Part shown: positions 1 to 64,000 of the stretch, piece after piece | How the letters are laid out: every line of letters starts with the position of its first letter | Position numbering within the stretch: position 1 is the stretch's first letter | Source: a virus | Length of the DNA: 64,000 nt | Virus record (IMG/VR): IMGVR_UViG_3300027741_000025 | Coordinates: 80,364-144,363 of that record | Direction: 5' to 3' (one strand) | Program-made: the position numbers and the translations under genes | Notes under the pieces: generated by a model | The model's database searches: none | The model's input: the letters and a program-made list of their open reading frames with translations, nothing else | What the model was told of the DNA's origin: nothing

Positions 1-35
1 CCCACAGACAACACGCTTAAAGTAATGTTTTCCAT
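1..35 (-). CDS. Possible 5' end of a gene running off the left edge
   Basis: An ATG at position 35 on the minus strand opens a frame (MENITLSVLSV...) that continues without a stop to the window edge. A GGAAA stretch lies about 5 nt upstream, which is a weak ribosome-binding site. Only 11 residues are visible, so nothing can be said about function and the frame may be chance. Confidence 0.25.
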   Translation of the reverse strand, partial: MENITLSVLSV

Positions 36-154
36 ATGATTTCCAGGGTTTTATTAATTTAAAGAGCTGGGCATCCATGCCCAAAATTGATAATCCTAAT
101 CATCTCTACTTATATTTATCCTTCTCGTTTACATAAATTTTTTGTTTGATAAAT

Positions 155-991
155 TTAAAAAAAATTTTTATTATCAAGATAATTTTTTGCAACATCTGCG
201 ATAAAATTTGAACACCTTGTGTGTCTAATTTTAGATAAACACACCATTGGTTTGTCTGGATGCATGGAGAAATCATTTTTGCTGAACCAAACTTTATTGA
301 AACTCGGTTGTATTCCATGATCATAATTTATAATATTTTTAACAACATTTTCTAACATATTGCTTTCAATTGAATACGGTCTGATTTCAATGTTTGATGT
401 TTCTTCATCTTTAAAGAAAAGAGCATCCCAATTTTTCCAAACACTTAAATTTAATGCTGCTGTGTCAATTCCTAAAAATTCTTTTTTATCTAAAAAATAT
501 TTTATATATAACAAAACGTCTTCAAAAAAAGATACAGGCAGATTGTTGAAAGATATTGTGCTTCCAAATTTTATCCAATTGTTTTTAATTTTATCTTCTT
601 CTGAGGCTAGTTCTTCATAGTAATCACTAATTATATTGTGTGTTAAAAAAGAATCTTCACTCGACACTATTTTATGATCACCAATAGAAATATCACTACA
701 AAATACGCTACAGGGATTTAAAACTGTCACAGGAAAGATTTCTTTTTCATCACCCGCAGTCTTCAAAAAAGACTGCCATTTATTGAGGCTTAAATTTGAA
801 TGTGTTTTTTTAAAATAAAATACTTTGACATGCTCGGCTAAATTTCTGCAATCATACATCGACATAGAATCATCAATGCCAACAGTCACATACAGATTAT
901 TTTCTATGCCTTTTTCTTTAAAGCTTTGTATCAAAAGCTCTATCTGCCAACTGTGTTGGTAGCTATTTTCAATTGATACAAAATAATTCAT
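155..991 (-). CDS. Conserved-looking phage protein, possibly glycosyltransferase-like
   Basis: A 278-aa soluble protein. The N-terminus has an aromatic-rich segment (YFVSIENSYQHSWQIELL, about residues 3-20) followed by SFKEKG and a hydrophobic strand. This resembles the opening of some serine/hydroxyproline glycosyltransferase-like proteins, but no clear DXD motif could be assigned. The rest is acidic and aromatic with no recognised motif. It lies 12 nt from the metallopeptidase-like gene upstream on the same strand, so the two are probably co-transcribed. No Shine-Dalgarno sequence is visible. The glycosyltransferase idea is inference from one short stretch; unknown function is equally acceptable. 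Confidence 0.7.
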   Translation of the reverse strand: MNYFVSIENSYQHSWQIELLIQSFKEKGIENNLYVTVGIDDSMSMYDCRNLAEHVKVFYFKKTHSNLSLNKWQSFLKTAGDEKEIFPVTVLNPCSVFCSDISIGDHKIVSSEDSFLTHNIISDYYEELASEEDKIKNNWIKFGSTISFNNLPVSFFEDVLLYIKYFLDKKEFLGIDTAALNLSVWKNWDALFFKDEETSNIEIRPYSIESNMLENVVKNIINYDHGIQPSFNKVWFSKNDFSMHPDKPMVCLSKIRHTRCSNFIADVAKNYLDNKNFF

Positions 992-1002
992 AGTAGGCTA
1001 AT

Positions 1003-1413
1003 TTACTTTGGGATGCTAAATTTTCCACAAAGCTTCTCAGCTGATGCTGAGGAGCCGACTTTTTCTTTGTATGATTCATTAACAAGCTTCTGATATACTC
1101 TGTAAACTTCACTGTATGCAACACCCCATGTTGCGTCATGTGAAAAATCATCGAACCTATCATCTGCTTCCATTGAATCCAACAGATGATTCCAGGCACG
1201 AGCATGAGCCCATTCATGAATTAATGTCTCTATGGCGAGATTTTCACTAAGATCTTTGTTTATTTTTATAAAGAATTTTTTCTTGTATTTAACACATTCT
1301 CCGTCGAGAGAACGGCTCATGATACACCTTCTGACACTAACAGGATACGCAATTGGTAAGTTTTTCTTTAAAAAACTGACCAATCTTTTGTAGTTTTTGT
1401 ATTTGTTATTCAT
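1003..1413 (-). CDS. Putative zinc metallopeptidase (HEWAH motif)
   Basis: A 136-aa protein with HEWAH at about residues 66-70 (context LIHEWAHARAW), which fits the HExxH zinc-binding motif of gluzincin/SprT-like peptidases. A downstream third ligand cannot be assigned, although acidic residues and a His (DDFSHDATWG) follow within 25 residues. A GAGGCGA ribosome-binding site precedes the ATG. The protein is small for a peptidase, but compact phage metallopeptidases of this size are common. The substrate is unknown. It is one of three metallopeptidase-fold proteins in the window. Confidence 0.65.
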   Translation of the reverse strand: MNNKYKNYKRLVSFLKKNLPIAYPVSVRRCIMSRSLDGECVKYKKKFFIKINKDLSENLAIETLIHEWAHARAWNHLLDSMEADDRFDDFSHDATWGVAYSEVYRVYQKLVNESYKEKVGSSASAEKLCGKFSIPK

Positions 1414-1558
1414 GTTCGCCTCATTGTTAAAGTGTATTCAAAATCAACATTCGAATCAACAATAGTATTTAGTGTTTCTGGATTTTGTTTTTAAGTTATA
1501 TATTTTTTTGATATAAATCATTGAAAACAAAGGACTTACGTCAAGCAGAAAATGGCTA

Positions 1559-1587
1559 TTGACCCAACATTCAATGTGTGTTAGTAT
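1559..1587 (+). promoter_or_regulatory. Sigma70-like promoter upstream of the Sm-like gene
   Basis: TTGACC (1559-1564) and TAGTAT (1582-1587) are separated by exactly 17 nt, and the start codon lies about 25 nt further on behind an AAAGGA ribosome-binding site. The -35 box matches 5 of 6 consensus bases and the -10 box 4 of 6. This would be a host-polymerase (early) promoter for 1612-2284. Confidence 0.5.
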
Positions 1588-1611
1588 CCCGCCAACCCAA
1601 AGGATAAACAA

Positions 1612-1893
1612 ATGAAAATTAAAGTTTTAAAGTTAATCACAGGTGAAGAAATCATCACTCAAGTTAAATCTGAGGATGAAAACACTGTTGTTCTTGTTGA
1701 ACCACAGAAATTTATTATGAGCCAAGAGGGTGTCGGATCAATGCCATTGATGCCCATGTCTAAGGATAAAGAGTATTCAATATTAAAAAGTCATGTTTTG
1801 ATAATATCGGAGCCAGATGATGATATTAAAAATGTTTATAATACAAAATTTGGTAGCGGCGTCGTAGTTCCAAGCGGTATCATCACAGGGTGA
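1612..1893 (+). CDS. Sm-like (LSm) phage protein
   Basis: A 93-aa protein whose start (KVLKLITGEEIITQV) and middle (VLVEPQKF...PLMPMSKDKEY) match the pattern of the small LSm/Hfq-like proteins found in T4-like marine phages: a strand with TGEEII, then VxxP, then a MPFS-like turn. Such proteins form Sm-fold rings, and an RNA-binding role is presumed but not shown. The start is supported by AAAGGA 7 nt upstream and by a sigma70-like promoter. The next gene follows after 4 nt, so the two probably form an operon. Confidence 0.7.
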   Translation: MKIKVLKLITGEEIITQVKSEDENTVVLVEPQKFIMSQEGVGSMPLMPMSKDKEYSILKSHVLIISEPDDDIKNVYNTKFGSGVVVPSGIITG

Positions 1894-1897
1894 ATAA

Positions 1898-2284
1898 ATG
1901 GCTTTTAAAATATGCCCAGAATGCAACGAGAAAAATCCAGCAAGAATAAGAAAATGTAAAAAATGCGAATCTATCTTTGGATTTAAGGCTAAGAAGAAAA
2001 AGCAAAAAAAAGAAACGGTAAGTGATTGGAAGATACTTATTCCTGGCGATCAAATAAAGGTCGCCAGCGGTGGTCCCGTATTTATTGATAAAGATAAAAA
2101 CGAACTACCCATGGGATATCATGGTAATTTTTCCGTCATATCTCTTGATAAAAATGGAATAATTGCCCATGGACTAGATAAGTGCTGTGGCTTTTGTCAC
2201 ATTTGGATGGGAGAAGAAAAAGAAAGCACTGCTGGCGTGTTTAAAAAACCACATAAAATTTACAAACTAGCTGCTAGGGTTTAA
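1898..2284 (+). CDS. Zinc-ribbon protein of unknown function
   Basis: A 128-aa protein. The N-terminus carries two CxxC knuckles (CPEC at about 6-9, CKKC at about 20-23) spaced like a zinc ribbon, then a Lys-rich stretch (KAKKKKQKK), then a beta-rich domain ending in a second Cys/His cluster (CCGFCHIW). It could bind nucleic acid or ribosomes, but that is inference. It is co-oriented with the Sm-like gene 4 nt upstream and probably translated from the same transcript. Confidence 0.65.
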   Translation: MAFKICPECNEKNPARIRKCKKCESIFGFKAKKKKQKKETVSDWKILIPGDQIKVASGGPVFIDKDKNELPMGYHGNFSVISLDKNGIIAHGLDKCCGFCHIWMGEEKESTAGVFKKPHKIYKLAARV

Positions 2285-2286
2285 AT

Positions 2287-2463
2287 TCACTTTTGATTTA
2301 ACTGGCAGTAATTGTACTTATCTCGACAGTTTTTACCCTCTTCATATCCTGCAATAAAAGCTTGTTCAAGTAGATCAAGGTTTTCTGCTTTAATTTTTTC
2401 GATTTTTAACCACTCGTTAAAAGATTCTGTTTTATTCTCAAAGCAGAAATCATCAACGCTCAT
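2287..2463 (-). CDS. Small hypothetical protein (58 aa)
   Basis: An ATG on the minus strand overlaps the stop codon of the patatin-like gene (ATGA), a typical translational-coupling arrangement. The product starts MSVDDFCFENK and contains the segment LLEQAFIAGYEEGKNCRDKY. A similar 'AFxAGYxxG' helix is common in very small phage proteins. No function is known. The junction and the uninterrupted frame are the evidence for a real gene. Confidence 0.55.
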   Translation of the reverse strand: MSVDDFCFENKTESFNEWLKIEKIKAENLDLLEQAFIAGYEEGKNCRDKYNYCQLNQK

Positions 2464-3299
2464 ATAATATTCCTTTTTTTGAACAAGCTCTTAATTGCTT
2501 TTTTGTTGTATTTATTGTATTCAGTTTTACCGTACTCAACACCCGATTTACATTTATTAAAGTAAACTGAGTCAAATAAAAGTTCCTTTGGCTCAATAAG
2601 ATAAATATTTATCCCTTTATAATAAGGGTCATCTTCGTTCTTAATAGACTCATTTATATCTCTTGTCATTATTTCATATAAACTTATATCAAGGGCTCTA
2701 AAAGCCATCTCAGCAGGCTTTAAATAGCCTTTAGGCTTATCCCAGAAGCTTAGAGCTAAAGGTCTGCCCATAATAAGATATATTTCATTGCAACCAAAAT
2801 CAATACATTGTTTTAAAGGAGCTAATTGGCGACTACCAGCATCAACCCAGCCATCTACATCTTGAACAAGCCCTGTTATAGCCACACTCCCCAGAACGCT
2901 TTTGACAAACTCTTCTTTTGAAACCTGCATATTGGAGACATATTGCATCTCACCGGTGTGTATATTCATTTTAGATACAACACTCTCACATATTGGATCG
3001 TTTTTAACTGCGTTTTCTACTATTTTTTTCATCGGCTTTTGATTCATAACACCAGTCTTGTTCCAAAAAGTATAATTGATGCTAAAAACATCAAAAACAT
3101 TGGATATATTTGACCACATATCTGCTAATCCTTGTGGACCAAGATAAGAATAACTAGCGGCGCATATACTTCCGCTGGATATCCCTATTGTTAGATCTGG
3201 TTTGATTCCTTTTAAGCTCAAGGAAAGAGCAATCCCAGATTGAATGGAGCCGCGAGCACCCTCACCAGTAAAACAAAATCCTATTTTTTTATTCTTCAT
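2460..3299 (-). CDS. Patatin-like phospholipase
   Basis: A 279-aa protein with the three patatin signatures in order: a glycine-rich oxyanion loop (GEGARGS, residues 12-18), the nucleophile elbow GISSG (about 39-43, catalytic Ser), and DAG (about 153-155, catalytic Asp). Patatin-fold enzymes hydrolyse acyl ester bonds of phospholipids. In a phage this could act on host membrane lipids at entry or lysis, or serve as an anti-host effector. There is no signal peptide, so it begins in the cytoplasm. Its start overlaps the end of 3289-3933 and its stop overlaps the start of the 58-aa gene, so the three form one operon. Confidence 0.85.
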   Translation of the reverse strand: MKNKKIGFCFTGEGARGSIQSGIALSLSLKGIKPDLTIGISSGSICAASYSYLGPQGLADMWSNISNVFDVFSINYTFWNKTGVMNQKPMKKIVENAVKNDPICESVVSKMNIHTGEMQYVSNMQVSKEEFVKSVLGSVAITGLVQDVDGWVDAGSRQLAPLKQCIDFGCNEIYLIMGRPLALSFWDKPKGYLKPAEMAFRALDISLYEIMTRDINESIKNEDDPYYKGINIYLIEPKELLFDSVYFNKCKSGVEYGKTEYNKYNKKAIKSLFKKRNII

Positions 3300-3933
3300 T
3301 GTTTCTCTTTATAAATCTCGCTAAGGGTGATGGCTTGCTTATAATTGAACTACCAGTTTTGGGTTTTTCTTCTTGATCTTGATTTGATCCAAATATGTCT
3401 AAGGTTTGTTGATCTTGTTGTTTTTGCTTATCATCCTCTGCCTTAGCACTTGCAAACCAATTTCTCAAAAACTTAACTTGGTCATCATCTATTTGTGGTT
3501 CTTTTGGAACAACAGGAGTTACCTCGGGTTCCTTATATTTTGACTTATACTTAGCATATTGTCTTGGGGTTAATTTGATCCATAAGTTTTTTGCTCCCAT
3601 AGCAGCAAGATCTCGCTCTTCCCGTGGCTTTAGTCTAACGCCTGTCAACTCTTGTTTTTCGTAAAGATGATCAATAGGTATTATGATTCTACTGCCATCA
3701 TTTTTTGACAAATCTAGAGCTTCTACGTGGCTTCTCTTTATTTCTACAACCTTAGCCAGTCTGGTGACGTTAGCCCCTTTAAGCTTAGTTTCAGGTCCTA
3801 GTTCTATAATATCGTTCAAAGACACAGACATTTTTACAGATTTTTTAACACTAATTTCAGGGCGATAAACCACATGCTTGGATTCAAATATTTCTTGCTT
3901 TTTTATCCATTCGAAAAAACTTTTTCGCTTCAT
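3289..3933 (-). CDS. Unknown protein with possible capsid-targeting-type leader
   Basis: A 214-aa soluble protein. It opens MKRKSFFEWIKKQE, loosely like the aromatic/Glu leader shared by several proteins in this window. A central domain ends in KLTPRQYAKYKSKY (about residues 117-130); a matching LTPAEYRRYKNIY closes the core of the small protein at 55943-56209. The C-terminal 80 residues are Gln/Lys/Asp-rich and probably disordered. A TATATAAT box lies 5 nt upstream of the start. Function unknown; a minor virion protein is a reasonable guess. Confidence 0.6.
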   Translation of the reverse strand: MKRKSFFEWIKKQEIFESKHVVYRPEISVKKSVKMSVSLNDIIELGPETKLKGANVTRLAKVVEIKRSHVEALDLSKNDGSRIIIPIDHLYEKQELTGVRLKPREERDLAAMGAKNLWIKLTPRQYAKYKSKYKEPEVTPVVPKEPQIDDDQVKFLRNWFASAKAEDDKQKQQDQQTLDIFGSNQDQEEKPKTGSSIISKPSPLARFIKRNNEE

Positions 3934-3938
3934 GATAA

Positions 3939-3946
3939 ATTATATA
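3939..3946 (-). promoter_or_regulatory. Late-promoter-like TATATAAT box
   Basis: On the minus strand the octamer TATATAAT ends 5 nt before the ATG at 3933. There is no Shine-Dalgarno sequence between box and start. It is one member of the recurrent motif set described in the findings. Confidence 0.35.
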
Positions 3947-3980
3947 TTAATATTATACAATTTTTATCATAGTTAATAAT

Positions 3981-4340
3981 ATGGAAAAAGACTTTATAGA
4001 TAAAAAAGTAGAAGAGGCTGTCAAACAAACTTTAAAAGAGTACAAAGAATTTGCATTTAAACAAGATTTAGAAAAAGTTTGTTTAGCTGTAATATTAGGT
4101 GGCACTTTCGACAGCCTCATTAGAAATATTTCTGCAAACCTAATTATGCCATTTTTTGACTTTATAATAAACAAAACTCACGGTGGCTGGCGAGATTATA
4201 AATTGGTAATAGCAGACGGACTAGAACTGGGGATAGGCAAAATTGCCGGTGGTTTCTTGGATTTTGCCATAATAAGTGTTGTTTTGTTTATTGTTTTTCA
4301 AAAAATATTCAGAAACAAGATAGAGTCAACTAAAGACTAA
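3981..4340 (+). CDS. mscL: Large-conductance mechanosensitive channel (MscL) homologue
   Basis: A 119-aa protein matching MscL architecture: a short amphipathic N-terminal helix (LKEYKEFAFKQ), then TM1 with a pore-lining pattern (LAVILGGTFDSLIRN, about residues 36-50) leading into IMPFFDFII, a periplasmic loop, and TM2 (FLDFAIISVVLFIVFQKIF, about 92-110). It is slightly shorter than the usual 130-150 aa because the cytoplasmic tail helix is reduced. MscL opens under membrane tension and releases solutes. In a phage it could modify turgor, DNA entry or lysis. Channel identity is fairly secure from the pattern; the role is inference. Confidence 0.8.
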   Translation: MEKDFIDKKVEEAVKQTLKEYKEFAFKQDLEKVCLAVILGGTFDSLIRNISANLIMPFFDFIINKTHGGWRDYKLVIADGLELGIGKIAGGFLDFAIISVVLFIVFQKIFRNKIESTKD

Positions 4341-4408
4341 GCATTATTCTTATTTTATTGCAAAACTATATCGAAGTGCTTTATGGTTTTGTTGCATATA
4401 TAATTCAT

Positions 4409-6802
4409 ATGCCCACAAATGTAGTACTATATTCATCGGATGGAACAAACTGGAATTATGTTCCCACCAATTTCATAGATAATGCCACATCAGGACAAAA
4501 CATATGGTGTTACGGTGATAATAAATACCTATATCTGGCATCGGATGGTGGAAGCGGAAATAAAATCTACTACTCTAGTGATTTGTCTACATGGACGAGA
4601 ATATCTGCAAACAGTCAAGATAATTCAACCCTTGGTGTCGCAAGTGGAACATTGTGGTCGATCATATATGACGGAAGCAAGTTTATTTGTTTGCTAAGTA
4701 ACCAAACACCAGCAAATTCTTCGGGTAGTCCTAGTGTTTTGTCAACCTCAACAGATGGTCTAAGTTGGACGCCAGTTCCTCCTATTATCGCCGGCAGCTC
4801 AAATGCACCAAATGGCAATCCATACTATGCTAAACATTGTATGAATTTTCGTGGAGTTACCAACATATTGTATAATGGCAGTAGCACCTACATGATAGAT
4901 GGATCTTTGCGAGAACAATATCAATCTGGCTCTAACTATGTTGATGGATCAAACTATTGGAAATGCATAAGTATAGATGGAACTAATTGGACTACCGCTC
5001 CTTATGAAAGAGTAATAGTGGGGGCATCATGCTATGGTGATAATAAGTTCGTAGAAATAGCCTATGACTCAAGTAATGTCTTATCATGTTATATAATAAC
5101 AGTCAATTATGACGCTACAATAAGCTATACTAAGTATTCAAGCCCTTTTTCTTCTTACAATAATACTTGGAACGGCTTCAGCAAACAATACAGCATGGAT
5201 TATGGAAATGGTAAATTTGTAGCAGTAAGACTATCAAACCCAGCAATTATAGCTTATAGTAGTAATGCTATTAATTGGACTGAGGTTAGCATCCCCGTAT
5301 CTGGTAGTAAAATCTGGAATGGTGTTAAGTTTGGTAATGGTATTTTTATTATAAATCAATATGGTGCTGGTGACGACACATATTTATATTCATCGGATGG
5401 TATGAATTGGAATGTTGGTCATCACAGCTCACATTCTTCTTTTTCTCAAGAGGCATCATTTGCCAATGGTCAATTTGTGTTTTTTGCTGAGGACCCCAAT
5501 ACTACTCCTACACCAACGCCGACCAAGACATCTGCACCAACACCAACACCAACACCAACCAAGACATCTACACCAACACCAACCAGGACATCTACACCAA
5601 CACCAACCAGGACATCTACACCAACACCAACCAGGACATCTACACCAACACCAACCAGGACATCTACACCAACACCAACCAAGACATCTACACCAACACC
5701 AACACCAACACCAACACCAACACCAACACCAACACCAACATCAACATCAACATCTACACCAGGACCGACAGCAACTGCAACTCTCACGCTTGGACCAACT
5801 ACCCCAACTCTTACCAAGACACCAACTGCTACCCCAACTCTTACTAAGACACCAACTGCTACCCCAACTCTTACTAAGACACCAACTACAACTCCAGGAC
5901 CAACTACTACTCCAACTGCAACGCTAGGACCAACAGCAACTGCAACTCCTGCTACAACAGAATTTCCTGCAACTAAAATAAGATTTTATACCATGGAGTT
6001 GGTTTTAAAAGTTTTTGTAGACCCAAAAATTACATTTGGAAAGCTAGTTGATTTTAATGATCTTTCTAAAGATGTTGGTTTATATTTTTATAATGGCATA
6101 GGAAATAGAAATGTTGATCCAAGCACTTGTATGCCTATAAGAGCAGTAGGACAATATTTACAATTTGTTCCAAAGGCTGGTCCTGGTAATACTGCGATGT
6201 CTCAGAATGATTACAACCAAATAGTTTTAAAGAGAGAAGAGACAGAAAAAGTTACTGTGTATTTAAACAAGGTAAAACAATTTGAGTTTTATGATTATGA
6301 AAAATACGCAGTAATAGACTCAAATTCTTTATGGTTTTTCAAAGATGATAATATTACAAATAATGAAGAGTTTAAATATAGAGTCTCTAAGATAGTAATA
6401 TACCCTGATCCATTATCTGATGAAGAAATCGAGAGTTTGCCAATATTCCACGGAATTACATCTGATTGTGTGATAGGAACACCAGAACCAACAGCTTCTC
6501 CGCTACCAACACCCACACCAGAAGTTTGCATTGTAGATATTAGCGATGTCCCAGAAAACCTATATACTTTCAAAGATTGCCCAGACCCAGCAGATTATTG
6601 CTATACCACAAGCTTTATTTCTCATTTAACAAATATTTATTCAACAAATTATTCAAGAGAATGCCGCTCCACAAGCACGGGCGTTGGATACAGAACAGAG
6701 TGCTTTTCAACAAGCTTTTCTACAAGCTGCTTTTGCACATCCACATCCACATCCACATCAGCATCTCATGGCTTTATAGATATGGTTGATTTTATTCCAT
6801 GA
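4409..6802 (+). CDS. Fibre/adhesin-like protein with BNR-type repeats, PT linker and LamG-like domain
   Basis: A 797-aa protein if started at the ATG at 4409; a TTG at 4358 gives 17 more residues. Residues 1 to about 365 hold repeats of the form YSSDGxxWxxV...YGDNKYL, typical of sialidase/BNR-type beta-propellers. A pure Pro/Thr/Ser linker (about 370-528) follows. Then comes a domain ending in FFKDD...KIVIYPDPLSDEEI (about 530-695), which resembles a LamG/concanavalin-like fold. A Cys/Ser/Thr-rich tail (about 720-797) closes it. Probably a virion surface fibre binding host glycans. It converges with the 6804-9146 fibre gene with 1 nt between stops. Confidence 0.8.
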   Translation: MPTNVVLYSSDGTNWNYVPTNFIDNATSGQNIWCYGDNKYLYLASDGGSGNKIYYSSDLSTWTRISANSQDNSTLGVASGTLWSIIYDGSKFICLLSNQTPANSSGSPSVLSTSTDGLSWTPVPPIIAGSSNAPNGNPYYAKHCMNFRGVTNILYNGSSTYMIDGSLREQYQSGSNYVDGSNYWKCISIDGTNWTTAPYERVIVGASCYGDNKFVEIAYDSSNVLSCYIITVNYDATISYTKYSSPFSSYNNTWNGFSKQYSMDYGNGKFVAVRLSNPAIIAYSSNAINWTEVSIPVSGSKIWNGVKFGNGIFIINQYGAGDDTYLYSSDGMNWNVGHHSSHSSFSQEASFANGQFVFFAEDPNTTPTPTPTKTSAPTPTPTPTKTSTPTPTRTSTPTPTRTSTPTPTRTSTPTPTRTSTPTPTKTSTPTPTPTPTPTPTPTPTSTSTSTPGPTATATLTLGPTTPTLTKTPTATPTLTKTPTATPTLTKTPTTTPGPTTTPTATLGPTATATPATTEFPATKIRFYTMELVLKVFVDPKITFGKLVDFNDLSKDVGLYFYNGIGNRNVDPSTCMPIRAVGQYLQFVPKAGPGNTAMSQNDYNQIVLKREETEKVTVYLNKVKQFEFYDYEKYAVIDSNSLWFFKDDNITNNEEFKYRVSKIVIYPDPLSDEEIESLPIFHGITSDCVIGTPEPTASPLPTPTPEVCIVDISDVPENLYTFKDCPDPADYCYTTSFISHLTNIYSTNYSRECRSTSTGVGYRTECFSTSFSTSCFCTSTSTSTSASHGFIDMVDFIP
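5558..5701 (+). repeat. 24-bp tandem repeat in a Pro/Thr linker
   Basis: About six copies of a 24-bp unit containing 'acatctacaccaacaccaacc' encode the (T-P-T-x-T-S) linker. The copies are nearly exact at DNA level, so slippage could change linker length. Confidence 0.8.
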
Positions 6803-6803
6803 T

Positions 6804-9146
6804 TCAAGAAGATAAAATTTTATCTATATAAAAGCCAGACACATAATCGATTAGTATGTATAAGTAGTCATTCACATAATTAAATTTTAAGTCTATTATT
6901 TCACCATCACCGTAGTACAATAACGAAGTATTGGTCAAAGAAGAATTTATTTTATATAAACTGTTTCCATGAGAAGTATTCCCTGGGGCTCCACAGATAT
7001 AAACATAACCATTTTGTTCATCGATGTCCATGCTGATATGTTCCACGAAACTATTGGTCGGTTGATTATTCACTAAAGTGATAGAAGATCCAATAGTATT
7101 ATTGGAATTCACCAGAGTTACTTTTAATGTAATGTGTCCTGAAGAACTCCAATCATCATTGACTGTAGCAACATATGTCAAATCGTTAGTTGTGTTAGAC
7201 TTTATAGCTACGATATACTCACCAGAGGGTAGGGTCAATGTTTCTATTGCAGAGTTGTTGGATGTATTTATAATATGCACAACATTTGAATAAAAATTGG
7301 CTACATACAATTTATTAGAATGGGTGTTGATCTCCATAGAACCATTGGGATAAAAATCACCAGATATCGTGGTTAAAATAGAGGTTGTTGTGTAATTTCT
7401 AACTACTAATTGATTAAGACCTTCTGCTGTAAATATTTTATTGTTTACACTATCTAGCGCTGCATTAAATATAGCGTATGTGGGATCACCGTTTATTGTG
7501 GCGACAACAGAATCAGACGCTAAATCAATAATGCTGGCAGTTTTGCTTACATAATTTACAACTATTGCCTTTCTTTGAGTTCTATCCACACTAATAGTTG
7601 AGGGTTGAGCGCCAACAGTGATAACATTGCTGACAGAGTTGGTGTCATTATCAAAAACCCAAACAGTGTTGGTCTCTCCACCAGTACTGCCAGTGTTTAA
7701 TATATAAAGTTTGTTCGAAGTTGTGTCTAGATCCATTGCGTCTGGAAATGTCATTCCCAATAAAGTCAGGGATATTGGCGTGGCTGCTGGTGTAGCAGTT
7801 GGTGTAGGCGTAACAGTTGGTGTTTTAGTAGGTGTAGCACTTGGTGTAAGCGTAGATATTGCTGTTGCTGTTAGTGTAAGCGTAGGTGTTGCTGTTTGTG
7901 TATGTGTAGGTGTTGGTGTTGCTGTTTGTGTAGGTGTTGCTGTTTGTGTAGGTGTTGCTGTTTGTGTAGGTGTTGCTGTTTGTGTAGGTGTGGCAGTTAG
8001 TGTAGGTGTGGCAGTTAGTGTAGGTGTAGGTGTTGGTGTTGGTCTCACATCATCACAATCTCTCCAATCAAAATAATTATCAGAATAATATTTGAAGTTT
8101 GTTACTAATTCTCCTGCTATACAAGCTGATTGATTTTTTAAAACATTAACTCTTTTGCCCAATATGGCCACCACAGATCCCCCAATATTGATCCAGTCGT
8201 ACCCAGATTGCCGCATTACTCCGTCCTTGTAAGCAACTAACTCCAAATCAACATTGCCAGATTGTCTTGTGTTATACCAAAATGCTTTCAAAGAGCCGCA
8301 TATAGAAAAGCTATCACTATTAGAATCTCTTATATTTTTGATATACATAACAACGGATTCATAGCCAGTACCAACATTATCCCCGCCCCACTCATACCAG
8401 GGCAAAGCGGGTGCATCAGGGTATAAACGTTTTTTGCACCAACCAACTTCATGTCCCTGTTCAGAACCATAAGAAATTGATGTTCTTGTGTCTAAATCTA
8501 ATCCATCTAAGAACTTATATCTCACTACTATAAAATCGGCATCTATAAAACCTACATCTACTATTGGTGTGGCTGTTGGTGGTATAATTGTGGGCGATGG
8601 TGTTATCGGGCAGCAAGCACAATTGCATATAGGCTTAAGTTTTGTGCACTCCACCAGACTCTCAATTGCAAGCTTAAGTCCTGTGCCTTTTTCTACTCTT
8701 ATAACAACAGCATTGTTGCCATCTACTATATCGCAAGCATAGTTGTAGTTTTCGTTGTATGGAACAAGATCTTTTGTTCTTTCGTTCCACTCTCTGAGAT
8801 TATTCTGGAAGTAAAATCTGACGTCTTTGGATATCGGGCAAGATAATCCACAAAGATCAAAGTGCCCGAATTTATTTGGAATTTGATCGAGAGAGCCAGC
8901 ACCATAACAATCTTCCCAAGATATAAATATTGTATTAACACTAACGCCTTGTGTTGGCTCTGGTGTCGTGAGTGGACAACAAGACATATACTCCAGATTA
9001 TTCCAGTGTTTAACTCCATCGCCAATTTTCAATTTTCCCGTGTTTATCTCAAACCCAGGTTCACCCAAAGCTAAAATCGGATTAGCATCATACCACTCTT
9101 GAAAAGTTCCATTTCTCAGATGTATTTGCGTGAATGGCGTTGTCAT
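6804..9146 (-). CDS. Modular fibre protein: Mtd_N-like domain, PT linker, YVTN propeller
   Basis: A 780-aa protein. Residues 1-54 ([20 protein letters not shown]...[17 protein letters not shown]) match the N-terminal domain of phage major tropism determinants. Residues 70-180 are a Cys-containing domain with SWEDCYGAG. Residues 200-366 form a beta domain shared with the C-terminus of the 27049-30927 protein. A PT linker spans 367-452. Residues 455-780 contain YVTN-type propeller repeats ([29 protein letters not shown]). The first 190 residues are almost duplicated in 10462-13065. A TATATAAT box lies 8 nt upstream. Probably a receptor-binding fibre. Confidence 0.82.
7914..7990 (-). repeat. 18-bp tandem repeat in a Pro/Thr linker
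   Basis: About four near-perfect copies of 'gttgctgtttgtgtaggt' (plus-strand reading) encode T-P-T-Q-T-A units of the linker in the 6804-9146 fibre gene. Confidence 0.75.
8590..9146 (-). repeat. Paralogous 5' module, direct repeat copy 1
   Basis: The first about 190 codons of the 6804-9146 gene match those of the 10462-13065 gene (12510-13065) with only scattered substitutions, at both protein and DNA level. This marks a recent duplication or exchange of the fibre's attachment end. Confidence 0.8.
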
Positions 9147-9154
9147 AATTATAA

Positions 9155-9162
9155 ATTATATA
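9155..9162 (-). promoter_or_regulatory. Late-promoter-like TATATAAT box
   Basis: The minus-strand octamer TATATAAT ends 8 nt before the ATG at 9146 of the fibre gene. No Shine-Dalgarno sequence is present. Confidence 0.35.
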
Positions 9163-9207
9163 GTTTTTATCCGATTAATTGTCAAAAAGACTAGCCTCTG
9201 CCTGCTA

Positions 9208-10452
9208 TCATGATACATATCCAACAAACTGAAGGCTATTAACTGATGATTTATTGTTTTTAATTTCCATCTTATAGTATCTATAAGATGCCGGGGATGT
9301 TATGTTATATTTATAAATCCCCGAATAGGATGTGTCCGACCCAGATCTATTATCAAGCGAATTCCATGTAGAATTATCATTTGATCCATATAAAGTCCAT
9401 GCTGTGAGTCTGTAGCCCCTGTTGTAGTTATCCGCATATATTCCACTTGTAATGTTGTAATAGCTTAGAGTGACGGCAACTCCGAAATCAAGATATCCAA
9501 CTCCTCCTGTTTCAAAAGGACCCCAAGCAGATCGGGAAAGATCATAATATTTGTTTAGAGAGCTTACGGAGCTACTTTGGTTAGGGAATAATCCAAAATC
9601 ACTACTAATATTTGCGCAATATCTAAACCCGAGATTTGAAAAAACTCTAGCGAAACTTGACCTATGACCTGTCCCAGGTGTTTCAACAAGAACAGAGCCA
9701 AAACCATCAATACATTTGGCTGTTGGAAACAATGTATATCCTCCATGAAGTTCACAAGGAGTACTAGGACTTTCATACCCCAAAATTTGCATTTCCCCAA
9801 TCTGAAAAGCTTGTTCATTACGCAGGTCAGACACACTTCGCCCGCCTTTAGTAACTATTAATCTATAGTTTTTATAAGCCGTAGCACCAGAAACAGAATA
9901 CTCTGAGTAAGAACAATTTCGGGCGAGCTTGCTTGTTGCGTTCGGAAATTTACCTTGAGATGTTCTGGCATCTACAGTTGTCCAAGTAACACCATCGTTT
10001 GTTCCAGACAAATACCAGTCTTGGGGAGTTTGGTCACTCATATCACCATATTGGTTTGTAATATCGTCAAATAGATTTCCAATAACCCCTGCTCCAAAAG
10101 CATTATACATCCTGTATTTTGTAATTACCACAGGAAGACCAAAACTAAAATATGCCTTAGATCTTGATACATAACCAGTTGTTCCTCCTCTCATTGAGTT
10201 TTTATAAAATGAATCATAAATACTTTGGTACGGCAAAATTCCTGTAAATAAATTATTAACATAATTTATACTTTTTGTAGTCCCATCAATTAAACTAGAG
10301 TTATTGTATCTATTTCCAGAATAAATTATTGCTTCTGTATTATTTACATAATTATCACTAACAGAAAATTTATAGTATGACTTATGAGTAGAACTTACGT
10401 GTGTGTTATCATACATTGTTCCTCCTCCTACTAAAATTCTTTCGGTCGGCAT
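9208..10452 (-). CDS. Fibre protein with two discoidin (F5/8 type C)-like domains
   Basis: A 414-aa protein built from two similar halves. Each has the discoidin pattern: W-x-L-x-G-(T/S)-N-D followed by W-x-x-(V/L)-D-x-R, then a Y-(K/R)-x-Y-(R/K)-(L/M) strand and a closing (Q)ILGY or QFVGY. Copy 1 spans about residues 60-230 and copy 2 about 235-414. F5/8C domains bind carbohydrate or phospholipid head groups. An AAGGTGA ribosome-binding site sits at a good distance. The neighbouring 10462-13065 gene, whose stop lies 9 nt upstream, contains related domains, so the two were probably one module set that duplicated. Confidence 0.8.
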   Translation of the reverse strand: MPTERILVGGGTMYDNTHVSSTHKSYYKFSVSDNYVNNTEAIIYSGNRYNNSSLIDGTTKSINYVNNLFTGILPYQSIYDSFYKNSMRGGTTGYVSRSKAYFSFGLPVVITKYRMYNAFGAGVIGNLFDDITNQYGDMSDQTPQDWYLSGTNDGVTWTTVDARTSQGKFPNATSKLARNCSYSEYSVSGATAYKNYRLIVTKGGRSVSDLRNEQAFQIGEMQILGYESPSTPCELHGGYTLFPTAKCIDGFGSVLVETPGTGHRSSFARVFSNLGFRYCANISSDFGLFPNQSSSVSSLNKYYDLSRSAWGPFETGGVGYLDFGVAVTLSYYNITSGIYADNYNRGYRLTAWTLYGSNDNSTWNSLDNRSGSDTSYSGIYKYNITSPASYRYYKMEIKNNKSSVNSLQFVGYVS

Positions 10453-10461
10453 AATTCACCT

Positions 10462-13065
10462 TTATGTTAAATAACCTTGTAATTGAATATCACTAATTTT
10501 TCCTAAGAAAAAAGTAGTAGAATTAACACCATCAGTAACGCCATATCTATTTGAGCTATCTGTAACAGATATCTTATAGTAAAAATAAGAGTCTGGTGAT
10601 GCTATGGCAAAAGTTGCCGAAGAACCAACTTCAACAAGGGTTCTGGTATCGAGCAGCGTCCATGAGTTAAATGTATTGGCTCCATATACTTTGAATGAAT
10701 ACTTTACCGGAGCGCCGGTAATGTTATCAAAATCAGCCCACATTTTATATGATGTTAATATTATTGGATAGTCAAATCCAAGATATCCATCTTTTGTTCT
10801 GTTTGTTGGCACCCCATTGGCACTACTTGCGACTTCAAAACTCCATTGACCTAGCTTAGCTAGATTTCCAGTTAAGCCAAGAATTGTTCCCATATTAAAT
10901 ACAGTACCAAAGGAATCAGAGTTTGTCAAAACACCAGAATTATTAAGATATTTAACTGTTGGTAATAATGTGTTGTATCCATGCAATGCACAAGGTGTTG
11001 TTGTGCTTTCATATCCCCAAAGCTGAATTTCACCAATTTGAGTATCATAATTACAGAGACCGAGTGTTGCTGTTGGTGTTGGAGTTTTGGTTGGTGTTAG
11101 AGTTTTAGTTGGTGTTGAAGTTTTAGTTGGTGTCGGTCCAGGCAATCTAGTTGTTGTTGTTGGTGTTGTTGTTGGTGTTGTTGTTGGTGTTGTTGTTGGT
11201 GTTGGCGCAAGGGTTTCTGTTGGATCGGGTGTTGAATCAGGTGGTGTTGGTCCCAAACATCTATAGCCATTTCTTCCCCCTGTAGAAATAACAAGTTTAT
11301 ATACTTTATAAGCTACAGGCGCCGGTATTGTGAATTCAGAGTAACTACTCAAACTTGGATCTGTTGATGTTGCATATGGCAATCTTGGTTGATTTGATCT
11401 GGTGTCAACTACATTCCAAGATATTTCATCGTTACTACCATGCAGCGTCCAAGCTTGCGGAGTTTGATTACCAATATCTACATATCTGCCTTCAACACCA
11501 TAATTAGCTAAAAATCCATTCCACATTCTATACTTTGTTACTACAGTTGGAATTCTAAAATCAAACAAAAATATTGGGAAAGAATTATTACTAAAGCTAT
11601 ATGAATCGCTTAACACATATTGAAGAGGAAGTTCACCATTAAGAATACAGGCATTGGCGGGATTTACTACAGTATTAAAATACTGTCTGTAGTCAGGATT
11701 TATTAATATTGGTGGATTGTATTTTACTCCACCACCAACCAACGCCCTAGGCGTGCCAGGCGCTGCTGTTAGCGTTGGTGTTGCTGTTGGACCAGGTGTT
11801 TTTGTTACTGTTGGTGTGGGCGTTACTGTTGGTCTGAGTGTTGCAGTCGGTCTAGGTGTTGCTGTTGGACCCGGCGTTTTGGTTGCCGTCACCGTTGGTG
11901 TTGGACCAGGTGTTTTAGTTAATGTTGGTGTTGGACCAGGTGTTTTAGTTAATGTTGGTGTTGGACCAGGTGTTTTAGTTAATGTTGGTGTTGGACCAGG
12001 TGTTTTAGTTAATGTTGGTGTTGCCGTGGGTGTTGCTGTTGGTCCAAGTGTAGCTGTGGGTGTTGCTGTTGGTCCAAGTGTAGCTGTGGGTGTTGCTGTT
12101 GGATAATAACAAACATCTATATTTGCTGTAAATGATCCGCTATTATCACCTCTTACATTATCGTTTGTTGCAAGGTAAAGTCTACCTGCTCCGACAGCAA
12201 AAGATTCAAAAGAAGACCCAGCACAAAACGGTTGACCGCTTAACCCTATTTTGGCAATAATTGCCTCATGTCTACATGGGCTTATAACATTGTCGATATT
12301 GTATAAAGAGTTTGGTAACTGGGCATCCGTTAGTCCATCCGGATCAGAATTATAGTTCGGGCTGTTCATGAACGAATTTACTATTCCGGTTGCATTTATT
12401 TTTAAGTAACCAGAAACATCAATTTCACTATCTTGCCAGGGTATAGTAGGATCAATAATAAACGATTTTTGGCAATAAGGAGTTGATGTTGGTGTTGGTG
12501 ATATTGTGGTAGGACAACAAGAACAATTGCATATAGGCTTGGGTTTTGTACACTCTACCAAACTATCAATTGCAAGCTTGAGCCCTGTACCTTTTTCTAC
12601 TCTTATTACAACAGTATTGTTGCCATCTACTATATCGCAAGCATAGTTGTAGTTTTCGTTGTATGGAACAAGATCTTTTGATCTTTTGTTCCATTCTTCA
12701 AGGTTATTTTGGAAGTAAAATCTGACATCTTTTGATACCGGGCAAGATAATCCACAAAGATCAAAGTGTCCGAATTTGTTTGGAATTTGATCGAGAGAAC
12801 CAGCGCCATAGCAATCTTCCCAAGATATAAATATCGTATTGACACCTGGTGTTGGCTCTGGCGTTGGCTCTGGCGTTGGCTCTGGCGTTGTGAGCGTACA
12901 ACAAGACACGTAATCGAGATCGTTCCAACTTTTAGTTCCATTGCCGATTTTTAATCTTCCTGTGTTTATCTCAAACCCAGGTTCACCCAAAGCTAAAATC
13001 GGATTAGCATCATACCACTCTTGAGAAGTTCCATTTCTTAATTGTATTTGCTTGAATATTGTCAT
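10462..13065 (-). CDS. Modular fibre protein: Mtd_N-like, LecA-like lectin and F5/8C-like domains
   Basis: An 867-aa protein. Residues 1-56 are Mtd_N-like. A PEPT repeat follows. Residues 74-190 are the SWEDCYGAG domain shared with 6804-9146. Residues about 195-320 ([19 protein letters not shown] ... AKIGLSG ... GRLYLATND ... DNSGSF) follow the pattern of PA-IL/LecA galactose-binding lectins, including the ND...DNSG calcium/sugar loop. A PT linker spans about 320-433. F5/8C-like halves lie at about 437-600 and 665-867, split by a second PT linker at 608-665. A host-glycan-binding fibre is likely. Confidence 0.82.
11911..12022 (-). repeat. 30-bp tandem repeat in a Pro/Thr linker
   Basis: Three perfect copies plus a partial copy of a 30-bp unit (plus-strand 'tgttttagttaatgttggtg' plus 'ttggaccagg') encode [10 protein letters not shown] repeats. 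Confidence 0.85.
12510..13065 (-). repeat. Paralogous 5' module, direct repeat copy 2
   Basis: Second copy of the about 560-bp attachment-end module described at 8590-9146. It differs mainly by an added PEPTPEPT insertion after the Mtd_N-like part. Confidence 0.8.
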
Positions 13066-13079
13066 TATAAATTGTTTGC

Positions 13080-13766
13080 TTAATTGTCAAAAGACTTAAG
13101 TTTAGCTTCTACTTGTTTGTGGGCTATTTCAATCTGTTTATACCTTGTTAATAATCTATCTTTGGCTATTCTATCGTTGGTGGCATCAATTTGAGTTTTA
13201 AGTAAGTTTAATTCACCCAACTTTTTATTTAAATCCTCCATCACATCGACATATTTTAAATCTCTTTCCGAAAGCCAATTGATGGAGAGTTTATCCTTTA
13301 TTCCATCTTTTAATTCGATGTAAACGAAATCACCTTCTCTTTTTACAAAGAGTCCTTTTTTTTGTTCTGTTCCTTCTTTGTTTGTCCAAACATGATTCTT
13401 TTTTGGCTCAACGTATTTACCTCCACCAAGACTAGATCCGGAATCATCAAAAGAAATCGGACCATTTTTATTTTTTTTCATTGCTTGTTTTAAAACTGCA
13501 GCAGCACCAAGACCCAAATTAGTCAATAGACCAAAAACACTTTCTTCACATTTAAACTCGGGATGCTCAGCTTCTAAATATTCTTTGAATGTTTTTCTTT
13601 TTTTGTTTGGTAGCCCTTTATGCTTAGTAGAAGCAAAATCTTTTGCATCTTTTTTGTTGATATTATCTGCAACTTTTTTAATTTTTGGACTCAAACATTC
13701 GCCTGTTTTTTGACATTTACGAACTAATCCGAAAAATCTTTGTTGAGATTTACTTTTACTGGGCAT
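13080..13766 (-). CDS. DUF3008-like phage protein with C-terminal coiled coil
   Basis: A 228-aa protein. The N-terminal 55 residues ([18 protein letters not shown] ... [25 protein letters not shown]) match the short DUF3008-type protein seen in many phages. An internal [13 protein letters not shown] follows, which looks like a capsid-leader motif placed internally. The middle is an SH3-like beta segment ([20 protein letters not shown]), and the last 60 residues are a predicted coiled coil. An AAAGGA ribosome-binding site is present. Probably a minor structural or assembly protein. Confidence 0.65.
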
Positions 13767-13800
13767 TTGATATCCTTTTATAAATTTAATTACTTAAATA

Positions 13801-13808
13801 TATATAAT
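13801..13808 (+). promoter_or_regulatory. Late-promoter-like TATATAAT box
   Basis: The octamer TATATAAT lies 27 nt before the ATG at 13836, leaving room for a short normal leader (AATGGAACAGC). Confidence 0.35.
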
Positions 13809-13835
13809 AACAACACTATTAAATAATGGAACAGC

Positions 13836-14222
13836 ATGAAATCATTCAAATTATTCTCAGAGAAAAAAGACAACGATCTTGCAAAAAATGATATTCATAA
13901 AATAATAGAATATAGCAAAAAATTACAAGAAATCATCAAAACCAACATAGAATTAGAAGATTGGGTTAAAGCTAAATTAACCCATGCCGAAGACTATCTT
14001 AATACAGTATATGATTATTTGATGTTTTATAAGCAAGATAATAAAAACGAAAACTCAAAAATGGCTGTGGGAGACCTAAAAAGTATATTGTATAAGGCTA
14101 TAGAAATAGAAAAGCTTTTAAATAAAAAAGATATAAAAGATTGGGTTAAGGCTAAATTAAACTTGGCTGGTGAGTATATGGATGATATTTTCCACCACTT
14201 AGACTATAATAAAAACAAATGA
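13836..14222 (+). CDS. Helical repeat protein with capsid-targeting-like leader
   Basis: A 128-aa, all-helical protein. It starts MKSFKLFSEKKD, matching the F-x-x-F-x-E leader pattern. Two internal repeats share D-W-V-K-A-K-L-x-x-A-x-(D/E)-Y (about residues 47-59 and 107-119). A very similar 'DWVxxKxxxAxDYxxxVxDYL' repeat recurs in capsid-associated small proteins of T4-like phages. Its stop overlaps the next start (ATGA), coupling it to the HAD-like gene. Confidence 0.65.
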   Translation: MKSFKLFSEKKDNDLAKNDIHKIIEYSKKLQEIIKTNIELEDWVKAKLTHAEDYLNTVYDYLMFYKQDNKNENSKMAVGDLKSILYKAIEIEKLLNKKDIKDWVKAKLNLAGEYMDDIFHHLDYNKNK

Positions 14223-14671
14223 AACCAGAAAAAGTAGTATTTCTTGATATTGACGGTGTTTTAAACACCGATAAGCATTTAAGAAAATTTGGTCGAGATT
14301 ATATTGACCAAAAATTGACTTCGATACTAAGAACTATAGTGCTTCAAACAAAAGCAGAAATAGTACTTAGTTCAACGTGGAGGTTAGATGAGTATGCAAA
14401 AAATTTAGTTAAAAAAGCTCTGGAGATCAAAGATTTAAAGTTTATATGCTGTACACCGCATATTGAAAGCACAACAAAAAAAAGAACACACAGATCAGAA
14501 GAAATCAAAAAATGGCTTGAAAAACACAAAAGTGTCAAAAAATACGCAGTGCTGGACGACAGAGATGACGCAGGCTATGGAATTGAAAAAAGTTTTTTTC
14601 AAACAGATCCCAGAGTAGGCTTAACTTATTCAATAGCAGAAAAAATAGTGAGTCATTTAAATGATGACTAA
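14219..14671 (+). CDS. HAD-superfamily phosphatase-like protein
   Basis: A 150-aa protein with HAD motifs in order: FLDIDGVLN (residues 8-16; DxDGxL nucleophile Asp), LSSTWR (about 50-55; motif II Ser/Thr), a possible motif III Lys, and VLDDRDD (motif IV acidic pair, about 116-122). The LSSTWR context resembles the HAD domain of Swiss-Army-Knife RNA repair proteins and phage 5'/3' phosphatases. The substrate may be nucleic acid ends or nucleotides. Its start overlaps the upstream stop by 4 nt. It converges on the AAA+ gene with a shared bidirectional terminator. Confidence 0.8.
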   Translation: MKPEKVVFLDIDGVLNTDKHLRKFGRDYIDQKLTSILRTIVLQTKAEIVLSSTWRLDEYAKNLVKKALEIKDLKFICCTPHIESTTKKRTHRSEEIKKWLEKHKSVKKYAVLDDRDDAGYGIEKSFFQTDPRVGLTYSIAEKIVSHLNDD

Positions 14672-15795
14672 AAGCCTATTTTAGGCTTTTCTTCTTTTTT
14701 GGAGTAATTTTCTTCTTCGTTGTATATCTCAGCCAAAGTCATAGGAACATCTGTTTTTCTCTTAGACTTCATGCTTTTAAATATTTTATTGCAATTTTCA
14801 GGAGACAGAACATCAAATTCATGCTCTATTAAAAGCCTGCCTTTTCTCACAAGAGCTGAATCTATTTTTTCTTTGTTTATATTGAACGTTGCGATTATTA
14901 AAATATTTAAACAATCTCCAAGAACACCATCAGTTATGTTTAATATGTTGCTTATCGCATTGTTATCCTGATTCTCTCTGCTCCTTAAAGCTTTTTCGGC
15001 ATCCTCCAACAAAAGTATGGAGTTTCTATAGCCCATTATAAAGCTTAAAAAATCAGGATTAGTCAGTTGATCGGCAGAGCCAGAAGACAAATAGATTACT
15101 TTTCTATCTGTTTTGGTTGTCAAATATTTTATGAAAGTACTTTTACCAGTACCTGGCTTACCCGATAATAAAACCAAGCCATTTTTATTTTTCTTTGTAT
15201 AATCAATTATTTTATCAAACTTATCAGAAGCAGATTTTCCATAATTTAATTCCAGGTCTATTTTTTTATCTGGAAGCTTCACTTCAAACTTTTGTGTTGT
15301 AAGCATTCCATCCAAGCTACAAAGCAAATAGACATTTTTTTTCTTTTTATCTTCTGCCAAGAACTCCATACATTCTTTGACTTTATTTAAGGTTTCTTCT
15401 TTTTGATAAAGTATCTTGCAATTATAATTTTTGAAATCTTTTTTATTTATATTGACGTTTGATTCAACGTCATCAGCCTCCGACCCATCCAGAAAGAAAT
15501 CTATTTTGTTAATTAAATCTTTTTTGCGAAAAAATTGAATTACCAAATCTTCGTATTCATAGCAAGACTCTATATTGTTTATTTTATTTTTTCCATTATC
15601 ACTTTTTTCTAAATCAAAAGTGAACACCTTGACTGCACCTAACTTCTCAAGATTTTTAAAAGTTGCCTCGCCTATATCTGCGATAATTTCAAAAACATAA
15701 GGCTGTGCTTGAAATTTTTCACAATAATTATAAAAGATATTTAAATAAGTTCCATAATCGTGCGGTGGCGATTTTTTACAGTAACTGTTTTTCAT
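14668..15795 (-). CDS. AAA+ ATPase, BCS1-like
   Basis: A 375-aa protein. The N-terminal about 200 residues are of unknown fold. Then Walker A GKPGTGKS (about residue 212), Walker B SILLLEDAE (about 260), sensor 1 (LIIATFN, about 290) and an arginine-finger-type segment (ALVRKGRLLIEHEF). The order and the 'RKGR' after the sensor resemble BCS1-type AAA+ proteins. Such proteins remodel or translocate folded proteins; the phage target is unknown. The C-terminal codons lie in a bidirectional terminator. Confidence 0.8.
   Translation of the reverse strand: MKNSYCKKSPPHDYGTYLNIFYNYCEKFQAQPYVFEIIADIGEATFKNLEKLGAVKVFTFDLEKSDNGKNKINNIESCYEYEDLVIQFFRKKDLINKIDFFLDGSEADDVESNVNINKKDFKNYNCKILYQKEETLNKVKECMEFLAEDKKKKNVYLLCSLDGMLTTQKFEVKLPDKKIDLELNYGKSASDKFDKIIDYTKKNKNGLVLLSGKPGTGKSTFIKYLTTKTDRKVIYLSSGSADQLTNPDFLSFIMGYRNSILLLEDAEKALRSRENQDNNAISNILNITDGVLGDCLNILIIATFNINKEKIDSALVRKGRLLIEHEFDVLSPENCNKIFKSMKSKRKTDVPMTLAEIYNEEENYSKKEEKPKIGF
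14670..14690. terminator. Bidirectional intrinsic terminator
   Basis: AAAAGCCTA-TTT-TAGGCTTTT forms a 9-bp stem with a 3-nt loop. The A/T ends supply U-tracts in both directions, followed on the plus strand by CTTCTTTTTT. It spans the convergent stop codons of the HAD-like and AAA+ genes and also encodes the last residues (PKIGF) of the AAA+ protein. Confidence 0.75.
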
Positions 15796-15870
15796 AATAT
15801 CCTCGAAAGTTGATCCGAATTATACCAGAAAAATTATTCAAAATCCACTAATAATCTCATTAAAAAAAAA

Positions 15871-15895
15871 GTCTGCCTCTTTTAAGGAGGCAGAC
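15871..15895 (-). terminator. Intrinsic terminator for the SNF2-helicase transcript
   Basis: GTCTGCCTC-TTTTAAG-GAGGCAGAC is a perfect 9-bp stem with a 7-nt loop. Read on the minus strand it is followed by a run of nine T's. It would end transcription coming from the helicase gene at 16107-18965. Confidence 0.75.
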
Positions 15896-16106
15896 CTATT
15901 CATACACACAAAGAAAGAGGCAGATGTGTTATGAACTGCGGACGTTTAGCTCATGGTTAAAGCCGACTACCTTCCGCTGAGTCACCGTTTCTGCTGGACA
16001 GACGACAGCAGCAGCACATACACGGTAAGTTTTTATCATCCAACCAACATACCACAGAAAGCATCAATGTCAAGTTTCATCTTCGACGCTTGGTACATTT
16101 GTACTA
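15896..16106. other. Non-coding stretch with tRNA-like fragments but no callable RNA
   Basis: No convincing ORF is present. Between about 15935 and 16000 there is a D-arm-like TAGCTCATGGTTAAAGC and several short inverted segments (GCGGA/TCCGC; GACT/AGTC). However, no acceptor stem, T-arm or CCA-like end can be folded on either strand. The rest (16000-16106) shows nothing recognisable. It could be a decayed tRNA or a structured 3' UTR of the helicase transcript. Confidence 0.35.
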
Positions 16107-18965
16107 TTAAATAAAAAATAAATCAAGGTATTCTTTGAAAGAGACATTTTCATCCATTGCTTTAGCGGCGGCGTTAGCTATAAGCCTGTTGATCTCACTA
16201 TCAATTTCTTGCATTTTCTTTTGTGCATCAATGATCTTTTGTATTGTTTCTTCATCAACCTCTTTTTCTTGATATTCTTTTCTGTATCTTTGAATAAGCT
16301 CGGCTAACTTTCTCTTTTTCTGAACAATTACAAAAAGCTCTGTGTCTAAACCCTTAGCTATTGTGTAGGTTATATTTACTGGGTGCTCTGTGTTTATTCG
16401 GTAGATTCTTCCCTCGCTTTGTTCAGCAGACTCAGGAGTCCAGTCAAAATCGTTTATTATCATGTTTTGACTGGCGTTTGGAAAGCTTATTCCAGTTCCG
16501 CCCATCTTCATACTCATAACCAAAGCTTTGGCATTTGGGTCATTGGTAAAAACTTCTTTGACTTTATTTCTTTCCGCTTTTTTGGTTAAAGATAAATAAG
16601 TAATAACTTTGAATTTTGGATCAAGATCTTGTAATTTTTTAGATAGCTTTTCGAATATTTCACTTCCTGCTTTTACAAAGTTTGTAAAGATAACAACTTT
16701 GCTGGCTGCGTAATTGTTGGCGGGTTTGTCTAAATTTCTTTTTATTGTCTCAAAAGCCTTATTGACTGTGTAATCCACCTTCATATTAGCTAAAACTTCT
16801 CTACTGGCGATTAATTCACTTATAGCCAAATCTGGATCTTTATATCCTTTGAGCTTTTCTTTTAACTTCTTATGAAAATCTTCTTCGTGTATATCAGTTG
16901 AAGCAGCATCTATGCTTAAATTTGGCATCTCTCTTAAATCTTCTTTGGTGCGCCTCACATAAACGCCAGAGAGATTGAGCCACTTGTTTAGTTTTTCTGC
17001 AGCTCTTATTCTGTCCTCAAAACTTCCTTCTGTGTAAGCCCCTCTATAGCCACCAGGAACCATACCCGCAAAATCTCTTTTGAACTTGCCGTCTTGTATG
17101 TCTCCAAGAGGATGTCCGACAATCTTCAATTGATTTTTTACGTCAGAAGGTCTGTTTGCACTTATTGTTGCGCTTGCGCCCCATTTATACGGAATATTTT
17201 TTGTTGCTTCTTCAATGTTTTGACTTCTTTTTGCTGTTTGGTGTTTTAGCTTGTGTAGTTCATCAAATATAACTATTGAATAGTTAGCGTTCTTGGTTGA
17301 ATTGATTACATTTTGAAGATTCTTGCCACTTGAGAAATTGTCGTAATATAAAACAGTCCAGCGTTTTGGATTTGTGCCATCCTTGGATACGTCAGCGTTT
17401 TCTCCAACAACATCTTTGATTTCTTCTACCCATTGATTTTGAACTGCCTTTAAAGTTATCACAAGTGTTTTTGAATTAGATCCAACATCTTGCATCCTCA
17501 ACTCGGCAGCAGAAATCATCTGCACCGTTTTGCCCACCCCAGTGGCATCACCAAGTATTGCATGATTTCTTCCATACAAAAAGGCTATGCCATCTTTTTG
17601 CTCTTTATAAAGCTCGAATTTAGATTCAGGCAATCTTGAGTCTATCTTTTCTTTAAAGTCTGCGTCTACTTTTCCTTCTTGATCAGCTCTCTTGACTCCA
17701 CCATTTTTCAGCTTATTGTCTAATATTGCTCTAAGATCTTCAACATGATAGCCAAACCTTTTTAATATTTGCCCAAACGTAGCATACTGTTTGAAATTAC
17801 CAGAAACTACATAAGAAAAGTTTTTATCATCCCATCTATAAGATGGAAATGTGTATTGAATCAACTCCTTTAGAAATGCTTTTTGATCCTGAGAAGCTTC
17901 TCTGTATGGAACGCTTATTGTCATAACATCATCAACGCCGCCTCTTCTATCTGCGAAAGATATTATCGGTTTACTGGTTTTTATTTGCTCTGATTTCTTT
18001 TCAAAAGAAATTTCTTTTTGACTCTCCCCAGAGAATAATTCATTTTCATCTACAAATTTATCTAAATCGGTAACATCTATTCCGCCACCTACTAATTTAC
18101 TTTTAACAGCATCGTATAAATCTTTGCTATCTGCTGCTATCAAAAACTTAGGAGGTCTTGTTGAACCATCAAAACTATACCCTCTTGGAACAAGGCTGGC
18201 GCTTCTTGCAGAATCTAATATTGACTTGCTTTGATCAAAAGAAACATTTAGTTGTATTGCTATTTTTTTACCAAACCTGGTGTCTTGTATTCCGACAACA
18301 ACCAGCTGTTTCTTTTCAGAAATAGGAGTTTTTTCTTCAGAGCCAACAGGAGATCCCGAGACCTTGGTTGATATACTCATTTCTCCCGAAATCAGCTTTA
18401 CAACATCGTCTATCACCTCTGGGTGAATGTAATATGTATTTAATTGATTTCTATCTGTGTTAAAAAACTTAAACACAGGATACTTCATCGCACCATAGTT
18501 ATCCCTCACCTTGACCAGCTTTTTCTTTTCAACAATAAGATCAGAAATTTTTGTCATTAGCTTTTTACTAATTCCACCTGGAACATAAACTTTAATTTTA
18601 CCCCAGACTCTTTCTGCATCTGTGTGGATTACTATTTCTTGATGATCATCCATTTTTAAACTAGATTTGATATCATTTTCCACAGCCTTCTTTATATCTT
18701 CATAATTTGAAATTTGTGTATTTTTATAACGAGAAAGAATGGTAAGCATTCTGCTAGCTGTAGCCAATGGTATTGAATCATTGTGAAAATTAGGATCACC
18801 GACAATTGCTTTGTATGCTCCAAAATCTATTTTGTTGAACCCAGTGAAATCATCTACAACAGGAGCGCCTCTTTCAAACATATCGTGAAACGTAGTTTTT
18901 AGTAGATCTATTCCCGGACCCGACACAAGGTTTTCTTTATTTTCTAAGAATGATGTAAATTTCAT
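16107..18965 (-). CDS. SNF2-type DNA helicase/translocase with capsid-targeting-like leader
   Basis: A 952-aa protein. It starts MKFTSFLENKE, the leader pattern shared with other proteins here. The first about 450 residues are unrecognised. The helicase core follows: motif I GDATGVGKT (about 470), motif II DELHK (about 569), motif III SATIS (about 600), motif V GGTGISF (about 823) and motif VI SEGRIYRIN (about 857), the SNF2/RapA order. The final 80 residues are coiled coil. SNF2 proteins translocate on dsDNA and displace bound proteins. With the leader, this enzyme could be packaged and act on incoming DNA, but that is inference. It ends before a strong terminator and is divergent from a nuclease-like gene. 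Confidence 0.88.
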   Translation of the reverse strand: MKFTSFLENKENLVSGPGIDLLKTTFHDMFERGAPVVDDFTGFNKIDFGAYKAIVGDPNFHNDSIPLATASRMLTILSRYKNTQISNYEDIKKAVENDIKSSLKMDDHQEIVIHTDAERVWGKIKVYVPGGISKKLMTKISDLIVEKKKLVKVRDNYGAMKYPVFKFFNTDRNQLNTYYIHPEVIDDVVKLISGEMSISTKVSGSPVGSEEKTPISEKKQLVVVGIQDTRFGKKIAIQLNVSFDQSKSILDSARSASLVPRGYSFDGSTRPPKFLIAADSKDLYDAVKSKLVGGGIDVTDLDKFVDENELFSGESQKEISFEKKSEQIKTSKPIISFADRRGGVDDVMTISVPYREASQDQKAFLKELIQYTFPSYRWDDKNFSYVVSGNFKQYATFGQILKRFGYHVEDLRAILDNKLKNGGVKRADQEGKVDADFKEKIDSRLPESKFELYKEQKDGIAFLYGRNHAILGDATGVGKTVQMISAAELRMQDVGSNSKTLVITLKAVQNQWVEEIKDVVGENADVSKDGTNPKRWTVLYYDNFSSGKNLQNVINSTKNANYSIVIFDELHKLKHQTAKRSQNIEEATKNIPYKWGASATISANRPSDVKNQLKIVGHPLGDIQDGKFKRDFAGMVPGGYRGAYTEGSFEDRIRAAEKLNKWLNLSGVYVRRTKEDLREMPNLSIDAASTDIHEEDFHKKLKEKLKGYKDPDLAISELIASREVLANMKVDYTVNKAFETIKRNLDKPANNYAASKVVIFTNFVKAGSEIFEKLSKKLQDLDPKFKVITYLSLTKKAERNKVKEVFTNDPNAKALVMSMKMGGTGISFPNASQNMIINDFDWTPESAEQSEGRIYRINTEHPVNITYTIAKGLDTELFVIVQKKRKLAELIQRYRKEYQEKEVDEETIQKIIDAQKKMQEIDSEINRLIANAAAKAMDENVSFKEYLDLFFI

Positions 18966-19011
18966 AAAATTATCTAGTTGAATATAGCTAATATTTTGTT
19001 AAAATATATCA

Positions 19012-19602
19012 ATGAACTTAAAAGATACAAAGATTGAAAAAATACTGATAAACGGTGTTTTTAAGAAGTTTTATCACATTTTGATAAGAAAAGATGAGTA
19101 TAAAATCTGTGTGGATTGCGCCTGCAACATGTGGGCAAATGAAAAGGATGGATCAAAACTAAACAGAGGTCTGCTGAATTCAGCAAAAGACCCATATCGA
19201 ACCGAAAGAATTGGTAGGCTTTGTGAAATGGGCTTTGGAAAGCTATTTGATATGTCGATAGACACAGAATACAAAAAATTCGGAGATACTATGGATTTTT
19301 TGTATAAAGAAAATAAAATAAATGTAAAAGGGGCGGCAAGATACCCCGATTGGGAAGCAGGTTTGGTCTTAGCTCGGGACAATAAAGGCAGAAAGTCTGA
19401 GTTGAAGCAGGACATCTATGTTTTCGGATACATGAAAAATGAAAACAAAGAACAAGAACAAGCAAATATGGTCTTAGTCGGATACCAGACCAGAGAGTTT
19501 ATACTCAATCTGTTGCCAGTGCCAGCCAGAAGAGAAGATCACTACAACTACGAAGTTCCTTACCATGATTTGCTTTCCATAGAAGCTCTAGAATCGATTT
19601 AG
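19012..19602 (+). CDS. PD-(D/E)XK nuclease-like protein
   Basis: A 196-aa protein. An early Cys pair (CVDCACNMW) is followed by RIGRLCEMGFGKLF, then GDTMDFLY and INVKGAA (about 88-106), which fit the E...D...(x)VK order of PD-(D/E)XK nucleases, with DIYVFGYM as a following core strand. It may be a DNA-degrading or repair nuclease; the exact family is uncertain. It is divergent from the SNF2 gene (46 nt apart) and overlaps the convergent 19599-19925 gene by 4 nt. Confidence 0.6.
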   Translation: MNLKDTKIEKILINGVFKKFYHILIRKDEYKICVDCACNMWANEKDGSKLNRGLLNSAKDPYRTERIGRLCEMGFGKLFDMSIDTEYKKFGDTMDFLYKENKINVKGAARYPDWEAGLVLARDNKGRKSELKQDIYVFGYMKNENKEQEQANMVLVGYQTREFILNLLPVPARREDHYNYEVPYHDLLSIEALESI

Positions 19603-19925
19603 AAGTATGGATTTTTCGTAAAGCTCTTGAACATACTTTTAAATTCTTTTGCACATTCGCTTTTAACTCGTTCAAAGTCTTTTACGCATTCACTTTTAAT
19701 TTTTTTGATATCTACGTCAAGATAACCAAGAATACCAAGCTTAACATCTGGGAATTCTTCTTCTGATTGATTCTCTTCTTCCCTAAGCCGAGCATAGTAT
19801 TGCTTGCTTCCGTTTGGATAGTTTCTATACAAGGGATAGAGTTTCTTTTCCTCGATCTTGAACTCTGAGAGAGCGCTGTTATCTCCCGCAAGAGCTTCAA
19901 GAACACCATCGAATTCAAAATCCAT
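19599..19925 (-). CDS. Hypothetical acidic protein
   Basis: A 108-aa protein from the ATG at 19925, chosen because GAGGAG lies 7 nt upstream; a longer reading to 19940 would bury that site. The start is MDFEFDGVLEAL. The middle is charged (REEENQSEEEF), and the C-terminus repeats KSEC(V/A)K(D/E)F twice. No family is recognised. Confidence 0.6.
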   Translation of the reverse strand: MDFEFDGVLEALAGDNSALSEFKIEEKKLYPLYRNYPNGSKQYYARLREEENQSEEEFPDVKLGILGYLDVDIKKIKSECVKDFERVKSECAKEFKSMFKSFTKNPYF

Positions 19926-19947
19926 GATTTTTCTCCTCAAGGAATAC

Positions 19948-19976
19948 AGTATACGCTTTGCCTGACTTCAAAGAAA
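19948..19976 (-). promoter_or_regulatory. Sigma70-like promoter
   Basis: On the minus strand TTTCTT and TATACT are 17 nt apart, about 22 nt upstream of the ATG at 19925. The -10 box is good (5 of 6 bases) and the -35 box is weak. Confidence 0.3.
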
Positions 19977-20046
19977 TAGCGTACCACAAAGAAACTTCTT
20001 TCAATAAGTCTACATATAGTGGACACATATGTTGCAAGGAGCCGGG

Positions 20047-20502
20047 ATGAAAAACTTTCTATTCTTTTTATTGTCTGCTTCAATACTTGGATGTTCTGTA
20101 AGAGTCGATCAAAAACAAACATTCCCAAAACAAAATATGGAGAAAAAAGAAGGTGAATTCTCTTTGATTCTTTTAAATCTTCATAACAAAACAAGAGAAG
20201 AAAGGGGTTTAAAGACACTTTCGATAGATGAGGGTTTGATGGTATACGCTCAAAATCACGCAGACAAAATGCTATCCAAAGACAGTTTGACGCACTCTAA
20301 TATCTCATCCCTACTCTCCAACTATGATGGTTACGTTGGAGAAAATATAGCCTATGGTCAAAAAGACGAAGAGTCTGTTTTAAAAGCCTGGATGAACTCC
20401 TACACACATAGAGGCAACATATTGGGTTCTTATACTAAGGTAGGTTTTGGTGTTGCCAAAAAAGAAGATAAAGTATATTGGTGCGCCGTCTTTGCTAACT
20501 AG
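20047..20502 (+). CDS. CAP/SCP-domain lipoprotein
   Basis: A 151-aa protein from the ATG at 20047 (AAGGAG 5-6 nt upstream). Residues 1-18 are a lipoprotein signal peptide ending in the lipobox SILGC. The rest is a CAP domain of the short bacterial type: LHNKTREERGL, YAQNHADKM, THSN, GENIAYG and the C-terminal HRGNILGSYTKVGFGVA...YWCAVFAN. The CAP His/Glu cleft residues appear present. Role unknown. Placement in an envelope leaflet suggests superinfection exclusion, host surface alteration or lysis. Confidence 0.85.
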   Translation: MKNFLFFLLSASILGCSVRVDQKQTFPKQNMEKKEGEFSLILLNLHNKTREERGLKTLSIDEGLMVYAQNHADKMLSKDSLTHSNISSLLSNYDGYVGENIAYGQKDEESVLKAWMNSYTHRGNILGSYTKVGFGVAKKEDKVYWCAVFAN

Positions 20503-21221
20503 ATACCATACTCAGTTAGTTTTATATTCACGGCATAATCACCGGGCTCTGTTATTGAAACATTCTTGTTAAACACTATGAAACCAGTTTGAGTTATTGT
20601 TATATTAAAAGAAAACGGAAGATTTAGCGTAGGATTAATTCTAGGATCTAGTCCGGTGTTCACAACACCCTTTGTCGATTTGAATCCCGACAAAGAAACG
20701 TCAAACAAACTTCCGCTTGCGTTTTCTGTTCCCCACTTTTCTTCTGTAATCTCAAATTTTGGATCAATAATAGTATAAGAATTTGGGTTTGAATTAATCA
20801 TATTGAACGTGAAAGTTGTAGATAAAGATTCATATCTATTCAATATTATCTTTGGATAAACTTCTACCGCTTCACCAGTAGAAACAGTCAGAGGTGTATC
20901 AAAAACTTTGAACCATAAAAGCTTACCTGAAGAATCTTTCACATAATATCCCACAATAATCTCTGATAATGGTGGTTCGTTATTATTATTCCAAATTACC
21001 GGTTCTTTGTATTCTATTATTGCGTAGTCACTTTCAGCCAAAGATGGTCCCCAATTGTATTTTGACAAAGATATAGGCGCATAGCCTACAAACAAAGGAT
21101 TTGTAAAAACGGGATTCTCGGTATTTTCACTAATATTATTTGTGAAAAGCTCAGCAGAACTATCAAACCCAATCAGTTCGTCTAGTAGTTTCGGATTGTT
21201 TATTATATTAGCTGTTGGCAT
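20499..21221 (-). CDS. Hypothetical beta-rich protein, probably structural
   Basis: A 240-aa protein without a signal peptide or known motif. The sequence alternates hydrophobic and polar residues, is rich in Asn/Thr/Ser and ends KLTEYGI, typical of beta-sandwich virion proteins. TATATATTTAAT precedes the ATG directly. It converges on the CAP lipoprotein with a 4-nt overlap. A virion decoration or fibre-associated protein is a guess from composition. Confidence 0.6.
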   Translation of the reverse strand: MPTANIINNPKLLDELIGFDSSAELFTNNISENTENPVFTNPLFVGYAPISLSKYNWGPSLAESDYAIIEYKEPVIWNNNNEPPLSEIIVGYYVKDSSGKLLWFKVFDTPLTVSTGEAVEVYPKIILNRYESLSTTFTFNMINSNPNSYTIIDPKFEITEEKWGTENASGSLFDVSLSGFKSTKGVVNTGLDPRINPTLNLPFSFNITITQTGFIVFNKNVSITEPGDYAVNIKLTEYGI

Positions 21222-21280
21222 ATTAAATATATATAAAATAAATACAAAAAACCAAACACAAATTTGAATCTGTTTAAAAT

Positions 21281-21739
21281 ATGACTACAATATTCTATAT
21301 GGTAGAAAAACTTTTTTATTCTTGGCAAGAATACGATAAAGACATACTTTTAATAAACTCAAGAATTCACATGAGTTCTTGGTACCCAGAACACATAGTT
21401 GGAGTCAAAAGAGGTGGTCTTATCCCGGCAGTCTCCCTGAGTCATTTATTCAAAATTCCATTAAGCATAATAAGTTATCAATCGAGAGATGGCGAAGATA
21501 GGGACTTGGGAGGATTATTAAGTTTATCAAAAGATTCAAAAATATTGCTAATTGATGATATATGTGACACTGGGGATACATTCGAAGCAATTAAGAAAGA
21601 AATAAAACAAAATTATTTAAATATAAAATTTTGTTCAATGTTTTATAATATAAGGCAAAATATAACAGTTGATTATTTTGCAAGAAAGATAGACAGGGAA
21701 AAAGATGCCAGTTGGATAGTTTTTCCTTGGGAGTTTTAA
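21281..21739 (+). CDS. Phosphoribosyltransferase-like protein
   Basis: A 152-aa type-I PRTase fold. VGVKRGGLIPAV (about 46-57) is the glycine-containing early loop, and ILLIDDICDTGDT (about 88-100) is the PRPP-binding motif. Enzymes of this class salvage purines or pyrimidines with PRPP. The base specificity is not readable. An in-frame ATG at 21299 is an alternative start. The GT gene begins 1 nt after its stop. Confidence 0.8.
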   Translation: MTTIFYMVEKLFYSWQEYDKDILLINSRIHMSSWYPEHIVGVKRGGLIPAVSLSHLFKIPLSIISYQSRDGEDRDLGGLLSLSKDSKILLIDDICDTGDTFEAIKKEIKQNYLNIKFCSMFYNIRQNITVDYFARKIDREKDASWIVFPWEF

Positions 21740-21740
21740 A

Positions 21741-23879
21741 ATGCAAAAAGTTTACAAAATAAATGAAAAGAATTACACCCTTCCTCAAGACTTTTGTTGG
21801 GAAGACTATATAGAAATTTATGATGATTTGAGAATAGCAGGTATCACCACAGAAAGACAAGCAATATATCATTATTTAATTTATGGAATCAATGAACAAA
21901 GAAAATACAAGATAGATGGAATCAAAGAAATAAAAACCACAAACAATATTATTCAAATAAATAAAACAGCAGAAAAATTCTTTGATACAAAAAATTTAAT
22001 GTATTTTTCTCCGGAGGCACCGGACTTCGATAGAAGCAGTGGAGGGAACAGACTCTTCCAAATACTAAGAATTTTAGTCCTTGATTTGAAATACAACACA
22101 TACTTTTTGTGCAACAATCCTCTTGATAAAAAATATTTTGATGCCTTGAATTCTATGGGTGTTAAATGTTATACAATAAATCCAGAAAAAAACATTTACT
22201 TAAACAAACATATTCAAGACTTTAAATCTTCAAAAATTAATTTTGATTATTGCATATTTTCTTGGTTTGATATAGCTCGACAATATTTTGATATTATAAA
22301 ATCTTATTATCCCCAAATTAAAACAATAACAGACTCTGTTGATGTACATTGGATTAGAGAAGAAAGAGGTGTGAAAGAAGGTTTGTTCCACAAAACAGAA
22401 AAGCAATTGATCGCCAGCAAAGAAGCAGAAAAAAATATTTATGAAAAATCAGATGTTGTCTTTGCTGTCACAAAAAACGATGCTCAAGAAATTCAAAAAG
22501 AGCTTCCAAATAAAAACGTTAAGATTTTATCAAATATTCATGAGCCTCAAAAAAATAGAAATAAACTGGGTAATGATATAGTTTTTGTAGGAAGTTATCT
22601 TCATCTCCCCAATCAACAAGCAGCAATAGATTGTGTCGAAATTTATAATAAATTTATTTCACAATATGAATTTAATAAAAAAAATAAACCAAATCTTTTA
22701 ATAGTTGGATCTCACCCTAACGAACAAATCAAATCCCTGGATAATGGCAAAAATATTAAAGTTCTGGGGCAAGTTGAAGACTTGGAACCAATATATGAAC
22801 AAGCAAGAGTTCTACTGGCTCCGCTTAGATGGGGAGCTGGAATAAAAGGCAAGATATGCGAAGCCGCTATGCATAAAGTTCCCATAGTTACAACCAGAAT
22901 TGGTAGTGAGGGTTTGTCGTTAACAGATAGAAGAGACGTTTATTTAGGAGAATCAAACGATGACTTCGTAGAGTGTTTGTTCAAGATATATGGAAGTAAA
23001 GACTTAAATCTATTAGACATGTCTGATAGGGCTCAGAAAAAGATATTATCTTTAACAAGTAAGCAAGCTGCAATATCTGTTTTAAAACACACACTTGGTT
23101 TCAAGAAAGTTATAATAAGCATAGTCACATACAATAACTTTAAAACATTGACCAAATGCGTAGAATCTATATTGAATAATACGGATTATTTAACCTATGA
23201 GATAGTTATTACCAACAACTTTCCAGAGCATAATAAAAAAATAACAGACTATTCAAACAAAATAAATAAAAAATATAAAAACAATAAAGTTTCTTGCATA
23301 AACAACGGAAAAAATGAGTTCTTCATAATTCCCAACAACAGAGTAATAGAATCGCACCCAGACAGCGACATAGTTTTAGTGAACGACGATATAGAGATTG
23401 TATCCAAGTGTTGGCTGAGTAATTTGTATTCCGCTGCTTATTCTGAAGGAAGTGTAGCCTGTGCAGGTGGCAAGACAATATTTCCAAATGGTTTGTTGGC
23501 AGAAGCAGGGGCAGAGCTTTACAACGACGGTTTTGGACGGAATATCGGCAGAAACGATAATCCAAACAAAGATATTTATAATCTACGACGGTATGTGGGA
23601 TATGTAAGTGGATGTTTAATGTATATTCGTAGAGACGCAATAGAGGAAGTCGGTCTATTGGACCAAAATTTGTTTCCGATGTACTACGAGGATAGTGATT
23701 GGCAATATAGGGCTCACATAAAAGGCTTGAAAAGCATATATGAGCCAAGTTGCTTGGCTGTTCACTCAGAAGGCACAACAGTACGCAGGTCTAAATTCAA
23801 TAAAATAAAAATTGTTGAAACAAATAGAGAGAAGTTCATAAATAAATATAAAGACGAAAATATAGAACAATATAACTAG
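21741..23879 (+). CDS. Two-domain glycosyltransferase (GT4-like plus GT2-like)
   Basis: A 712-aa protein. Residues 15-50 carry a short helical motif (YIEIYDDLRIAGI...AIYHYLIYGINEQRKY) often found at the front of phage and bacterial multi-domain GTs. Residues about 75-440 form a GT-B domain with VFVGSYLHLPNQQAA and the donor-binding APLRWGAGIKGKICEA. Residues about 455-700 form a GT-A/GT2 domain: SIVTYNNFKTLTKCVESI, then VNDDIEI as the DXD-type segment, and MYYEDSDW. It probably builds a glycan on virion or host-surface components. GGGAG lies 7 nt upstream of the ATG. Confidence 0.88.
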   Translation: MQKVYKINEKNYTLPQDFCWEDYIEIYDDLRIAGITTERQAIYHYLIYGINEQRKYKIDGIKEIKTTNNIIQINKTAEKFFDTKNLMYFSPEAPDFDRSSGGNRLFQILRILVLDLKYNTYFLCNNPLDKKYFDALNSMGVKCYTINPEKNIYLNKHIQDFKSSKINFDYCIFSWFDIARQYFDIIKSYYPQIKTITDSVDVHWIREERGVKEGLFHKTEKQLIASKEAEKNIYEKSDVVFAVTKNDAQEIQKELPNKNVKILSNIHEPQKNRNKLGNDIVFVGSYLHLPNQQAAIDCVEIYNKFISQYEFNKKNKPNLLIVGSHPNEQIKSLDNGKNIKVLGQVEDLEPIYEQARVLLAPLRWGAGIKGKICEAAMHKVPIVTTRIGSEGLSLTDRRDVYLGESNDDFVECLFKIYGSKDLNLLDMSDRAQKKILSLTSKQAAISVLKHTLGFKKVIISIVTYNNFKTLTKCVESILNNTDYLTYEIVITNNFPEHNKKITDYSNKINKKYKNNKVSCINNGKNEFFIIPNNRVIESHPDSDIVLVNDDIEIVSKCWLSNLYSAAYSEGSVACAGGKTIFPNGLLAEAGAELYNDGFGRNIGRNDNPNKDIYNLRRYVGYVSGCLMYIRRDAIEEVGLLDQNLFPMYYEDSDWQYRAHIKGLKSIYEPSCLAVHSEGTTVRRSKFNKIKIVETNREKFINKYKDENIEQYN

Positions 23880-23890
23880 AAGGATCACCG

Positions 23891-24076
23891 ATGTTAGATA
23901 TTATCTTGTTAACAAGCCTCTTAATTTCAACAATAGCATATTTCTTTATAAGACAAAAACAGAAAAACAAGTCTTTTATTATAACAACTGGGTGCTTGGG
24001 TGTTGTTATAACTGTGGTTTTAGTTGTGTCGGCTATATGCACAATACTTAATTTTATTTTTAGGTATCTAATTTAG
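23891..24076 (+). CDS. Small membrane protein
   Basis: 61 aa with two hydrophobic helices (about 3-19 and 29-56) joined by a basic turn (RQKQKNKS). An AAGGA ribosome-binding site lies 7-8 nt upstream. The size and topology fit a holin-like or other small phage membrane protein, but nothing specific identifies it. Its end overlaps the convergent 24060-24332 gene. Confidence 0.6.
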   Translation: MLDIILLTSLLISTIAYFFIRQKQKNKSFIITTGCLGVVITVVLVVSAICTILNFIFRYLI

Positions 24077-24332
24077 TTACTTTAACGACTAAATTTCCAT
24101 CACCTTTTATAACTCGGTGATATGTTTCTTTTGGCACAAAGAGCTTTTCTTTTAAAAGCTTAGGTAATTCATTGTCCATTTGGAACATCCAATTATTATT
24201 TTGAAGAACTTCTACAATCCTGTCTTCTTTATCTTTGTGCCAAATAAGCTCACCAGAATCTACACTGCTGCTAAATTCTCTTATTGAGATATTGTTCTGT
24301 GTCTTTTTTTCTTTAAATGGGAATTCTGTCAC
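24060..24332 (-). CDS. Cupin-like small phage protein
   Basis: A 90-aa protein starting at a GTG that overlaps the upstream stop (GTGA). The core has ELIWHKDKEDR, then NNWMFQMDNELP, then VPKETYHRVIKGDGNLVVKV. The His/Glu/His spacing and the P-x-x-x-(Y)-H-R pattern are those of a one-domain cupin. Similar small proteins occur in T4-like phages with no assigned role. It may bind metal. Confidence 0.7.
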   Translation of the reverse strand: MTEFPFKEKKTQNNISIREFSSSVDSGELIWHKDKEDRIVEVLQNNNWMFQMDNELPKLLKEKLFVPKETYHRVIKGDGNLVVKVTKLDT

Positions 24333-24913
24333 CAGTATTTACCTTTATCATGCGTTCCAAGAGATTTCATTCTGTGTGATCTGCAGCTCCAATAACCAGG
24401 AGTTGTTCTGTCTGTCTTTTCTGAGCATTTGTGTCTTGCAGCAAAGCTTTTTCTTCTTGCGGTATTGCTGGCTCTTATCTTCATATTAGGATCACCAAAA
24501 CGAACTTTCTTAACTTTGCCTGAAGATGATTTTACGTAAACAGCAAACTTTTTCTTTTCTCCTGGTGTTCTGAACGGCTTTCCTGTTGTTACATTTTTGC
24601 CTTGATACTCAGCCTCGTTTATTTCTTCTTTCTCTAAAAATGGAGCATCTAAATAAACTGTTTGACCCTCGTATTCTGCTGTTTCTCCCAAATCACTTTC
24701 GAGCAGGTCTGCGTCTTCATCACAAACTTCAAGAAGATTATTTTTATACAAGAGTCTGGATTCTTTTATTAGCAAAAAATAAGACTCACTGTAAGTTCTA
24801 AAGACATTATCAGAAAGTCTAATGTCATTGTCTATGTGATACTTTAGATTTTCACTAATTTTTTGATTACCCAATACAACCAAATTGGCTTTATAATAAT
24901 TTTTGAAGTGCAT
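24329..24913 (-). CDS. Protein with conserved 'GDPNM...RRKSFAARHKC...YWSC' C-terminal domain
   Basis: A 194-aa protein. The first about 100 residues are poorly conserved and acidic. The C-terminal domain (about 105-190) has KKFAVYVKSSSGKVKKVRFGD, then a basic R-x-S-F-x-A-R-H-x-C segment and YWSCRSH. This combination recurs in T4-like and giant-virus proteins of unknown role, often next to capsid genes. The N-terminus (MHFKNYYK) partly resembles the FKNF leader seen in neighbouring genes. CATAAATAATTATC lies directly before the ATG. Confidence 0.65.
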   Translation of the reverse strand: MHFKNYYKANLVVLGNQKISENLKYHIDNDIRLSDNVFRTYSESYFLLIKESRLLYKNNLLEVCDEDADLLESDLGETAEYEGQTVYLDAPFLEKEEINEAEYQGKNVTTGKPFRTPGEKKKFAVYVKSSSGKVKKVRFGDPNMKIRASNTARRKSFAARHKCSEKTDRTTPGYWSCRSHRMKSLGTHDKGKYW

Positions 24914-24934
24914 GATAATTATTTATGCCTATGA

Positions 24935-24942
24935 TATATAAA
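24935..24942 (+). promoter_or_regulatory. Late-promoter-like TATATAAA box
   Basis: The octamer ends 3 nt before the ATG at 24946. It helps decide that start, because an upstream ATG at 24925 would place the box inside the coding sequence. Confidence 0.35.
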
Positions 24943-24945
24943 AAT

Positions 24946-25788
24946 ATGGATAATTTTAAGAATTTCATACTTAGCGAAATGCCTATTTCCAAGTTTCAAC
25001 TACTAGGGCAATGGGGACCGGACGCAAAAAGAAAGTATGGATATAGTGCTCAAGACACAGGAATATTAGAAAATCCCAAAGCTGTGGAGAAGATCCATAA
25101 GCATTGGAGCAACAGTAAGAATAATTTCGACTTGTATTTTTTAAGAAATTATGCCGGAACGAAACATAGGGAAAAAGGTGAGGTTAAGTCATTATGGGTT
25201 TTAAATAATTTAGGAATAGATATTAAACCAAATGAAGATGCAATAACGGTAATTTTTACCACCAATACTGGTGATGAAAAAATTCCTATGACATCCTGGG
25301 CGATTGGTCACAGGTTGGGACACGCCATCAGAATGGATCATGTTTTTGAAAATTACTTTAGAAAAGAAATAAACAAAGACTTTGAAGAAATATTAAAGTA
25401 TGTGTATGGTCTTGATATTAACAATAGAGATTTTTATTATCAGAACGATTATTTTTCTAAATATGAAAAAAATATGAAAGCTATTTTTCTCGCAGTTGGA
25501 AAGATGAAAAGTGCAAGAGAAAATATTCTTAGGAATAGCAACGAATTCATATATGAGTTGGTGGCTCAATATATCATAACAGGAAAAATAACATTTAATG
25601 ATCTGCCTAGGTCTTTAATCTTGTCGAGACAAGTTGCTTGGGGTAGACCTAACTATAGAACAAAAAATTATACCGACGAGACAGCATTTAGGGAATATAA
25701 CGAAATGCTGCATAACAATGCTTTGAAATACGAGGATTATCTTGACACTGTATTCAACGGATTAGAAGGTAAGATATTTGTTATGTAA
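24946..25788 (+). CDS. Metallopeptidase-fold protein with variant HRLGH motif and capsid-targeting-like leader
   Basis: A 280-aa protein from 24946. The start MDNFKNFILSEMP fits the leader pattern, with a possible prohead-protease cut after L-S-E. About residues 120-135 read PMTSWAIGHRLGHAIRM. The arrangement mimics HExxH, but Arg replaces the catalytic Glu, so it may bind metal without classical proteolysis or may have been repurposed. A later segment NSNEFIYELVAQYIITGKI resembles the third-ligand helix (E...E) of such peptidases. The gene is divergent from 24329-24913, and each start has an adjacent AT-box. Confidence 0.6.
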   Translation: MDNFKNFILSEMPISKFQLLGQWGPDAKRKYGYSAQDTGILENPKAVEKIHKHWSNSKNNFDLYFLRNYAGTKHREKGEVKSLWVLNNLGIDIKPNEDAITVIFTTNTGDEKIPMTSWAIGHRLGHAIRMDHVFENYFRKEINKDFEEILKYVYGLDINNRDFYYQNDYFSKYEKNMKAIFLAVGKMKSARENILRNSNEFIYELVAQYIITGKITFNDLPRSLILSRQVAWGRPNYRTKNYTDETAFREYNEMLHNNALKYEDYLDTVFNGLEGKIFVM

Positions 25789-25835
25789 AATGATACATAA
25801 TATAGAAGAACAATCACTTAATTCAAGGAGGATTT

Positions 25836-26054
25836 GTGAAAAAAAAAGCAAAAAAAATAATAGAAAATAGATTTTTTTTAATCTTAGCAAGAACAATAGA
25901 TCACAGAATTGGAAAAACAGATGAAGATCATCCTTCAATTCCAATTCTTACTGTAAAAGAAGCGTTGATTAGCTTCTTCATAAGATTCATAATATTATTT
26001 GTAAACTTTGTAACTTGTGCTTTTGTAATAGCAAATATAATCCATCACTGGTAG
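25836..26054 (+). CDS. Small membrane protein, GTG start
   Basis: A 72-aa protein starting with GTG 5 nt after AAGGAGGA, the strongest kind of ribosome-binding site in the window. There is a basic N-terminus (KKKAKK), a soluble segment with TIDHRIGKTDEDHPSIP, and a C-terminal membrane helix (ALISFFIRFIILFVNFVTC, about 43-61). Function unknown. Strong translation signals suggest an early or abundant product. Confidence 0.65.
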   Translation: MKKKAKKIIENRFFLILARTIDHRIGKTDEDHPSIPILTVKEALISFFIRFIILFVNFVTCAFVIANIIHHW

Positions 26055-26468
26055 TTAGTATTTGTAACCCCTTACAACTTCTTCTTTTTTAATATTTGCT
26101 TTTTTAAAGAATTTTAAACTGGATTTTGTGTGAGGACATACTTTAATGCCTTCGCAGTTCATTTTTTTTGAAATATCCCTAGCCTTATTTAGTATTTTTG
26201 TTCCGTAGCCTTTTCTTCTAAATTTAGTCTTAACGTAAATGTAAGTTCTTATATTTTTACTATTCTTAGAAAGAAAATAATCGAGCATTGCCCATCCTAT
26301 TAATTCTTTTTCATCGAAAAGAGCTACTGCAATATAATTGTCTTCTTTTCTTTTTTTGCTTAAAATAACAGCCTCCCTCATATAATCTTCGCCCAAAGGG
26401 GTTGCTGCTACGAATATTCTTCTTAGTTTGGGCGAGCACTTTTTAACATCTCGAATTATCCATTTCAT
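26055..26468 (-). CDS. GNAT-family N-acetyltransferase
   Basis: A 137-aa protein with the GNAT core: YIAVALFDEKELIGWAML (strands 2-4), then the acetyl-CoA pyrophosphate loop FRRKGYGTKIL (R-x-x-G-x-G; about 83-94), and a C-terminal CPHTKSSLKFFKKANI helix. The acceptor substrate is unknown. Overlapping ATGA links it to the HNH gene upstream on the same strand; an AAGGAA ribosome-binding site is present. Confidence 0.82.
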   Translation of the reverse strand: MKWIIRDVKKCSPKLRRIFVAATPLGEDYMREAVILSKKRKEDNYIAVALFDEKELIGWAMLDYFLSKNSKNIRTYIYVKTKFRRKGYGTKILNKARDISKKMNCEGIKVCPHTKSSLKFFKKANIKKEEVVRGYKY

Positions 26469-26875
26469 TTTATATTCCTTTTTTCAAGATGTCTTTTTAT
26501 TTTTATCCTATCTTTCTTTTCAAGCAAGTCTCTGTCCATCTCCCAATGATGATTTTTACAAAGTGCAATTAAATTTTTAATATCATTTATTTCACTTATT
26601 AAAATATCACCAGTGAATGAACATATGTCTTTTATGTGACAAACATCAAAGTGCTTAAAATAACCGCAAACAACGCAATCCTTAGAAAGACCGCTTGCCA
26701 AGTATTTTCGCCTGGCGTCTTCTCTGATTCTGTTTCCCCTGCTCTCTGATCTTTTTTTATTCTGAGTTGCTTCTGTTTTTTGTTTTATTCTAAAACACAT
26801 TTTGCAATATGTGTATTTTGAAGCAATTGGATCAGAGCAAGTTTTACAGACTTTTTTTGATTTTATTTTCGGCAT
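26465..26875 (-). CDS. HNH endonuclease
   Basis: A 136-aa protein. It has an N-terminal zinc knuckle (CKTC ... CKMC, about 10-27), a basic helix, then an HNH core: CVVCGY, FDVCHIKDI (the catalytic-type His region), NLIALCKNHHWEMD. Two structural CxxC/CxxH pairs suggest a zinc-stabilised HNH fold. Free-standing HNH genes in phages are often homing or packaging-associated nucleases. Its stop overlaps the GNAT start. Confidence 0.8.
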   Translation of the reverse strand: MPKIKSKKVCKTCSDPIASKYTYCKMCFRIKQKTEATQNKKRSESRGNRIREDARRKYLASGLSKDCVVCGYFKHFDVCHIKDICSFTGDILISEINDIKNLIALCKNHHWEMDRDLLEKKDRIKIKRHLEKRNIK

Positions 26876-26943
26876 AAAGATAGTTTATTCGAAAACAATT
26901 TTTGATTCAATATATATTATAGGTTCTCAAGGAGGAGAAAATT

Positions 26944-27027
26944 ATGAAAAAAACTAAGAATGTTTTTGCAAAATTTATTTATATAAGCAACAAAAAAACT
27001 AAAAAGAAAAAGAAACCGAATAGTTGA
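26944..27027 (+). CDS. Very small basic peptide (27 aa)
   Basis: ATG at 26944 lies 8 nt after AAGGAGGAG, an excellent ribosome-binding site. The product, MKKTKNVFAKFIYISNKKTK followed by five Lys/Pro residues and NS, is strongly basic with no hydrophobic helix. It is too short for family assignment. The ribosome-binding site is the main evidence. Confidence 0.5.
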   Translation: MKKTKNVFAKFIYISNKKTKKKKKPNS

Positions 27028-27048
27028 TGTTTTGGCTATATATTCTGT

Positions 27049-30000
27049 ATGACATCAACAACTCCAATATCCGGTAATTTATTCGTTTGTGGGTATAATC
27101 GTACCCACCAACTTGGATTGCCCGATATTTGGAGCTCCTACTTTAGTTTATTAAAAACCAGTTCTGATCGATGGATAGATGCTGCTGCAGGCGGAACATA
27201 TTCGATTGCAATCCAAGAAGATGGCACTCTATGGGGAACCGGTGGTCTCCCAGGATACTCTGGGACGATTGGATTGGGAAGAACAACAACTGAAAGCTTT
27301 ACCTTAATCAACACAAAAAAATGGGTTAGTGTGGCTGCCGGTGTAAACCACACTATTGCTATACATGATGATGGAACACTGTGGGGCACCGGCACTAATG
27401 TTAACGGTCAACTTGGCTTGGGAAACACTAATAATGTTGATGAATTTACAAAAATAAGTAGCGACTCATGGATAGGTGCTGCTTGTGGCGCCACACACAC
27501 ACTTGCTATACGCAGTGACGGAACATTGTGGGTAGCAGGAGTGGGTTTTGACGGTCAGCTTGGGCTTGGTAACAGTGTTTCTACAACCTTTGGATCATTT
27601 GTGCAAATAGGAACAAGCAAGTGGAAAAGTGTGACTGCAAATTATATGAGGACAGTTGCAATACGCAGTGATGGTACTTTGTGGATCACCGGAGCCGGAT
27701 TCTCATCAAGGTCATATGACTTTATACAAATCAGTGAAAATACATGGGATAAAGTTCGTTGTAGCCTAGCTGTAAATCGTGTCGGGTGCGTTTTTGCAAT
27801 TCGTACCGATGGAACATTGTGGTGTTTTGGAGAAGGCGGAACTCTAGGTCTGGGTGATTACAACCGCCGCGACTCATTGACGCAAGTTGGTAATAACACA
27901 TGGAAAGATGTTAGTTGCCACAACAGTCACACCATGGCAATCAGAAGCGATGGAACACTATGGGCTACAGGAAATAGTTCGAACGGCAAGCTTGGTGCCG
28001 GGAGCGTATCTTTAAACCAATATTTAACTTTTATACAAGTGGGAACTTATCTTGATAATTATTGGTCAAAAGTAGTTACTGGTCCAAATCACACATTGGC
28101 GATTTCTCAACTGCCGCCGGCTCCAACACCTCCACCAACACCTGAGCCTGATACAGGAACTCCAAAAAATGGTTATTTATTTTCTGTGGGTTTTAGCCGC
28201 ACAAGCAAATCAATAACTAGTCCGTTTTCAGGACTAGGTAAAGATACAAACCAGTCTTATCTTTCGCAAATTGGAGCGGATGAGTGGGTAAGCATTTCTA
28301 GCGGTTTTGGACACACAGCAGCTATAAAAGCAGACCGAACACTTTGGACAACTGGTTATAATGAATTTGGACAATTGGGTCTTGGAGATAAAATAAACAG
28401 ATCTTCTTTTGTTCAAGTTAGCGCAGAATCTTGGTTGAAAGTGGCGACAGGAAACGCAGCAACATTTGCAATAAGGAATGATGGGACGCTTTGGGCAACT
28501 GGCGACAACCGAAATTTTCAACTTGGACTTGGCGATAATGAAAATAGGAAGAGTCTTACACAAGTCGGAACAGATTCTTGGGTTGATGTTTCATCTGGCG
28601 ATGGTCATACAATTGCTATTAAAAGTGATGGAACGCTTTGGGGGGCAGGATGGAACCAAATGGGGGAATTAAGTCTCACCGACGCAGATGGCAATCCAAA
28701 ATTATTTTTTCACGCAAGAGTTATGACTAAAATTGGCAATCAAACATGGAATTATATTTCAGCTGGTGGTAGGTTCATCATAGCAATCAGAAGCGATGGA
28801 ACATTGTGGGGATCAGGAGCCAATTCTTCAGGACAGCTTGGGCTTGGATTTAAAGATTTTAGTAAGACGACTTTAACTCAAATCGACAACGGAGTTTGGT
28901 CGAAGGTAGCTGCGGGTTTTTACAACACCTTTGCTATAAAAAACGATGGAACTCTATGGTGTGCTGGGGGTAATACATTTGGGCAACTCGGACTTGGCGA
29001 TAAAACAGATCGTGCTCGTTTAACTAAAATTGGAGTTGATTATTGGAGAGAAGTATATAATTACTGGGTAAACACCTTCGCCATCAAAGCAAATAAAACT
29101 CTTTGGATTTCCGGAGACAATAGGCTGGATGCTGACGGCGACCCTTACGGACTAATTCTAAATGGTGTAGATCGATCTTCTTTCAACCAAGTTGGAGTTG
29201 GCTGGACGAAGGTTTCTGGGAACAATAGGTGCATGTTGGCATTAAAAGAAAACATACCAACACCAACTCCAACTAATACACCGGGACCAACAGCCACACC
29301 AACTGCAACAAAATTTAAGATAACACCTACACCAACAACTACGCCCACCAAGACACCCGGACCAACAGCTACACCGACCGCTACAGCTACACCAACAAAG
29401 ACACTTGGACCAACAGCTACACCAACAAAGACACTTGGACCAACAGCAACACCAACAAAGACACTTGGACCAACAGCTACACCAACAAAGACACTTGGAC
29501 CAACTCCAACTCCTACTGTTAAAAATATTTCAAAAACTGCTCCTCCAACAAGAATTATATTTAAAAATTACACACAATTAGAATGGTATGATTCCAATCC
29601 CATATTAGCTGTTGGAGAAGCTGGTTATGAAAATGATGCTGGCGGTTTGAAATTTGGCGATGGAGCTAATCGTTGGAGAGAACTTCCTTACAGTTGCCAA
29701 AGAGGTGGATGTGTGGTTTCGACGCCAACTAACACTGCTACACCAACAGCTACACCAACAATAACAGCTACACCAACAATAACAGCTACACCAACAATAA
29801 CAGCTACACCAACAATAACAGCTACACCAACAATAACAGCTACACCAACAATAACAGCTACACCAACACTAACTGCTACACCAACACTAACTGCTACACC
29901 AACACTAACACCAACACCAACACTAACTGCTACACCAACACTAACTGCTACACCAACACTAACTGCTACAGCCGCAAACGAATACTACTGTGTTAGGTTT

Positions 30001-30927
30001 AGAACAACACAAACACCTACACTAACCAATACGGCTACTCCTACACCAACTAATACGGCTATAATAACTTCTACGCCTGCAATAACTTCTACGCCTGCAA
30101 TAACTTCTACGCCTGCAATAACTTCTACTCCAGCACCAACTCCTGGACCACATGCTGCTGATTTTATAGTAATAAATTATAATTATCCATCTGAGCTAGA
30201 TTTAAAAACTGATACAATTATCGATTATCCTGATGAAATTGGAAGAATAACTGCAGGTTCTTGTCGTATTATATTTGGAGAACCGGATATTAAAAGAGGG
30301 CAAATGATCTGGGGTGGGGCACCTGATGATGGAATTGATTCTTATCTTATAAATGTTAATAGCATATTTGTCCCCAGTTATACTACATTTACTTTATGTG
30401 TTTTCGCTAGGGCATTTTGGTACGCTAATCCGGATCCCGAAGGATCTTTGATCAGAATAGAACTAACTGCTTATAAGGGTGGAGAAATGAGTAAAGAAGG
30501 AACTCATTGGATAAATACTGGCGGAGAAATAATTTCAAGTGAAGATAAGACATATAAAGTTGACGGACCAGAACAACCCACATGTGATGGTGATTTCCAA
30601 AACTTAGTGCATATTAAATATCACGATAATGGTTTTGGTGCAGGTGCTGGCGTTGCTGACTGGATGGATCCAAAGGATCCACTTAAAACTTGCTATCCTC
30701 CTTGTTCCGGGACTTGTACTTATCACTGCGACACAGATAATGGAGGAACTTGGCGTCTTTTAAATAGTAATTGTTCTCCTATCAGCTATTGTGATTGTCA
30801 TCCAACATTAGTGCCTGAATGGGTAACAGAATGCGATAATGGATATTGCGAAGCAGGGTACCATGATCTTTGTTATATACCATGTAGTGATGAGTTTGGT
30901 GGGCATAGTCCTTGGACAAAACCATAA
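27049..30927 (+). CDS. Giant adhesin with two RCC1 propellers, Mtd_N-like domain and PT linkers
   Basis: A 1292-aa protein. Residues about 5-355 and 375-735 each hold about seven RCC1-type repeats (GHTxAIKxDGTLWxxGxNxxGQLGLGD...W), predicting two seven-bladed propellers. A PT linker runs about 738-822. An internal Mtd_N-like domain (about 831-884: [20 protein letters not shown] ... GLKFGDG) follows, then two PT linkers (892-972, 985-1034). A C-terminal domain (1037-1292) shares its first half with the middle of the 6804-9146 fibre and ends in a Cys-rich tail. RCC1 propellers usually bind proteins or chromatin in eukaryotes; here they are probably receptor-binding heads. No signal peptide. Confidence 0.85.
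29387..29504 (+). repeat. 30-bp tandem repeat in a Pro/Thr linker
   Basis: Nearly identical 30-bp units 'acacttggaccaacagctac' plus 'accaacaaag' begin at 29401, 29431, 29461 and 29491 (last one partial), encoding [10 protein letters not shown]. Confidence 0.85.
29755..29966 (+). repeat. 18-bp tandem repeats in a Pro/Thr linker
   Basis: Six copies of 'acaataacagctacacca' are followed by about seven copies of a variant 'acactaactgctacacca', all in frame (T-I/L-T-A-T-P). Confidence 0.85.
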
Positions 30928-30994
30928 TTATTATCACTGACGCCAGACACTGTGTCTAGGGATGAACATTACTTATTATTTTATTCTACACGAG

Positions 30995-31002
30995 TATATA
31001 AT
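30995..31002 (+). promoter_or_regulatory. Late-promoter-like TATATAAT box with leader
   Basis: The octamer lies 23 nt upstream of the ATG at 31026, and a GAGGG ribosome-binding site falls in between. Here the spacing would allow a normal short leader. Confidence 0.4.
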
Positions 31003-31025
31003 CTTTAGCTAAACATAGAGGGAAA

Positions 31026-32975
31026 ATGATGTCAGAAAGTTTTTGCATACCATCAAATGATTTTGATCCCAACATACACGAATTGATCGCCAAGCATTCA
31101 AATTCTCAAGATTGCAATGCAGGTTGCGGAGCCACACCAACACCAACTGCAACAGCTGTACCTACTAATACTACCACACCAACTAATACTGCCACACCAA
31201 CTAATACTGCCACACCAACTAATACTGCCACACCAACTAATACTGCCACACCAACTAATACTGCCACACCAACACCAACTAATACTGCTACACCAACAGC
31301 TACACCAACTAATACTGCCACAACAACACTAACTGCTACACCAACACCAACTAATACTGCTACGCCAACAGCTACACCAACTAATACTGCCACAACAACA
31401 CTAACTGCTACACCAACACCAACTAATACTGCTACGCCAACAGCTACACCAACTAATACTGCCACAACAACACTAACTGCTACACCAACAGCTACACCAA
31501 CACCAACTAATACTGCTACGCCAACAGCTACACCAACACCAACTAATACTGCTACGCCAACAGCTACACCAACCAATACTGCCACAACAACACTAACTGC
31601 TACACCTACTAAGACACCTGGATCAACAGCCACACCAAACTGTCCAGGCAGTAATTTGATACTAAATGGAGATTTTGAATTTGATGTCCCTCAATCTGAT
31701 GGTGGTACCGCCCAACATTGGAATGTGCACAATGTGGACGTAACATCAATAGAGCTAACGGGACCTAATAAAAATGTATGGATAGATTTAAATTCTTGCT
31801 CTCTAGGTTATATCGAACAGTCTTTTTCTACTATAATTGGAGAGAGCTATGTAGTAAATTTTAATATGGCGGCTAATAATCGATGCACCCCTTCTAATCC
31901 TTGCGAAGAAGGAAGGCAAGATAATACACAATACAGAAAAGAATTTTTTGTTAATTTTGCAAATACCTACTGGGTCCTGGTGTTTGATATGACCGATACA
32001 CCAAATTTAATTCCAGGTAGACAATACGATTATGCTGGGATGGGATGGATTCCACAATCCATGGTATTTACCGCAATAGATAATATTACAACTTTAAGAT
32101 TTGTAAGCAATTGCACAAATTGTGGCTGCTTTGGTCCAGCAGTAGATTGCATTCAAGTTTGTGGTATTCCAGGACCAACCATGACACCAACACCTACTAA
32201 TACATCAACTCCTACCGCCACACCCACTAAGACACCAACGCCCACACCAACTCAATGCCCATGCCCAGGATTTCCAGCATTTGATGGATCTTCATCTACA
32301 AGTGGAACATATTACAAAACATGCACCATAGTTGACAATGATACTTGTTCGCCAAATGGTAATAGAGTAGTAAGTTTTGTATGCGAACAAGGACAATCTG
32401 GAGTAGTAACTGCTGGCACAGGAAGCTATGTTGGTGATGTGGGACAAATTATATCTGTTCCCTCTTCTTGGTTGCAATCAAATCCTCTAAATACTGCGAC
32501 ATGGAATTCTGCAACATATGATGGTAATTGCGGAAATTCACTTGGAGATAAAATTTATTACGAACTTAGTGATTCTGTAATTGGTGTTTGCCCAACAGCT
32601 ACGCCAACACCCACCAAGACACCAACAGCAACACCAACACCAACACCTACACCAACTAAGACAGCAACACCCACACCAACTAAGACACCTACAGCTACAC
32701 CGACAGCCACACCAACAGCTACACCGACAGCTACGCCGCCGCGAACAGCCACACCAACAGCAACACCAACAGCTACACCAACAGCTACACCACCGCCAAC
32801 AGCCACACTAATGACAAGTACAGTTTGCTATGATGACGAGTGCAGGTCGGCGTGCGAAGTTAATTACTATGATGGTTCTTGTTACCATGAAGGCTTCTGT
32901 GGACCATCCGGTGCCACCAAGGTAACATTTACACTTGGCGGACTTCTAACAGATTGTTGCTGCGCCACCACTTAA
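31026..32975 (+). CDS. Modular fibre protein with DUF642-like domain and shared C-terminal cap
   Basis: A 649-aa protein. Residues 1-36 are a Cys-containing start ([11 protein letters not shown] ... QDCNAGCG). A PT linker spans 36-205. Residues 206-380 ([10 protein letters not shown] ... [20 protein letters not shown]) follow the DUF642/choice-of-anchor-C carbohydrate-binding pattern. A PT segment follows, then a CPGF...[11 protein letters not shown] module (411-522), another PT linker (522-596) and a Cys-rich cap (596-649, VCYDDEC...CCCATT). The last two modules are repeated, inverted, at the end of the convergent 33035-37576 gene. Confidence 0.82.
31174..31610 (+). repeat. Nested 18- and 72-bp tandem repeats in a Pro/Thr linker
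   Basis: Five copies of 'aatactgccacaccaact' are followed by longer about 72-bp units combining [10 protein letters not shown] and [12 protein letters not shown] blocks. This is a higher-order array encoding about 140 residues of linker. Confidence 0.8.
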
Positions 32976-33222
32976 ATTATTATCAAATTCAATACTATAT
33001 AAATTGTTAATGGATCCCATTTTTTTTATGTTTTTTAATATGTGGCGCAGCAACAATCTGTTAGAAGTCCTCCAAGTGTAAATGTTACTTTAATAACGCC
33101 GGAGCCGCTGCAGGAGACTTCATGGTAACAAGAACCATCATAGTAATTAACTTCGCACGCCGACTTGCACTCGTCATCATAGCAAACTGTACTTGTCATT
33201 AGTGTGGCTGTTGGCGGTGGTG
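32788..33222. repeat. Inverted repeat: shared C-terminal cap of two convergent fibre genes
   Basis: Arms about 32788-32968 and 33040-33222 are inverted copies. The first about 110 bp of each arm (from the PT linker through GGTTCTTGTTACCATGAAG) differ at only one or two positions, then a short variable stretch, then again near identity through TTGCTGCGCCAC. The central about 70 bp holds a possible terminator. Confidence 0.85.
33009..33028 (+). terminator. Weak intrinsic terminator
   Basis: AATGG-ATC-CCATT is a 5-bp stem with a 3-nt loop, followed immediately by a run of T's. It lies 34 nt after the stop of 31026-32975. The stem is short, so efficiency is doubtful. Confidence 0.4.
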
Positions 33223-36200
33223 TATTAGTCGGTATAGCAGTTGGTGTAGCAGTTGGTGTCTTAGCAGGCGTGGCAGCAGGAGTCTTAGTTAGCGTTGGTG
33301 TTGGTGTTGGAGTAAATGTTGGTGTTGGAGTAAATGTTGGTGTTGGTGTTGGTGTTGGTGTTGGTGTCTTAGTTAGTGTGGATGTTGGCGTGGATGTTGG
33401 TGTGGATGTTGGTGTGGATGTAGCTGTTGGTGTTGGTGTTTTGGTAAGTGTTGGAGTTGGTGTCTTGGTAGGTGTGGCTGTTGGTCCTGGTGTAGCTGTT
33501 GGGCAAGGCCCACCAACTACCGGATTGCTGAGCGACCAATAAACTTTATCTCCAAGTGCATTTCCACAACTACCGTCATATGTTGCAGAATTCCACGTTG
33601 CAGTATTTAGTGGGTTTGATGTTACCCAGGAAGAAGGAACAGATATTGTTTGACCTACAAGTCCGTTATAGCTTCCTGTGCCAGCAGTGACTGATCCCAA
33701 TTGTCCTTGTCCACACACATAACTTATTGTAATGGTGCCATTCGGCGTACAAAGATCATTATCAATTATAGTGCATGTCTTGTAGTATGTTCCACTTGTA
33801 GATGAAGATCCATCAAATGCCGAAAATCCTGGGCATACACATCCAGTAGCTGTTGGTGTTGGAGTTTCTGGTCCTGGTGTGGCTGTTGGAGTAGCTGTTG
33901 GCGGGGGCGTAACTGTTGGTGTTGGTGTTATTGCACCTCCACAGCAAAAAGTTATTCCGTCTATTTCATTTGCCAAATTTCCTCTTCCTAAGCAGACATT
34001 GGTATCTGAGAGGACTATGTATTCAGTCACATCTGTGTGGCAGCGACTTATTGGAGGACCAATTAAACACTTTAATTTAGATGCCATTGTCACACAATTT
34101 TGCTCAGACGGTATTAAATTAAGCCCAGCTATAGTTTCTTCTGGTATTGTCACCACTTGTACAGACAAAATTGCGCCGCAGTCCGGAACACAACAATAAT
34201 CGGCTTCACAAGAATATGGAGATGTTGCAACAATGTTAGGCGCATCTCCAAAAGAATTTAGATTTATTTCTTCTACAAAAATTTCTTTAGATTCATCCCA
34301 TGTGCCACCAACTAAGCCTCCAACATAAAAATCATATTTTGCCAAATCACATGCATGACAAGCAGAAAAAACAAACTTCAAATTACTAATGCATCCTGGT
34401 GTGGACGTTGGTCCAGGTGTTAGTGTTGGAGTAGCTGTTGGTTCAAGTGTTTCCGTAGGGGTGGCTGTTAGTGTTGGGGTAGCTGTTGGTCCAGGTGTTT
34501 CCGTAGGGGTGACTGTTAGTGTTGGAGTTGGAGTTGGTCCAAGTGTAACTGTGGCTGTTGGAGTTGGAGTTGGAGTTGGAGTCTTGGTTGGTGTAGCTGT
34601 TGGCGTCTTAGTTGGTGTGGGTGTAGATGTAGGTGTTGCTGTTGGTGTAGCAGTTAGTGTTGGTGTTGGTGTAGCAGTTAGTGTTGGTGTTGGTGTAGCT
34701 GTTAGTGTTGGTGTAGCTGTTAGTGTTGGTGTAGGCGTTGGAGTTGGGGTGGCTGGATTTGGCTCACACCAAACTTGACAAGTACAACTGCTTGTGCAGT
34801 GCTTAGATGAGTCATAAGATAGATTAGGACATCTGCATCCTGGATTGCAGCCATCTTTATCTACTGTATACACATCATCTATATCCCAATAATAATCACA
34901 CACTCCACACGGACCTGTGGTTGGTGTAGGCGTTGGTGTTGGAGTAACATAATATCCCATACAAAACTCATTGCTGTAGCACAAATATTTTGGCAAAATT
35001 GTGGCAGTTGGAGCTGGGGTGGTGGTGGGAGTAGCAGTTGGGGTTGGTGTTGGCAGTAATGGACAATAGGTAATAGAAGAATAATAATAACCGCTATTAT
35101 CTAGTACATATATGTCATTTGGTCTTAAATAAAGTCTGCCTGCGCCTGGACTTCCTGTGTAACTTGAACCTACTGAAAAAGGAGATCCAGATCCTATTCT
35201 TCCAATAAGTTTCATATGACACTCAGAAGGCATTGGAGAAACACCGCCAAAGTTAAAACATCTAAGACCTATAGGGGTAGTATCTCTATCTATTCCATCT
35301 GGATCTGCTATATCTCCGGCTTCGTCCCAAACTGCTGTTCCTGTAGAAGATATTGCTATCGTACATTCGGGGAGTACATCCACACCAGTATCTTGCCAAT
35401 CTCTGGCACAATCCACAGTGAAGTTTGTTGTTATTGTCCCAATATCCATTTTTTCAAAATTAATATAAGAAACAGGGGGAATAATGCTCGAAGAAAGTTT
35501 ATTTTCAATGTTTTCACATACCAATTCAGATTCGGAAACTGACAAAGAAGCCGGATTAGGAACTATCAATTGTGTCTCAGAGTCAAGATCTACAGATATA
35601 ATTTTACAACTACCATTTGCCCATTTCCACATATCATAACCCTTGGTTGGATCCATACCAAATCTTTTACTTGGTGGAAAAGTAGCATTCAATCCAGGCT
35701 CCCACTCCTTGGTCATGTCATCTAAAATTGTGTGAATTCCATCTGCTTTTAGCCCTGTGTTTATACCTACGGTATAGTATTTATTCCATATCAGAGCAGG
35801 ACCTATTACATCCAGAACAACTGTGCCCGTAAAGTTTTTTCCAGAATAAATAGTGAGTCTTGAACCAGAATATATGGCAATTGAGTCAAATGTTGTGTTG
35901 GCAGCATGATTAAAAGCTAAATTATTATCAGGATATTCTCCTATAGAAACATAATCATCTGCATCCAATTTACAATTTGTAGTATGATCATCAGCAAATT
36001 GAGGTCTTTCGTACCAGGTGCATAAAATATGATCGTTAAACAATGCCCCAGTAAAGTGAACATCTCTTGCCCCCAATTCAGGCTTAGGTGTCGGAGGTAT
36101 TACTATGCACTTTTGAGGACAAGCCATTCTAAAACAAACTTGACAATTAACATCAGATGTTACAGAAGGTGTGGATGTTGGCGTTGAGGTAGATGTTGGC

Positions 36201-37576
36201 GTTGAGGTAGATGTTGGCGTTGAGGTAGATGTTGGCGTTGAGGTAGATGTTGGCGTTGAGGTAGATGTTGGCGTTGAGGTAGATGTTGGCGTTGAGGTAG
36301 ATGTTGGCGTTGAGGTAGATGTTGGCGTTGAGGTAGATGTTGGCGTTGAGGTAGATGTTGGCGTTGAGGTAGATGTTGGCGTTGGTATTGGCGTTGAGAC
36401 GGGTATTAAAGATTTTATCGCCATTGTAAAAGCAGAACCAGGACCCACTAAAACCCATGTATCAGATCCTATCTGAACTGGGTCATATCGATCAGAGGTT
36501 GTATTGTCTCCAACTTGTCCGCTGGAGTTATATCCCCATGCCCATAGTGTACCATCACTCTTTATGGCAGTTCCGTGGTTCCAACCTACTCTTGCTGATA
36601 TCCAAGCATCGGATCCTATTTGTACAGGATGATCAACATAATAAGGGCTACTTATTCCATTTCCTAGCTGCCCTGATATATTAACTCCCCACACCCACAT
36701 TGTGCCATTATTTTTTAACGCCACACTATGTTCACCAACATGAGCATAAGCCGATTGCCAGTCGGAATCAGATCCTATTTGAACAGGCGAATACCTATCT
36801 ATGTTTGTTCCATCTCCAAGAGCCCGGGAACTATTTTTACCCCAAGCCCAGAGTGTACCATCACTTTTTATTGCAACGGTATAATTTCCCCCTGCACTCA
36901 CCAAATTCCAAGCATCAGATCCTATTTGAACAGGTGAGTGTTTTCCAACAGTAGTTCCATCTCCAAGTTGTCCGTATGTGTTATCTCCCCAAGCCCATAG
37001 TGTACCATCAGTCTTTACTGCAAGAGTGTGTTTAGCTCCAGTGGTCACAAAATTCCAAGCATCAGATCCTATTTTAATAGGCACAAGACTACCGGTGACT
37101 GTTCCATTTCCAAGATTTCCATGTGTATTATCTCCCCAAGCCCATAATGTTCCGTCATTTTTTATAGCAAGAGTGTGATTGTTTAGAAATTCACCTTTTC
37201 CAGTACTTGCCAATTTCCAAGTGTCAGATCCTATTTGAATAGGCACAAGACTATCAGTGACTGTTCCATTTCCAAGCTTTCCATGTGTATTATCTCCCCA
37301 AGCCCATAATGTTCCGTCATTTTTTATAGCAACGGTATAGCCATATCCTCCACTAACTGATGTCCAATGATATGATCCTATCTGAACAGGCGAATATCTT
37401 TCAGTAGTAGTTCCATCTCCAAGTTGTCCGTATGTGTTATCTCCCCAAGCCCACAACACTCCGGACGAATTGGTTTGTATTGATAAATCATTTTCAAGAT
37501 TAATAAAAGGCTTAGGTGTTGATTTTGCAACACTTTGATTTTTAGAAACTCTATGTATTTTCTTTATCTCAAACAT
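33035..37576 (-). CDS. Largest adhesin (1513 aa): RCC1 propeller, LecA-like domain, PT linkers, shared cap
   Basis: Residues about 20-385 are RCC1 repeats ([16 protein letters not shown]...W repeated about seven times), one propeller. A perfect STP tandem repeat spans about 389-470. Residues 492-720 are a crystallin-like/unknown beta region with [11 protein letters not shown]. About 720-838 is LecA-like ([11 protein letters not shown] ... LIGRIG ... GRLYLRPND ... DNSG). Cys-rich segments and PT linkers follow (840-1063), then a domain at 1063-1217, the CPGF module (1244-1355), a PT linker and the cap (1459-1513). A TATATAAA box lies 2 nt from the start. Probably a long host-binding fibre. Confidence 0.85.
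36180..36377 (-). repeat. Eleven perfect 18-bp tandem repeats (STP linker)
   Basis: The plus-strand unit ggcgttgaggtagatgtt occurs 11 times without a mismatch, encoding (S-T-P-T-S-T)n in the minus-strand adhesin. Perfect identity implies recent expansion or ongoing slippage and gene conversion. Confidence 0.95.
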
Positions 37577-37578
37577 AC

Positions 37579-37586
37579 TTTATATA
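37579..37586 (-). promoter_or_regulatory. Late-promoter-like TATATAAA box
   Basis: On the minus strand TATATAAA is followed by GT and then the ATG at 37576. That leaves 2 nt, too few for a Shine-Dalgarno sequence. Confidence 0.35.
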
Positions 37587-37606
37587 TCAGTTATTAAACA
37601 AATAAA

Positions 37607-38236
37607 TCAAGGAGATATAACTCTAATTAAACTTCCATAAATAATTGCATAACCTGTATGAGAGTCAGCAGTGCTAGGTTTTGACACACTAAAACTAACT
37701 ATAGTTCCCTCATAAATTGCATTTTGTGGAATTTCCAAAACATGCCTTGCTCCCGAACTGTTACTCTGAAGTATGGAGTCTTGGTAATAAGCCTGATAAT
37801 CTTGATGATTTCCAAACCTTATCACAGGACTATCTCCAGGAGATTGTATTGTTTTGGTCACAATCTCCATGGAATCTATTAAAAACATAAAATCAGGGGG
37901 AACTTCAAATATATCCGTCTCTACGATAGTTTTAAAATCTATTACCGAAGATCTGACTGAGGTCTTTTGAACAAAATCAGCATTATCACCTAAAATTAAA
38001 GGACTTGACGCTTGATTTGCATAGTTTAATTGTGACCAATAGTGTATTCCGTCGCCTATTTTGTACAAACCTGTGTCTATTTCAAAACCAGGCTCACCAG
38101 AATCCAACAAAGGATCTTTATTAATCCACTCTTGGGCGGTTCCTCTTCTGAATTGAATTAATGCTTTTAATTCTCTTTGATAACTCACCTCGCGTGGCGT
38201 GATAGAATTTGATACTCTTGGTCTTAATTCGCTCAT
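37607..38236 (-). CDS. Mtd_N-like tail/fibre protein
   Basis: A 209-aa protein from the ATG at 38236, chosen because GGAG lies 7 nt upstream. Residues 28-75 (LIQFRRGTAQEWINKDPLLDSG ... TGLYKIGDG) form the phage tail N-terminal (Mtd_N-like) domain. The C-terminal about 100 residues are a beta domain (PPDFMFLIDSMEIV ... SFSVSKP) resembling a fibre-associated cap. It lies 30 nt upstream of the 1513-aa adhesin, same strand, and may be its attachment or adaptor partner. Confidence 0.75.
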   Translation of the reverse strand: MSELRPRVSNSITPREVSYQRELKALIQFRRGTAQEWINKDPLLDSGEPGFEIDTGLYKIGDGIHYWSQLNYANQASSPLILGDNADFVQKTSVRSSVIDFKTIVETDIFEVPPDFMFLIDSMEIVTKTIQSPGDSPVIRFGNHQDYQAYYQDSILQSNSSGARHVLEIPQNAIYEGTIVSFSVSKPSTADSHTGYAIIYGSLIRVISP

Positions 38237-38285
38237 TTTTTGCTCCATCAATTTTGATGTTTAATTTATATATGAAAAATTAATA

Positions 38286-38293
38286 TATAAATA
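38286..38293 (+). promoter_or_regulatory. Exact T4-type late promoter box TATAAATA
   Basis: The sequence TATATAAATA ends 1 nt before the ATG at 38295, so it contains both the T4 late consensus and the window's TATATAAA variant. A normal late transcript from here would start at or after the start codon, which is odd for this gene. Confidence 0.35.
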
Positions 38294-38294
38294 T

Positions 38295-38816
38295 ATGGAC
38301 TATACATTTGTTGGTAATGGAAAATTAAGATTTTTTGGTTGTCCCATAATAAATGTTGAAAAACTTTACCCATCAAAGTTTTCAATAGGAGAAATTCTGT
38401 ACCCAATAAGAAAAGCCAGATTGGGAATATTAGAAAAAGTGGCAATCAAAAAGGTCCTTTTGAATTTCAAAGACAGCCAACCAATTTTTATTTATAAAGA
38501 CACATTCAATAGTCTTCATGAAGAAGAAGAGCTTTGTAGATACTTAGAAGCCCAACAAGAAGTCGAAAGCTTTAATTCTTATGTAGAAGCACTATTAATG
38601 AACAGTGGTGGATGTGGAGTAACAGAATACTTCACAAATGTTACTGCTTCCTCAAGAACAACAATGGGAACAACAAGAACTTTAAGAAAGCTTAAGGCAC
38701 TTATCAATAATCTACGCTCAGATAACTTTAAAACAGGATATATTGATAATGATGTAAAGGCATCAGAAATAATTAAGGAAATAGACTCGCTACTGTTAGA
38801 TGGAGGCTCACCCTGA
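38295..38816 (+). CDS. Conserved phage protein of unknown function, DGGSP end
   Basis: A 173-aa protein. The N-terminal half has KLYPSKFSIGEILYPIRKA followed by RLGILEKVAIKKVLL, a strongly patterned region that looks conserved. The middle is acidic and the C-terminus has helices ending LLLDGGSP. The same DGGSP end closes the next small gene. No enzyme motif is seen. A minor virion or assembly role is possible. Confidence 0.65.
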   Translation: MDYTFVGNGKLRFFGCPIINVEKLYPSKFSIGEILYPIRKARLGILEKVAIKKVLLNFKDSQPIFIYKDTFNSLHEEEELCRYLEAQQEVESFNSYVEALLMNSGGCGVTEYFTNVTASSRTTMGTTRTLRKLKALINNLRSDNFKTGYIDNDVKASEIIKEIDSLLLDGGSP

Positions 38817-38834
38817 TATAGAAAGGATTCTATT

Positions 38835-39014
38835 GTGCGCAATTTACCAAAAAAAATAAAAGATTTAAATAATAATAAACAAGAAATAAAAAACGTTACA
38901 ACCTATTGCACAAACAATAAAAACTGCAAGTATAAACTATCTTCGCCAGTTGCATTAAGGGGTATAGAAGAAAAATATAGAAGAAACATCAAATTTGATG
39001 GTGGATCACCATAA
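38835..39014 (+). CDS. Small Cys-containing protein (59 aa), DGGSP end
   Basis: A GTG start lies about 7 nt after AAAGGA. The product begins MRNLPKKIKDLNNNK, has a Cys pair (TYCTNNKNCKYKL) and ends IKFDGGSP. The 18-nt gap after 38816, the ribosome-binding site and the shared C-terminal motif support a real gene. Confidence 0.55.
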   Translation: MRNLPKKIKDLNNNKQEIKNVTTYCTNNKNCKYKLSSPVALRGIEEKYRRNIKFDGGSP

Positions 39015-39539
39015 TTATTCAGAAATGATTTCTATATCGCCAGAAGGATTTTCTGTCAGAAGCTTTTCTTCTTGAACTTGAGTTTCTTCAGTCTCGATTT
39101 GCTCCAGTTTTCCAGCCTCGGTAACTACATCTGGCTGATCTAGGATTAATTTTTCTTTCATTTTAGTTTTAGATCCTTTTTTTGCTTTTTTCTTTTTAGC
39201 TCTCTTAGCCTTTTTTTTATCTTTATTATTTATTAAACCATCCTCTTTTTTTTCATGATTTATTTTAATTTCTTCAACAATTTCTTCTGTTTTGGCTTCT
39301 TCTTTGACTTCTTCAATCAATTTTAGTAAACATATTGGTGTTTTAACCAGTGTCATAAAATAGCTATCGCCCTTAAACCTTCTTCTTGGTCCAACCCTGG
39401 TAAATCCTTCAATCGAAGGCTTTGGAAGAGACAAGTCTGCGTCGGTATTGTTTTCATAAATAAAAACACCTTCTCCAGCCATCAACCTTGTCATTTTTTC
39501 TTTTTTCTTTTCAGCAGATAATTTTTTACCGTATTTCAT
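39015..39539 (-). CDS. Lys/Glu-rich protein with conserved N-terminal segment
   Basis: A 174-aa protein. Residues 14-65 (KMTRLMAGEGVFIYENNTDADL ... GPRRRFKGDSYF) look folded and resemble a small segment common in large marine phages. The C-terminal 100 residues are low-complexity Lys/Glu (KKAKRAKKKKAKKGSK). A GAGGAA ribosome-binding site is present. It abuts the convergent 59-aa gene (stops adjacent). DNA- or capsid-associated role is possible but unproven. Confidence 0.6.
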   Translation of the reverse strand: MKYGKKLSAEKKKEKMTRLMAGEGVFIYENNTDADLSLPKPSIEGFTRVGPRRRFKGDSYFMTLVKTPICLLKLIEEVKEEAKTEEIVEEIKINHEKKEDGLINNKDKKKAKRAKKKKAKKGSKTKMKEKLILDQPDVVTEAGKLEQIETEETQVQEEKLLTENPSGDIEIISE

Positions 39540-39578
39540 TTTTTTCCTCTATGTCTTTAGATGAGTATAAAATACTAA

Positions 39579-40007
39579 TTAATCTTGAATTTTAAATATT
39601 CCAGATCTTATTCTTTTGATTTCTTTTCCATCTTTTTTATATAACTTTTTAATATTATTCAAATAATTATATAAATTTGCTGTTGTTACATCATAATCTT
39701 TAAATTTGTTTTTAAGATTATTGAAATTCAAAAAACTATCTTTTTCAAAAGACTTCATAATATATGATTTTATATCATTGGAAAGATTGTCGTTTTTCTT
39801 TGAAATTTTCTTATCATTAAAAGTGTGATCAGATATAGCAGCTGATAAATTCTTTAAAGAAAGCGTTTTCTGTCCTTTAAAAACAACTTTTGCAATTTCT
39901 TTAAAAAGAATCTTTTTAAATTTTGAAATTTTTGAGTAATTATTAAAATTCAAATAAAGATTTCTTTCATCAAACGTTTTTATTCTTAAGCAATATTTTT
40001 TGTTCAT
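39579..40007 (-). CDS. Hypothetical Lys-rich helical protein
   Basis: 142 aa, strongly basic, predicted mostly helical. The C-terminal half (SFLNFNNLKNKFKDYDVTTANLYNYL ... RIRSGIFKI) has the rhythm of a winged-helix DNA-binding domain: three helices followed by a beta wing. AGGAAAA precedes the ATG. The DNA-binding idea is inference. Confidence 0.55.
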   Translation of the reverse strand: MNKKYCLRIKTFDERNLYLNFNNYSKISKFKKILFKEIAKVVFKGQKTLSLKNLSAAISDHTFNDKKISKKNDNLSNDIKSYIMKSFEKDSFLNFNNLKNKFKDYDVTTANLYNYLNNIKKLYKKDGKEIKRIRSGIFKIQD

Positions 40008-40035
40008 TGAATTTTCCTAATTTAGGATTATAATA

Positions 40036-40043
40036 TATATAAA
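40036..40043 (+). promoter_or_regulatory. Late-promoter-like TATATAAA box
   Basis: The octamer ends 13 nt before the ATG at 40057. Confidence 0.35.
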
Positions 40044-40056
40044 TTCCGAAATCAAG

Positions 40057-40524
40057 ATGGATAAATATAGTATGGCTAATAAAGTTGAAGAAGCAATCAG
40101 TAGAATGAAAAAAATAGCACAAATGCTAATTCCAAAAACATTCCCAAATGTTTCTATGGACTATGATCAAGATCTGCTTGTATTAAAATCTTCTGAGCTA
40201 GTTGTTGATGGGTATACCGTTGTTTTATTTCATTCGATTTCTGATTTTACAGATCATAAAATAAAATCATTACAAATACATTCAAAAAATCATCAATTTT
40301 TACCTTTCAATGTTGCTTGTAAAATAGCAAAAAAGTTTCTTGGAAATAAATACATATCCTTAATAGAAATTTTTTCAAATAACAGAAAAATTTATTGCTG
40401 GACCCAGGTTTGTGATGAAAAAGAAAATCCAATAATGAATCCATATAGTGGAGAATATGAACATAAAGAGTTTGGGGACTTTGATTACTATTTATTAGAA
40501 CCAAACAATGTAAATTTCTATTAG
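40057..40524 (+). CDS. Hypothetical protein (155 aa)
   Basis: A single-domain alpha/beta protein with no recognised motif. It starts MDKYSMANKVEEAISRMKK, with an alternative ATG at codon 6, and contains LVVDGYTVVLFHSISDF and IEIFSNNRKIYCWTQ strands. It is divergent from 39579-40007 with an AT-box between. Confidence 0.6.
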   Translation: MDKYSMANKVEEAISRMKKIAQMLIPKTFPNVSMDYDQDLLVLKSSELVVDGYTVVLFHSISDFTDHKIKSLQIHSKNHQFLPFNVACKIAKKFLGNKYISLIEIFSNNRKIYCWTQVCDEKENPIMNPYSGEYEHKEFGDFDYYLLEPNNVNFY

Positions 40525-40603
40525 TCTATTGAACAAATAAAATAACTTTGCTAAACTACATTTGAGTGTTCTTTTTTTGTTTGTTACTTTTTAAGGAAAA
40601 TTT

Positions 40604-40861
40604 ATGAAGAATCCAGATAATTTTATAAAAGAATATGTTATTAATTTAAATGAAGAAGATATAAAATTCTTATATTTGAGACTATCCGAAAGACTCTTGG
40701 GTGATATAAGCGAAGCTGTAAATTTTTTAGACAAAAATAATGATTTTTCGAAGTGGTTTTATGGTGCTAAATCTTCTAACGACCTATACGATATGGTTGA
40801 CAAAGTGTTCAAGTTTGTAGAAAAAGAACATAATAAAAGATTCCAGTTAATCAAAAATTGA
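40604..40861 (+). CDS. Hypothetical small helical protein (85 aa)
   Basis: AAGGAAA lies 6 nt before the ATG. The protein is acidic and helical (LNEEDIKFLYLRLSERLLG). No domain is recognised. It ends 50 nt before the helicase start and is probably co-transcribed with it. Confidence 0.6.
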   Translation: MKNPDNFIKEYVINLNEEDIKFLYLRLSERLLGDISEAVNFLDKNNDFSKWFYGAKSSNDLYDMVDKVFKFVEKEHNKRFQLIKN

Positions 40862-40911
40862 TTTGTCCAACTGTTGTTTGTTGGACTGTTACTCTTATTG
40901 GAATCTTGAAA

Positions 40912-42954
40912 ATGGGCGAATTAATAGAAATTTCAGACAGTGATACTATCTACCCAACCAAAAAGTATCCTCACGCAACTTGGGATTTTGAAAACTTTAA
41001 TTGTGTCCAATCAAGACTATTAGAATATTATGAAAAAGATATAAATGGAATTGTCGCAGCAAATACAAGTGCAGGCAAAACTGTTTGTTCTGAACTCTTT
41101 TTAGCTGATGAGATCAGGAGAAGAGGTGGCAAAGGAATGATGCTGGTGCCTATCAAGGCGCTGGCTCAAGAGCGATATGACGATTGGACAAGCAAAGAGC
41201 ATCATTTTTCTGATTTAAAAACAGCAATATGTACAGGAGACTATAAGCTAGGAAAGGAAGATTCGTTAGATGATGCAGATCTAATCATAATGACTTCTGA
41301 GATGCTTAATAGCAAAAGCAGAAATAAAAATAATGAATTCATTAAATCTGTCAAGACATTGATAATTGATGAAAGTCATTTGATTACAACTCCAGGCAGA
41401 GGAGACCACATAGAAGTTGGTTTGATAAACTTCTCAGAATTAAATCCAGACGCAAGAATTATTCTGCTATCTGCGACAATGCCAAATGTAAATGAAATAG
41501 CAAATTGGCTTCGTCAACTGATGCCGAATAAAGATTGTTTTATATTGAATTCAAAATATCGTCCTTGTCCACTAAACGTTCATTATGAAATATATGATGA
41601 CGACAATAAAACCTATGATCGGAATGAACAAGAAAAAGTATTTAAAGCAATCGAGATAGTAAAATACTATCCAGAAGATAAATTCATTATATTTGTACAC
41701 ACAAAGAAAACAGGCGAAAGCATAAAAAACAATCTGTTGAAAGATAAAATTGAAACAGAATTCCATAATGCAAATCTCGAAAAAGCTAAACGAGTTGCAC
41801 TAGAAGATAAATTCAAAAACGATCCAAAATTCAGAGTAATAATTGCAACATCTACACTTGCATGTGGTCTTAATCTTCCTGCTAGGCGGGTGGTCATAGC
41901 TGGTGTTCATAGGGGATTGGAAGAGGTGGAGACCTACAATATCATTCAAATGTGTGGTAGAGCAGGGCGACCAAGATTCGACAAAGCAGGTGATGCTTAC
42001 ATACTACTTCCAGAATCTACTTTTGATAAACACAAAGAAAGACTGCGTAGAAAAGAAAAAATTGAATCTCAGTTGCTTAAAAACGACTTTGGACACTACA
42101 AAGTATTAGCGTTTCATCTGGTGAATGAAATCAACAACAAATCTATCAAAACAACTGAAGACATACATGCTTGGTATGAAAAGACACTGTGTAACTTTCA
42201 ATCAAAAAGTCTAAACACATCTATTTTAGATAAAACAATAGAATCTCTCGTCAAAAGAGGAATCATATACAAATATGAAGATCAGTGGAAAACAACAATA
42301 GTTGGAAAAATATCCAGCATGTACTATTATGCTCCGTTTGATGTTGCCGATTTAAAATCTAATTTACAAACAATAACACAATACAACCTTTTTAATAATG
42401 ACTATCTACTTTCATTTTTCTTAGGAAATATAGATTCAAATAAATCTGGCATCTTGTCTAGGGCGGAGAAAGATGAAATTTCTCTTTATAACTCAAGATT
42501 AGAAGGACACTTAAAACAGCTTGGGATAAAAGTATTTAAAACAGACAGTAGCATAAAATATGCTGCGTGTTATTATAATTTATTGATGGGTTTGCCCAGT
42601 CCAAACATGAGCAATGTTTTAAGAGGACTTCAAATGGACTTCCCCAGAACTCTTGAAGTATTAAAACAAATCAACAACATGGATCTTAAAGAAAATATAA
42701 GAGAAGATCTTGAAGTTGTTGGATTAAGAATTCAAAATGGAGTTCCAAGACATCTTGTGAATCTTTGTAGAATTAAGAATATTGGCAAGCAAAGAGCCAA
42801 AAAGCTTTATGAATCAAACATTAAAGATATAGCAGGAATTATAGAAGCCCCTGTTGCTAAGCTGAAGACGTTATTGAATATGAAGGAAGATAAAATCAAA
42901 GAAATAATAGAAGATGCCAAAAAACTATCCGCATCCACAGCTATTTTTGCCTAA
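40912..42954 (+). CDS. Ski2/Hel308-like superfamily 2 helicase
   Basis: A 680-aa protein from the ATG at 40912 (a TTG 54 nt upstream is less likely). Motif I NTSAGKT (about 51-58), Ia VPIKALAQER, motif II DESH (about 152), motif III SATMP (about 185), motif IV IIFVHTKKTGES, motif V TLACGLNLPARRV and motif VI QMCGRAGRPRFD (about 346). The C-terminus (about 622-680) has a helix-hairpin-helix (KNIGKQRAKKLYESNIKDIAGI), as in Hel308. Hel308 acts on stalled forks and D-loops. Such helicases are mainly archaeal/eukaryotic and unusual in a phage. Its 3' end overlaps the convergent structural gene by 30 nt. Confidence 0.88.
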   Translation: MGELIEISDSDTIYPTKKYPHATWDFENFNCVQSRLLEYYEKDINGIVAANTSAGKTVCSELFLADEIRRRGGKGMMLVPIKALAQERYDDWTSKEHHFSDLKTAICTGDYKLGKEDSLDDADLIIMTSEMLNSKSRNKNNEFIKSVKTLIIDESHLITTPGRGDHIEVGLINFSELNPDARIILLSATMPNVNEIANWLRQLMPNKDCFILNSKYRPCPLNVHYEIYDDDNKTYDRNEQEKVFKAIEIVKYYPEDKFIIFVHTKKTGESIKNNLLKDKIETEFHNANLEKAKRVALEDKFKNDPKFRVIIATSTLACGLNLPARRVVIAGVHRGLEEVETYNIIQMCGRAGRPRFDKAGDAYILLPESTFDKHKERLRRKEKIESQLLKNDFGHYKVLAFHLVNEINNKSIKTTEDIHAWYEKTLCNFQSKSLNTSILDKTIESLVKRGIIYKYEDQWKTTIVGKISSMYYYAPFDVADLKSNLQTITQYNLFNNDYLLSFFLGNIDSNKSGILSRAEKDEISLYNSRLEGHLKQLGIKVFKTDSSIKYAACYYNLLMGLPSPNMSNVLRGLQMDFPRTLEVLKQINNMDLKENIREDLEVVGLRIQNGVPRHLVNLCRIKNIGKQRAKKLYESNIKDIAGIIEAPVAKLKTLLNMKEDKIKEIIEDAKKLSASTAIFA

Positions 42955-44187
42955 ATTAGGATTTATTTCTATTTGATAAACACCTGTTTCGATATTTTTT
43001 AATAGTCTATAAGGTTGTAGGAAACCTTTGTAACATGGTCCTGGTTGAAATCCTCCGGGGGTAGTGTTTGTTTTGGTACATTTACATTTCCCTTGTGGAT
43101 AAATGATTAAATATTCTCCATCTGAAACGAAAGCTGTGCTTACCTGATTATTTATAACCAAGGCAAAGCTGCTACAAGAACTACAGAATCCACTTATAAC
43201 ACCTGCGAATATAACACCATCGCCTACGGCATACATTCTTCCAGTTGATGACTCAAATTCTAAGCAGCAGCCTGTGGTCCTAATTTGTGCAGTTATATTA
43301 CAACTTGTTGCTTGAGTAGATAAAATAGGCTCTGATTGTATTTTAGTATTTTCTGTCGCCAAGATTGATTTATAAGAATCTGTTTGTATAAAACTTTTGC
43401 TCAAACACGGAAGTGTTTTAAGTACCCAACTACCTCCAACTTCTCCACCATATCCATTATCTTTTCCGCCAAAAGTTACAGAATTTCCAGGCTGCAAAAG
43501 TTTTTCATAGCTATATCCGTGGCTACCGTTGTCTCCATCTACACTACCACAAACGCCATAGCCGCTCCAATTAAATGGAAACTCGCCAGGTTGATATATA
43601 TCGCCATTAATTATAACTTCATCATTAGCCCCACCAAAAACCGTCAATAAAGCAGGGACTCTAAAGTTATTAGTTACAACATACACATTATCAATACGCT
43701 GACAATCTGCTAATCCTGCACTAAAAGATCCGCTCTCGGTTAAACAATCACCTGGGCAGTTATTATCAGGCACTGGGCAGGATATTGAGTAATCCCATCG
43801 AGTTCCTCCATCAGGATTAGCTTTAACGCTAACGCTAATTGCTGTTACTCCTGCTTCTTTACAAAACCTGATCTCTTTACCACCAGATACTGGTCCTGTG
43901 TCTACGTATACTTTTCCGTTACTACCTTGTACTTTAAAACTGTCTGGCACCGCATATGCATTATAGATAAAAGTAACAATACCGGCATATGATGGGAATG
44001 TATAGATGTCAAATGCATCTTTGTTTTCACCAGATGATGTGGATGTTCCGCATGGCTTTTGATCTTGAGTAACACAATTAAAATCAAAATTTATATAATC
44101 ATAACAATCTTGTTTTAATACACCAGGAAATTCGCACTTATCCCAATGCCCAGTTACACCTCTTGCATATGGTGGATTACACGTCAT
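42925..44187 (-). CDS. Cys-rich structural protein
   Basis: A 420-aa protein. The start at 44187 places AAGGAG 4 nt upstream; ATGs at 44190 and 44202 are alternatives. Repeated beta segments (TFPSYAGIVTFIYNA; SVTFGGKDNGYGG) and many Cys pairs suggest a disulfide- or metal-stabilised virion protein. There is no PT linker, unlike the fibres. The C-terminus reads EINPNLGKNSCGCG. It overlaps the upstream 79-aa gene by 11 nt. Confidence 0.7.
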   Translation of the reverse strand: MTCNPPYARGVTGHWDKCEFPGVLKQDCYDYINFDFNCVTQDQKPCGTSTSSGENKDAFDIYTFPSYAGIVTFIYNAYAVPDSFKVQGSNGKVYVDTGPVSGGKEIRFCKEAGVTAISVSVKANPDGGTRWDYSISCPVPDNNCPGDCLTESGSFSAGLADCQRIDNVYVVTNNFRVPALLTVFGGANDEVIINGDIYQPGEFPFNWSGYGVCGSVDGDNGSHGYSYEKLLQPGNSVTFGGKDNGYGGEVGGSWVLKTLPCLSKSFIQTDSYKSILATENTKIQSEPILSTQATSCNITAQIRTTGCCLEFESSTGRMYAVGDGVIFAGVISGFCSSCSSFALVINNQVSTAFVSDGEYLIIYPQGKCKCTKTNTTPGGFQPGPCYKGFLQPYRLLKNIETGVYQIEINPNLGKNSCGCG

Positions 44188-44416
44188 CATTCTCCTTGCC
44201 AAAGAAACCTTCTGGGTATTCTATTTTGACTTTATTTTTATCTTCTTTATCTTCAAACCATCTAACTTGATCTACTTGTATTTGCAACTCCTCTAGATGG
44301 CAATTATCTTCGGGAAACACAGGTAAATTTCTATGCGTCCCATCAATTAATATAGCTACTTTACACTCCATTTTTTTTCTGTTAAAAAGAAAACAGTTTT
44401 TACATTTGTGTTCCAT
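44177..44416 (-). CDS. Small zinc-binding-like phage protein
   Basis: A 79-aa protein from ATG 44416, chosen because the conserved-looking part starts there (EHKCKNCFLFNRKKMECKVAI). It has C-x2-C and another Cys 10 residues on, then LPVFPEDNCHLEEL and VRWFEDKED. This CxxC...C...C spacing suggests one zinc site. Similar short proteins occur in T4-like phages. Function unknown. Confidence 0.6.
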   Translation of the reverse strand: MEHKCKNCFLFNRKKMECKVAILIDGTHRNLPVFPEDNCHLEELQIQVDQVRWFEDKEDKNKVKIEYPEGFFGKENDDV

Positions 44417-44464
44417 AATGCTTTTTGCTAAAATAGCCCCTCGCACACTTAATAGAGTAAAAAC

Positions 44465-45427
44465 ATGATAATATCCATCTCTGGGCGTAAGCTGAGCGGG
44501 AAAACAACACTTGCAAATGAAGCTATTAAAAAAGGCTTCATAAAAATCAGTTTTGCAGACAAATTAAAAAGAATAACATCAGAATTGATAAAATGCCCAG
44601 TAGAAGATCTTAGCGATCCCATCAAAAAAGAAGAAAAATTCAAGACACCATTACATTGGTTAGATTTAAAAGATAAATTGGAAAAAATTCTAAATTTATC
44701 TTTGACTAATGGTATTAAAAACGAATTGCTTGAAAGTAAAAGAGATGTATTGCAATTTGTTGGAACAGAAGTTCTTAGAAGAGTAGATTCAGAGTATCAT
44801 GTAAATTCTTTAAGAGAGCAAATAGAACCAAATAAAAATTACGTGACTGATGACTGCCGTTTCTTAAACGAATTTCAACTTTTATCAAGTCTTGGCGCTG
44901 TTAGCATATTAGTGATTCGTCCATCTCATATGGTTTATAGTAATCATGAAAGTGAAACGGCATTAAACAGAAAATATTTCAAAAAAATAATCAAAAACAA
45001 TCAATCAAAAGAAAAATTTGTGGAGATGTTTAATAGATTTCTTGACAACAAAACTGACCTTGAAGGAACTATTTCGAGCCGAACAGGCGGACCACTTGAT
45101 GAATTTTTCTTAAATGAAACGCAAGAGTCTTGCTATGCAAGTGGTGTTCTTTACTCATGTAGCAGCTTGATCGCTCAGAATGGGAGTAATTTAATTGCAT
45201 TTAATACAAAAATAAATATTCCAAAACCAATAGATCTGTTTAGTTTTGACGGAGATCAAAAAATCATTGATCATGAAATATATTTAGATGATTTTAAGAG
45301 ATGGAATATATTAAAAGAAAATAAGGATATGAACTTGTATCCAGAAATACTTGAAAATAAAGAAAAATTAAAAGAATACTGGCGGAAGGGAATTCAAGAT
45401 GGCTTAGCTTCTAAAACAAGTCGTTAA
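44465..45427 (+). CDS. Deoxynucleoside monophosphate kinase-like protein (T4 gp1 type)
   Basis: A 320-aa protein. P-loop GRKLSGKTT (residues 7-15) at the very N-terminus, ISFADKLKRI (about 28-37) and a YVTDDCRFLNEF segment (about 125-136) match T4 gp1-type dNMP kinases, where an (D/D)-R motif follows the lid. The residues up to about 195 form the kinase. The remaining about 120 residues (SGVLYSCSSLIAQ ... LFSFDGDQKII) are an extra domain of unknown role. It would phosphorylate dNMPs for phage DNA synthesis. It overlaps the convergent TnsA-like gene by 17 nt. Confidence 0.78.
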   Translation: MIISISGRKLSGKTTLANEAIKKGFIKISFADKLKRITSELIKCPVEDLSDPIKKEEKFKTPLHWLDLKDKLEKILNLSLTNGIKNELLESKRDVLQFVGTEVLRRVDSEYHVNSLREQIEPNKNYVTDDCRFLNEFQLLSSLGAVSILVIRPSHMVYSNHESETALNRKYFKKIIKNNQSKEKFVEMFNRFLDNKTDLEGTISSRTGGPLDEFFLNETQESCYASGVLYSCSSLIAQNGSNLIAFNTKINIPKPIDLFSFDGDQKIIDHEIYLDDFKRWNILKENKDMNLYPEILENKEKLKEYWRKGIQDGLASKTSR

Positions 45428-46091
45428 AGCTGCCTTTATTTCTTGCTGCTTGCTTTAGTTTGCCAATACCTTTTTCTGTCATTACGACAAACTTCCATCC
45501 TCTATTTTTACAAAAAACATCACAGCTATTCCATTTAGCGTGATTTTTGGGTAGATCTGTTTGGTTGCTTGGCTTTATCTCCCAAACCTCTGTGTGACCG
45601 TCTGTGAAGTTTACAACAAGGTCTGGGTTGTAGTCGTGCTTTTCTCCTTCAAATAAATAAGGAACCTTAAAAGGCTCTACATCATAAGACAAAACTTCTT
45701 CTATATGTTCAAGGGCTTCATATACTTCGCACTCATACCCACTTCTATAGTGCATTTCTCGCCCATCATTTTTTAGGCTAACCATATAGCCTTCTCTAAA
45801 ATTGGGTCTTCTAGTTTTCTTTTCTCCCTTGCCATTAAAGTCTCTCCAAATAGTAGCCTTGGTTTGCATAACCTTTGGCATAACTTCATTTGGGTGATGA
45901 ACCTTAAAATGAGTTCTCACACATCTAACTGGAAAGCTGCATCTCTGAAGTGGGCAAACAACATAATCTCTGCCCATTTCATGCTTGTCTATTATATGTG
46001 TTCTATACTCTTGCATATCTTCTGTGGATACTCCACAAACGAAACACACATATTTTCTCAGACTGTTATTCTTTGGAAAATCGAAAGTCAT
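45411..46091 (-). CDS. TnsA-like PD-(D/E)XK endonuclease with zinc finger
   Basis: A 226-aa protein. Residues 14-40 hold a C2H2-like finger (CFVCGVSTEDMQEYRTHIIDKH). A second Cys/His cluster follows (CPLQRCSF...CVRTHFKVHH). The nuclease core is RSGYECEVYEALEH (E), HDYNPDLVVNFTDG (PD-like D) and EVWEIKPSN (E-x-K), the TnsA/phage-nuclease arrangement. It probably cuts dsDNA in recombination, packaging or host-DNA degradation. Its start overlaps the end of the 46066-46422 gene. Confidence 0.75.
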   Translation of the reverse strand: MTFDFPKNNSLRKYVCFVCGVSTEDMQEYRTHIIDKHEMGRDYVVCPLQRCSFPVRCVRTHFKVHHPNEVMPKVMQTKATIWRDFNGKGEKKTRRPNFREGYMVSLKNDGREMHYRSGYECEVYEALEHIEEVLSYDVEPFKVPYLFEGEKHDYNPDLVVNFTDGHTEVWEIKPSNQTDLPKNHAKWNSCDVFCKNRGWKFVVMTEKGIGKLKQAARNKGSFNDLF

Positions 46092-46422
46092 TGTAATTCT
46101 TGTCTTTTATTATTTTTTTAATAATTTCATCTCTGTCCACAAAACTTATATCCTTTAAATCTTTGTGTGAGAATAAGTGAGTAGAATTTTGTCCTTTTAA
46201 AGAAGGAATTAATTTAACAGCCATAAACTTGATATCTTCCTTCCAATTTTTTGGAAGATCTTCATCAGAATTTTTAATTTTGGCAAAGACTACTCTGCTA
46301 TCTTCATCAGAAGCATATAATTCTTTTTTATACTCAAAAAAAAGAGTATATTTATTCTCATCTAAGTATGAACTTACCTTAGTTTGCTTTTCTTGATCTT
46401 CAAGAAAAAAAGAAAAACTCAT
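46066..46422 (-). CDS. Small protein with capsid-targeting-like leader
   Basis: 118 aa from the ATG at 46422, giving MSFSFFLEDQEK, which fits F-x-x-F-L-E. ATGs at 46443 and 46467 are possible but would hide the leader. The rest is a charged alpha/beta protein (YTLFFEYKKELYASDEDSRVV) without a known motif. It is divergent from the 46455 gene, which has a related leader; the two starts are 32 nt apart. Confidence 0.55.
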   Translation of the reverse strand: MSFSFFLEDQEKQTKVSSYLDENKYTLFFEYKKELYASDEDSRVVFAKIKNSDEDLPKNWKEDIKFMAVKLIPSLKGQNSTHLFSHKDLKDISFVDRDEIIKKIIKDKNYNDFRFSKE

Positions 46423-46454
46423 ATTATTAGTATTGTTTGGCATATATATTATAA

Positions 46455-46820
46455 ATGTATTTATCAAACTTTAAAAACTTTTTTGAAGAAAATAAACCTG
46501 ATTATCTCCAAACTGGCTTAGGTACAGAATTGGAAATGGATTGGGATGACATAGTTAAAGCTCTGGAGAAAGAGAATTGGTTCACAGCGAATATGCCACT
46601 AGGTGATCTAAACTACAAACTTGGTAAATGGAAAATAGTAAAAGGCACCTTGTCTCCAGAAGGATGCAACATAGTGGCAAAAAACAACAAAAGATCTTAT
46701 GTAGATGGAAGACTGAACAAATCCAAAGAACAAGATGGAGAAATATACCACCTCAACAGAGAACAACTAATTAGTTTTCTTACCCAAGGTTGGAGTGGTG
46801 CAGCACCAGCGCCATCTTGA
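46455..46820 (+). CDS. Hypothetical protein with capsid-targeting-like leader
   Basis: A 121-aa protein starting MYLSNFKNFFEENK, containing the NFKNF core shared with 24946 and 55943. Directly upstream is TATATTATAA, with no Shine-Dalgarno sequence. Later segments LGDLNYKLGKWKIVKGTLSPEG and REQLISFLTQGWSG look folded. Function unknown. It ends just before the resolvase-like gene. Confidence 0.6.
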   Translation: MYLSNFKNFFEENKPDYLQTGLGTELEMDWDDIVKALEKENWFTANMPLGDLNYKLGKWKIVKGTLSPEGCNIVAKNNKRSYVDGRLNKSKEQDGEIYHLNREQLISFLTQGWSGAAPAPS

Positions 46821-46840
46821 CATCCCTGAAAGGGGGCAAA

Positions 46841-47419
46841 ATGAGCAATTTTTACGAGGAATCCGATGATCAATTTGTGGATGACATATTATCAAACAGA
46901 CAAACTAAAAAAATCAATTCAAAGAAAAAAGGAAATAGAAACGAATTGGAATTTGCAAAAATACTAACTAAACGTTTTAACAAAGGCTTCTCAAGAAGCG
47001 TAGGCAGCGGCAACAGATGGTCGCAAACAGCATTTCTACCGAAGCACGCACAAAAAGTGTTTTCTTCTGACCTAGTAGTGCCTAAGAATTTCAAGTTCGC
47101 CCTTGAAGTAAAAGGCGGATATAACGGAATAGATTTAAATTCAATATTTATAAGAGGAAATAGTGATTTAGATAAATTTCTTGTACAGGCATTCAAGGAT
47201 GCAAAAAGAGCTGGGAAGAAGCCTTTATTGGCTTGGAAAAAGGATAGAAAACCTTGGTTGGTTTTTATCTTAAGCAAAGACGCTCAAAACCTAGATTTCA
47301 AATACATGCTCACATACAACAAGTGGACAGCAGTAGCTCTTGATGAATTTTTGAAATTAAATGACAGTTTTTTCTTTAATTCTACGGAGAAAAAAGAAGA
47401 GAAGAAATCAGACGAATAA
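46841..47419 (+). CDS. Holliday-junction resolvase-like PD-(D/E)XK nuclease
   Basis: A 192-aa protein from ATG 46841 (AAAGGGGGC upstream). KKGNRNELEFAKILTKRF gives the first Glu helix. SVGSGNR, then SSDLVVPKNFKFALEVKGG gives the D...E-x-K core (about 70-100). This order matches Hjc-type and phage resolvases. It would resolve branched DNA before packaging. The C-terminus is a Lys/Glu tail overlapping the convergent RmlC gene by 12 nt. Confidence 0.75.
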   Translation: MSNFYEESDDQFVDDILSNRQTKKINSKKKGNRNELEFAKILTKRFNKGFSRSVGSGNRWSQTAFLPKHAQKVFSSDLVVPKNFKFALEVKGGYNGIDLNSIFIRGNSDLDKFLVQAFKDAKRAGKKPLLAWKKDRKPWLVFILSKDAQNLDFKYMLTYNKWTAVALDEFLKLNDSFFFNSTEKKEEKKSDE

Positions 47420-47941
47420 TTTTTCTTCCAATCTCTTCAAAGAATCTGCTTTTCTACCCTTTTCAGAAACAATCAAAAGATTGTCTTCTATTCCCCAATT
47501 TATGTTTATCTCAGGAGAGCTATAAATTAGAGACGGTTCTATTGATGGGTCATAAAAAGCATCCTGCATATAAACAACACTAGTGTTTTCTTCCAAACTC
47601 AAAAAGGCGTGCCCACAAAATTCAGGAATTAATAATTGAGTGTTGCTATTATCAAGAATTATCTTATAATGCTTTAAATAAGTTGGAGAATTTCTTCTTA
47701 AGTCTACACAGACATCTAAGATTTTGCCGGAAACGCATGTTACAAGCTTTTTAAAGGGAGCAACATGTATTCCTCTCAGAGAATATTTTTTATTGAAAGA
47801 GTAATTAACCTGAATTGGTTTAAAACTAACTCCTTTAAATACATTGGCATGAAATATTTCTTGGAAAAACCCTCTGTCGTCAAAATATTGCTTGTGCTCT
47901 AACACTTTGCAACCACTAATTTCTGTAGATTTCAAAAACAT
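47408..47941 (-). CDS. rmlC: dTDP-4-dehydrorhamnose 3,5-epimerase (RmlC)
   Basis: A 177-aa protein. YFDDRGFFQEIF (about 20-31), SLRGIHVAPFKKLVTCVSG (catalytic His about 59), GKILDVCVDLRRNSPTY and LIPEFCGHAFLSL (His about 119) are the RmlC cupin signatures at the usual positions, and length fits the family (about 180). It would make dTDP-4-keto-L-rhamnose. No RmlA/B/D is in the window, so it may feed on host intermediates or act for the nearby glycosyltransferases. Its start codon shares bases with the divergent HNH start. Confidence 0.88.
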   Translation of the reverse strand: MFLKSTEISGCKVLEHKQYFDDRGFFQEIFHANVFKGVSFKPIQVNYSFNKKYSLRGIHVAPFKKLVTCVSGKILDVCVDLRRNSPTYLKHYKIILDNSNTQLLIPEFCGHAFLSLEENTSVVYMQDAFYDPSIEPSLIYSSPEININWGIEDNLLIVSEKGRKADSLKRLEEKLFV

Positions 47942-48497
47942 GGAAGAATTAATTTTAGTTTTAAATAAAAACTTTCAACCTGTGGACATCGCACACTATA
48001 GAAGAGCTATAATTTTAATTTTTTTGGAAAAAGCCAAAATTGTAGAGTCAAAATCTTACAACATATATGAATGGAATGAATGGAAAAACCTAGATTTGCC
48101 GGGATACAAAACAATAAAAACGGTAAATAAAGATTTTCCTATACCTGAAATAATTATTCTCTCAAAGTATGAAAAAATACAAAAAAGAAGATTTAATGCA
48201 AATAAAAAAAACATATACAAAAGAGACAATGCAGAATGTCAGTATTGCCTAGAGCCGTTGACCTATGCGCAATCCACGCTAGATCATATATACCCAAAAA
48301 GCAAAAATGGAAAGCTTAGCTGGGAGAACTGTGTTTTATCCTGTAGGAGATGCAATCATAAAAAAGCAAACTTGTCCTTGCAAGAAGCAGGAATGGTGCT
48401 TAAAAAACCTCCAAAATCCCCAAACTCAGATCTTTTCTATTTATATTCAAAAAATATGCCAGAATCTTGGAAAGTATTTGTAAAGAAATCTATATAA
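47940..48497 (+). CDS. HNH endonuclease
   Basis: A 185-aa protein from ATG 47940. The start (MEELILVLNKNFQPVDIAHYRRAI) is the standard front of this HNH family (VLVLNxxxxPLxVxxxRRA), fixing the start. The core is CQYCLEPL (Cys pair), STLDHIYPKSKNG (catalytic His), WENCVLSCRRCNHKKA (Cys pair and HNH Asn/His). The usual role is a free-standing nuclease; phage copies may aid packaging or host-DNA degradation. It overlaps the divergent rmlC start. Confidence 0.85.
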   Translation: MEELILVLNKNFQPVDIAHYRRAIILIFLEKAKIVESKSYNIYEWNEWKNLDLPGYKTIKTVNKDFPIPEIIILSKYEKIQKRRFNANKKNIYKRDNAECQYCLEPLTYAQSTLDHIYPKSKNGKLSWENCVLSCRRCNHKKANLSLQEAGMVLKKPPKSPNSDLFYLYSKNMPESWKVFVKKSI

Positions 48498-48498
48498 T
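48491..48498 (+). promoter_or_regulatory. Late-promoter-like TATATAAT box
   Basis: The octamer ends 3 nt before the GTG at 48502 and overlaps the HNH stop codon. Confidence 0.3.
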
Positions 48499-48501
48499 TA
48501 T

Positions 48502-48639
48502 GTGAAGAATAAAAAAAGCTTTATAGACGTATCGATTGTTTGCTATTATGCTTTGACAGGCACAATAACCGGATTGTTTAGCTTTTTTACAAATTTTTTC
48601 CTAAATAAGATTGTAAACAAACCAACCAAAAAAGAATAG
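48502..48639 (+). CDS. Possible small membrane peptide (45 aa)
   Basis: GTG-initiated frame: MKNKKSFIDVSIVCYYALTG, then a hydrophobic helix (TITGLFSFFTNFFLNKIV) and a Lys-rich tail. A TATATAAT box lies 3 nt upstream, but there is no Shine-Dalgarno sequence. The composition and position support a gene; the unusual start lowers confidence. Confidence 0.35.
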   Translation: MKNKKSFIDVSIVCYYALTGTITGLFSFFTNFFLNKIVNKPTKKE

Positions 48640-48646
48640 GCTAAAT

Positions 48647-48928
48647 ATGAATTTTTACAAAATGATGAAAGTTTTGGAGGTAAACACTGTTGGAACAACA
48701 GGAGTGGCTCCTGGGCAGCAAGCAGCAAACACACAGCAAGCCCAACAATCAAACACACAGCAAGCCCAACCAACAAACACACAGCAAGCCCAACCAACAA
48801 ACACACAGCAAGCAAATAATGCTAAGACGGCAAATCCTACGAATCAAAAGCAATTAAGCCCTCAGCAACAACAAGCTGTGGTAGCTCAGATAAAAAAGCT
48901 TTTTGCAAATATTGGAATCAATTTATAA
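48647..48928 (+). CDS. Gln/Asn-rich small protein with tandem repeats
   Basis: 93 aa. Start MNFYKMMKVLEVN. The middle (about 22-60) repeats N-T-Q-Q-A-Q-(P/Q)-(T/S) four times, encoded by 24-27 bp near-identical units. The end is a helix (QQQQAVVAQIKKLFANIGINL). Low-complexity proteins like this are often small virion components. Function unknown. Confidence 0.6.
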   Translation: MNFYKMMKVLEVNTVGTTGVAPGQQAANTQQAQQSNTQQAQPTNTQQAQPTNTQQANNAKTANPTNQKQLSPQQQQAVVAQIKKLFANIGINL

Positions 48929-48934
48929 GCTAAG

Positions 48935-49129
48935 CTAAAACAATCTCTTGGAATAAACCCAACAATTTTTTTTATCACTCCAAATTACTGGGTATTTCTT
49001 TGGGAAAGAATCCAATATATCAAATAATTCCACATCTGTTTTAGATTGTTCTACGGATCTTTGGAAAATCAAAGGATGAAGATCTTTATATCTTTCTTTT
49101 AGTTTAGCAACAGTGTCTTTATTTAGCAT
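48935..49129 (-). CDS. Hypothetical small protein (64 aa)
   Basis: Segment RYKDLHPLIFQRSVEQSKTD is followed by LFDILDSFPKKYPVIWSDKK, a compact alpha/beta pattern that looks conserved rather than random. Its start overlaps the end of the GlsB-like gene by 11 nt, so it is probably co-translated. No function recognised. Confidence 0.6.
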   Translation of the reverse strand: MLNKDTVAKLKERYKDLHPLIFQRSVEQSKTDVELFDILDSFPKKYPVIWSDKKNCWVYSKRLF

Positions 49130-49376
49130 TTTTCAAATATACTCGCCACAAAGAAAGAGATATTATTCCACCTAAAATAGAAAATAATAATCCAGCAGGA
49201 CGATAAGCATCAGCATCAAACCAAATAAAACAATACAAAAAGCCACCAAGATAAGAGCCTGCGACTCCTACCAATAATGTTGGAATCCAACCAATTGGAT
49301 CTTTTCCAGGATGAATAAACTTAGATATAGAACCAACCATTAATCCAAAGAACAACCAACTCAATATAATAAACAT
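49119..49376 (-). CDS. GlsB/YeaQ/YmgE-family membrane protein (transglycosylase-associated)
   Basis: An 85-aa protein with three hydrophobic segments and the family's glycine-rich pattern: LSWLFFGLMVGSISKFIHPGKDP-GWIPTLLVGVAGSYLGG, then a third helix (GLLFSILGGIISLSLW). The family is small inner-membrane proteins linked to envelope stress. Its role in a phage is unknown. A GAGGTAAAA ribosome-binding site lies inside the end of the upstream secreted-protein gene. Confidence 0.82.
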   Translation of the reverse strand: MFIILSWLFFGLMVGSISKFIHPGKDPIGWIPTLLVGVAGSYLGGFLYCFIWFDADAYRPAGLLFSILGGIISLSLWRVYLKNAK

Positions 49377-49378
49377 TT

Positions 49379-50242
49379 TTACCTCTTTTCAACTTGCAAG
49401 TAAAAATCTGGGACCTTATTGTCCTTAATTTCACTTGCTAAATCCTTACAGTATCTAGTATATGATTTAGCAAAAGACTCAGAATCAAAATTATAAATCA
49501 GTCCCAAAGAGTCATTTACATTTTCATTGCTGAACAAAAATCTTAAAAATCTACTTTCACCAAACTCTTTTCTTAGCATTAAAGATGCAATTAAGGCTTT
49601 TGAATCAAAATTCTTTGAATCTTCTGCTGACATCTTTTTATATTTGATGTTATCTACGGCGAAAGCATTTGCAACATCTTTTCCATCAACACTTGTTGCT
49701 ATTCTAATATTATCTTTTATCTCAACTAAAGATCTATTAAGCTCTGCCATACCTTTTGTCAAAAAAATATTAGATTTAGTGTTAAACTTTTGATCTATCT
49801 CCAGAACCGAACAAATAGTAACAAAATAAGGAACTGTATCTACCAAATCTTCATCAGTATCCAAGGAAAGCCACAAAGCAATAATCTCAAGCTTTCCATC
49901 AACCATTCTGGCTTCATATCTTGGTTCACTTATATTAAAAAGCTTTTTTAGAAGATCTTTATTAGGAACCACCATTATTCTGCATTCTTTTTCGAATTTA
50001 ATATTTGGCAAACCCCATCTTTTAAGACACCAACTTTTAATATTTTCTATATTGTAGTGGAGCCATCTTCCTTGTTTATTTTCTATACTTAGAATTGTAA
50101 AATTCTCAGTAGTATACCTGTTCCAAACCAGATCTTCGTTCTGTGCAACCTGTTTACCAGCAGGCATTAAAATATTTAAATCTTGAGCAAAAACAACACA
50201 ATTTGATAGAGTCAACACTAACGCTAGTACGGTTTTAAACAT
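49379..50242 (-). CDS. Exported protein of unknown function
   Basis: A 287-aa protein. Signal peptide MFKTVLALVLTLSNCVVFAQ (cleavage after FA-Q). The mature part has RWLHYNIENIKSWCLKRWGLP and a Leu-rich C-terminus (RKEFGESRFLRFLFS). The layout recalls peptidase-MA-like secreted proteins, but the expected HExxH is absent (FLTKGMAELNRSL instead). It shares a GAGGTAAAA ribosome-binding site type with the downstream GlsB-like gene, forming an envelope-directed pair. Confidence 0.7.
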   Translation of the reverse strand: MFKTVLALVLTLSNCVVFAQDLNILMPAGKQVAQNEDLVWNRYTTENFTILSIENKQGRWLHYNIENIKSWCLKRWGLPNIKFEKECRIMVVPNKDLLKKLFNISEPRYEARMVDGKLEIIALWLSLDTDEDLVDTVPYFVTICSVLEIDQKFNTKSNIFLTKGMAELNRSLVEIKDNIRIATSVDGKDVANAFAVDNIKYKKMSAEDSKNFDSKALIASLMLRKEFGESRFLRFLFSNENVNDSLGLIYNFDSESFAKSYTRYCKDLASEIKDNKVPDFYLQVEKR

Positions 50243-50284
50243 TTTTTACCTCATTTTGATCTAGTCTATTATAGCAAAAAACTT

Positions 50285-51526
50285 TTAGTAATCTATTGTC
50301 TTTCTTGCAATAGCATCTATTATTTGTTCTTCTCTTATACTAATAATTAGTTTAGGATTATTATACCAATACTTTGAATTGAATAATCCTATTTTATCAT
50401 AAAATATAAAATCATCTCCAAAATAATTAATATTTGTAAATAAATATTTATTTATAACATCGAAATTAAACTTAAATTCAAACTTAGTGCTGTATGCACA
50501 AACAAACTCGCTTGGTATTTGAATTATGAGCTTCGAATCAGATTCGACTCCAGAATAAATCCTTTTAAATGTCATTGCAAATCTCCAGTAATATGCAGCT
50601 AGACTCACGTTAACACAGGCAAGATCAAAAGATAAAAACCACTTCTCAGAAGAAGATTCATAATATAACTTCTTGTTCCAGGAATCACTTAGTTTACTAT
50701 GAGCTAATTCAAAATTAGAATTAAACTCTTTGTTATTCAAATAAATAAAATTTCCAAAATAATTCAAATTAGTTAAATTGTTCTGAAAGTAGAGCTTAGA
50801 TGATATTTGATTACATCCCGGACATTGAGAATTAACATATGGTATAGGAACTACAAGATTATTTACAGAGGTAACGTCAGCAGGTGGAACTTCTACAGGC
50901 GTAGGAGTTGGAGTGAGGGTAGGAGTGGGTGTTGGCGTTCCTGTGGGTGTAGGATCAATATCATTTTTTGTGAAAACAATATCAACGTTATCTGAAATGA
51001 AAGATGAGGCGCATCCAACGCACCTATATGTTGTAAGGTTATTAATAAATGAAATTGATCCAGACCCCGCTATACCCGAGTAGGAATTAAACTTAAAATT
51101 AAAATAAACATCATTGCTTATTAAGCTAGAACACTCTGGAACGTCTTTAAAAGAAACTTCTTGAAGAATATTACAATCATCATTTTGATCAACATATAAA
51201 TTTTCTGCAGGTCTAGACCACTTCTTCACACTGCACAGTTGCCAATTCCAATTAGTACTTGTGAGTTCTTGGCAAATCTCGCTAACACTGTTGGATAATA
51301 TAGTTTGAAAATAAGTGGTGGGAACACTATCGCATTTAGCATCATCGGTTTTGATCGGTGGACAGCCTGAACCTGGGAGGTTCTGATACGTGCTTTTGCA
51401 GCAACCTCTTACTTGGTACCAATAAGATGATAAATTACCAGTCTTCCATGTAAATTCTTTACTGAAAGAAGTGCTAAATGTATAATTATATGAAAAAGAT
51501 TTATTAAACGATAAAGAAGATCCCAT
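50285..51526 (-). CDS. Structural protein with PT linker
   Basis: A 413-aa protein. The N-terminal 190 residues are Ser/Cys-rich beta segments (SFNKSFSYNYTFSTSFSKEF). A short PT linker ([19 protein letters not shown], about 195-213) precedes a C-terminal domain rich in aromatic strands (LYFQNNLTNLNYFGNFIYL). The same NNL-type motif appears in both halves. It probably belongs to the fibre/virion surface set despite lying far from the main cluster. AAATATACTTAT lies directly before the ATG. Confidence 0.7.
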   Translation of the reverse strand: MGSSLSFNKSFSYNYTFSTSFSKEFTWKTGNLSSYWYQVRGCCKSTYQNLPGSGCPPIKTDDAKCDSVPTTYFQTILSNSVSEICQELTSTNWNWQLCSVKKWSRPAENLYVDQNDDCNILQEVSFKDVPECSSLISNDVYFNFKFNSYSGIAGSGSISFINNLTTYRCVGCASSFISDNVDIVFTKNDIDPTPTGTPTPTPTLTPTPTPVEVPPADVTSVNNLVVPIPYVNSQCPGCNQISSKLYFQNNLTNLNYFGNFIYLNNKEFNSNFELAHSKLSDSWNKKLYYESSSEKWFLSFDLACVNVSLAAYYWRFAMTFKRIYSGVESDSKLIIQIPSEFVCAYSTKFEFKFNFDVINKYLFTNINYFGDDFIFYDKIGLFNSKYWYNNPKLIISIREEQIIDAIARKTIDY

Positions 51527-51543
51527 ATAAGTATATTTAGGGA

Positions 51544-52296
51544 CTATTCGCCAATCTTACTTAGAATTCTGGAGATTACTGGATTTCTTATTATATCTGT
51601 ATTTTGAAGCTTGTATGTTCCCACAGACTCTATATCTTGAAGTTTCTCATGCCAATATATTAAACCAGACTTGCCTGAGGGTAAATCTGACTGCTTGTCG
51701 TCTCCCACTAAAACAGCCTTACTATTAAATCCAACTCTAGTTATAAACAGCTTTATTTCTTGATAAGAGCAATTTTGAGCCTCATCAAGTATCATGTAAG
51801 CATCATGATAATTCATTCCACGCATATAAGCCAGCGGAGCTATTATTATTTCTTCGGTTCCCCTGTGATTTATTCCATTATTAATAAGAGTCTGGAGTTG
51901 TTGTTTGCTTATATATTGTAATAATTCATAGTAAATTGGCTGTAAATAAGGGTCTAATTTTTCAGCATAGCCTCCTGGAAGGAAGCCCATAGAAGAACCA
52001 ACCTCGACTACCGGTCTGGTTACTATTAGCCTCTTATAATCACCCATTAAAAGCTTTTCAATACCATATGCAACAGAGAGTTTCGTTTTTCCTGAGCCTG
52101 GTGGACCCATGGCTATCGTAACTGTGTTCTCTGCTATAGTCCTTATTAGCTGCGCCTGATTCTCTGTTTTAGGTTTCAACTTTGGCTTGAAATCTTTTAC
52201 AGGTGAATAATAATCGGGCTTGGAAGAATTCTGAGGAACCTCTTTTTTCCTTTGGTCAGAAGGCTTAGCCTTCTTGTTTTTTCTTCGTGATTTCAT
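51544..52296 (-). CDS. phoH: PhoH-like ATPase
   Basis: A 250-aa protein from ATG 52296 (an in-frame start at 52398 is unlikely because that extension overlaps the divergent gene). A basic N-terminal tail (MKSRRKNKKAKPS) is followed by the PhoH core: Walker A GPPGSGKTKL (about 63-72), LIVTRPVVEVGSSMGFLPG, APLAYMRGMN, Walker B YMILDEAQN (about 167-175), VLVGDDKQSDLP. PhoH is an RNA/ATP-binding protein with helicase-like activity, widely kept in marine phages; its exact phage role is uncertain. It is divergent from a metallopeptidase gene. Confidence 0.92.
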   Translation of the reverse strand: MKSRRKNKKAKPSDQRKKEVPQNSSKPDYYSPVKDFKPKLKPKTENQAQLIRTIAENTVTIAMGPPGSGKTKLSVAYGIEKLLMGDYKRLIVTRPVVEVGSSMGFLPGGYAEKLDPYLQPIYYELLQYISKQQLQTLINNGINHRGTEEIIIAPLAYMRGMNYHDAYMILDEAQNCSYQEIKLFITRVGFNSKAVLVGDDKQSDLPSGKSGLIYWHEKLQDIESVGTYKLQNTDIIRNPVISRILSKIGE

Positions 52297-52318
52297 GTTG
52301 TTAATAGTATATATTAAT

Positions 52319-52777
52319 ATGTTAAAAATAAATTTCAAATATTTTCTTGAATCAGAAGAAAAATCAAACTTAGAAAAAACAATTTCAAGATTGCCCAAGA
52401 AACATAGAGAGCTTATCCATAACTACAAATTCAAATATAAAGACAAAACAACATTGGACAAAAAAAATGTAGGGTTGTTGTGTGGAGATAAAATTGAGAT
52501 AGCCGGAGGCTGGAACTACAGCAAAGAATTCGTAACTCTACACGAGATAGGACACGTTGTTTGGGAGAAATTATCTTCTTCAGAAAAACACAAGTGGAAA
52601 GATCTGTTGTCTAAAACAATAGATGATCAAAAAAAGAAAGCGGATAAAGTTAGCAAATCATCTTTAGATCAAAATCCCGAAGAAATATTTGCAATGACAT
52701 ATGCGTGTGCATATTCAAAACACCCATCGCATTATTTTTATAACAAAAAATGGATTAAATTTGTGAAGTCGATTTAA
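52319..52777 (+). CDS. Zinc metallopeptidase-like protein with capsid-targeting-like leader
   Basis: A 152-aa protein from ATG 52319: MLKINFKYFLESEEKSN fits F-x-x-F-L-E. HEIGH at about 78-82 (VTLHEIGHVVWE) is a full HExxH zinc motif, and NPEEIFAMTYACAY about 40 residues later supplies the Glu helix expected as the third ligand. It is probably an active peptidase that may be packaged and either mature the head or act in the new host. There is no Shine-Dalgarno sequence, and an AT-rich TATATATTAAT precedes the ATG. It is divergent from phoH (22 nt apart). Confidence 0.72.
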   Translation: MLKINFKYFLESEEKSNLEKTISRLPKKHRELIHNYKFKYKDKTTLDKKNVGLLCGDKIEIAGGWNYSKEFVTLHEIGHVVWEKLSSSEKHKWKDLLSKTIDDQKKKADKVSKSSLDQNPEEIFAMTYACAYSKHPSHYFYNKKWIKFVKSI

Positions 52778-52797
52778 ACATGTAAACTACCCAGCCC

Positions 52798-53562
52798 CTA
52801 AAGGTCTGAATTTTCTAGTTCCGGAATGTATAAATCAGAATTAAAATCAAAATAAGATTCAACAAAACCTTCGCATTTATTTGCTGTGCTATATCCTTGC
52901 TTATGATTAATTCCAATTCTCTTGCATCTAGATATCATCGGGCATATTGAATAATATTTATTATCTCTTATTAATTGTCCAAACTTTACATCACCATTAT
53001 ATTTATCGCCTCTTATATACGCATATTTATCCCAAATAGACTTAGTAATAGCAAAATCTGTTGATGAGATCCAATCTATTTTATGAATATTGTTTAAATA
53101 TTTATTTGCATTTTCTTTATTTATAATTGGATTTTTGAATATTGAAGAGGCACAATAAGCAAAACATTCTGGATATTCTGACCGGGCTTTTTCATAAAAA
53201 TTTAGTGCATCTTTACATAATAATATATCATCTTCTAAGTAGATACCAAAATTTGTTTTGGTAAAAACATAGTCCATAAGAAACTTACAACTGCCTTCGG
53301 GACCAAGATTAAAATCAGGACTAATAATCTCAAAACTTTTATATAAATTTTTATTTTTATATGCATACAAAAAATCTAATACAGATCTATTACATTTACT
53401 ATATTCTGTATGGTCTACTTCGTATAATATTTTTTCAATGCTATCTACACATATTACTACTGAGTAATTGTTAATATTATAACAATTTTCTATTGATGAA
53501 ATTGTTTTTTTGAGCGTATCTAATTTATTAAATGTTAAAATTCCAATATACTTATCATACAT
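52798..53562 (-). CDS. Glycosyltransferase (GT2-like)
   Basis: A 254-aa protein from ATG 53562 (a TTG at 53571 is an alternative). The GT-A fold starts with YIGILTFNKLDTLKKTISSI, with GPEGSCKFLMDY and FGIYLEDDILLCKDAL (EDD is the DXD-type motif, about 113-115). Aromatic acceptor-side residues follow. Its start overlaps the upstream GT by 8 nt, so three GTs on this strand are translationally linked. Donor and acceptor are unknown. Confidence 0.78.
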   Translation of the reverse strand: MYDKYIGILTFNKLDTLKKTISSIENCYNINNYSVVICVDSIEKILYEVDHTEYSKCNRSVLDFLYAYKNKNLYKSFEIISPDFNLGPEGSCKFLMDYVFTKTNFGIYLEDDILLCKDALNFYEKARSEYPECFAYCASSIFKNPIINKENANKYLNNIHKIDWISSTDFAITKSIWDKYAYIRGDKYNGDVKFGQLIRDNKYYSICPMISRCKRIGINHKQGYSTANKCEGFVESYFDFNSDLYIPELENSDL

Positions 53563-54370
53563 TATATTCAATCTTACTAAACTCTATATCTGGGTTAAAG
53601 TTCCAAAAGTAACTGGGGTTGGTGTTGTTGTTTAGCTTTAACAACTTAGATTTACTTAAACAACTTTTCTTTAAAATATTATATAATTTTTCATGAGATA
53701 TTTTAGATTCAAAGATACTATGCTGCCCTCTGTCATCTCCGTGAATACCATTGCTACTCCATCCATAAACACCAAAATGCCCGTGCCTGTTTCTTATGGG
53801 AGCAATAGAGGTAAGATTATTGGTATTTAATATATCTTGTAAATCTAAATCGAAACCTCTAATCTCAGAGTTTTCTTCATAGAAACTATTAATATATTTA
53901 AAAAATTTATCTCTGCCGATAAGAGCAGATCTTAGTGAAGCAGAGGATCTGACTATTGTATTTTTATTACCTTTTGGTTTTTCCCAAGCACCAATATGAA
54001 AATACAAAACATTGTCATGCTTTTCTAAGACTGAATCTTCAATTATTTTATAACACATTCTTAAATAATCTTTGCTTATGATTATATCATCTTCTATTGA
54101 GATAATATGATCATAATTATGATTATCAAAAATATGCTTTACAGCAGTATACCAAGAAAGCTTTCCCACATTGTTGTCAAAGTTTATTCTTTTAAAATCG
54201 TCTGTTATTACAGAATTATAATCTTCTGTGTATCCATTCACTGGGTGTGGGTCAACAAACACAAAAGTATCTATTGTGTCAGAAAGATCTGCAAGCTTTT
54301 GATACTCTAAAGAGAGTTGTAAAAAGGCAGAACGATCATGAAAAGTATTGCGTACTATTGCAGTTTTCAT
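53555..54370 (-). CDS. Glycosyltransferase-like protein
   Basis: A 271-aa protein. The start at 54370 overlaps the upstream stop (TGATG). KTAIVRNTFHDRSAFLQLSL opens a GT-A-like fold; HIISIEDDIIISKDYLRMCY (about 89-108) has the EDD motif found also in the next gene, and FGVYGWSSNGIHG may be the acceptor loop. The two neighbours share this EDD(I) pattern and are probably paralogues. Confidence 0.75.
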   Translation of the reverse strand: MKTAIVRNTFHDRSAFLQLSLEYQKLADLSDTIDTFVFVDPHPVNGYTEDYNSVITDDFKRINFDNNVGKLSWYTAVKHIFDNHNYDHIISIEDDIIISKDYLRMCYKIIEDSVLEKHDNVLYFHIGAWEKPKGNKNTIVRSSASLRSALIGRDKFFKYINSFYEENSEIRGFDLDLQDILNTNNLTSIAPIRNRHGHFGVYGWSSNGIHGDDRGQHSIFESKISHEKLYNILKKSCLSKSKLLKLNNNTNPSYFWNFNPDIEFSKIEYNV

Positions 54371-55101
54371 CAAATTGGTCTGCTTTGAATTTCCGTGAGC
54401 AATTTGGGAAGAGTTGACATAGCTTCTTCTGTAATTCGCTCATATTCATTTATATCAAGAGCGAATATCTGGTAGTGGTGACAAATTGGGTTCTTCATAA
54501 CCTGTGGGTTGTATCCCTTACTTTGAGTCTTCAAAGTCATGAAAAAGCTCATCCCAACCTGAGGTAGAGTCTCATTCCAAGGACCGCAATCATTCCAACA
54601 CTCCCTTGTCATGAGACACATATATTCCTGCAGAAACTCAACCTTTTGTTCACCCATCACATAGCTTGAAAAATCTACACCGATCATTCCAGACTTATTA
54701 TTATCTGCGACATTAATCAATAAGTCTAACCATGCTGGGTTTAATACCACAACATCGCAATGCATGAAAACAATATACTTGGAATTCTTGTCTGCTGCTT
54801 TTACGCCTTTATTGGCAGCACTAGACCAATACTCATTCTTTGGAAGTCTTACCAACTTAACTTCATTTTTAATATCTTCTAGAAAAGACTGAGATTCTTC
54901 ATCGCTTCCATTGTCAACAACAATAATCTCGTAGTTATTGTTAAAGCTAGTTACAGCTATGCTCTGAAGGCATATGTTCAGATACTCTGGGCGGTCTTTA
55001 TGAACCACTACAATGCTTATCTGATCTTCAACGCTTTCATGTGTTGGTATGACTAATTCGGGCTTCTTGCCCCCTTCAAGGGGATTGTGTGGCTTGTTCA
55101 T
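54370..55101 (-). CDS. Family 2 glycosyltransferase
   Basis: A 243-aa protein. The N-terminal 25 residues are extra. Then ISIVVVHKDRPEYLNICLQSI, EIIVVDNGSDEES, NKGVKAA and YIVFMHCDVVVLNPAW (HCD in place of DXD, about 113-115). Pro/Trp-rich CGPWNETLPQVGMSFF follows. This is a classical GT2 core. Strong AAAGGAAC ribosome-binding site. It starts the three-gene GT cluster and may modify virion proteins, DNA or the host surface. Confidence 0.88.
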   Translation of the reverse strand: MNKPHNPLEGGKKPELVIPTHESVEDQISIVVVHKDRPEYLNICLQSIAVTSFNNNYEIIVVDNGSDEESQSFLEDIKNEVKLVRLPKNEYWSSAANKGVKAADKNSKYIVFMHCDVVVLNPAWLDLLINVADNNKSGMIGVDFSSYVMGEQKVEFLQEYMCLMTRECWNDCGPWNETLPQVGMSFFMTLKTQSKGYNPQVMKNPICHHYQIFALDINEYERITEEAMSTLPKLLTEIQSRPI

Positions 55102-55132
55102 GTTTTGTTCCTTTGAACCTATTTTAATTGTT

Positions 55133-55345
55133 TTAGTCTTCTATTTCAACATCAAAAATGCCGCGAGAACACATGCATTCAACACTGAATCCGCTTGAAT
55201 TCTGCACAACGTCTTTGTAAGTTTTTTCGACAGAATTAAGATAGTCTTCAGATTTCTTTAAATCTTTAAAAGCTTTTTCCACTCTGACGAAGATAAATTC
55301 ACCATTAATTTGTCTAGCGACATTCACTATTATGAAAGTTTTCAC
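55133..55345 (-). CDS. Small hypothetical protein (70 aa)
   Basis: Start MKTFIIVNVARQINGEFIFV. It has beta strands, a helix with KKSEDYLNSVEK and a Cys-containing end (SVECMCSRGIFDVEI). The start overlaps the stop of 55342-55611 (ATGA). No family recognised. Confidence 0.6.
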   Translation of the reverse strand: MKTFIIVNVARQINGEFIFVRVEKAFKDLKKSEDYLNSVEKTYKDVVQNSSGFSVECMCSRGIFDVEIED

Positions 55346-55611
55346 TCTGGGAACTCCAATTCTTCTTTTTCAATTTTAAATTTATTTTTACTGTTTTCTT
55401 TTGCTATGTACTTATCTAGATTTAAAATGAAGCTATTCAGGGCTTGAAAAGGATAGTTAGCAGCAGCCTTCTTCAAAGATTGTTTTAAATTTTCATCTAT
55501 AAACTTTTCATCAATTGCATCATAAACGTTTTTTAGTGTTATTTTAATGAAAGACCTAGGTCCTCCACCTGCCCCTGAAATATTAAATCTGACATTTTCA
55601 GCTTCTTGCAT
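55342..55611 (-). CDS. Small hypothetical protein (89 aa)
   Basis: NISGAGGGPRSFIKITLKNVYDAIDEKF opens the protein, then Lys/Asn-rich helices (KKAAANYPFQALNSFILNLDKY). It abuts its neighbours by 1-4 nt overlaps, forming an operon of three small genes (55925 to 55133). Function unknown. Confidence 0.6.
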   Translation of the reverse strand: MQEAENVRFNISGAGGGPRSFIKITLKNVYDAIDEKFIDENLKQSLKKAAANYPFQALNSFILNLDKYIAKENSKNKFKIEKEELEFPE

Positions 55612-55925
55612 TAATCTTCCTCTTTGCTTTCTTCTTCATTTGATTGATCTTCTTGTGTTGTCTCAGGAATATACTTCTTTCTTAATTTTTCATAATCCAA
55701 GTCTTTCAAAACATCGCCAACATTTGAACTGCCACTAACCACATCAACAACAGCAGATGTGTCAACTTTTCTCAAAACCTGCATTTCGATGGCTCTTTTT
55801 TTATCCTCGTCTATTGATTCATCAAGAAAATAGACTCTACCCCCAGAATAATCCACCATGCAAAAGCATTTTTTTTGATCAAAAACAACAAGCATGGGCA
55901 CTAAATATTTAATGGACATTTCCAT
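55611..55925 (-). CDS. Small hypothetical acidic protein (104 aa)
   Basis: Beta-rich start (IKYLVPMLVVFDQKKCFCMVDYSGGRVYFLDE) and an acidic tail (TTQEDQSNEEESKEED). It heads the 55.1-55.9 kb mini-operon and is 17 nt from the divergent leader-bearing gene at 55943. No function recognised. Confidence 0.55.
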   Translation of the reverse strand: MEMSIKYLVPMLVVFDQKKCFCMVDYSGGRVYFLDESIDEDKKRAIEMQVLRKVDTSAVVDVVSGSSNVGDVLKDLDYEKLRKKYIPETTQEDQSNEEESKEED

Positions 55926-55942
55926 ACAACTAACTGAGTAAA

Positions 55943-56209
55943 ATGAATTTTAAAAATTTTTTAGAATTACCTGAAGAAGATATAGAAGGAACAATAGAAG
56001 AAATACAAGACAAAAGAAATCCAATTATAATAAAAATTGATAACGGTACTCCTGCGGGAAGAGCCATAGCTTTAACTCCGGCGGAGTACAGAAGATATAA
56101 AAATATTTACAACATAGATGCTCAAACGGATGGACGTTATAACAAAAAAATCAAAGCTCGTATTCAAAAATTTGAACCTTATAAAGTTTCACAAATAATA
56201 ATTCAATGA
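55943..56209 (+). CDS. Small protein with capsid-targeting-like leader
   Basis: 88 aa. Start MNFKNFLELPEED is a clear F-x-x-F-L-E leader. The core (GTIEEIQDKRNPIIIKI ... IALTPAEYRRYKNIY) shares its end motif L-T-P-x-x-Y-x-x-Y-K with the 3289-3933 protein. Its stop overlaps the start of the serine protease (ATGA), so the leader protein and the exported protease are translationally linked. Function unknown. Confidence 0.65.
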   Translation: MNFKNFLELPEEDIEGTIEEIQDKRNPIIIKIDNGTPAGRAIALTPAEYRRYKNIYNIDAQTDGRYNKKIKARIQKFEPYKVSQIIIQ

Positions 56210-56943
56210 TTAAATTCTTATTAATTTCTCTGTGTTTGGTTGGGACCGCTTTTGCGGGCACTCGGGATCCCAACACACCAGATGAAAAGTATATAGAATA
56301 TGGCAAAAATTACAAATGTGTTTTAAAATTATGTACAAAAACAAAAGATGAAAAAACAGCATATGCTTCTGCTGTTGCTATAGGCTCAAATTGGCTTTTG
56401 ACTGCTGCTCATGTGCTGGACGATACTCATGATCCTTATGTTTTTATTGAAGGTAAAAAATATGAAATAGACAGTTTCATTATTCCAAAAGAATTCAATG
56501 ATAGCTTTGGATATTATGACATAGCTATCTGTCATACAAAAGAAGATATGAAACTAGATTTTTATCCAGAGTTATATAAAAATGATGATGAAGTAGGCAA
56601 AATATCTGGAATAGCTGGTTGGGGTGTGACGGGAACCTTCGATAAAGGAAGAAACGAAGAGGGGGGCGAGTTTATAAGAAGAGCCGGCTCAAATAAAATT
56701 GATGAAATAGATAGGCATCTGTTGGTTTGTTCGCCCAGTTTAACCAACAAAACAGAGTTAGAGTTTCTGATCTCACACGGAGATAGTGGAGGTGGTTTAT
56801 TTATAGACCAAAAATTAGCAGGAATAAACTCTTGTGTTATGGCAAAAGATAAAAAGCCAAACTCAAATTATGGGGATGAAGCTGGGCACACAAGAGTGTC
56901 GCTTCACAGAAAATGGATATTAGATACAATAAAGAATCACTGA
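56206..56943 (+). CDS. Exported trypsin-like (S1 family) serine protease
   Basis: A 245-aa protein. Signal peptide MIKFLLISLCLVGTAFA. S1 triad motifs: TAAHVL (His about 67), YYDIAIC (Asp about 105) and SHGDSGGGLF (Ser about 192), correctly ordered and spaced. KISGIAGWGVTG is the usual glycine-rich loop; Cys residues may form disulfides. It should act in the periplasm or outside, perhaps releasing progeny, trimming surface receptors or host defence proteins. Secreted S1 proteases are rare in phages. It is translationally coupled to 55943-56209. Confidence 0.88.
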   Translation: MIKFLLISLCLVGTAFAGTRDPNTPDEKYIEYGKNYKCVLKLCTKTKDEKTAYASAVAIGSNWLLTAAHVLDDTHDPYVFIEGKKYEIDSFIIPKEFNDSFGYYDIAICHTKEDMKLDFYPELYKNDDEVGKISGIAGWGVTGTFDKGRNEEGGEFIRRAGSNKIDEIDRHLLVCSPSLTNKTELEFLISHGDSGGGLFIDQKLAGINSCVMAKDKKPNSNYGDEAGHTRVSLHRKWILDTIKNH

Positions 56944-57224
56944 TCTTTGGATCTATATTCGCCCCAAGCTTGCTCCCACTCTGTATTTTTTGGCTTGAGC
57001 ATAGCTTCGGTGTCTATCTTATCTGGGTCTATACCTGGTCCGTATGGGCTTGGAGAGTATTCTTTCTGTAGCTTCTTCACAACGGCATCTGCTATTTGAT
57101 CATAGTGTTTTTCAATGGTATAGTTTACAATTTTATTTGAAAACAAAACAGTAAAAATCATCAAAAAACAAAGCATCAAAAACACCCAGAACAGATTCTT
57201 GTCTAGAATTTCTTTTAATTTCAT
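56937..57224 (-). CDS. Hypothetical membrane-anchored protein
   Basis: 95 aa. One N-terminal membrane helix (FWVFLMLCFLMIFTVLFS, about 12-29), then a charged domain (EKHYDQIADAVVKKLQKEY) and a Pro/Asp-rich tail. An AAAGGA ribosome-binding site is present. It overlaps the end of the convergent protease gene by 7 nt. Function unknown. Confidence 0.6.
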   Translation of the reverse strand: MKLKEILDKNLFWVFLMLCFLMIFTVLFSNKIVNYTIEKHYDQIADAVVKKLQKEYSPSPYGPGIDPDKIDTEAMLKPKNTEWEQAWGEYRSKDQ

Positions 57225-57252
57225 TTTATTTTCCTTTAAGTTAAAGTAGTCT

Positions 57253-57822
57253 TTATTTTTCAGTTTTAGGATTTATTTTACAAATAATCTGATTGCCAGC
57301 CATAAAAGAACTCTTTTCTACTGTGTAGAAGTCTTCACCTACACAAGATAGAAATTTTTTCATAAGCTCAAAACCATTTTCTTTATGAGATAACTCTCTG
57401 TTGTTTTTAAATCTCAAGGTTATTTGTACCTTTTTCCCATCTTCCAAAAAAGTCTTAGCTTGATTTGCTTTAGTATTTAAATCATGGTCTTCTATACATG
57501 ATTTGAATCTAATTTCTTTTAATTCATTAGCCTTAGAATTCTTCTTCTTGTCTTTTTCTTTTATCTTTTCTTTATAAAGATATTTTTGATAATTTAATAT
57601 ATGGCAAACAGGCGGTTTTGTATTTGGAATTAATTCAACAAGATCCAAGCTCTTTTCGCCTGCAATCTTCATTGCGGCGTCAACAGACATTATGCCAAGC
57701 TGTGTTCCTTCAAATATAACTCTTATAGAAGGAGATCTAATTGCATAGTTAATTCTATGCTTATGTTGGGGTTGATGGTTTTGATAACCAAAACCAAACT
57801 TATTGCCGTATCTGTAGCTCAT
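57253..57822 (-). CDS. infC: Translation initiation factor IF-3
   Basis: A 189-aa protein, full length for the family (about 180). A basic N-terminal tail (YGNKFGFGYQNHQPQHKHRIN) replaces the usual short tail. The N-domain is INYAIRSPSIRVIFEGTQLGIMS...LDLVELIPNTKPPVCHILNYQKYLY (about 22-82). A Lys-rich linker follows. The C-domain is KEIRFKSCIEDHDLNTKANQAKTFLEDGKKVQITLRFKNNRELSH... (about 102-185). IF3 binds the 30S subunit and controls start-codon choice and subunit joining. A phage copy could bias initiation toward phage mRNAs. The N-terminal HKHR extension is unusual. Confidence 0.9.
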   Translation of the reverse strand: MSYRYGNKFGFGYQNHQPQHKHRINYAIRSPSIRVIFEGTQLGIMSVDAAMKIAGEKSLDLVELIPNTKPPVCHILNYQKYLYKEKIKEKDKKKNSKANELKEIRFKSCIEDHDLNTKANQAKTFLEDGKKVQITLRFKNNRELSHKENGFELMKKFLSCVGEDFYTVEKSSFMAGNQIICKINPKTEK

Positions 57823-57864
57823 TTATAAAAATATTTACCTTAACCAATAATTATACAGAATTTT

Positions 57865-58497
57865 TCAGTAAATTTCAAGGTTATTATCCAAAATATTTAG
57901 ATAAATTCCTTCCTTCTCGGAAGGATACTTTCTGCTTGAGATTATTTCATCCTGAGCATTTCTCTCTATCACCTTAAATTCGAGGTAATATTCACCAGGA
58001 ACTCTGGTGTCGTCTACAAACCAGTTGTAAACAAGATAGCTTTCAACCAGAACATTCAGTTCTTTTGTGCCATCTAATTTCATAACATCTTCCTTTACAA
58101 GATCGTATGTTGCGCCGGAGTTCATTATTTTTATTATTTTGATTGAAGTTCCCTTTTTCCAACTTGTAGAAGTTGTTTCAAAATAACCCCTAGTGACCAT
58201 TACCGCATTATTTACAATAGAAGCCACCTGAACAAGTTCGTGTGTCCCAGTATTTTTAAGTAAAATCACATCCCCTGGAACCACTGCGCTTAATCCTACA
58301 TTATTTGCTAATAATATCTCAAAGTCACTGTCATTTATATCTTTTTTTAGTTTTGCATTAGCCCACATGCTGGCTGTGATTTCAAATTTACTTAGGTCTA
58401 TGGGGCTCCAATCACAGTCGTACACCTTCAACCTCAAAGAAGGTTGAGTACTGTTTCTCTTTATAATAAAGTCATATTTGCTATCTGCACATGCCAT
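57865..58497 (-). CDS. Tail/baseplate-type structural protein
   Basis: A 210-aa protein. DFIIKRNSTQPSLRLKVYDCDWSPIDLS resembles the N-terminal beta domain of phage upper-baseplate/tail proteins. The middle has VPGDVILLKNTGTHELVQV ... VTRGYFETTSTSWKKGT. The C-terminal part (VPGEYYLEFKVIER) is again beta. This two-domain form recurs in myophage structural proteins. It is encoded away from the fibre cluster. Confidence 0.65.
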   Translation of the reverse strand: MACADSKYDFIIKRNSTQPSLRLKVYDCDWSPIDLSKFEITASMWANAKLKKDINDSDFEILLANNVGLSAVVPGDVILLKNTGTHELVQVASIVNNAVMVTRGYFETTSTSWKKGTSIKIIKIMNSGATYDLVKEDVMKLDGTKELNVLVESYLVYNWFVDDTRVPGEYYLEFKVIERNAQDEIISSRKYPSEKEGIYLNILDNNLEIY

Positions 58498-58557
58498 AGT
58501 TTAAAAAATAATTTAACGTACAAGCGACTAATGTATATATAATTATCATTCATATAT

Positions 58558-58881
58558 TTAGCATTTGTATTTTTTAATATTATTTTTTAATAGTATATTG
58601 CCAGACTCTATCTCGGCTAATAACTCCAGGTCCATATTGGTTTTTGCATAACCATGGATATAAATCAAATCTCTGTATTTAGACTCAAGCTGCTTAAGCC
58701 ATCTCAAAGAACAATATAGACCTGTGTGATCTACGAAGTTCTTATAATCACCAAAGAAAACAACATATTTTAAAAAATATCTTTGAAGTTTACCTTTAAA
58801 GTATTTTAAAAGGAATTTTTTTTCTTTAGGGAACTCCAGAGTCAAAAATCTCATTCCTATGAATAAACAATCACGCTCCAA
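58558..58881 (-). CDS. Hypothetical protein, TTG start
   Basis: 107 aa. TTG initiation is chosen because AGGGGG lies 8 nt upstream and overlaps the end of 58871-59380. It is basic and aromatic (FLLKYFKGKLQRYFLKYVVFFGDYK). No motif is recognised. Confidence 0.5.
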   Translation of the reverse strand: MERDCLFIGMRFLTLEFPKEKKFLLKYFKGKLQRYFLKYVVFFGDYKNFVDHTGLYCSLRWLKQLESKYRDLIYIHGYAKTNMDLELLAEIESGNILLKNNIKKYKC

Positions 58882-59380
58882 AACTTACCCCCTCACAAAA
58901 TTCTAAGTATAATATCATCATTCCTCCTGCAAACTGCTGCGGAACGCCTGCTTTATGTAAACTCTTTAAAGTTTCATTAACAAGCTTTATTTCCTGGGTC
59001 ACATCCCCATTTTTCTTCGCTTTGTTCATATCTTCTTGTGTAACTATAATATAGTTATTAAGAGCTTTATATGCTCTTTGAACACCAGATATTATACTTG
59101 TATTTACAACTGTCGATAGATTGTGTGAGCACTTCATAAGATCTTTGGTTGTATTACCATTTTTAAATTTTTTATTATTAAAAAAGACATTTATATAATA
59201 TTTCGCCAAATCTTCAGTATCTTTTTTAAAATCAGAAACGGTTTGAACACCCATATCACTCAAAATGTTTATTGCTTGAATTTCTTCTGGTATGTCCTGG
59301 TCATCTGAGTCTTCATAATCATCATAATCATTATTATTTAAATAAGCATCTTCATAATTTTCTAACATTTTATCTTTCAT
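58871..59380 (-). CDS. Hypothetical helical protein with acidic N-terminus
   Basis: 169 aa. The first 32 residues are Asp/Glu/Tyr-rich (NNDYDDYEDSDDQDIPEE). The rest is helical, ending HKAGVPQQFAGGMMILYLEFCEG. An AAGGA ribosome-binding site is present. It is divergent from the lipoprotein at 59409 and overlaps the next gene. The acidic head could mimic nucleic acid or be a scaffold region; this is inference. Confidence 0.6.
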   Translation of the reverse strand: MKDKMLENYEDAYLNNNDYDDYEDSDDQDIPEEIQAINILSDMGVQTVSDFKKDTEDLAKYYINVFFNNKKFKNGNTTKDLMKCSHNLSTVVNTSIISGVQRAYKALNNYIIVTQEDMNKAKKNGDVTQEIKLVNETLKSLHKAGVPQQFAGGMMILYLEFCEGVSFGA

Positions 59381-59408
59381 TTTTAAATCCTTTTGAGTAC
59401 ATAACTAT

Positions 59409-59879
59409 ATGAGAAACGCCATTTTAATTACACTTGTTATTTTGTCAATATCAGGTTGTGCCAGCATAAGCCCAAGAAACAAACAAAATATCAATAATGA
59501 AAAAGGGGAAATTGGCGACATAAGAAACAACCAACAGGGCTTCATGTTGGAGTTGGGCAAAATGAAGCAAGATGTCCAAATGATAGGAAGCAAGCTAAAA
59601 GAAGTCCAAGAAGGACTGGTGAATCTAAATGCTTGTGTATCAAGAAATGACAACACAGGGGTGCAAATTCTTCAAGGAGATGGGGCTTTGTTTTTGGTTT
59701 TTAGTTGTGCAGTATTAGCATTTATTTTCTACTACAAGAACAGAAAAAATGAAGAAACGCTGAAAACACTGACCAATAAGATTGTTGAAATAAATGATGA
59801 AAATCTCACCAATAAAGTTATTGACGGAATAGTGGAAAAAGATCAAGCAAAAAAGATACTCAAAATGCTAAAGTCTTAA
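59409..59879 (+). CDS. Lipoprotein with C-terminal membrane helix (spanin-like topology)
   Basis: A 156-aa protein. Signal peptide with lipobox LSISGC (Cys about 17). Then a Gln/Lys helical stretch with FMLELGKMKQDVQMIGSKLKEVQ, predicted coiled coil. A membrane helix (ALFLVFSCAVLAFIFYYK, about 92-109) follows and then a 46-residue basic helical tail. A lipid anchor at one end and a transmembrane segment at the other is the layout of unimolecular spanins, which fuse inner and outer membranes at lysis. The long cytoplasmic-side tail is atypical, so this is tentative. Confidence 0.7.
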   Translation: MRNAILITLVILSISGCASISPRNKQNINNEKGEIGDIRNNQQGFMLELGKMKQDVQMIGSKLKEVQEGLVNLNACVSRNDNTGVQILQGDGALFLVFSCAVLAFIFYYKNRKNEETLKTLTNKIVEINDENLTNKVIDGIVEKDQAKKILKMLKS

Positions 59880-60118
59880 TCAATAGGAAGTCCATCGCAA
59901 TTATCTGCTATTGGCAGGTAGAAGCTGCCAGAATCAATTTTCTTTTTATTACAAAAAGCCAAAAACTCTGCAACTTCTAAGTCTACCACCGCTTTTTTAG
60001 AAGATTTTTTTAAACAATAATAGTGAGCATTTTTTCTTTCATCTTCGCAAAGATACCTGCAGCACTTGGCTTCCTTGCCGATTAAACAAACATCTTCGAG
60101 TTGTTTTTTGCTTAACAT
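59876..60118 (-). CDS. Small Cys-rich protein
   Basis: 80 aa with CLIGKEAKCCRYLCEDERKNAHYYC and later Cys residues that could bind metal. An AGGAAG ribosome-binding site is present. It converges on the spanin-like gene with a 4-nt overlap. No family recognised. Confidence 0.6.
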   Translation of the reverse strand: MLSKKQLEDVCLIGKEAKCCRYLCEDERKNAHYYCLKKSSKKAVVDLEVAEFLAFCNKKKIDSGSFYLPIADNCDGLPID

Positions 60119-60178
60119 TTAGATTGCTTCCTTATATGATTATAAGCATAGCAAACTAGAAGAACCAGTCAACAGCAA

Positions 60179-60415
60179 TCAAAGATATTTATCATTATTT
60201 TTATTTGACTTTTTTCTAATTAAATTACTCTCTTTTTTCTTTCTTCGTCTCTTCTCACTCGGGCTTTCATAATATTCTCTCTTCTTTGCTTCCTGAAGAA
60301 TTCCTGTGTCCGATACCACCTTCTTAAAAATATTCAAACCTCTTCTGAACACATCTTCTCTTTCTCTCTGAGACATGTTGTGGTGATCCCCATCTTTAAT
60401 AATCTTTATTTTCAT
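60179..60415 (-). CDS. rpsU: Ribosomal protein bS21 homologue
   Basis: 78 aa. The core FRRGLNIFKKVVSDTGILQEAKKREYYESPSEKRRRKKK (about residues 24-62) matches bS21 almost motif for motif: basic helix, G-(I/V)-L-x-E-(A/V)-(K/R)-(R/K)-R-x-(Y/H), then P-S-E-K-R-R-R-K-K. The N-terminal about 20 residues are longer than usual. bS21 sits near the anti-Shine-Dalgarno site and helps choose initiation mRNAs. AAGGAG precedes the ATG. Phage bS21 is known in huge and marine phages; together with infC it suggests translation reprogramming. Confidence 0.88.
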   Translation of the reverse strand: MKIKIIKDGDHHNMSQREREDVFRRGLNIFKKVVSDTGILQEAKKREYYESPSEKRRRKKKESNLIRKKSNKNNDKYL

Positions 60416-60438
60416 AATTTCTCCTTAAACTAATATAG

Positions 60439-61584
60439 TCATTCTTTTGGAATTTTAATAAACCTGGTACCAAATTTTCTGTTATGTATTTTTCTTATAG
60501 TGCGAATTGATGTAATCTTGTTGAATTCTGACGTTGTTGTCCAGGTGTCTCGATCTAAGTAAGGTATAAAGTTTATGATATCGTTTTTGATACTTTTAAA
60601 AATATCATTATACCAAGAATCTTTGTTTCCATTTGCAATAGAATTAACAAAACTAAATATAATCTTGGAAGGGGTTTCCATTTTTGAAATGTCAACTAAT
60701 TCATATTCTTTAGTGTTAAAATGTTTATTCCTTTCATCAAAAGCAACGCAAGGCGTTCTTGCTAAATTAGCAAACCAAGAAACTCCACTAAACAAATCTA
60801 GTACGCAACCTGTGAGTCGCATAGCAGATAAAACTCTGGGTATATCATATTCATTTAAAAATAAACAATCTGTGCCATCTTTAAAATCTTCCGTTAAATC
60901 GAAGCCCAATTGGTGATTCCAGATAACAGGAAATACACCTTCATTTTTTAAATAGTTTATTAATTCAACATAGAATTCTCTTTTTGCATTGAGTTTTGTG
61001 ACTCTTCCAGAGCTCCATGAATTTAAATATAAAGAAGGAAAAATAAAAACCTTATAGCCAGAATGTTCATTGATCAATCTGAGAAAGTCTTTTCCTAATA
61101 CAGCAGAACTTGGAACCATAGGATAATATGAATTTAATTCTGTGTATTGTTTCCAAAAATCTTCTTTAAATCCATTTTTATAATAGCTACCGAACTCATC
61201 TGAACTCACTACATTTCTAAAATTTTCATTTAAACTTCTTATTATATTTGTTTGAAACACCGAAGTATTTTCAAAACCATTTGAATTTTCAAAAACATTC
61301 TTGAAATATTGAAAATCCGTAAAGCTCCAAAATTCATTTGACTTCTTAAACAAATGAGAAAATCCAGGATATGAACAGGTTATTAAATATTTTGAGCCTT
61401 TTATTTTATTCTTAAAACCATCTAATAGAAGAGTGGATAATAAAAAAGAATATTTAAAATCTACAAACACTGGGGCTATTATTAGATTATCGAGATCTGT
61501 CGGAACATCAGCATCATTATATACTTCTCTTTTAAAACCAATTTTATTAGAAGTTCTATTTAAAAAATCAATAACAGAATTCAT
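60439..61584 (-). CDS. GT-B-like glycosyltransferase
   Basis: A 381-aa protein. Two Rossmann-like halves, with the second around VFIFPSLYLNSWSSGRVTKL and a GVFPVIWNHQLGFDLTED...LSAMRLTGCVLDLFSGVSWFANLARTPCVAF stretch, which fits the ADP-heptose/GT9-like donor-binding face (L-F-S-G-x-x-x-x-A). No DXD motif. It is encoded 4 nt after 61589-62701, a probable paralogue. Substrate unknown. Confidence 0.65.
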   Translation of the reverse strand: MNSVIDFLNRTSNKIGFKREVYNDADVPTDLDNLIIAPVFVDFKYSFLLSTLLLDGFKNKIKGSKYLITCSYPGFSHLFKKSNEFWSFTDFQYFKNVFENSNGFENTSVFQTNIIRSLNENFRNVVSSDEFGSYYKNGFKEDFWKQYTELNSYYPMVPSSAVLGKDFLRLINEHSGYKVFIFPSLYLNSWSSGRVTKLNAKREFYVELINYLKNEGVFPVIWNHQLGFDLTEDFKDGTDCLFLNEYDIPRVLSAMRLTGCVLDLFSGVSWFANLARTPCVAFDERNKHFNTKEYELVDISKMETPSKIIFSFVNSIANGNKDSWYNDIFKSIKNDIINFIPYLDRDTWTTTSEFNKITSIRTIRKIHNRKFGTRFIKIPKE

Positions 61585-61588
61585 ATTT

Positions 61589-62701
61589 TCACCAAGAAAG
61601 AAGTCCCTTTTGATCTAAAAGAGAATAAATCATTTTTTTATCTCCTGTTAAATCAGCAACATAATTCCAATCATCTAATTCCACTTCATTTATTGCGGTT
61701 CCAACAGCACCCAATCCAGATTCAAGATTTTCTAAAAAATTAAGATAGTTACAAAGAATTATTTTCTTTTTATTAAAATTAGAAACAGCGGCTATTCTTA
61801 AGCCCTCTTGTCCTCTAAGTGCTATTTGATCAAAAGATTCGACTAATATAAAAGGAGTATCTACAATAGAACTGAGTCTGGTCGATGCTGTCCAGAATTG
61901 GATACTGAATTTTACACAGCTAAGAACGGCTAGTGTGAATGAAAGATCCTGAACCATAGGCATAGAAGAAAAATCTACGCAGCCTTCCATGTTTAAACTA
62001 CTACTGTTTTCACCTAAGTATATTGGGGTGTAGCCCTTATATTTTATTAAATTATTCAAATCATAATAAAAACTTTTAGGTAAATTTCTTCCATATGTTT
62101 TTCTGTTTCTGGCGAAAATAGCAACAGAATTATCCGGAACATGTTTTCTTACGCTGTCAATGGTTTCTTTTTTAGGCTTAGGAATACTTCTTAAAAACTT
62201 TTTGTTTTCCACTCTGTCGAAAAGGGGACATGTTATTTCTCTGGCTCCACATTTTCCGCAAATCAAGTTTTCACCCCTCCAAGAGTTAAAACATTTTTTA
62301 CACACATTTGACACTAGAAAATTGCCAAGATAATGACCTTTGAATAATGTTCCAATCTTTTTAAGTTCGTTCTCTAGCCGGTCTAGATTCTCTGAATTAT
62401 GGTAAAAAGCATTGCATGAGTCTTTGAGCCAGTAATTTTCTGACTTTAATTCCCAGAATTCGTCAACAAGATGTCTATAGAAATAGTCTCTGCCTGACCA
62501 TCCAACCAATATCACATAATAACTATTGAATATTTCAAGCAATTTGGGAATTGAATACATGCAAGCAAGAGTTTCAACGCCAAGCTCGCAGAAGTTTGTT
62601 ATCACAAGAACTTTAGATGATTTTTGTCTTTTTGTGAACTTAAACACATTAAAACGAAAGTAATCTATCTTTTGTTCTTTTGATTTTTTTTTTAAAATCA
62701 T
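61589..62701 (-). CDS. GT-B-like glycosyltransferase with inserted zinc finger
   Basis: A 370-aa protein. Rossmann half one (KVLVITNFCELGVETLACMYS) is followed by an inserted four-Cys ribbon (CKKCFNSWRGENLICGKCG, about 134-153). Rossmann half two (NSVAIFARNRKTYGRNLP ... YIGLGENS-like YLGENSSSLN) follows, then VLSCVKFSIQFWTASTRLSSIVDTPFILVESF, the equivalent of the donor site in the neighbouring gene. The Cys insertion is unusual for this fold. Confidence 0.65.
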   Translation of the reverse strand: MILKKKSKEQKIDYFRFNVFKFTKRQKSSKVLVITNFCELGVETLACMYSIPKLLEIFNSYYVILVGWSGRDYFYRHLVDEFWELKSENYWLKDSCNAFYHNSENLDRLENELKKIGTLFKGHYLGNFLVSNVCKKCFNSWRGENLICGKCGAREITCPLFDRVENKKFLRSIPKPKKETIDSVRKHVPDNSVAIFARNRKTYGRNLPKSFYYDLNNLIKYKGYTPIYLGENSSSLNMEGCVDFSSMPMVQDLSFTLAVLSCVKFSIQFWTASTRLSSIVDTPFILVESFDQIALRGQEGLRIAAVSNFNKKKIILCNYLNFLENLESGLGAVGTAINEVELDDWNYVADLTGDKKMIYSLLDQKGLLSW

Positions 62702-62713
62702 TTATAGTCTGAA

Positions 62714-63274
62714 TTACTTGGGTTCAGAAGAAAGTCTGAGTGAAGCCATTTTATCGCTGATGTCATCGATCATCTTGGCAACATCTTCCATTTCTTTTTT
62801 GACACCATCAACTTCTTTTTCATTGTTTCCGATAGCGTGCTTAGAAAGGAATTTAACTTCAAGGTCAAAAAGCTTCTTCTTTAATTCAGTTAATTTATTA
62901 ATATTTTCACCAGAACCCCAATCTTCAGTTGGAACGTTTTTGGCGTCTTTGCCTAAATTCTTATAATCAACTGGGTTGCTACTATTTGCAATTTTTTTTG
63001 CTTTTTCAGCAACATCTTTATCGACAACCTTCTTTTTCTTTGCTTCAGTCAATAACTCATAAGATTCTGATTCTGAGTAATGGGCAATGTCATTCCAGTA
63101 AGAAACCTCTTTGTCTTCTGGGTCTAATTTGGAGTCATCTACTTGAGTTTGTCCAAAAAAGTTAGACTTACCAACTGGTTCTGCTGGCTTTGCTGGTGGA
63201 AAAACTCCATCCTTTAAAGCTTTGTCCCACTGTTGAGTCCATTTGTCGAATTGATCTTCTATATTGTTTTCCAT
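62714..63274 (-). CDS. Hypothetical structural/assembly protein
   Basis: A 186-aa charged protein. The N-terminus has FDKWTQQWDKALKDGVFPP, then SNFFGQTQVDDSKLDPEDKEVSYW. The C-terminal half is Lys/Glu coiled coil (KLTELKKKLFDLEVKFLSK). A TATATAAT box lies 3 nt before the ATG. Its helical, charged make-up suits a scaffold or minor head protein; this is inference. Confidence 0.55.
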   Translation of the reverse strand: MENNIEDQFDKWTQQWDKALKDGVFPPAKPAEPVGKSNFFGQTQVDDSKLDPEDKEVSYWNDIAHYSESESYELLTEAKKKKVVDKDVAEKAKKIANSSNPVDYKNLGKDAKNVPTEDWGSGENINKLTELKKKLFDLEVKFLSKHAIGNNEKEVDGVKKEMEDVAKMIDDISDKMASLRLSSEPK

Positions 63275-63277
63275 GAT

Positions 63278-63285
63278 ATTATATA
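63278..63285 (-). promoter_or_regulatory. Late-promoter-like TATATAAT box
   Basis: The octamer is followed by ATC and then the ATG at 63274, a 3-nt gap with no Shine-Dalgarno sequence. Confidence 0.35.
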
Positions 63286-63306
63286 GTCACCAATCAATAA
63301 AAATTA

Positions 63307-64000
63307 TTATATACAGGGGACATTGCAAGAAAAACAATCTGCTGCATCAGAACATCCTCCACCGCTTTGGGCAGTTGTGTTCACAAAATTATCTGATGGA
63401 CAGTTGCATTGGGGATCGCAGTTATTAGATGAAAATTGCCATTCATGGAAGGTTCTACTATAGCCATAGGTGCAATAGCCGCATGGATTTTCAACACAAC
63501 TATAATTTTCGCAATGATAGTTTGGTTGGGTGCATCCACAAGTTCCTCCGCAACCGTCTGGCAATCCGCAATATCCATCGCCATTAGAATTACCGCAATC
63601 TTTTTGGCAACATGATGAATAAGGTCCAGGATTTCCGGCACAATCCGGACAATCAAATGTGTAGGTTGCAGTAGCACCTAATGTTGAGCAACATCCCCAA
63701 TAACCAAGACCAGGAATATTTGGAGCTTTATTAGCACAAAATACATTTTGAGGACAACGAGAAGAACTTGCGCTAGCTGCACCCCAAACTAACCGAGCTC
63801 CACTATTTATACATGTTAAGACAACTGAGCACTGTGGGCATCCCGTGTCGGGTGTCGTCTCTGGTGTACCCGGTGTTGTACCCGGTGTTGTATCTGGTGG
63901 TGTACCCGGTGTTGTACCCGGTGTTGTACCCGGTGTTGTACCCGGTGTTGTACCCGGTGTTGTATCTGGTGGTGTACCCGGTGTTGTACCCGGTGTTGTA
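63307..64000 (-). CDS. Cys-rich fibre-like protein, 5' end outside the window
   Basis: The frame is open from the right edge (codon phase ending at 63999) to the stop at 63307, at least 231 residues. The visible N-terminal part is a (P-G-T-T) repeat linker, then CPQCSVVLTCINSG ... GYWGCCSTLG ... CPDCAGNPGPYSSCCQKDC and further Cys-rich blocks to the end SCNVPCI. The CxxC/CC patterns suggest disulfide or metal knots. It is related in style to the PT-linker fibres, with Gly in the linker. Confidence 0.7.
   Translation of the reverse strand, partial: TTPGTTPGTPPDTTPGTTPGTTPGTTPGTTPGTPPDTTPGTTPGTPETTPDTGCPQCSVVLTCINSGARLVWGAASASSSRCPQNVFCANKAPNIPGLGYWGCCSTLGATATYTFDCPDCAGNPGPYSSCCQKDCGNSNGDGYCGLPDGCGGTCGCTQPNYHCENYSCVENPCGYCTYGYSRTFHEWQFSSNNCDPQCNCPSDNFVNTTAQSGGGCSDAADCFSCNVPCI
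63845..64000 (-). repeat. 12-bp tandem repeats (PGTT linker)
   Basis: The plus-strand unit ggtgttgtaccc repeats with two interspersed variants (tctggtggt), encoding P-G-T-T. The array continues past the window edge. Confidence 0.9.

Follow-up and report, generated by a model that had tools for sequence, protein, structure and literature searches.

An N-terminal leader on unrelated proteins of a huge T4-type phage and its relatives: a probable capsid tag whose removal may also activate a packaged Ntn hydrolase

One short N-terminal leader is attached to about 20 unrelated proteins of a 144-kb viral record and, across its relatives, to about 80 protein families, as judged by sequence comparison. 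Very probably this is capsid targeting of the T4 type, with a large, lineage-specific cargo that would be cut by the prohead protease. The record, within which lies the window (the whole 64,000-nucleotide stretch analysed here), is probably part of the genome of a huge T4-type phage; its capsid protein is 73% identical to the counterpart in a 595-kb phage. But how could such a leader work? Two aromatics one helical turn apart (F at about position 4, W or F at about 7) would let the precursor dock on the prohead core as the head assembles, a gp21-like S77 protease would then cut after a hydrophobic-x-Glu site just downstream, and the cargo freed inside the head would be ejected along with the DNA. 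In some relatives the same cut would expose the N-terminal Cys of an Ntn hydrolase. We favour, with fair confidence, a reading in which head maturation is also enzyme activation: the prohead protease would strip the tags from a large set of injected proteins and with the same cut make the N-terminal nucleophile of the packaged Ntn enzyme, a zymogen in the producing cell and active only inside virions, while the Ntn family moves between phage lineages and takes on the tag of each. Since sequence alone reveals the leader, the tag singles out what a huge phage probably delivers along with its DNA, and what huge phages inject becomes a testable protein list.

The initial annotation named seven leader starts in the window, and all seven start codons and N-termini are correct. 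The pattern it gave, F-x-x-F-(L/I/F)-x-E, literally fits few of them, but a looser form holds for the seven: F-x2-[FWY] shortly after the Met, in most cases a hydrophobic residue next, and Glu within a few residues. The first gene (13836..14222, plus strand; leader MKSFKLFSE at 13836-13862) encodes a 128-residue protein with no confident Pfam or PHROG family, whose orthologues in L035 and L036 (65-67% identity) begin MLNFKTFLEN. The minus-strand gene at 16107..18965 (leader MKFTSFLE at 18942-18965, N-terminus MKFTSFLEN) encodes 952 residues; SNF2-rel_dom (1.1e-11) and Helicase_C (2.3e-12) confirm it as the helicase that had been named as cargo, and it matches phrog_62 (8.4e-68). Five IMG/VR relatives of this SNF2-type helicase (42-99% identity) have leader-like N-termini that, by eye, end in hydrophobic-x-E, and three of the five score at least 10 bits with a PSSM made from 19 seed leader starts; in a sixth relative, L078, the leader is degenerate. 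The 280-residue protein with a GHRLGHA motif (24946..25788, plus; leader MDNFKNFILSE at 24946-24978) has orthologues starting MDNFKNFILSE and MNFKDFINES, with E11 kept across indels; its fold prediction reaches a pLDDT of only 37. Two divergent genes are separated by a 32-bp gap. That at 46066..46422 (minus, 118 residues; leader MSFSFFLE at 46399-46422, N-terminus MSFSFFLED) is a PSSM seed whose leave-one-out score is only 6.3 bits, with a weak orthologue in LR756511 (L014:21463, 34% over 94 residues), and its neighbour at 46455..46820 (plus, 121 residues) has the leader MYLSNFKNFFEE at 46455-46490, scoring 18.9 bits (13.6 leave-one-out). The gene at 52319..52777 (plus, 152 residues; leader MLKINFKYFLE at 52319-52351, N-terminus MLKINFKYFLES) lies outside the seed set and scores 16.1 bits; its LR756511 orthologue (L013:9339-9809, 35% identity) starts MINTCMEGFRQFFEQTEE. 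Its earlier label, metallopeptidase, is better given as possible, with a weak Pfam match to Peptidase_Mx (E 0.018) and a HEIGH motif seen in the sequence. The last of the seven (55943..56209, plus, 88 residues; leader MNFKNFLE at 55943-55966, N-terminus MNFKNFLEL) scores 18.6 bits (11.3 leave-one-out). An eighth leader start, absent from the earlier list, belongs to a 214-residue protein of unassigned function at 3289..3933 (minus; leader MKRKSFFEWIKKQE at 3892-3933), which scores 17.8 bits as a seed and 9.2 when left out; at E 0.1 it matches neither a Pfam nor a PHROG family, and it has no orthologue among the loci searched.

Could so short a pattern recur by chance? Controls with internal Met, shuffling and spacing reject this. 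In the 144-kb record, M.{0,8}F..[FW][LIVMFR] occurs at a possible start in 27 of the 153 called genes (18 at the first start; several of the 27 are spurious internal starts) versus 3 of 630 internal Met; when the N-termini were shuffled 1000 times, matches averaged 9.0 and peaked at 18. With the PSSM, 20 distinct ORFs score at least 15 bits and the next best 9.5, a recovery that is circular for its 19 seeds. Leave-one-out scores lie between 1.1 and 21.2, and among 602 internal Met the top score is 9.5, so MKTFYEFVDHK (1.1), MSFSFFLED (6.3), MKFTSFLEN (8.5), MKRKSFFEW (9.2) and MKSFNNWIQR (9.3) are individually weak. In held-out sequences, scores of at least 10, with the first four or six starts of a gene considered, were obtained for 26 of 985 genes of LR756511 (versus 2 of 2556 internal Met) and for 67 of 815 genes in 80 relative loci (versus 6 of 3268). 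The genome-wide search that had been suggested for the leader thus yields about 20 ORFs in the record and further examples across relatives. The spacing is specific too: M-x(1-3)-F-x2-[FW]-[LIV] is found in 114 of 1953 genes of the phage and its relatives (3938 candidate ATG starts) versus 12 of 6040 internal Met, rates that differ in unit because a gene is allowed up to four or six starts and a control a single Met, and any other gap between the aromatics (0, 1 or 3-6) gives only 4-9 of 1953. From the number of candidate starts, about 11 of 128 leader proteins are expected by chance. By eye, four likely false positives were kept in the counts: window:20047 (lipoprotein-like, with a CAP domain), L003:13933 (primase-like), L101:5414 (HNH-like) and L040:14676 (a membrane helix). 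In 250 of the 484 kb of LR756508, a control from another lineage which carries a diverged S77 protease, the leader is on 2 of 321 genes and 2 of 604 internal Met.

What does the leader sit on? By blastp the 128 leader proteins fall into 80 families, between which no similarity was found outside the leader, and this bears out the earlier claim of unrelated proteins with a common start; the 91 that follow the plain rule form 56 families. It is extremely improbable that the likeness of the N-termini reflects a single family of recent paralogues instead of a modular tag. Paralogues do occur in some families, such as the proteins that start at 2545 and 3332 of the record, but the number of families largely refutes paralogy, and among orthologues the leader is altered by indels while the body is unchanged. 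The leader is kept as its sequence and length drift. Most of the leader proteins scanned have no known family; the tagged cargo includes the SNF2 helicase, exonucleases, a 2H-type phosphodiesterase, a nucleotidyltransferase, a P-loop kinase and peptidase-like proteins. Two assignments made by eye were dropped: the kinase-like protein at 5141 of the record has no confident family and no relative was found, and for the ADP-ribosyltransferase-like L107:17215 no family was found.

The anatomy of the leader would suit docking followed by cleavage. In 125 non-redundant leaders, selected on the aromatic core alone, the first aromatic is at position 4 in 80 and at position 3 in 29, and the second, three residues on by selection, is W in 79, F in 40 and Y in 6. 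A hydrophobic-x-E lies just downstream in 92 (shuffled mean 35, maximum 50), and the stricter [LIVM]xE in 53; no hydrophobic-x-E is present in the tested stretch of 33, and in 21 the only candidate is W-x-E, unlike the L/I-X-E of T4. The conserved positions are the aromatics near 4 and 7, a hydrophobic residue at 8 and Glu at about 10. In T4 IPIII, according to PMC9026906, residues 4 and 7 serve targeting and residues 8 and 10 processing, with cleavage at L/I-X-E. The comparison with T4 drawn in the initial annotation therefore holds by position but not letter for letter. The F-x2-[FW]-[LIV] rule finds gp61.1 alone in T4 and misses IPI, IPII and IPIII, which are recovered once the rule also accepts Y in place of F and T in place of L, a widening made after the T4 sequences had been seen; with the leader PSSM these three reach only 2.9 to 5.0 bits. 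As in the T4 CTS of IPI, IPII and IPIII, about ten N-terminal residues are common to otherwise unrelated proteins and a gp21/S77 protease is present (PMC9026906 and PMC12373910). Unlike the T4 CTS, there are about 20 tagged proteins in the 144-kb record, the cargo includes large enzymes, the first aromatic of the clade is F rather than Y, the second is usually W, and the site is often F/W-L-E.

Is there a protease to do the cutting? The initial annotation had suggested looking for a gp21-like enzyme, and one is encoded on the same record, outside the window (G000:C1:9540-9956, minus; PF03420, E 1.6e-28; 33% identity to T4 gp21). Its H78, S131/S132 and D158, which we take to be the catalytic residues, are conserved with T4 gp21. 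The S77 protease was found in 25 of 30 records searched, including LR756511 and 11 of 11 capsid-clade contigs tried. Adjoining it, L002:8464-9360 is a candidate gp22-like scaffold, assigned by position only and without a Pfam match. The protease on the record, the spread of the leader and the positional match with T4 together support the earlier capsid-tag interpretation. Very unlikely, by comparison, is an uncleaved docking helix or other localisation signal, for instance one directed to the host membrane or a phage compartment: several kinds of docking could use an aromatic amphipathic N-terminus, and the 33 leaders without an obvious site would fit, but the enrichment of Glu at the expected place, the agreement with the T4 positions and the S77 protease in the same genomes argue for a capsid tag, as does the Glu|Cys junction described below.

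The best evidence for cleavage after hydrophobic-x-Glu comes from a family of Ntn hydrolases that occurs in relatives and in other phages as well. Of 54 non-redundant homologues, 53 have a Glu immediately before the predicted nucleophile Cys, with I (28), L (23), M (1) or F (1) at P3 (I/L in 51); the sole exception is leaderless and starts Met-Cys. This hydrophobic-x-Glu|Cys junction holds whatever the leader, and the leaders differ greatly in length and sequence. Two capsid-clade members bear the F-x-x-F leader, MEFKEFLFNE|C and MEFRNFIENASLNE|C, while in the G015 lineage the Ntn protein starts MKNLIRSILNE, a leader type carried by 5 of 325 genes, its own gene counted, and by none of 1103 internal Met, with a pattern written after that leader had been seen. 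The family is absent from the 144-kb record and LR756511; leaving aside LR756511 and T4, it was found in 1 of the 11 records of the capsid clade or of the phage itself that were searched, and also in L052. In Chryseobacterium phages MA9V-1 and MA9V-2, both isolates, the junction in the Ntn homologue reads FLNE|C or FINE|C. By its AF2 model (pLDDT 84.9) the family has the Ntn fold: the best PDB matches are isopenicillin N acyltransferase, CV2077 and NAAA (Foldseek E 1.3e-9 to 2x1c; VIA Z 20.9 and rmsd 2.8 over 215 residues to 3gvz), and many of the structural alignments begin at Cys11, invariant in 37 sequences, against residue 1-2 of the mature acylases. By sequence and model, the Cys is the predicted residue 1 of the mature chain. 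PF03417 matches 18 of the 37 members at E 0.01, PDB sequence searches gave no confident relative, and no cellular homologues were found in the genome contigs searched with narrow peptide patterns.

Does the Glu serve the prohead protease, or autoproteolysis of the C45 kind? The latter seems unlikely, though less so than an uncleaved leader. The best NCBIfam match of the family is the autoproteolytic C45 acyltransferase/hydrolase NF040521 (6.1e-9, 35.7 bits against a cut-off of 85), and the nearest fold, IAT, is autoproteolytic too; if this were right, the capsid tag would stand and its best cleavage evidence would be lost. Against this, the near-invariant [LI]-x-E before the Cys is the gp21 consensus, the leaders are highly varied and one member has none, and the leader type follows the phage lineage. 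Cleavage by the prohead protease remains our preferred reading, and as the same cut would bare the N-terminal Cys, head maturation would probably also activate a packaged zymogen. The Ntn family thereby offers a simple biochemical test of head-maturation proteolysis. It is like the C45/AAT hydrolases (isopenicillin N acyltransferase, NAAA) in fold, predicted N-terminal Cys and PF03417, but a site resembling that of a prohead protease closes its propeptide, which phage lineages exchange.

Packaged enzymes have precedents. T4 Alt is a packaged ADP-ribosyltransferase that, as annotated in the T4 record, reaches the host together with the DNA and is cut by gp21 (PMC9026906), but its N-terminus, unlike the leader proteins, scores -7.7 bits with the PSSM. 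The inner-body and ejection proteins of phiKZ and SPN3US likewise belong to giant phages that have a gp21-like protease and process many of their head proteins (PMC5694885 and PMC9026906), but several of their propeptides exceed 100 residues and the phiKZ sites are S/A-X-E. A literature search covering few subscription journals found no report on huge-phage ejection proteins, jumbo-phage or prohead Ntn hydrolases, or capsid targeting in metagenomic phages; PMC9723584, a match for huge phages and prohead protease, has passages on ribosomal protein S21.

The leader genes may also have a promoter-like signal in common. In LR756511, TA[TA]ATA, a pattern chosen after an earlier look at the data, lies upstream of 21 of 28 leader genes versus 42 of 445 others with free upstream DNA. 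In the 144-kb record this late-promoter-like signal is not significant (12 of 22 leader genes versus 29 of 69, p 0.22), and a search for a gp55-like sigma gave no match. In the IMG/VR loci, the upstream signal accompanies 39 of 78 leader genes versus 149 of 713 genes of any kind.

How far does the leader extend in this record, and is a prohead protease encoded alongside it? The seven N-termini that the initial annotation had picked out in the window (13836, 18965, 24946, 46422, 46455, 52319 and 55943) are all there, and an eighth starts at 3933 on the minus strand. The whole-record search recommended at that stage, run with a nine-column profile, returned 20 distinct ORFs at 15 bits or more (the next scores 9.5), 19 of which had been profile seeds; leave-one-out scoring lowers several seeds, and five then score no more than 9.3 bits. 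Outside the window, seven leader ORFs lie in the first 5.2 kb of the record and two around 21 kb; a further three, at 12119, 12454 and 13768, come just after the genes for the capsid protein and the protease. Two neighbouring leader proteins (locus L002 of this record, 2057-2545 and 2931-3332, minus strand) are paralogues of one another. The leader gene at 3289-3933 of the window is immediately followed by that of a patatin-like phospholipase (2460-3299, minus strand; PF01734, 2.2e-8), itself leaderless. The gp21-like protease that the leader would call for is indeed on the same record, in a T4-type head module outside the window: an S77 prohead protease (P0002; PF03420, E 1.6e-28) with 33% identity to T4 gp21 and conserved H78, S131/S132 and D158, which we take to be the catalytic residues. 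In the aligned region, the gp23-like major capsid protein shares 30% identity with T4 gp23 (E 6e-41). Within the phage collection the closest relative of this capsid protein is encoded by LR756511, a 595,163-base record of an uncultured phage (72.6% identity, whole length), and an IMG/VR scan found 212 capsid-protein relatives (80 kept) on contigs of up to 532,729 bases; we therefore regard the 144,363-base record, of which the window covers bases 80364-144363, as most probably part of a huge phage genome. LR756511 also has a second, diverged S77 match (W02:C1:242621-242989, minus strand; 3.5e-9), far from the capsid-adjacent one.

Is such a pattern simply common at N-termini? In LR756511, which took no part in profile building, 26 of 985 genes reach 10 bits against 2 of 2556 internal methionines, and the 80 relative loci give 67 such genes among 815 non-redundant ones, compared with 6 of 3268 internal methionines (at 12 bits, 54 genes and no internal methionine). 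In these counts a gene may offer more than one start; reckoned per candidate start, chance would account for about 11 of the 128 leader proteins. A plain rule independent of the profile, M.{1,3}F, a gap and [FW][LIV], gives the same picture: with a gap of two it finds 114 of 1953 genes versus 12 of 6040 internal methionines, and with gaps of 0, 1, 3, 4, 5 or 6 on the same starts only 4 to 9 of 1953. For two large phages of other lineages the counts are 2 of 321 genes (LR756508, 250 kb covered) and 1 of 325 (G015). One search hit in the window (20047-20502, plus strand) is probably a false positive; it is lipoprotein-like with a CAP/SCP domain (1.7e-19).

How close is the leader to the T4 tag? 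According to a review (PMC9026906), the first 10 residues of IPIII are enough for packaging, residues 4 and 7 serving targeting and 8 and 10 processing, and gp21 cuts after L/I-X-E. The IPIII N-terminus reads MKTYQEFIAE. Of 125 non-redundant leaders, 80 place their first aromatic at position 4 and 29 at position 3; as second aromatic 79 have W, 40 have F and 6 have Y. This second aromatic is followed by L, I, V, M or F in 90%, and Glu is most frequent 2 and 5 residues beyond it (34% each). The leaders were selected on the aromatic core alone; 92 have hydrophobic-x-E just downstream, against an average of 35 in 1000 shuffles, none of which gave more than 50. By class, 53 have [LIVM]xE, 18 F/YxE, 21 only WxE and 33 none. 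At the corresponding place the clade's capsid proteins have [IM]NE in all 11 distinct N-termini picked up in the 80 loci, and that of LR756511 has FNE, which would be their own cut site. The likeness to the T4 signal drawn initially thus holds by position (aromatics at about 4 and 7, Glu downstream) but not by the plain rule, which leaves out IPI, IPII and IPIII and finds 1 of 248 called T4 genes, gp61.1. If Y may stand for F and T for L, a change made only after the T4 sequences had been inspected, the rule picks up IPI, IPII, IPIII, gp61.1 and an alternative start, 5 of 248 genes versus 2 of 742 internal methionines. The T4 internal proteins reach only 2.9 to 5.0 bits with the profile. The best T4 start by the leader model is that of gp61.1 (NC_000866, L020:18966-19130, minus strand; MKTFKEFIKED, 11.5 bits), which may be an unrecognised packaged protein. 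The leader very probably represents a T4-type capsid-targeting system with cargo cut by the prohead protease, a confidence held slightly lower because the T4 positive control needs the widened rule.

The junction is clearest in a leader protein of the capsid clade (L052:4752-5606, minus strand) that reads MEFKEFLFNE and then CVVAAVRLKNDIILAKNRD. It barely exceeds the cut-off for AAT, PF03417 (23.4 versus 23.2 bits), which 18 of 37 aligned family members match at E of 0.01 or less. A structure model from these 37 sequences (pLDDT 84.9; below 50 at residues 1-8) best matches isopenicillin N acyltransferase, CV2077, NAAA, bile salt hydrolase and penicillin V acylase in the PDB (Foldseek 1.3e-9 and weaker; VIA Z 20.9 and below), and many alignments begin at Cys11 versus residue 1 or 2 of the mature acylases. 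In the N-terminal nucleophile (Ntn) superfamily the nucleophile has to be the first residue. A scan found 146 viral relatives (80 kept, 54 non-redundant). Glu directly precedes Cys in 53 of the 54, behind 44 distinct leader ends, with I (28), L (23), M (1) or F (1) at P3; the remaining protein starts Met-Cys. Leader length runs from 7 to well over 37 residues, varying with the start chosen. Homologues in two Chryseobacterium phages read FLNE|C and FINE|C, and a second capsid-clade member reads MEFRNFIENASLNE|C, so that there too the F-x-x-F tag is joined to the cut site. In G015 the Ntn protein begins MKNLIRSILNE, and a pattern written from this very leader finds 5 of 325 genes, the Ntn gene included, and none of 1103 internal methionines. 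An S77 protease is on 25 of 30 records searched; the other five are contigs of unknown completeness, including that of the Met-Cys protein. From these sequences we read the family as a constant enzyme on which leaders are exchanged while the prohead-protease junction stays constant. Might the enzymes instead mature by autoproteolysis? The NCBIfam family closest to them, hit with a score under its cut-off, is autoproteolytic, but we consider this unlikely; the junction strongly suggests a cut after hydrophobic-x-Glu by the prohead protease. The family was found neither in this record nor in LR756511.

What does the leader carry? The 128 leader proteins form 80 blastp families (56 for the 91 also meeting the plain rule), and by this comparison the leader is a module on otherwise unrelated proteins. 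Orthologues retain it, with varying letters and length. The SNF2 helicase has MKFTSFLEN in the window and MKFSSFLEN, MKSIKFLIEN, MKFSDWILIKES, MKFSNWFFLRES and MINFKNWKLNVLLEN in five relatives, each running into a conserved V/ISGxG; three of the five reach 10 bits, MKSIKFLIEN lacks the F-x2-[FW] core, and a more distant relative has a degenerate leader. For the protein at 24946, one relative shows MDNFKNFILSE and a near-identical pair of others shows MNFKDFINES. Pfam matches over cut-off were obtained for 7 of 30 leader proteins scanned: the AAT protein, the SNF2 helicase, bearing out the helicase assignment first made, and five of relatives, namely PolyA_pol (L018:41680), RNase_T exonucleases (L094:4386 and L036:12546), an AAA_33 kinase (L052:4051) and, in LR756511, a 2H-type phosphodiesterase with a tRNA-ligase cyclic phosphodiesterase domain (L015:19782-20324, plus strand; tRNA_lig_CPD, 7.6e-9). 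Since phages use 2H-type folds against cyclic-nucleotide defences, an injected counter-defence role is worth considering for the latter.

In LR756511, 21 of 28 leader genes have TA[TA]ATA, a pattern chosen after prior exploration, in the 45 bases upstream, versus 42 of 445 others with free upstream DNA. The motif resembles the T4 late promoter, TATAAATA, and suggests late expression. The present record is AT-rich, and there the two groups do not differ significantly (12 of 22 versus 29 of 69); a search for T4 gp55 gave no match and carries no weight either way. By analogy with T4, the precursor would dock on the core via its two aromatics, and the cargo would be ejected. Leader proteins other than the Ntn family would also be cut after hydrophobic-x-Glu; for WLE-class leaders the exact cut position is tentative. 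T4 internal proteins block type IV restriction (PMC12373910 and PMC3012670). For the cargo here, a role in early host takeover or in counter-defence is likely. As a T4-type signal, the tag is a variant of something already known; new in the literature searched are its scale in huge phages and the proposal that head maturation also activates a packaged Ntn hydrolase.

The window also encodes two very large RCC1-repeat proteins, of 1292 aa (27049-30927, plus strand; RCC1-like domain, 1.4e-92) and 1513 aa (33035-37576, minus strand; 2.4e-75). The former matches a major-tropism-determinant N-terminal domain slightly below cut-off, which hints at a receptor-binding role. A 712-aa protein (21741-23879, plus strand) combines two kinds of glycosyltransferase domain.

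Follow-up and report, generated by a model that had tools for sequence, protein, structure and literature searches.

Does the close placement of genes for translation initiation factor IF3 and ribosomal protein bS21 in a phage genome reflect a joint action of the two proteins on the host ribosome, or the shared inheritance of genes that are each useful separately? The question is raised by a 64,000-nucleotide stretch of DNA (hereafter, the window), which is taken from a linear virus record of 144,363 bases in IMG/VR (IMGVR_UViG_3300027741_000025, bases 80364-144363), a phage genome fragment. The record holds a single IF3 copy and a single bS21 copy, and both lie in the window. The original prediction, made from the sequence alone, viewed them as a possible translation takeover pair some 2.4 kb apart on one strand; this arrangement is as described, with both genes on the minus strand and a gap of 2,356 bases between them.

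The identity of the infC-like gene (57253..57822, minus strand; 189 amino acids, ATG start) is well supported. Both Pfam domains of IF3 were detected far above the cut-off (IF3_N, PF05198, 82.3 bits; IF3_C, PF00707, 81.6 bits), the protein matches PHROG 9787, "translation initiation factor" (4e-43), and its top PDB sequence matches are bacterial IF3 proteins. The AlphaFold model (pLDDT 88) likewise has IF3 structures as its top PDB fold matches in Foldseek. The Pfam domains, the model, and the fold matches agree on an N-terminal and a C-terminal domain with a helical linker between them, which confirms, for exactly this ORF, the two-domain IF3 that had been proposed. On the one hand, the window protein shares the two-domain fold and the invariant residues with cellular infC products: in the alignment, E. 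coli K110 and R133 are invariant across the phage sequences compared, the Y75 position is occupied by either Y or F, and H137 is largely retained in lineage A, the group of phages that includes the window (described below). On the other hand, at four positions with important basic residues in E. coli IF3, R99, R112, R147, and R168, the window has K, N, K, and N, respectively. In the bacterial IF3 panel, positions 99, 112, and 147 are variable and position 168 is always R or K. Loss of key 16S rRNA-contacting residues from both proteins, the outcome named beforehand as speaking against a joint role, is not what we found, because K110, Y75, and R133 are kept, and H137 mostly so, despite the N at the R168 and R112 positions.

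The IF3 gene begins with codons (57757..57822, minus strand) for a 22-residue N-terminal tail, MSYRYGNKFGFGYQNHQPQHKH, whose basic and aromatic character had been pointed out in the original prediction. The tail is real; however, its low model confidence (pLDDT ~51) suggests that it is disordered, and it varies across lineage A. It is similar in the nearest relatives, being alike in L041 and partly alike in L016 and L002, and is missing from three other members (L045, L049, and L017), so the idea of a tail shared throughout the lineage was rejected. At two loci, we also observed a 94-residue protein that has the IF3 C-terminal domain only, encoded approximately 8-9 kb upstream of bS21 on the same strand (L068:1843-2127 and L070:216-500); on its own, IF3C can still perform IF3 functions in vitro, with lower affinity (PMC4611024).

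The rpsU-like gene (60179..60415, minus strand) encodes a 78-residue protein that was identified as bS21 by the Ribosomal_S21 domain (PF01165, 47.1 bits versus a cut-off of 27), PHROG 21469, and bS21 chains in PDB; here too the ORF is exactly the one originally assigned to a bS21 homologue. Its R/K-rich C-terminal helix, REYYESPSEKRRRKKKES, agrees with bacterial bS21, and its N-terminus is divergent. A Shine-Dalgarno (SD)-like AAGGAG lies upstream (60421..60426, minus strand), and an SD-like motif precedes bS21 in the majority of lineage A relatives as well. In all comparisons of relatives that allowed an estimate of dS, dN (NG86) was far below dS for IF3 and bS21 alike, a sign of purifying selection; thus, neither gene resembles a decaying pseudogene.

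A scan for related loci with the window IF3 sequence alone gave no matches, and queries built from alignments were required. Similarly, bS21 neighbors were sought by profile, because a tblastn search of named phages with the bS21 of the window gave no match at E 0.01. The IMG/VR scans yielded 60 distinct IF3-bearing loci, 30 of which have bS21 within approximately 9 kb of IF3, in every case on the same strand, although these contigs are often fragments, the loci are not independent, and lineage A is over-sampled because the last IF3 query alignment was made from its proteins. Among 20 records with no near bS21, only three carry the gene at all; in these it is on the same strand, 12-14 kb upstream, and one of the three matches falls just under the Pfam cut-off. 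The same genes in the same order are present in the 595-kb huge phage LR756511, where bS21 is approximately 5.6 kb upstream of IF3. Conversely, the huge-phage genomes LR756504 and LR756501 have both genes far apart, many phages have bS21 with no nearby IF3, and others have IF3 and lack bS21. None of the 80 bacterial IF3 loci examined has bS21 in the fetched flanks (full 10-kb flanks in 39 of them). The recurrence of the linkage in phages, on one strand and in two gene contexts, together with its absence around bacterial infC, bears out the view that it is meaningful, and hints that the two proteins may jointly steer the host ribosome. That view is weakened by lineage A itself, which retains several other small genes of the block as often as IF3 and bS21.

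Lineage A consists of the window, LR756511, and about 25 others, and its block runs from two glycosyltransferase (GT)-like genes through bS21, families 4, 3, and 5, and the tail-like family 2 to IF3. All block genes of the window are on the minus strand unless stated otherwise, and their frequencies refer to 27 linked lineage A loci; because linkage was the criterion for choosing these loci, they contain IF3 and bS21 by construction, whereas the frequencies of other families were not fixed by the selection. The gene directly upstream of bS21 (60439..61584), separated from it by 23 bases, encodes a GT-B/GT9-like protein whose AlphaFold model (pLDDT 84) matches TagF, WaaC, and GT9 in Foldseek with weak TM scores (approximately 0.26-0.41); it is preceded by its paralogue, family 1 (61589..62701; 26/27), and by family 13, with an unassigned product (62714..63274; 17/27). 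Directly downstream of bS21 is family 4, a small Cys-containing protein (59876..60118; 25/27). Families 3 (58871..59380; 25/27) and 5 (58558..58881; 23/27) have unassigned products, and family searches of the Pfam and PHROG type gave no significant match for the family 5 protein. Family 2 (57865..58497; 25/27), directly upstream of IF3, resembles a tail protein (PHROG 6284, 1.5e-6). Downstream of IF3 is family 17, a small membrane-like protein (56937..57224; 14/27), and a gene for a trypsin-like protease that appears to carry a signal peptide adjoins the block on the plus strand (56206-56943). Further along, the window carries a PhoH-like gene (51544-52398, minus strand), the family of which was found in 18 of the 27 loci. 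In the bS21 neighbors scanned, which were a part of the total, there was no significant match to the TerL, MCP, portal, or prohead-protease families.

Transcription of the pair as a single operon is doubtful in the window, because an antisense gene on the plus strand, encoding a small lipoprotein- or membrane-like protein (family 12, 59409..59879), sits between IF3 and bS21; this family is present, also in antisense, in 17 of the 27 loci. Promoter-like sites in the block match chance (28 versus 26.9 expected) and give no guide to operon limits. We also noted 12 terminator-like hairpins in window positions 56800-62900, versus 2.2 in the shuffle expectation.

In lineage B (L020-L026, L124, and L129/L134/L145), the order is ClpX-IF3-bS21-Hsp20-ClpS, with the ClpX, Hsp20, and ClpS genes named from their own sequences and from annotated homologues in Sinorhizobium phage Phosso, which has an expanded version of this arrangement. 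The order was found in three sub-lineages, and IF3 and bS21 are 4-8 bp apart or overlap at their ends, which suggests that they are translationally coupled in these phages. Among the genes tested, IF3 and bS21 are the sole block genes that lineages A and B have in common. Lineage B is split on the IF3 tree, but the AU test does not reject a single B clade (p 0.084), and we therefore treat it as one lineage.

These two architectures bear on the strong rival to joint action, namely, passive conservation of a block in which IF3 and bS21 are each useful separately and are co-inherited with the GT-like pair, small proteins, the tail gene, and chaperones; we regard this explanation as a serious contender that nevertheless falls somewhat short of an even chance. 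It draws on the retention of families 1-5 in the 27 loci about as often as the pair, which means that synteny within lineage A fails to single out IF3 and bS21, and on the antisense gene that divides the block. It also accords with the IF3 tree, where lineage A forms one side of a branch (91/83), so that its linkage amounts to approximately one event. What this explanation does not readily accommodate is lineage B, in which the two genes directly abut in a different context, or the same-strand orientation of every linked pair. In addition, the AU test disfavors a single clade for all linked IF3s (p 0.0125), which fits more than one assembly, or losses; the pair could have been assembled twice, or once with subsequent rearrangement and loss.

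The start codon of the phage infC genes sets them apart from their bacterial counterparts. In bacteria, an SD-preceded non-canonical codon (AUU, AUA, AUC, or CUG) was found at the expected start in 66 of 80 infC loci, with control codons in 23 of 80, whereas only 4 of 43 phage loci have such a start (Fisher 8e-16, a value that overstates the evidence because the loci are related). The window gene has ATG at 57820-57822 and no SD-preceded AUU, AUA, AUC, or CUG, and therefore lacks the hallmark of autoregulated infC. In E. coli, changing the infC AUU to AUG is reported to abolish autocontrol (Butler 1987, cited in PMC9845219). With an AUG start and the non-canonical codon mostly lacking, phage infC probably escapes the feedback that IF3 exerts on its own gene. 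More broadly, an SD-like motif in the right position precedes approximately 20-37% of the genes in the record, depending on motif and gene set, whereas the control windows gave approximately 2-7% for the record and 12% when all compared loci were pooled; bS21 is preceded by AAGGAG and IF3 has no SD. Since only part of the genes have the motif, phage mRNAs appear to be a mix with and without SD. TATAAAT motifs are mildly enriched upstream of genes, and across the whole record ATATA and TATAA are enriched directly upstream of starts (26 versus 10 and 19 versus 5, respectively).

The reading that we prefer, at about even confidence, is that both proteins are working phage copies, maintained in a conserved gene block, that load onto host 30S subunits during infection and keep initiation going, or bias it, for phage mRNAs with and without SD. 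Phage bS21 would replace or top up host bS21 at the platform beside the anti-SD tail, and phage IF3 would compete with host IF3. Started from AUG, phage infC would evade the feedback that limits bacterial infC, so phage IF3 could accumulate, and the excess could repress, through that same feedback, a host infC that has a non-canonical start. Joint loading is favored by published evidence. Both proteins work at the 30S platform: IF3N can sit near uS11 (PMC8266586), and bS21 adjoins the 16S 3' tail, in a place incompatible with the position of the SD duplex in Thermus ribosomes (PMC4611024). In Flavobacterium johnsoniae, bS21 and IF3 are functionally connected in start selection, since formation of 30S complexes on SD-less mRNA is strictly IF3-dependent and is favored by intact bS21 (PMC9976891). 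Finally, a phage bS21 enters E. coli ribosomes (PMC6375957). Counting against the proposal are the in vitro activity of purified ribosomes with a pelagiphage bS21, approximately 5% of the normal level and thus perhaps a sign of shut-off instead of help (PMC6375957), the N residues of the window IF3 at R168 and R112, the antisense gene between the pair, the equally kept block genes, and the separation of IF3 and bS21 in other phages. A bolder version, in which an initiation-swapping module was assembled at least twice (in A and in B), escapes infC autoregulation through its AUG start, shuts off host infC via the AUU-type feedback of the host itself, rebuilds the 30S subunit with two phage components, and alters start selection during infection, seems to us unlikely.

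The same genes could serve a more modest end, in which the phage merely tops up initiation factors that are labile or limiting while host transcripts vanish, with no preference for phage mRNAs. We consider this plausible but on balance doubtful. In many lineage A members, bS21 is followed by a peptide deformylase gene and IF3 by GroES-like and DnaJ genes, which looks like general support of protein production. The block of the window sub-clade (with L041/L114, L016, and L117/L043) has none of these three genes, and profile searches of the window record, itself a fragment, found no IF1, S1, L12, or peptide deformylase; no tRNA was found in the record either, nor any tRNA or Rfam match within the window. 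Support in the window thus appears confined to initiation, and the changes at R112 and R168 that are frequent in lineage A, like the divergent bS21 N-terminus, would be unexpected under plain supplementation. Lineage B invites yet another scenario, in which ClpX and ClpS remove host bS21 or IF3 and the phage versions substitute for them. The ClpX-IF3-bS21-Hsp20-ClpS order in three sub-lineages fits this scenario, a phage protease that might target host bS21 has been the subject of speculation (PMC9976891), and Hsp20 and Clp have been listed among bS21 neighbors (PMC9723584). Yet the block of the window lineage has no ClpX or ClpS, and HMM searches found neither these nor GroES-like, DnaJ, or peptide deformylase genes in the window record (a fragment); we consider disposal of host copies improbable.

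That phages encode IF3 and bS21, and that one phage may encode both, was known, as the original prediction had assumed in part: the consulted portion of PMC7162821 lists IF1, IF3, and S21 among huge-phage genes and does not describe an IF3-bS21 linkage, and a phage with both IF3 and S21 has been published (PMC11242549). The closest described system is LR756511.1 (PMC7162821), whose IF3 shows 46% identity to that of the window across 94% of the query and which has bS21, IF3, and the block in the same order; it differs from the window in adding peptide deformylase, chaperones, IF1, L12, and tmRNA, the last encoded upstream of the block (L002:4892-5244). Like the window, two jumbo phages of Sinorhizobium, AP-J-162 (PMC11242549) and Phosso (PV764938), have IF3 and S21 in one genome, on the same strand and approximately 7 kb apart in Phosso; however, their gene order is that of lineage B, including ClpX, Hsp20, and ClpS, and the Phosso IF3 is ~35% identical to that of the window. 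Freshwater phages that encode bS21 (PMC9723584) are similar in having a phage bS21 and an inferred late takeover of the ribosome; in these phages, bS21 is antisense among capsid and terminase genes, and the text does not mention IF3. In the literature that we found, the coverage of which is incomplete, there was no report of either the IF3-bS21 linkage or the phage start-codon difference; both features thus appear to be new, while both genes, and the Clp/Hsp20 neighbors of bS21 (PMC9723584), had already been published.

Phage translation genes are usually catalogued singly, and a recurrent, strand-locked linkage of IF3 and bS21 turns two such entries into a testable two-protein hypothesis. Relatives from lineage B, the Sinorhizobium jumbo phages, are in culture, and the start-codon difference would predict a specific and measurable loss of the feedback through which host IF3 acts on infC.
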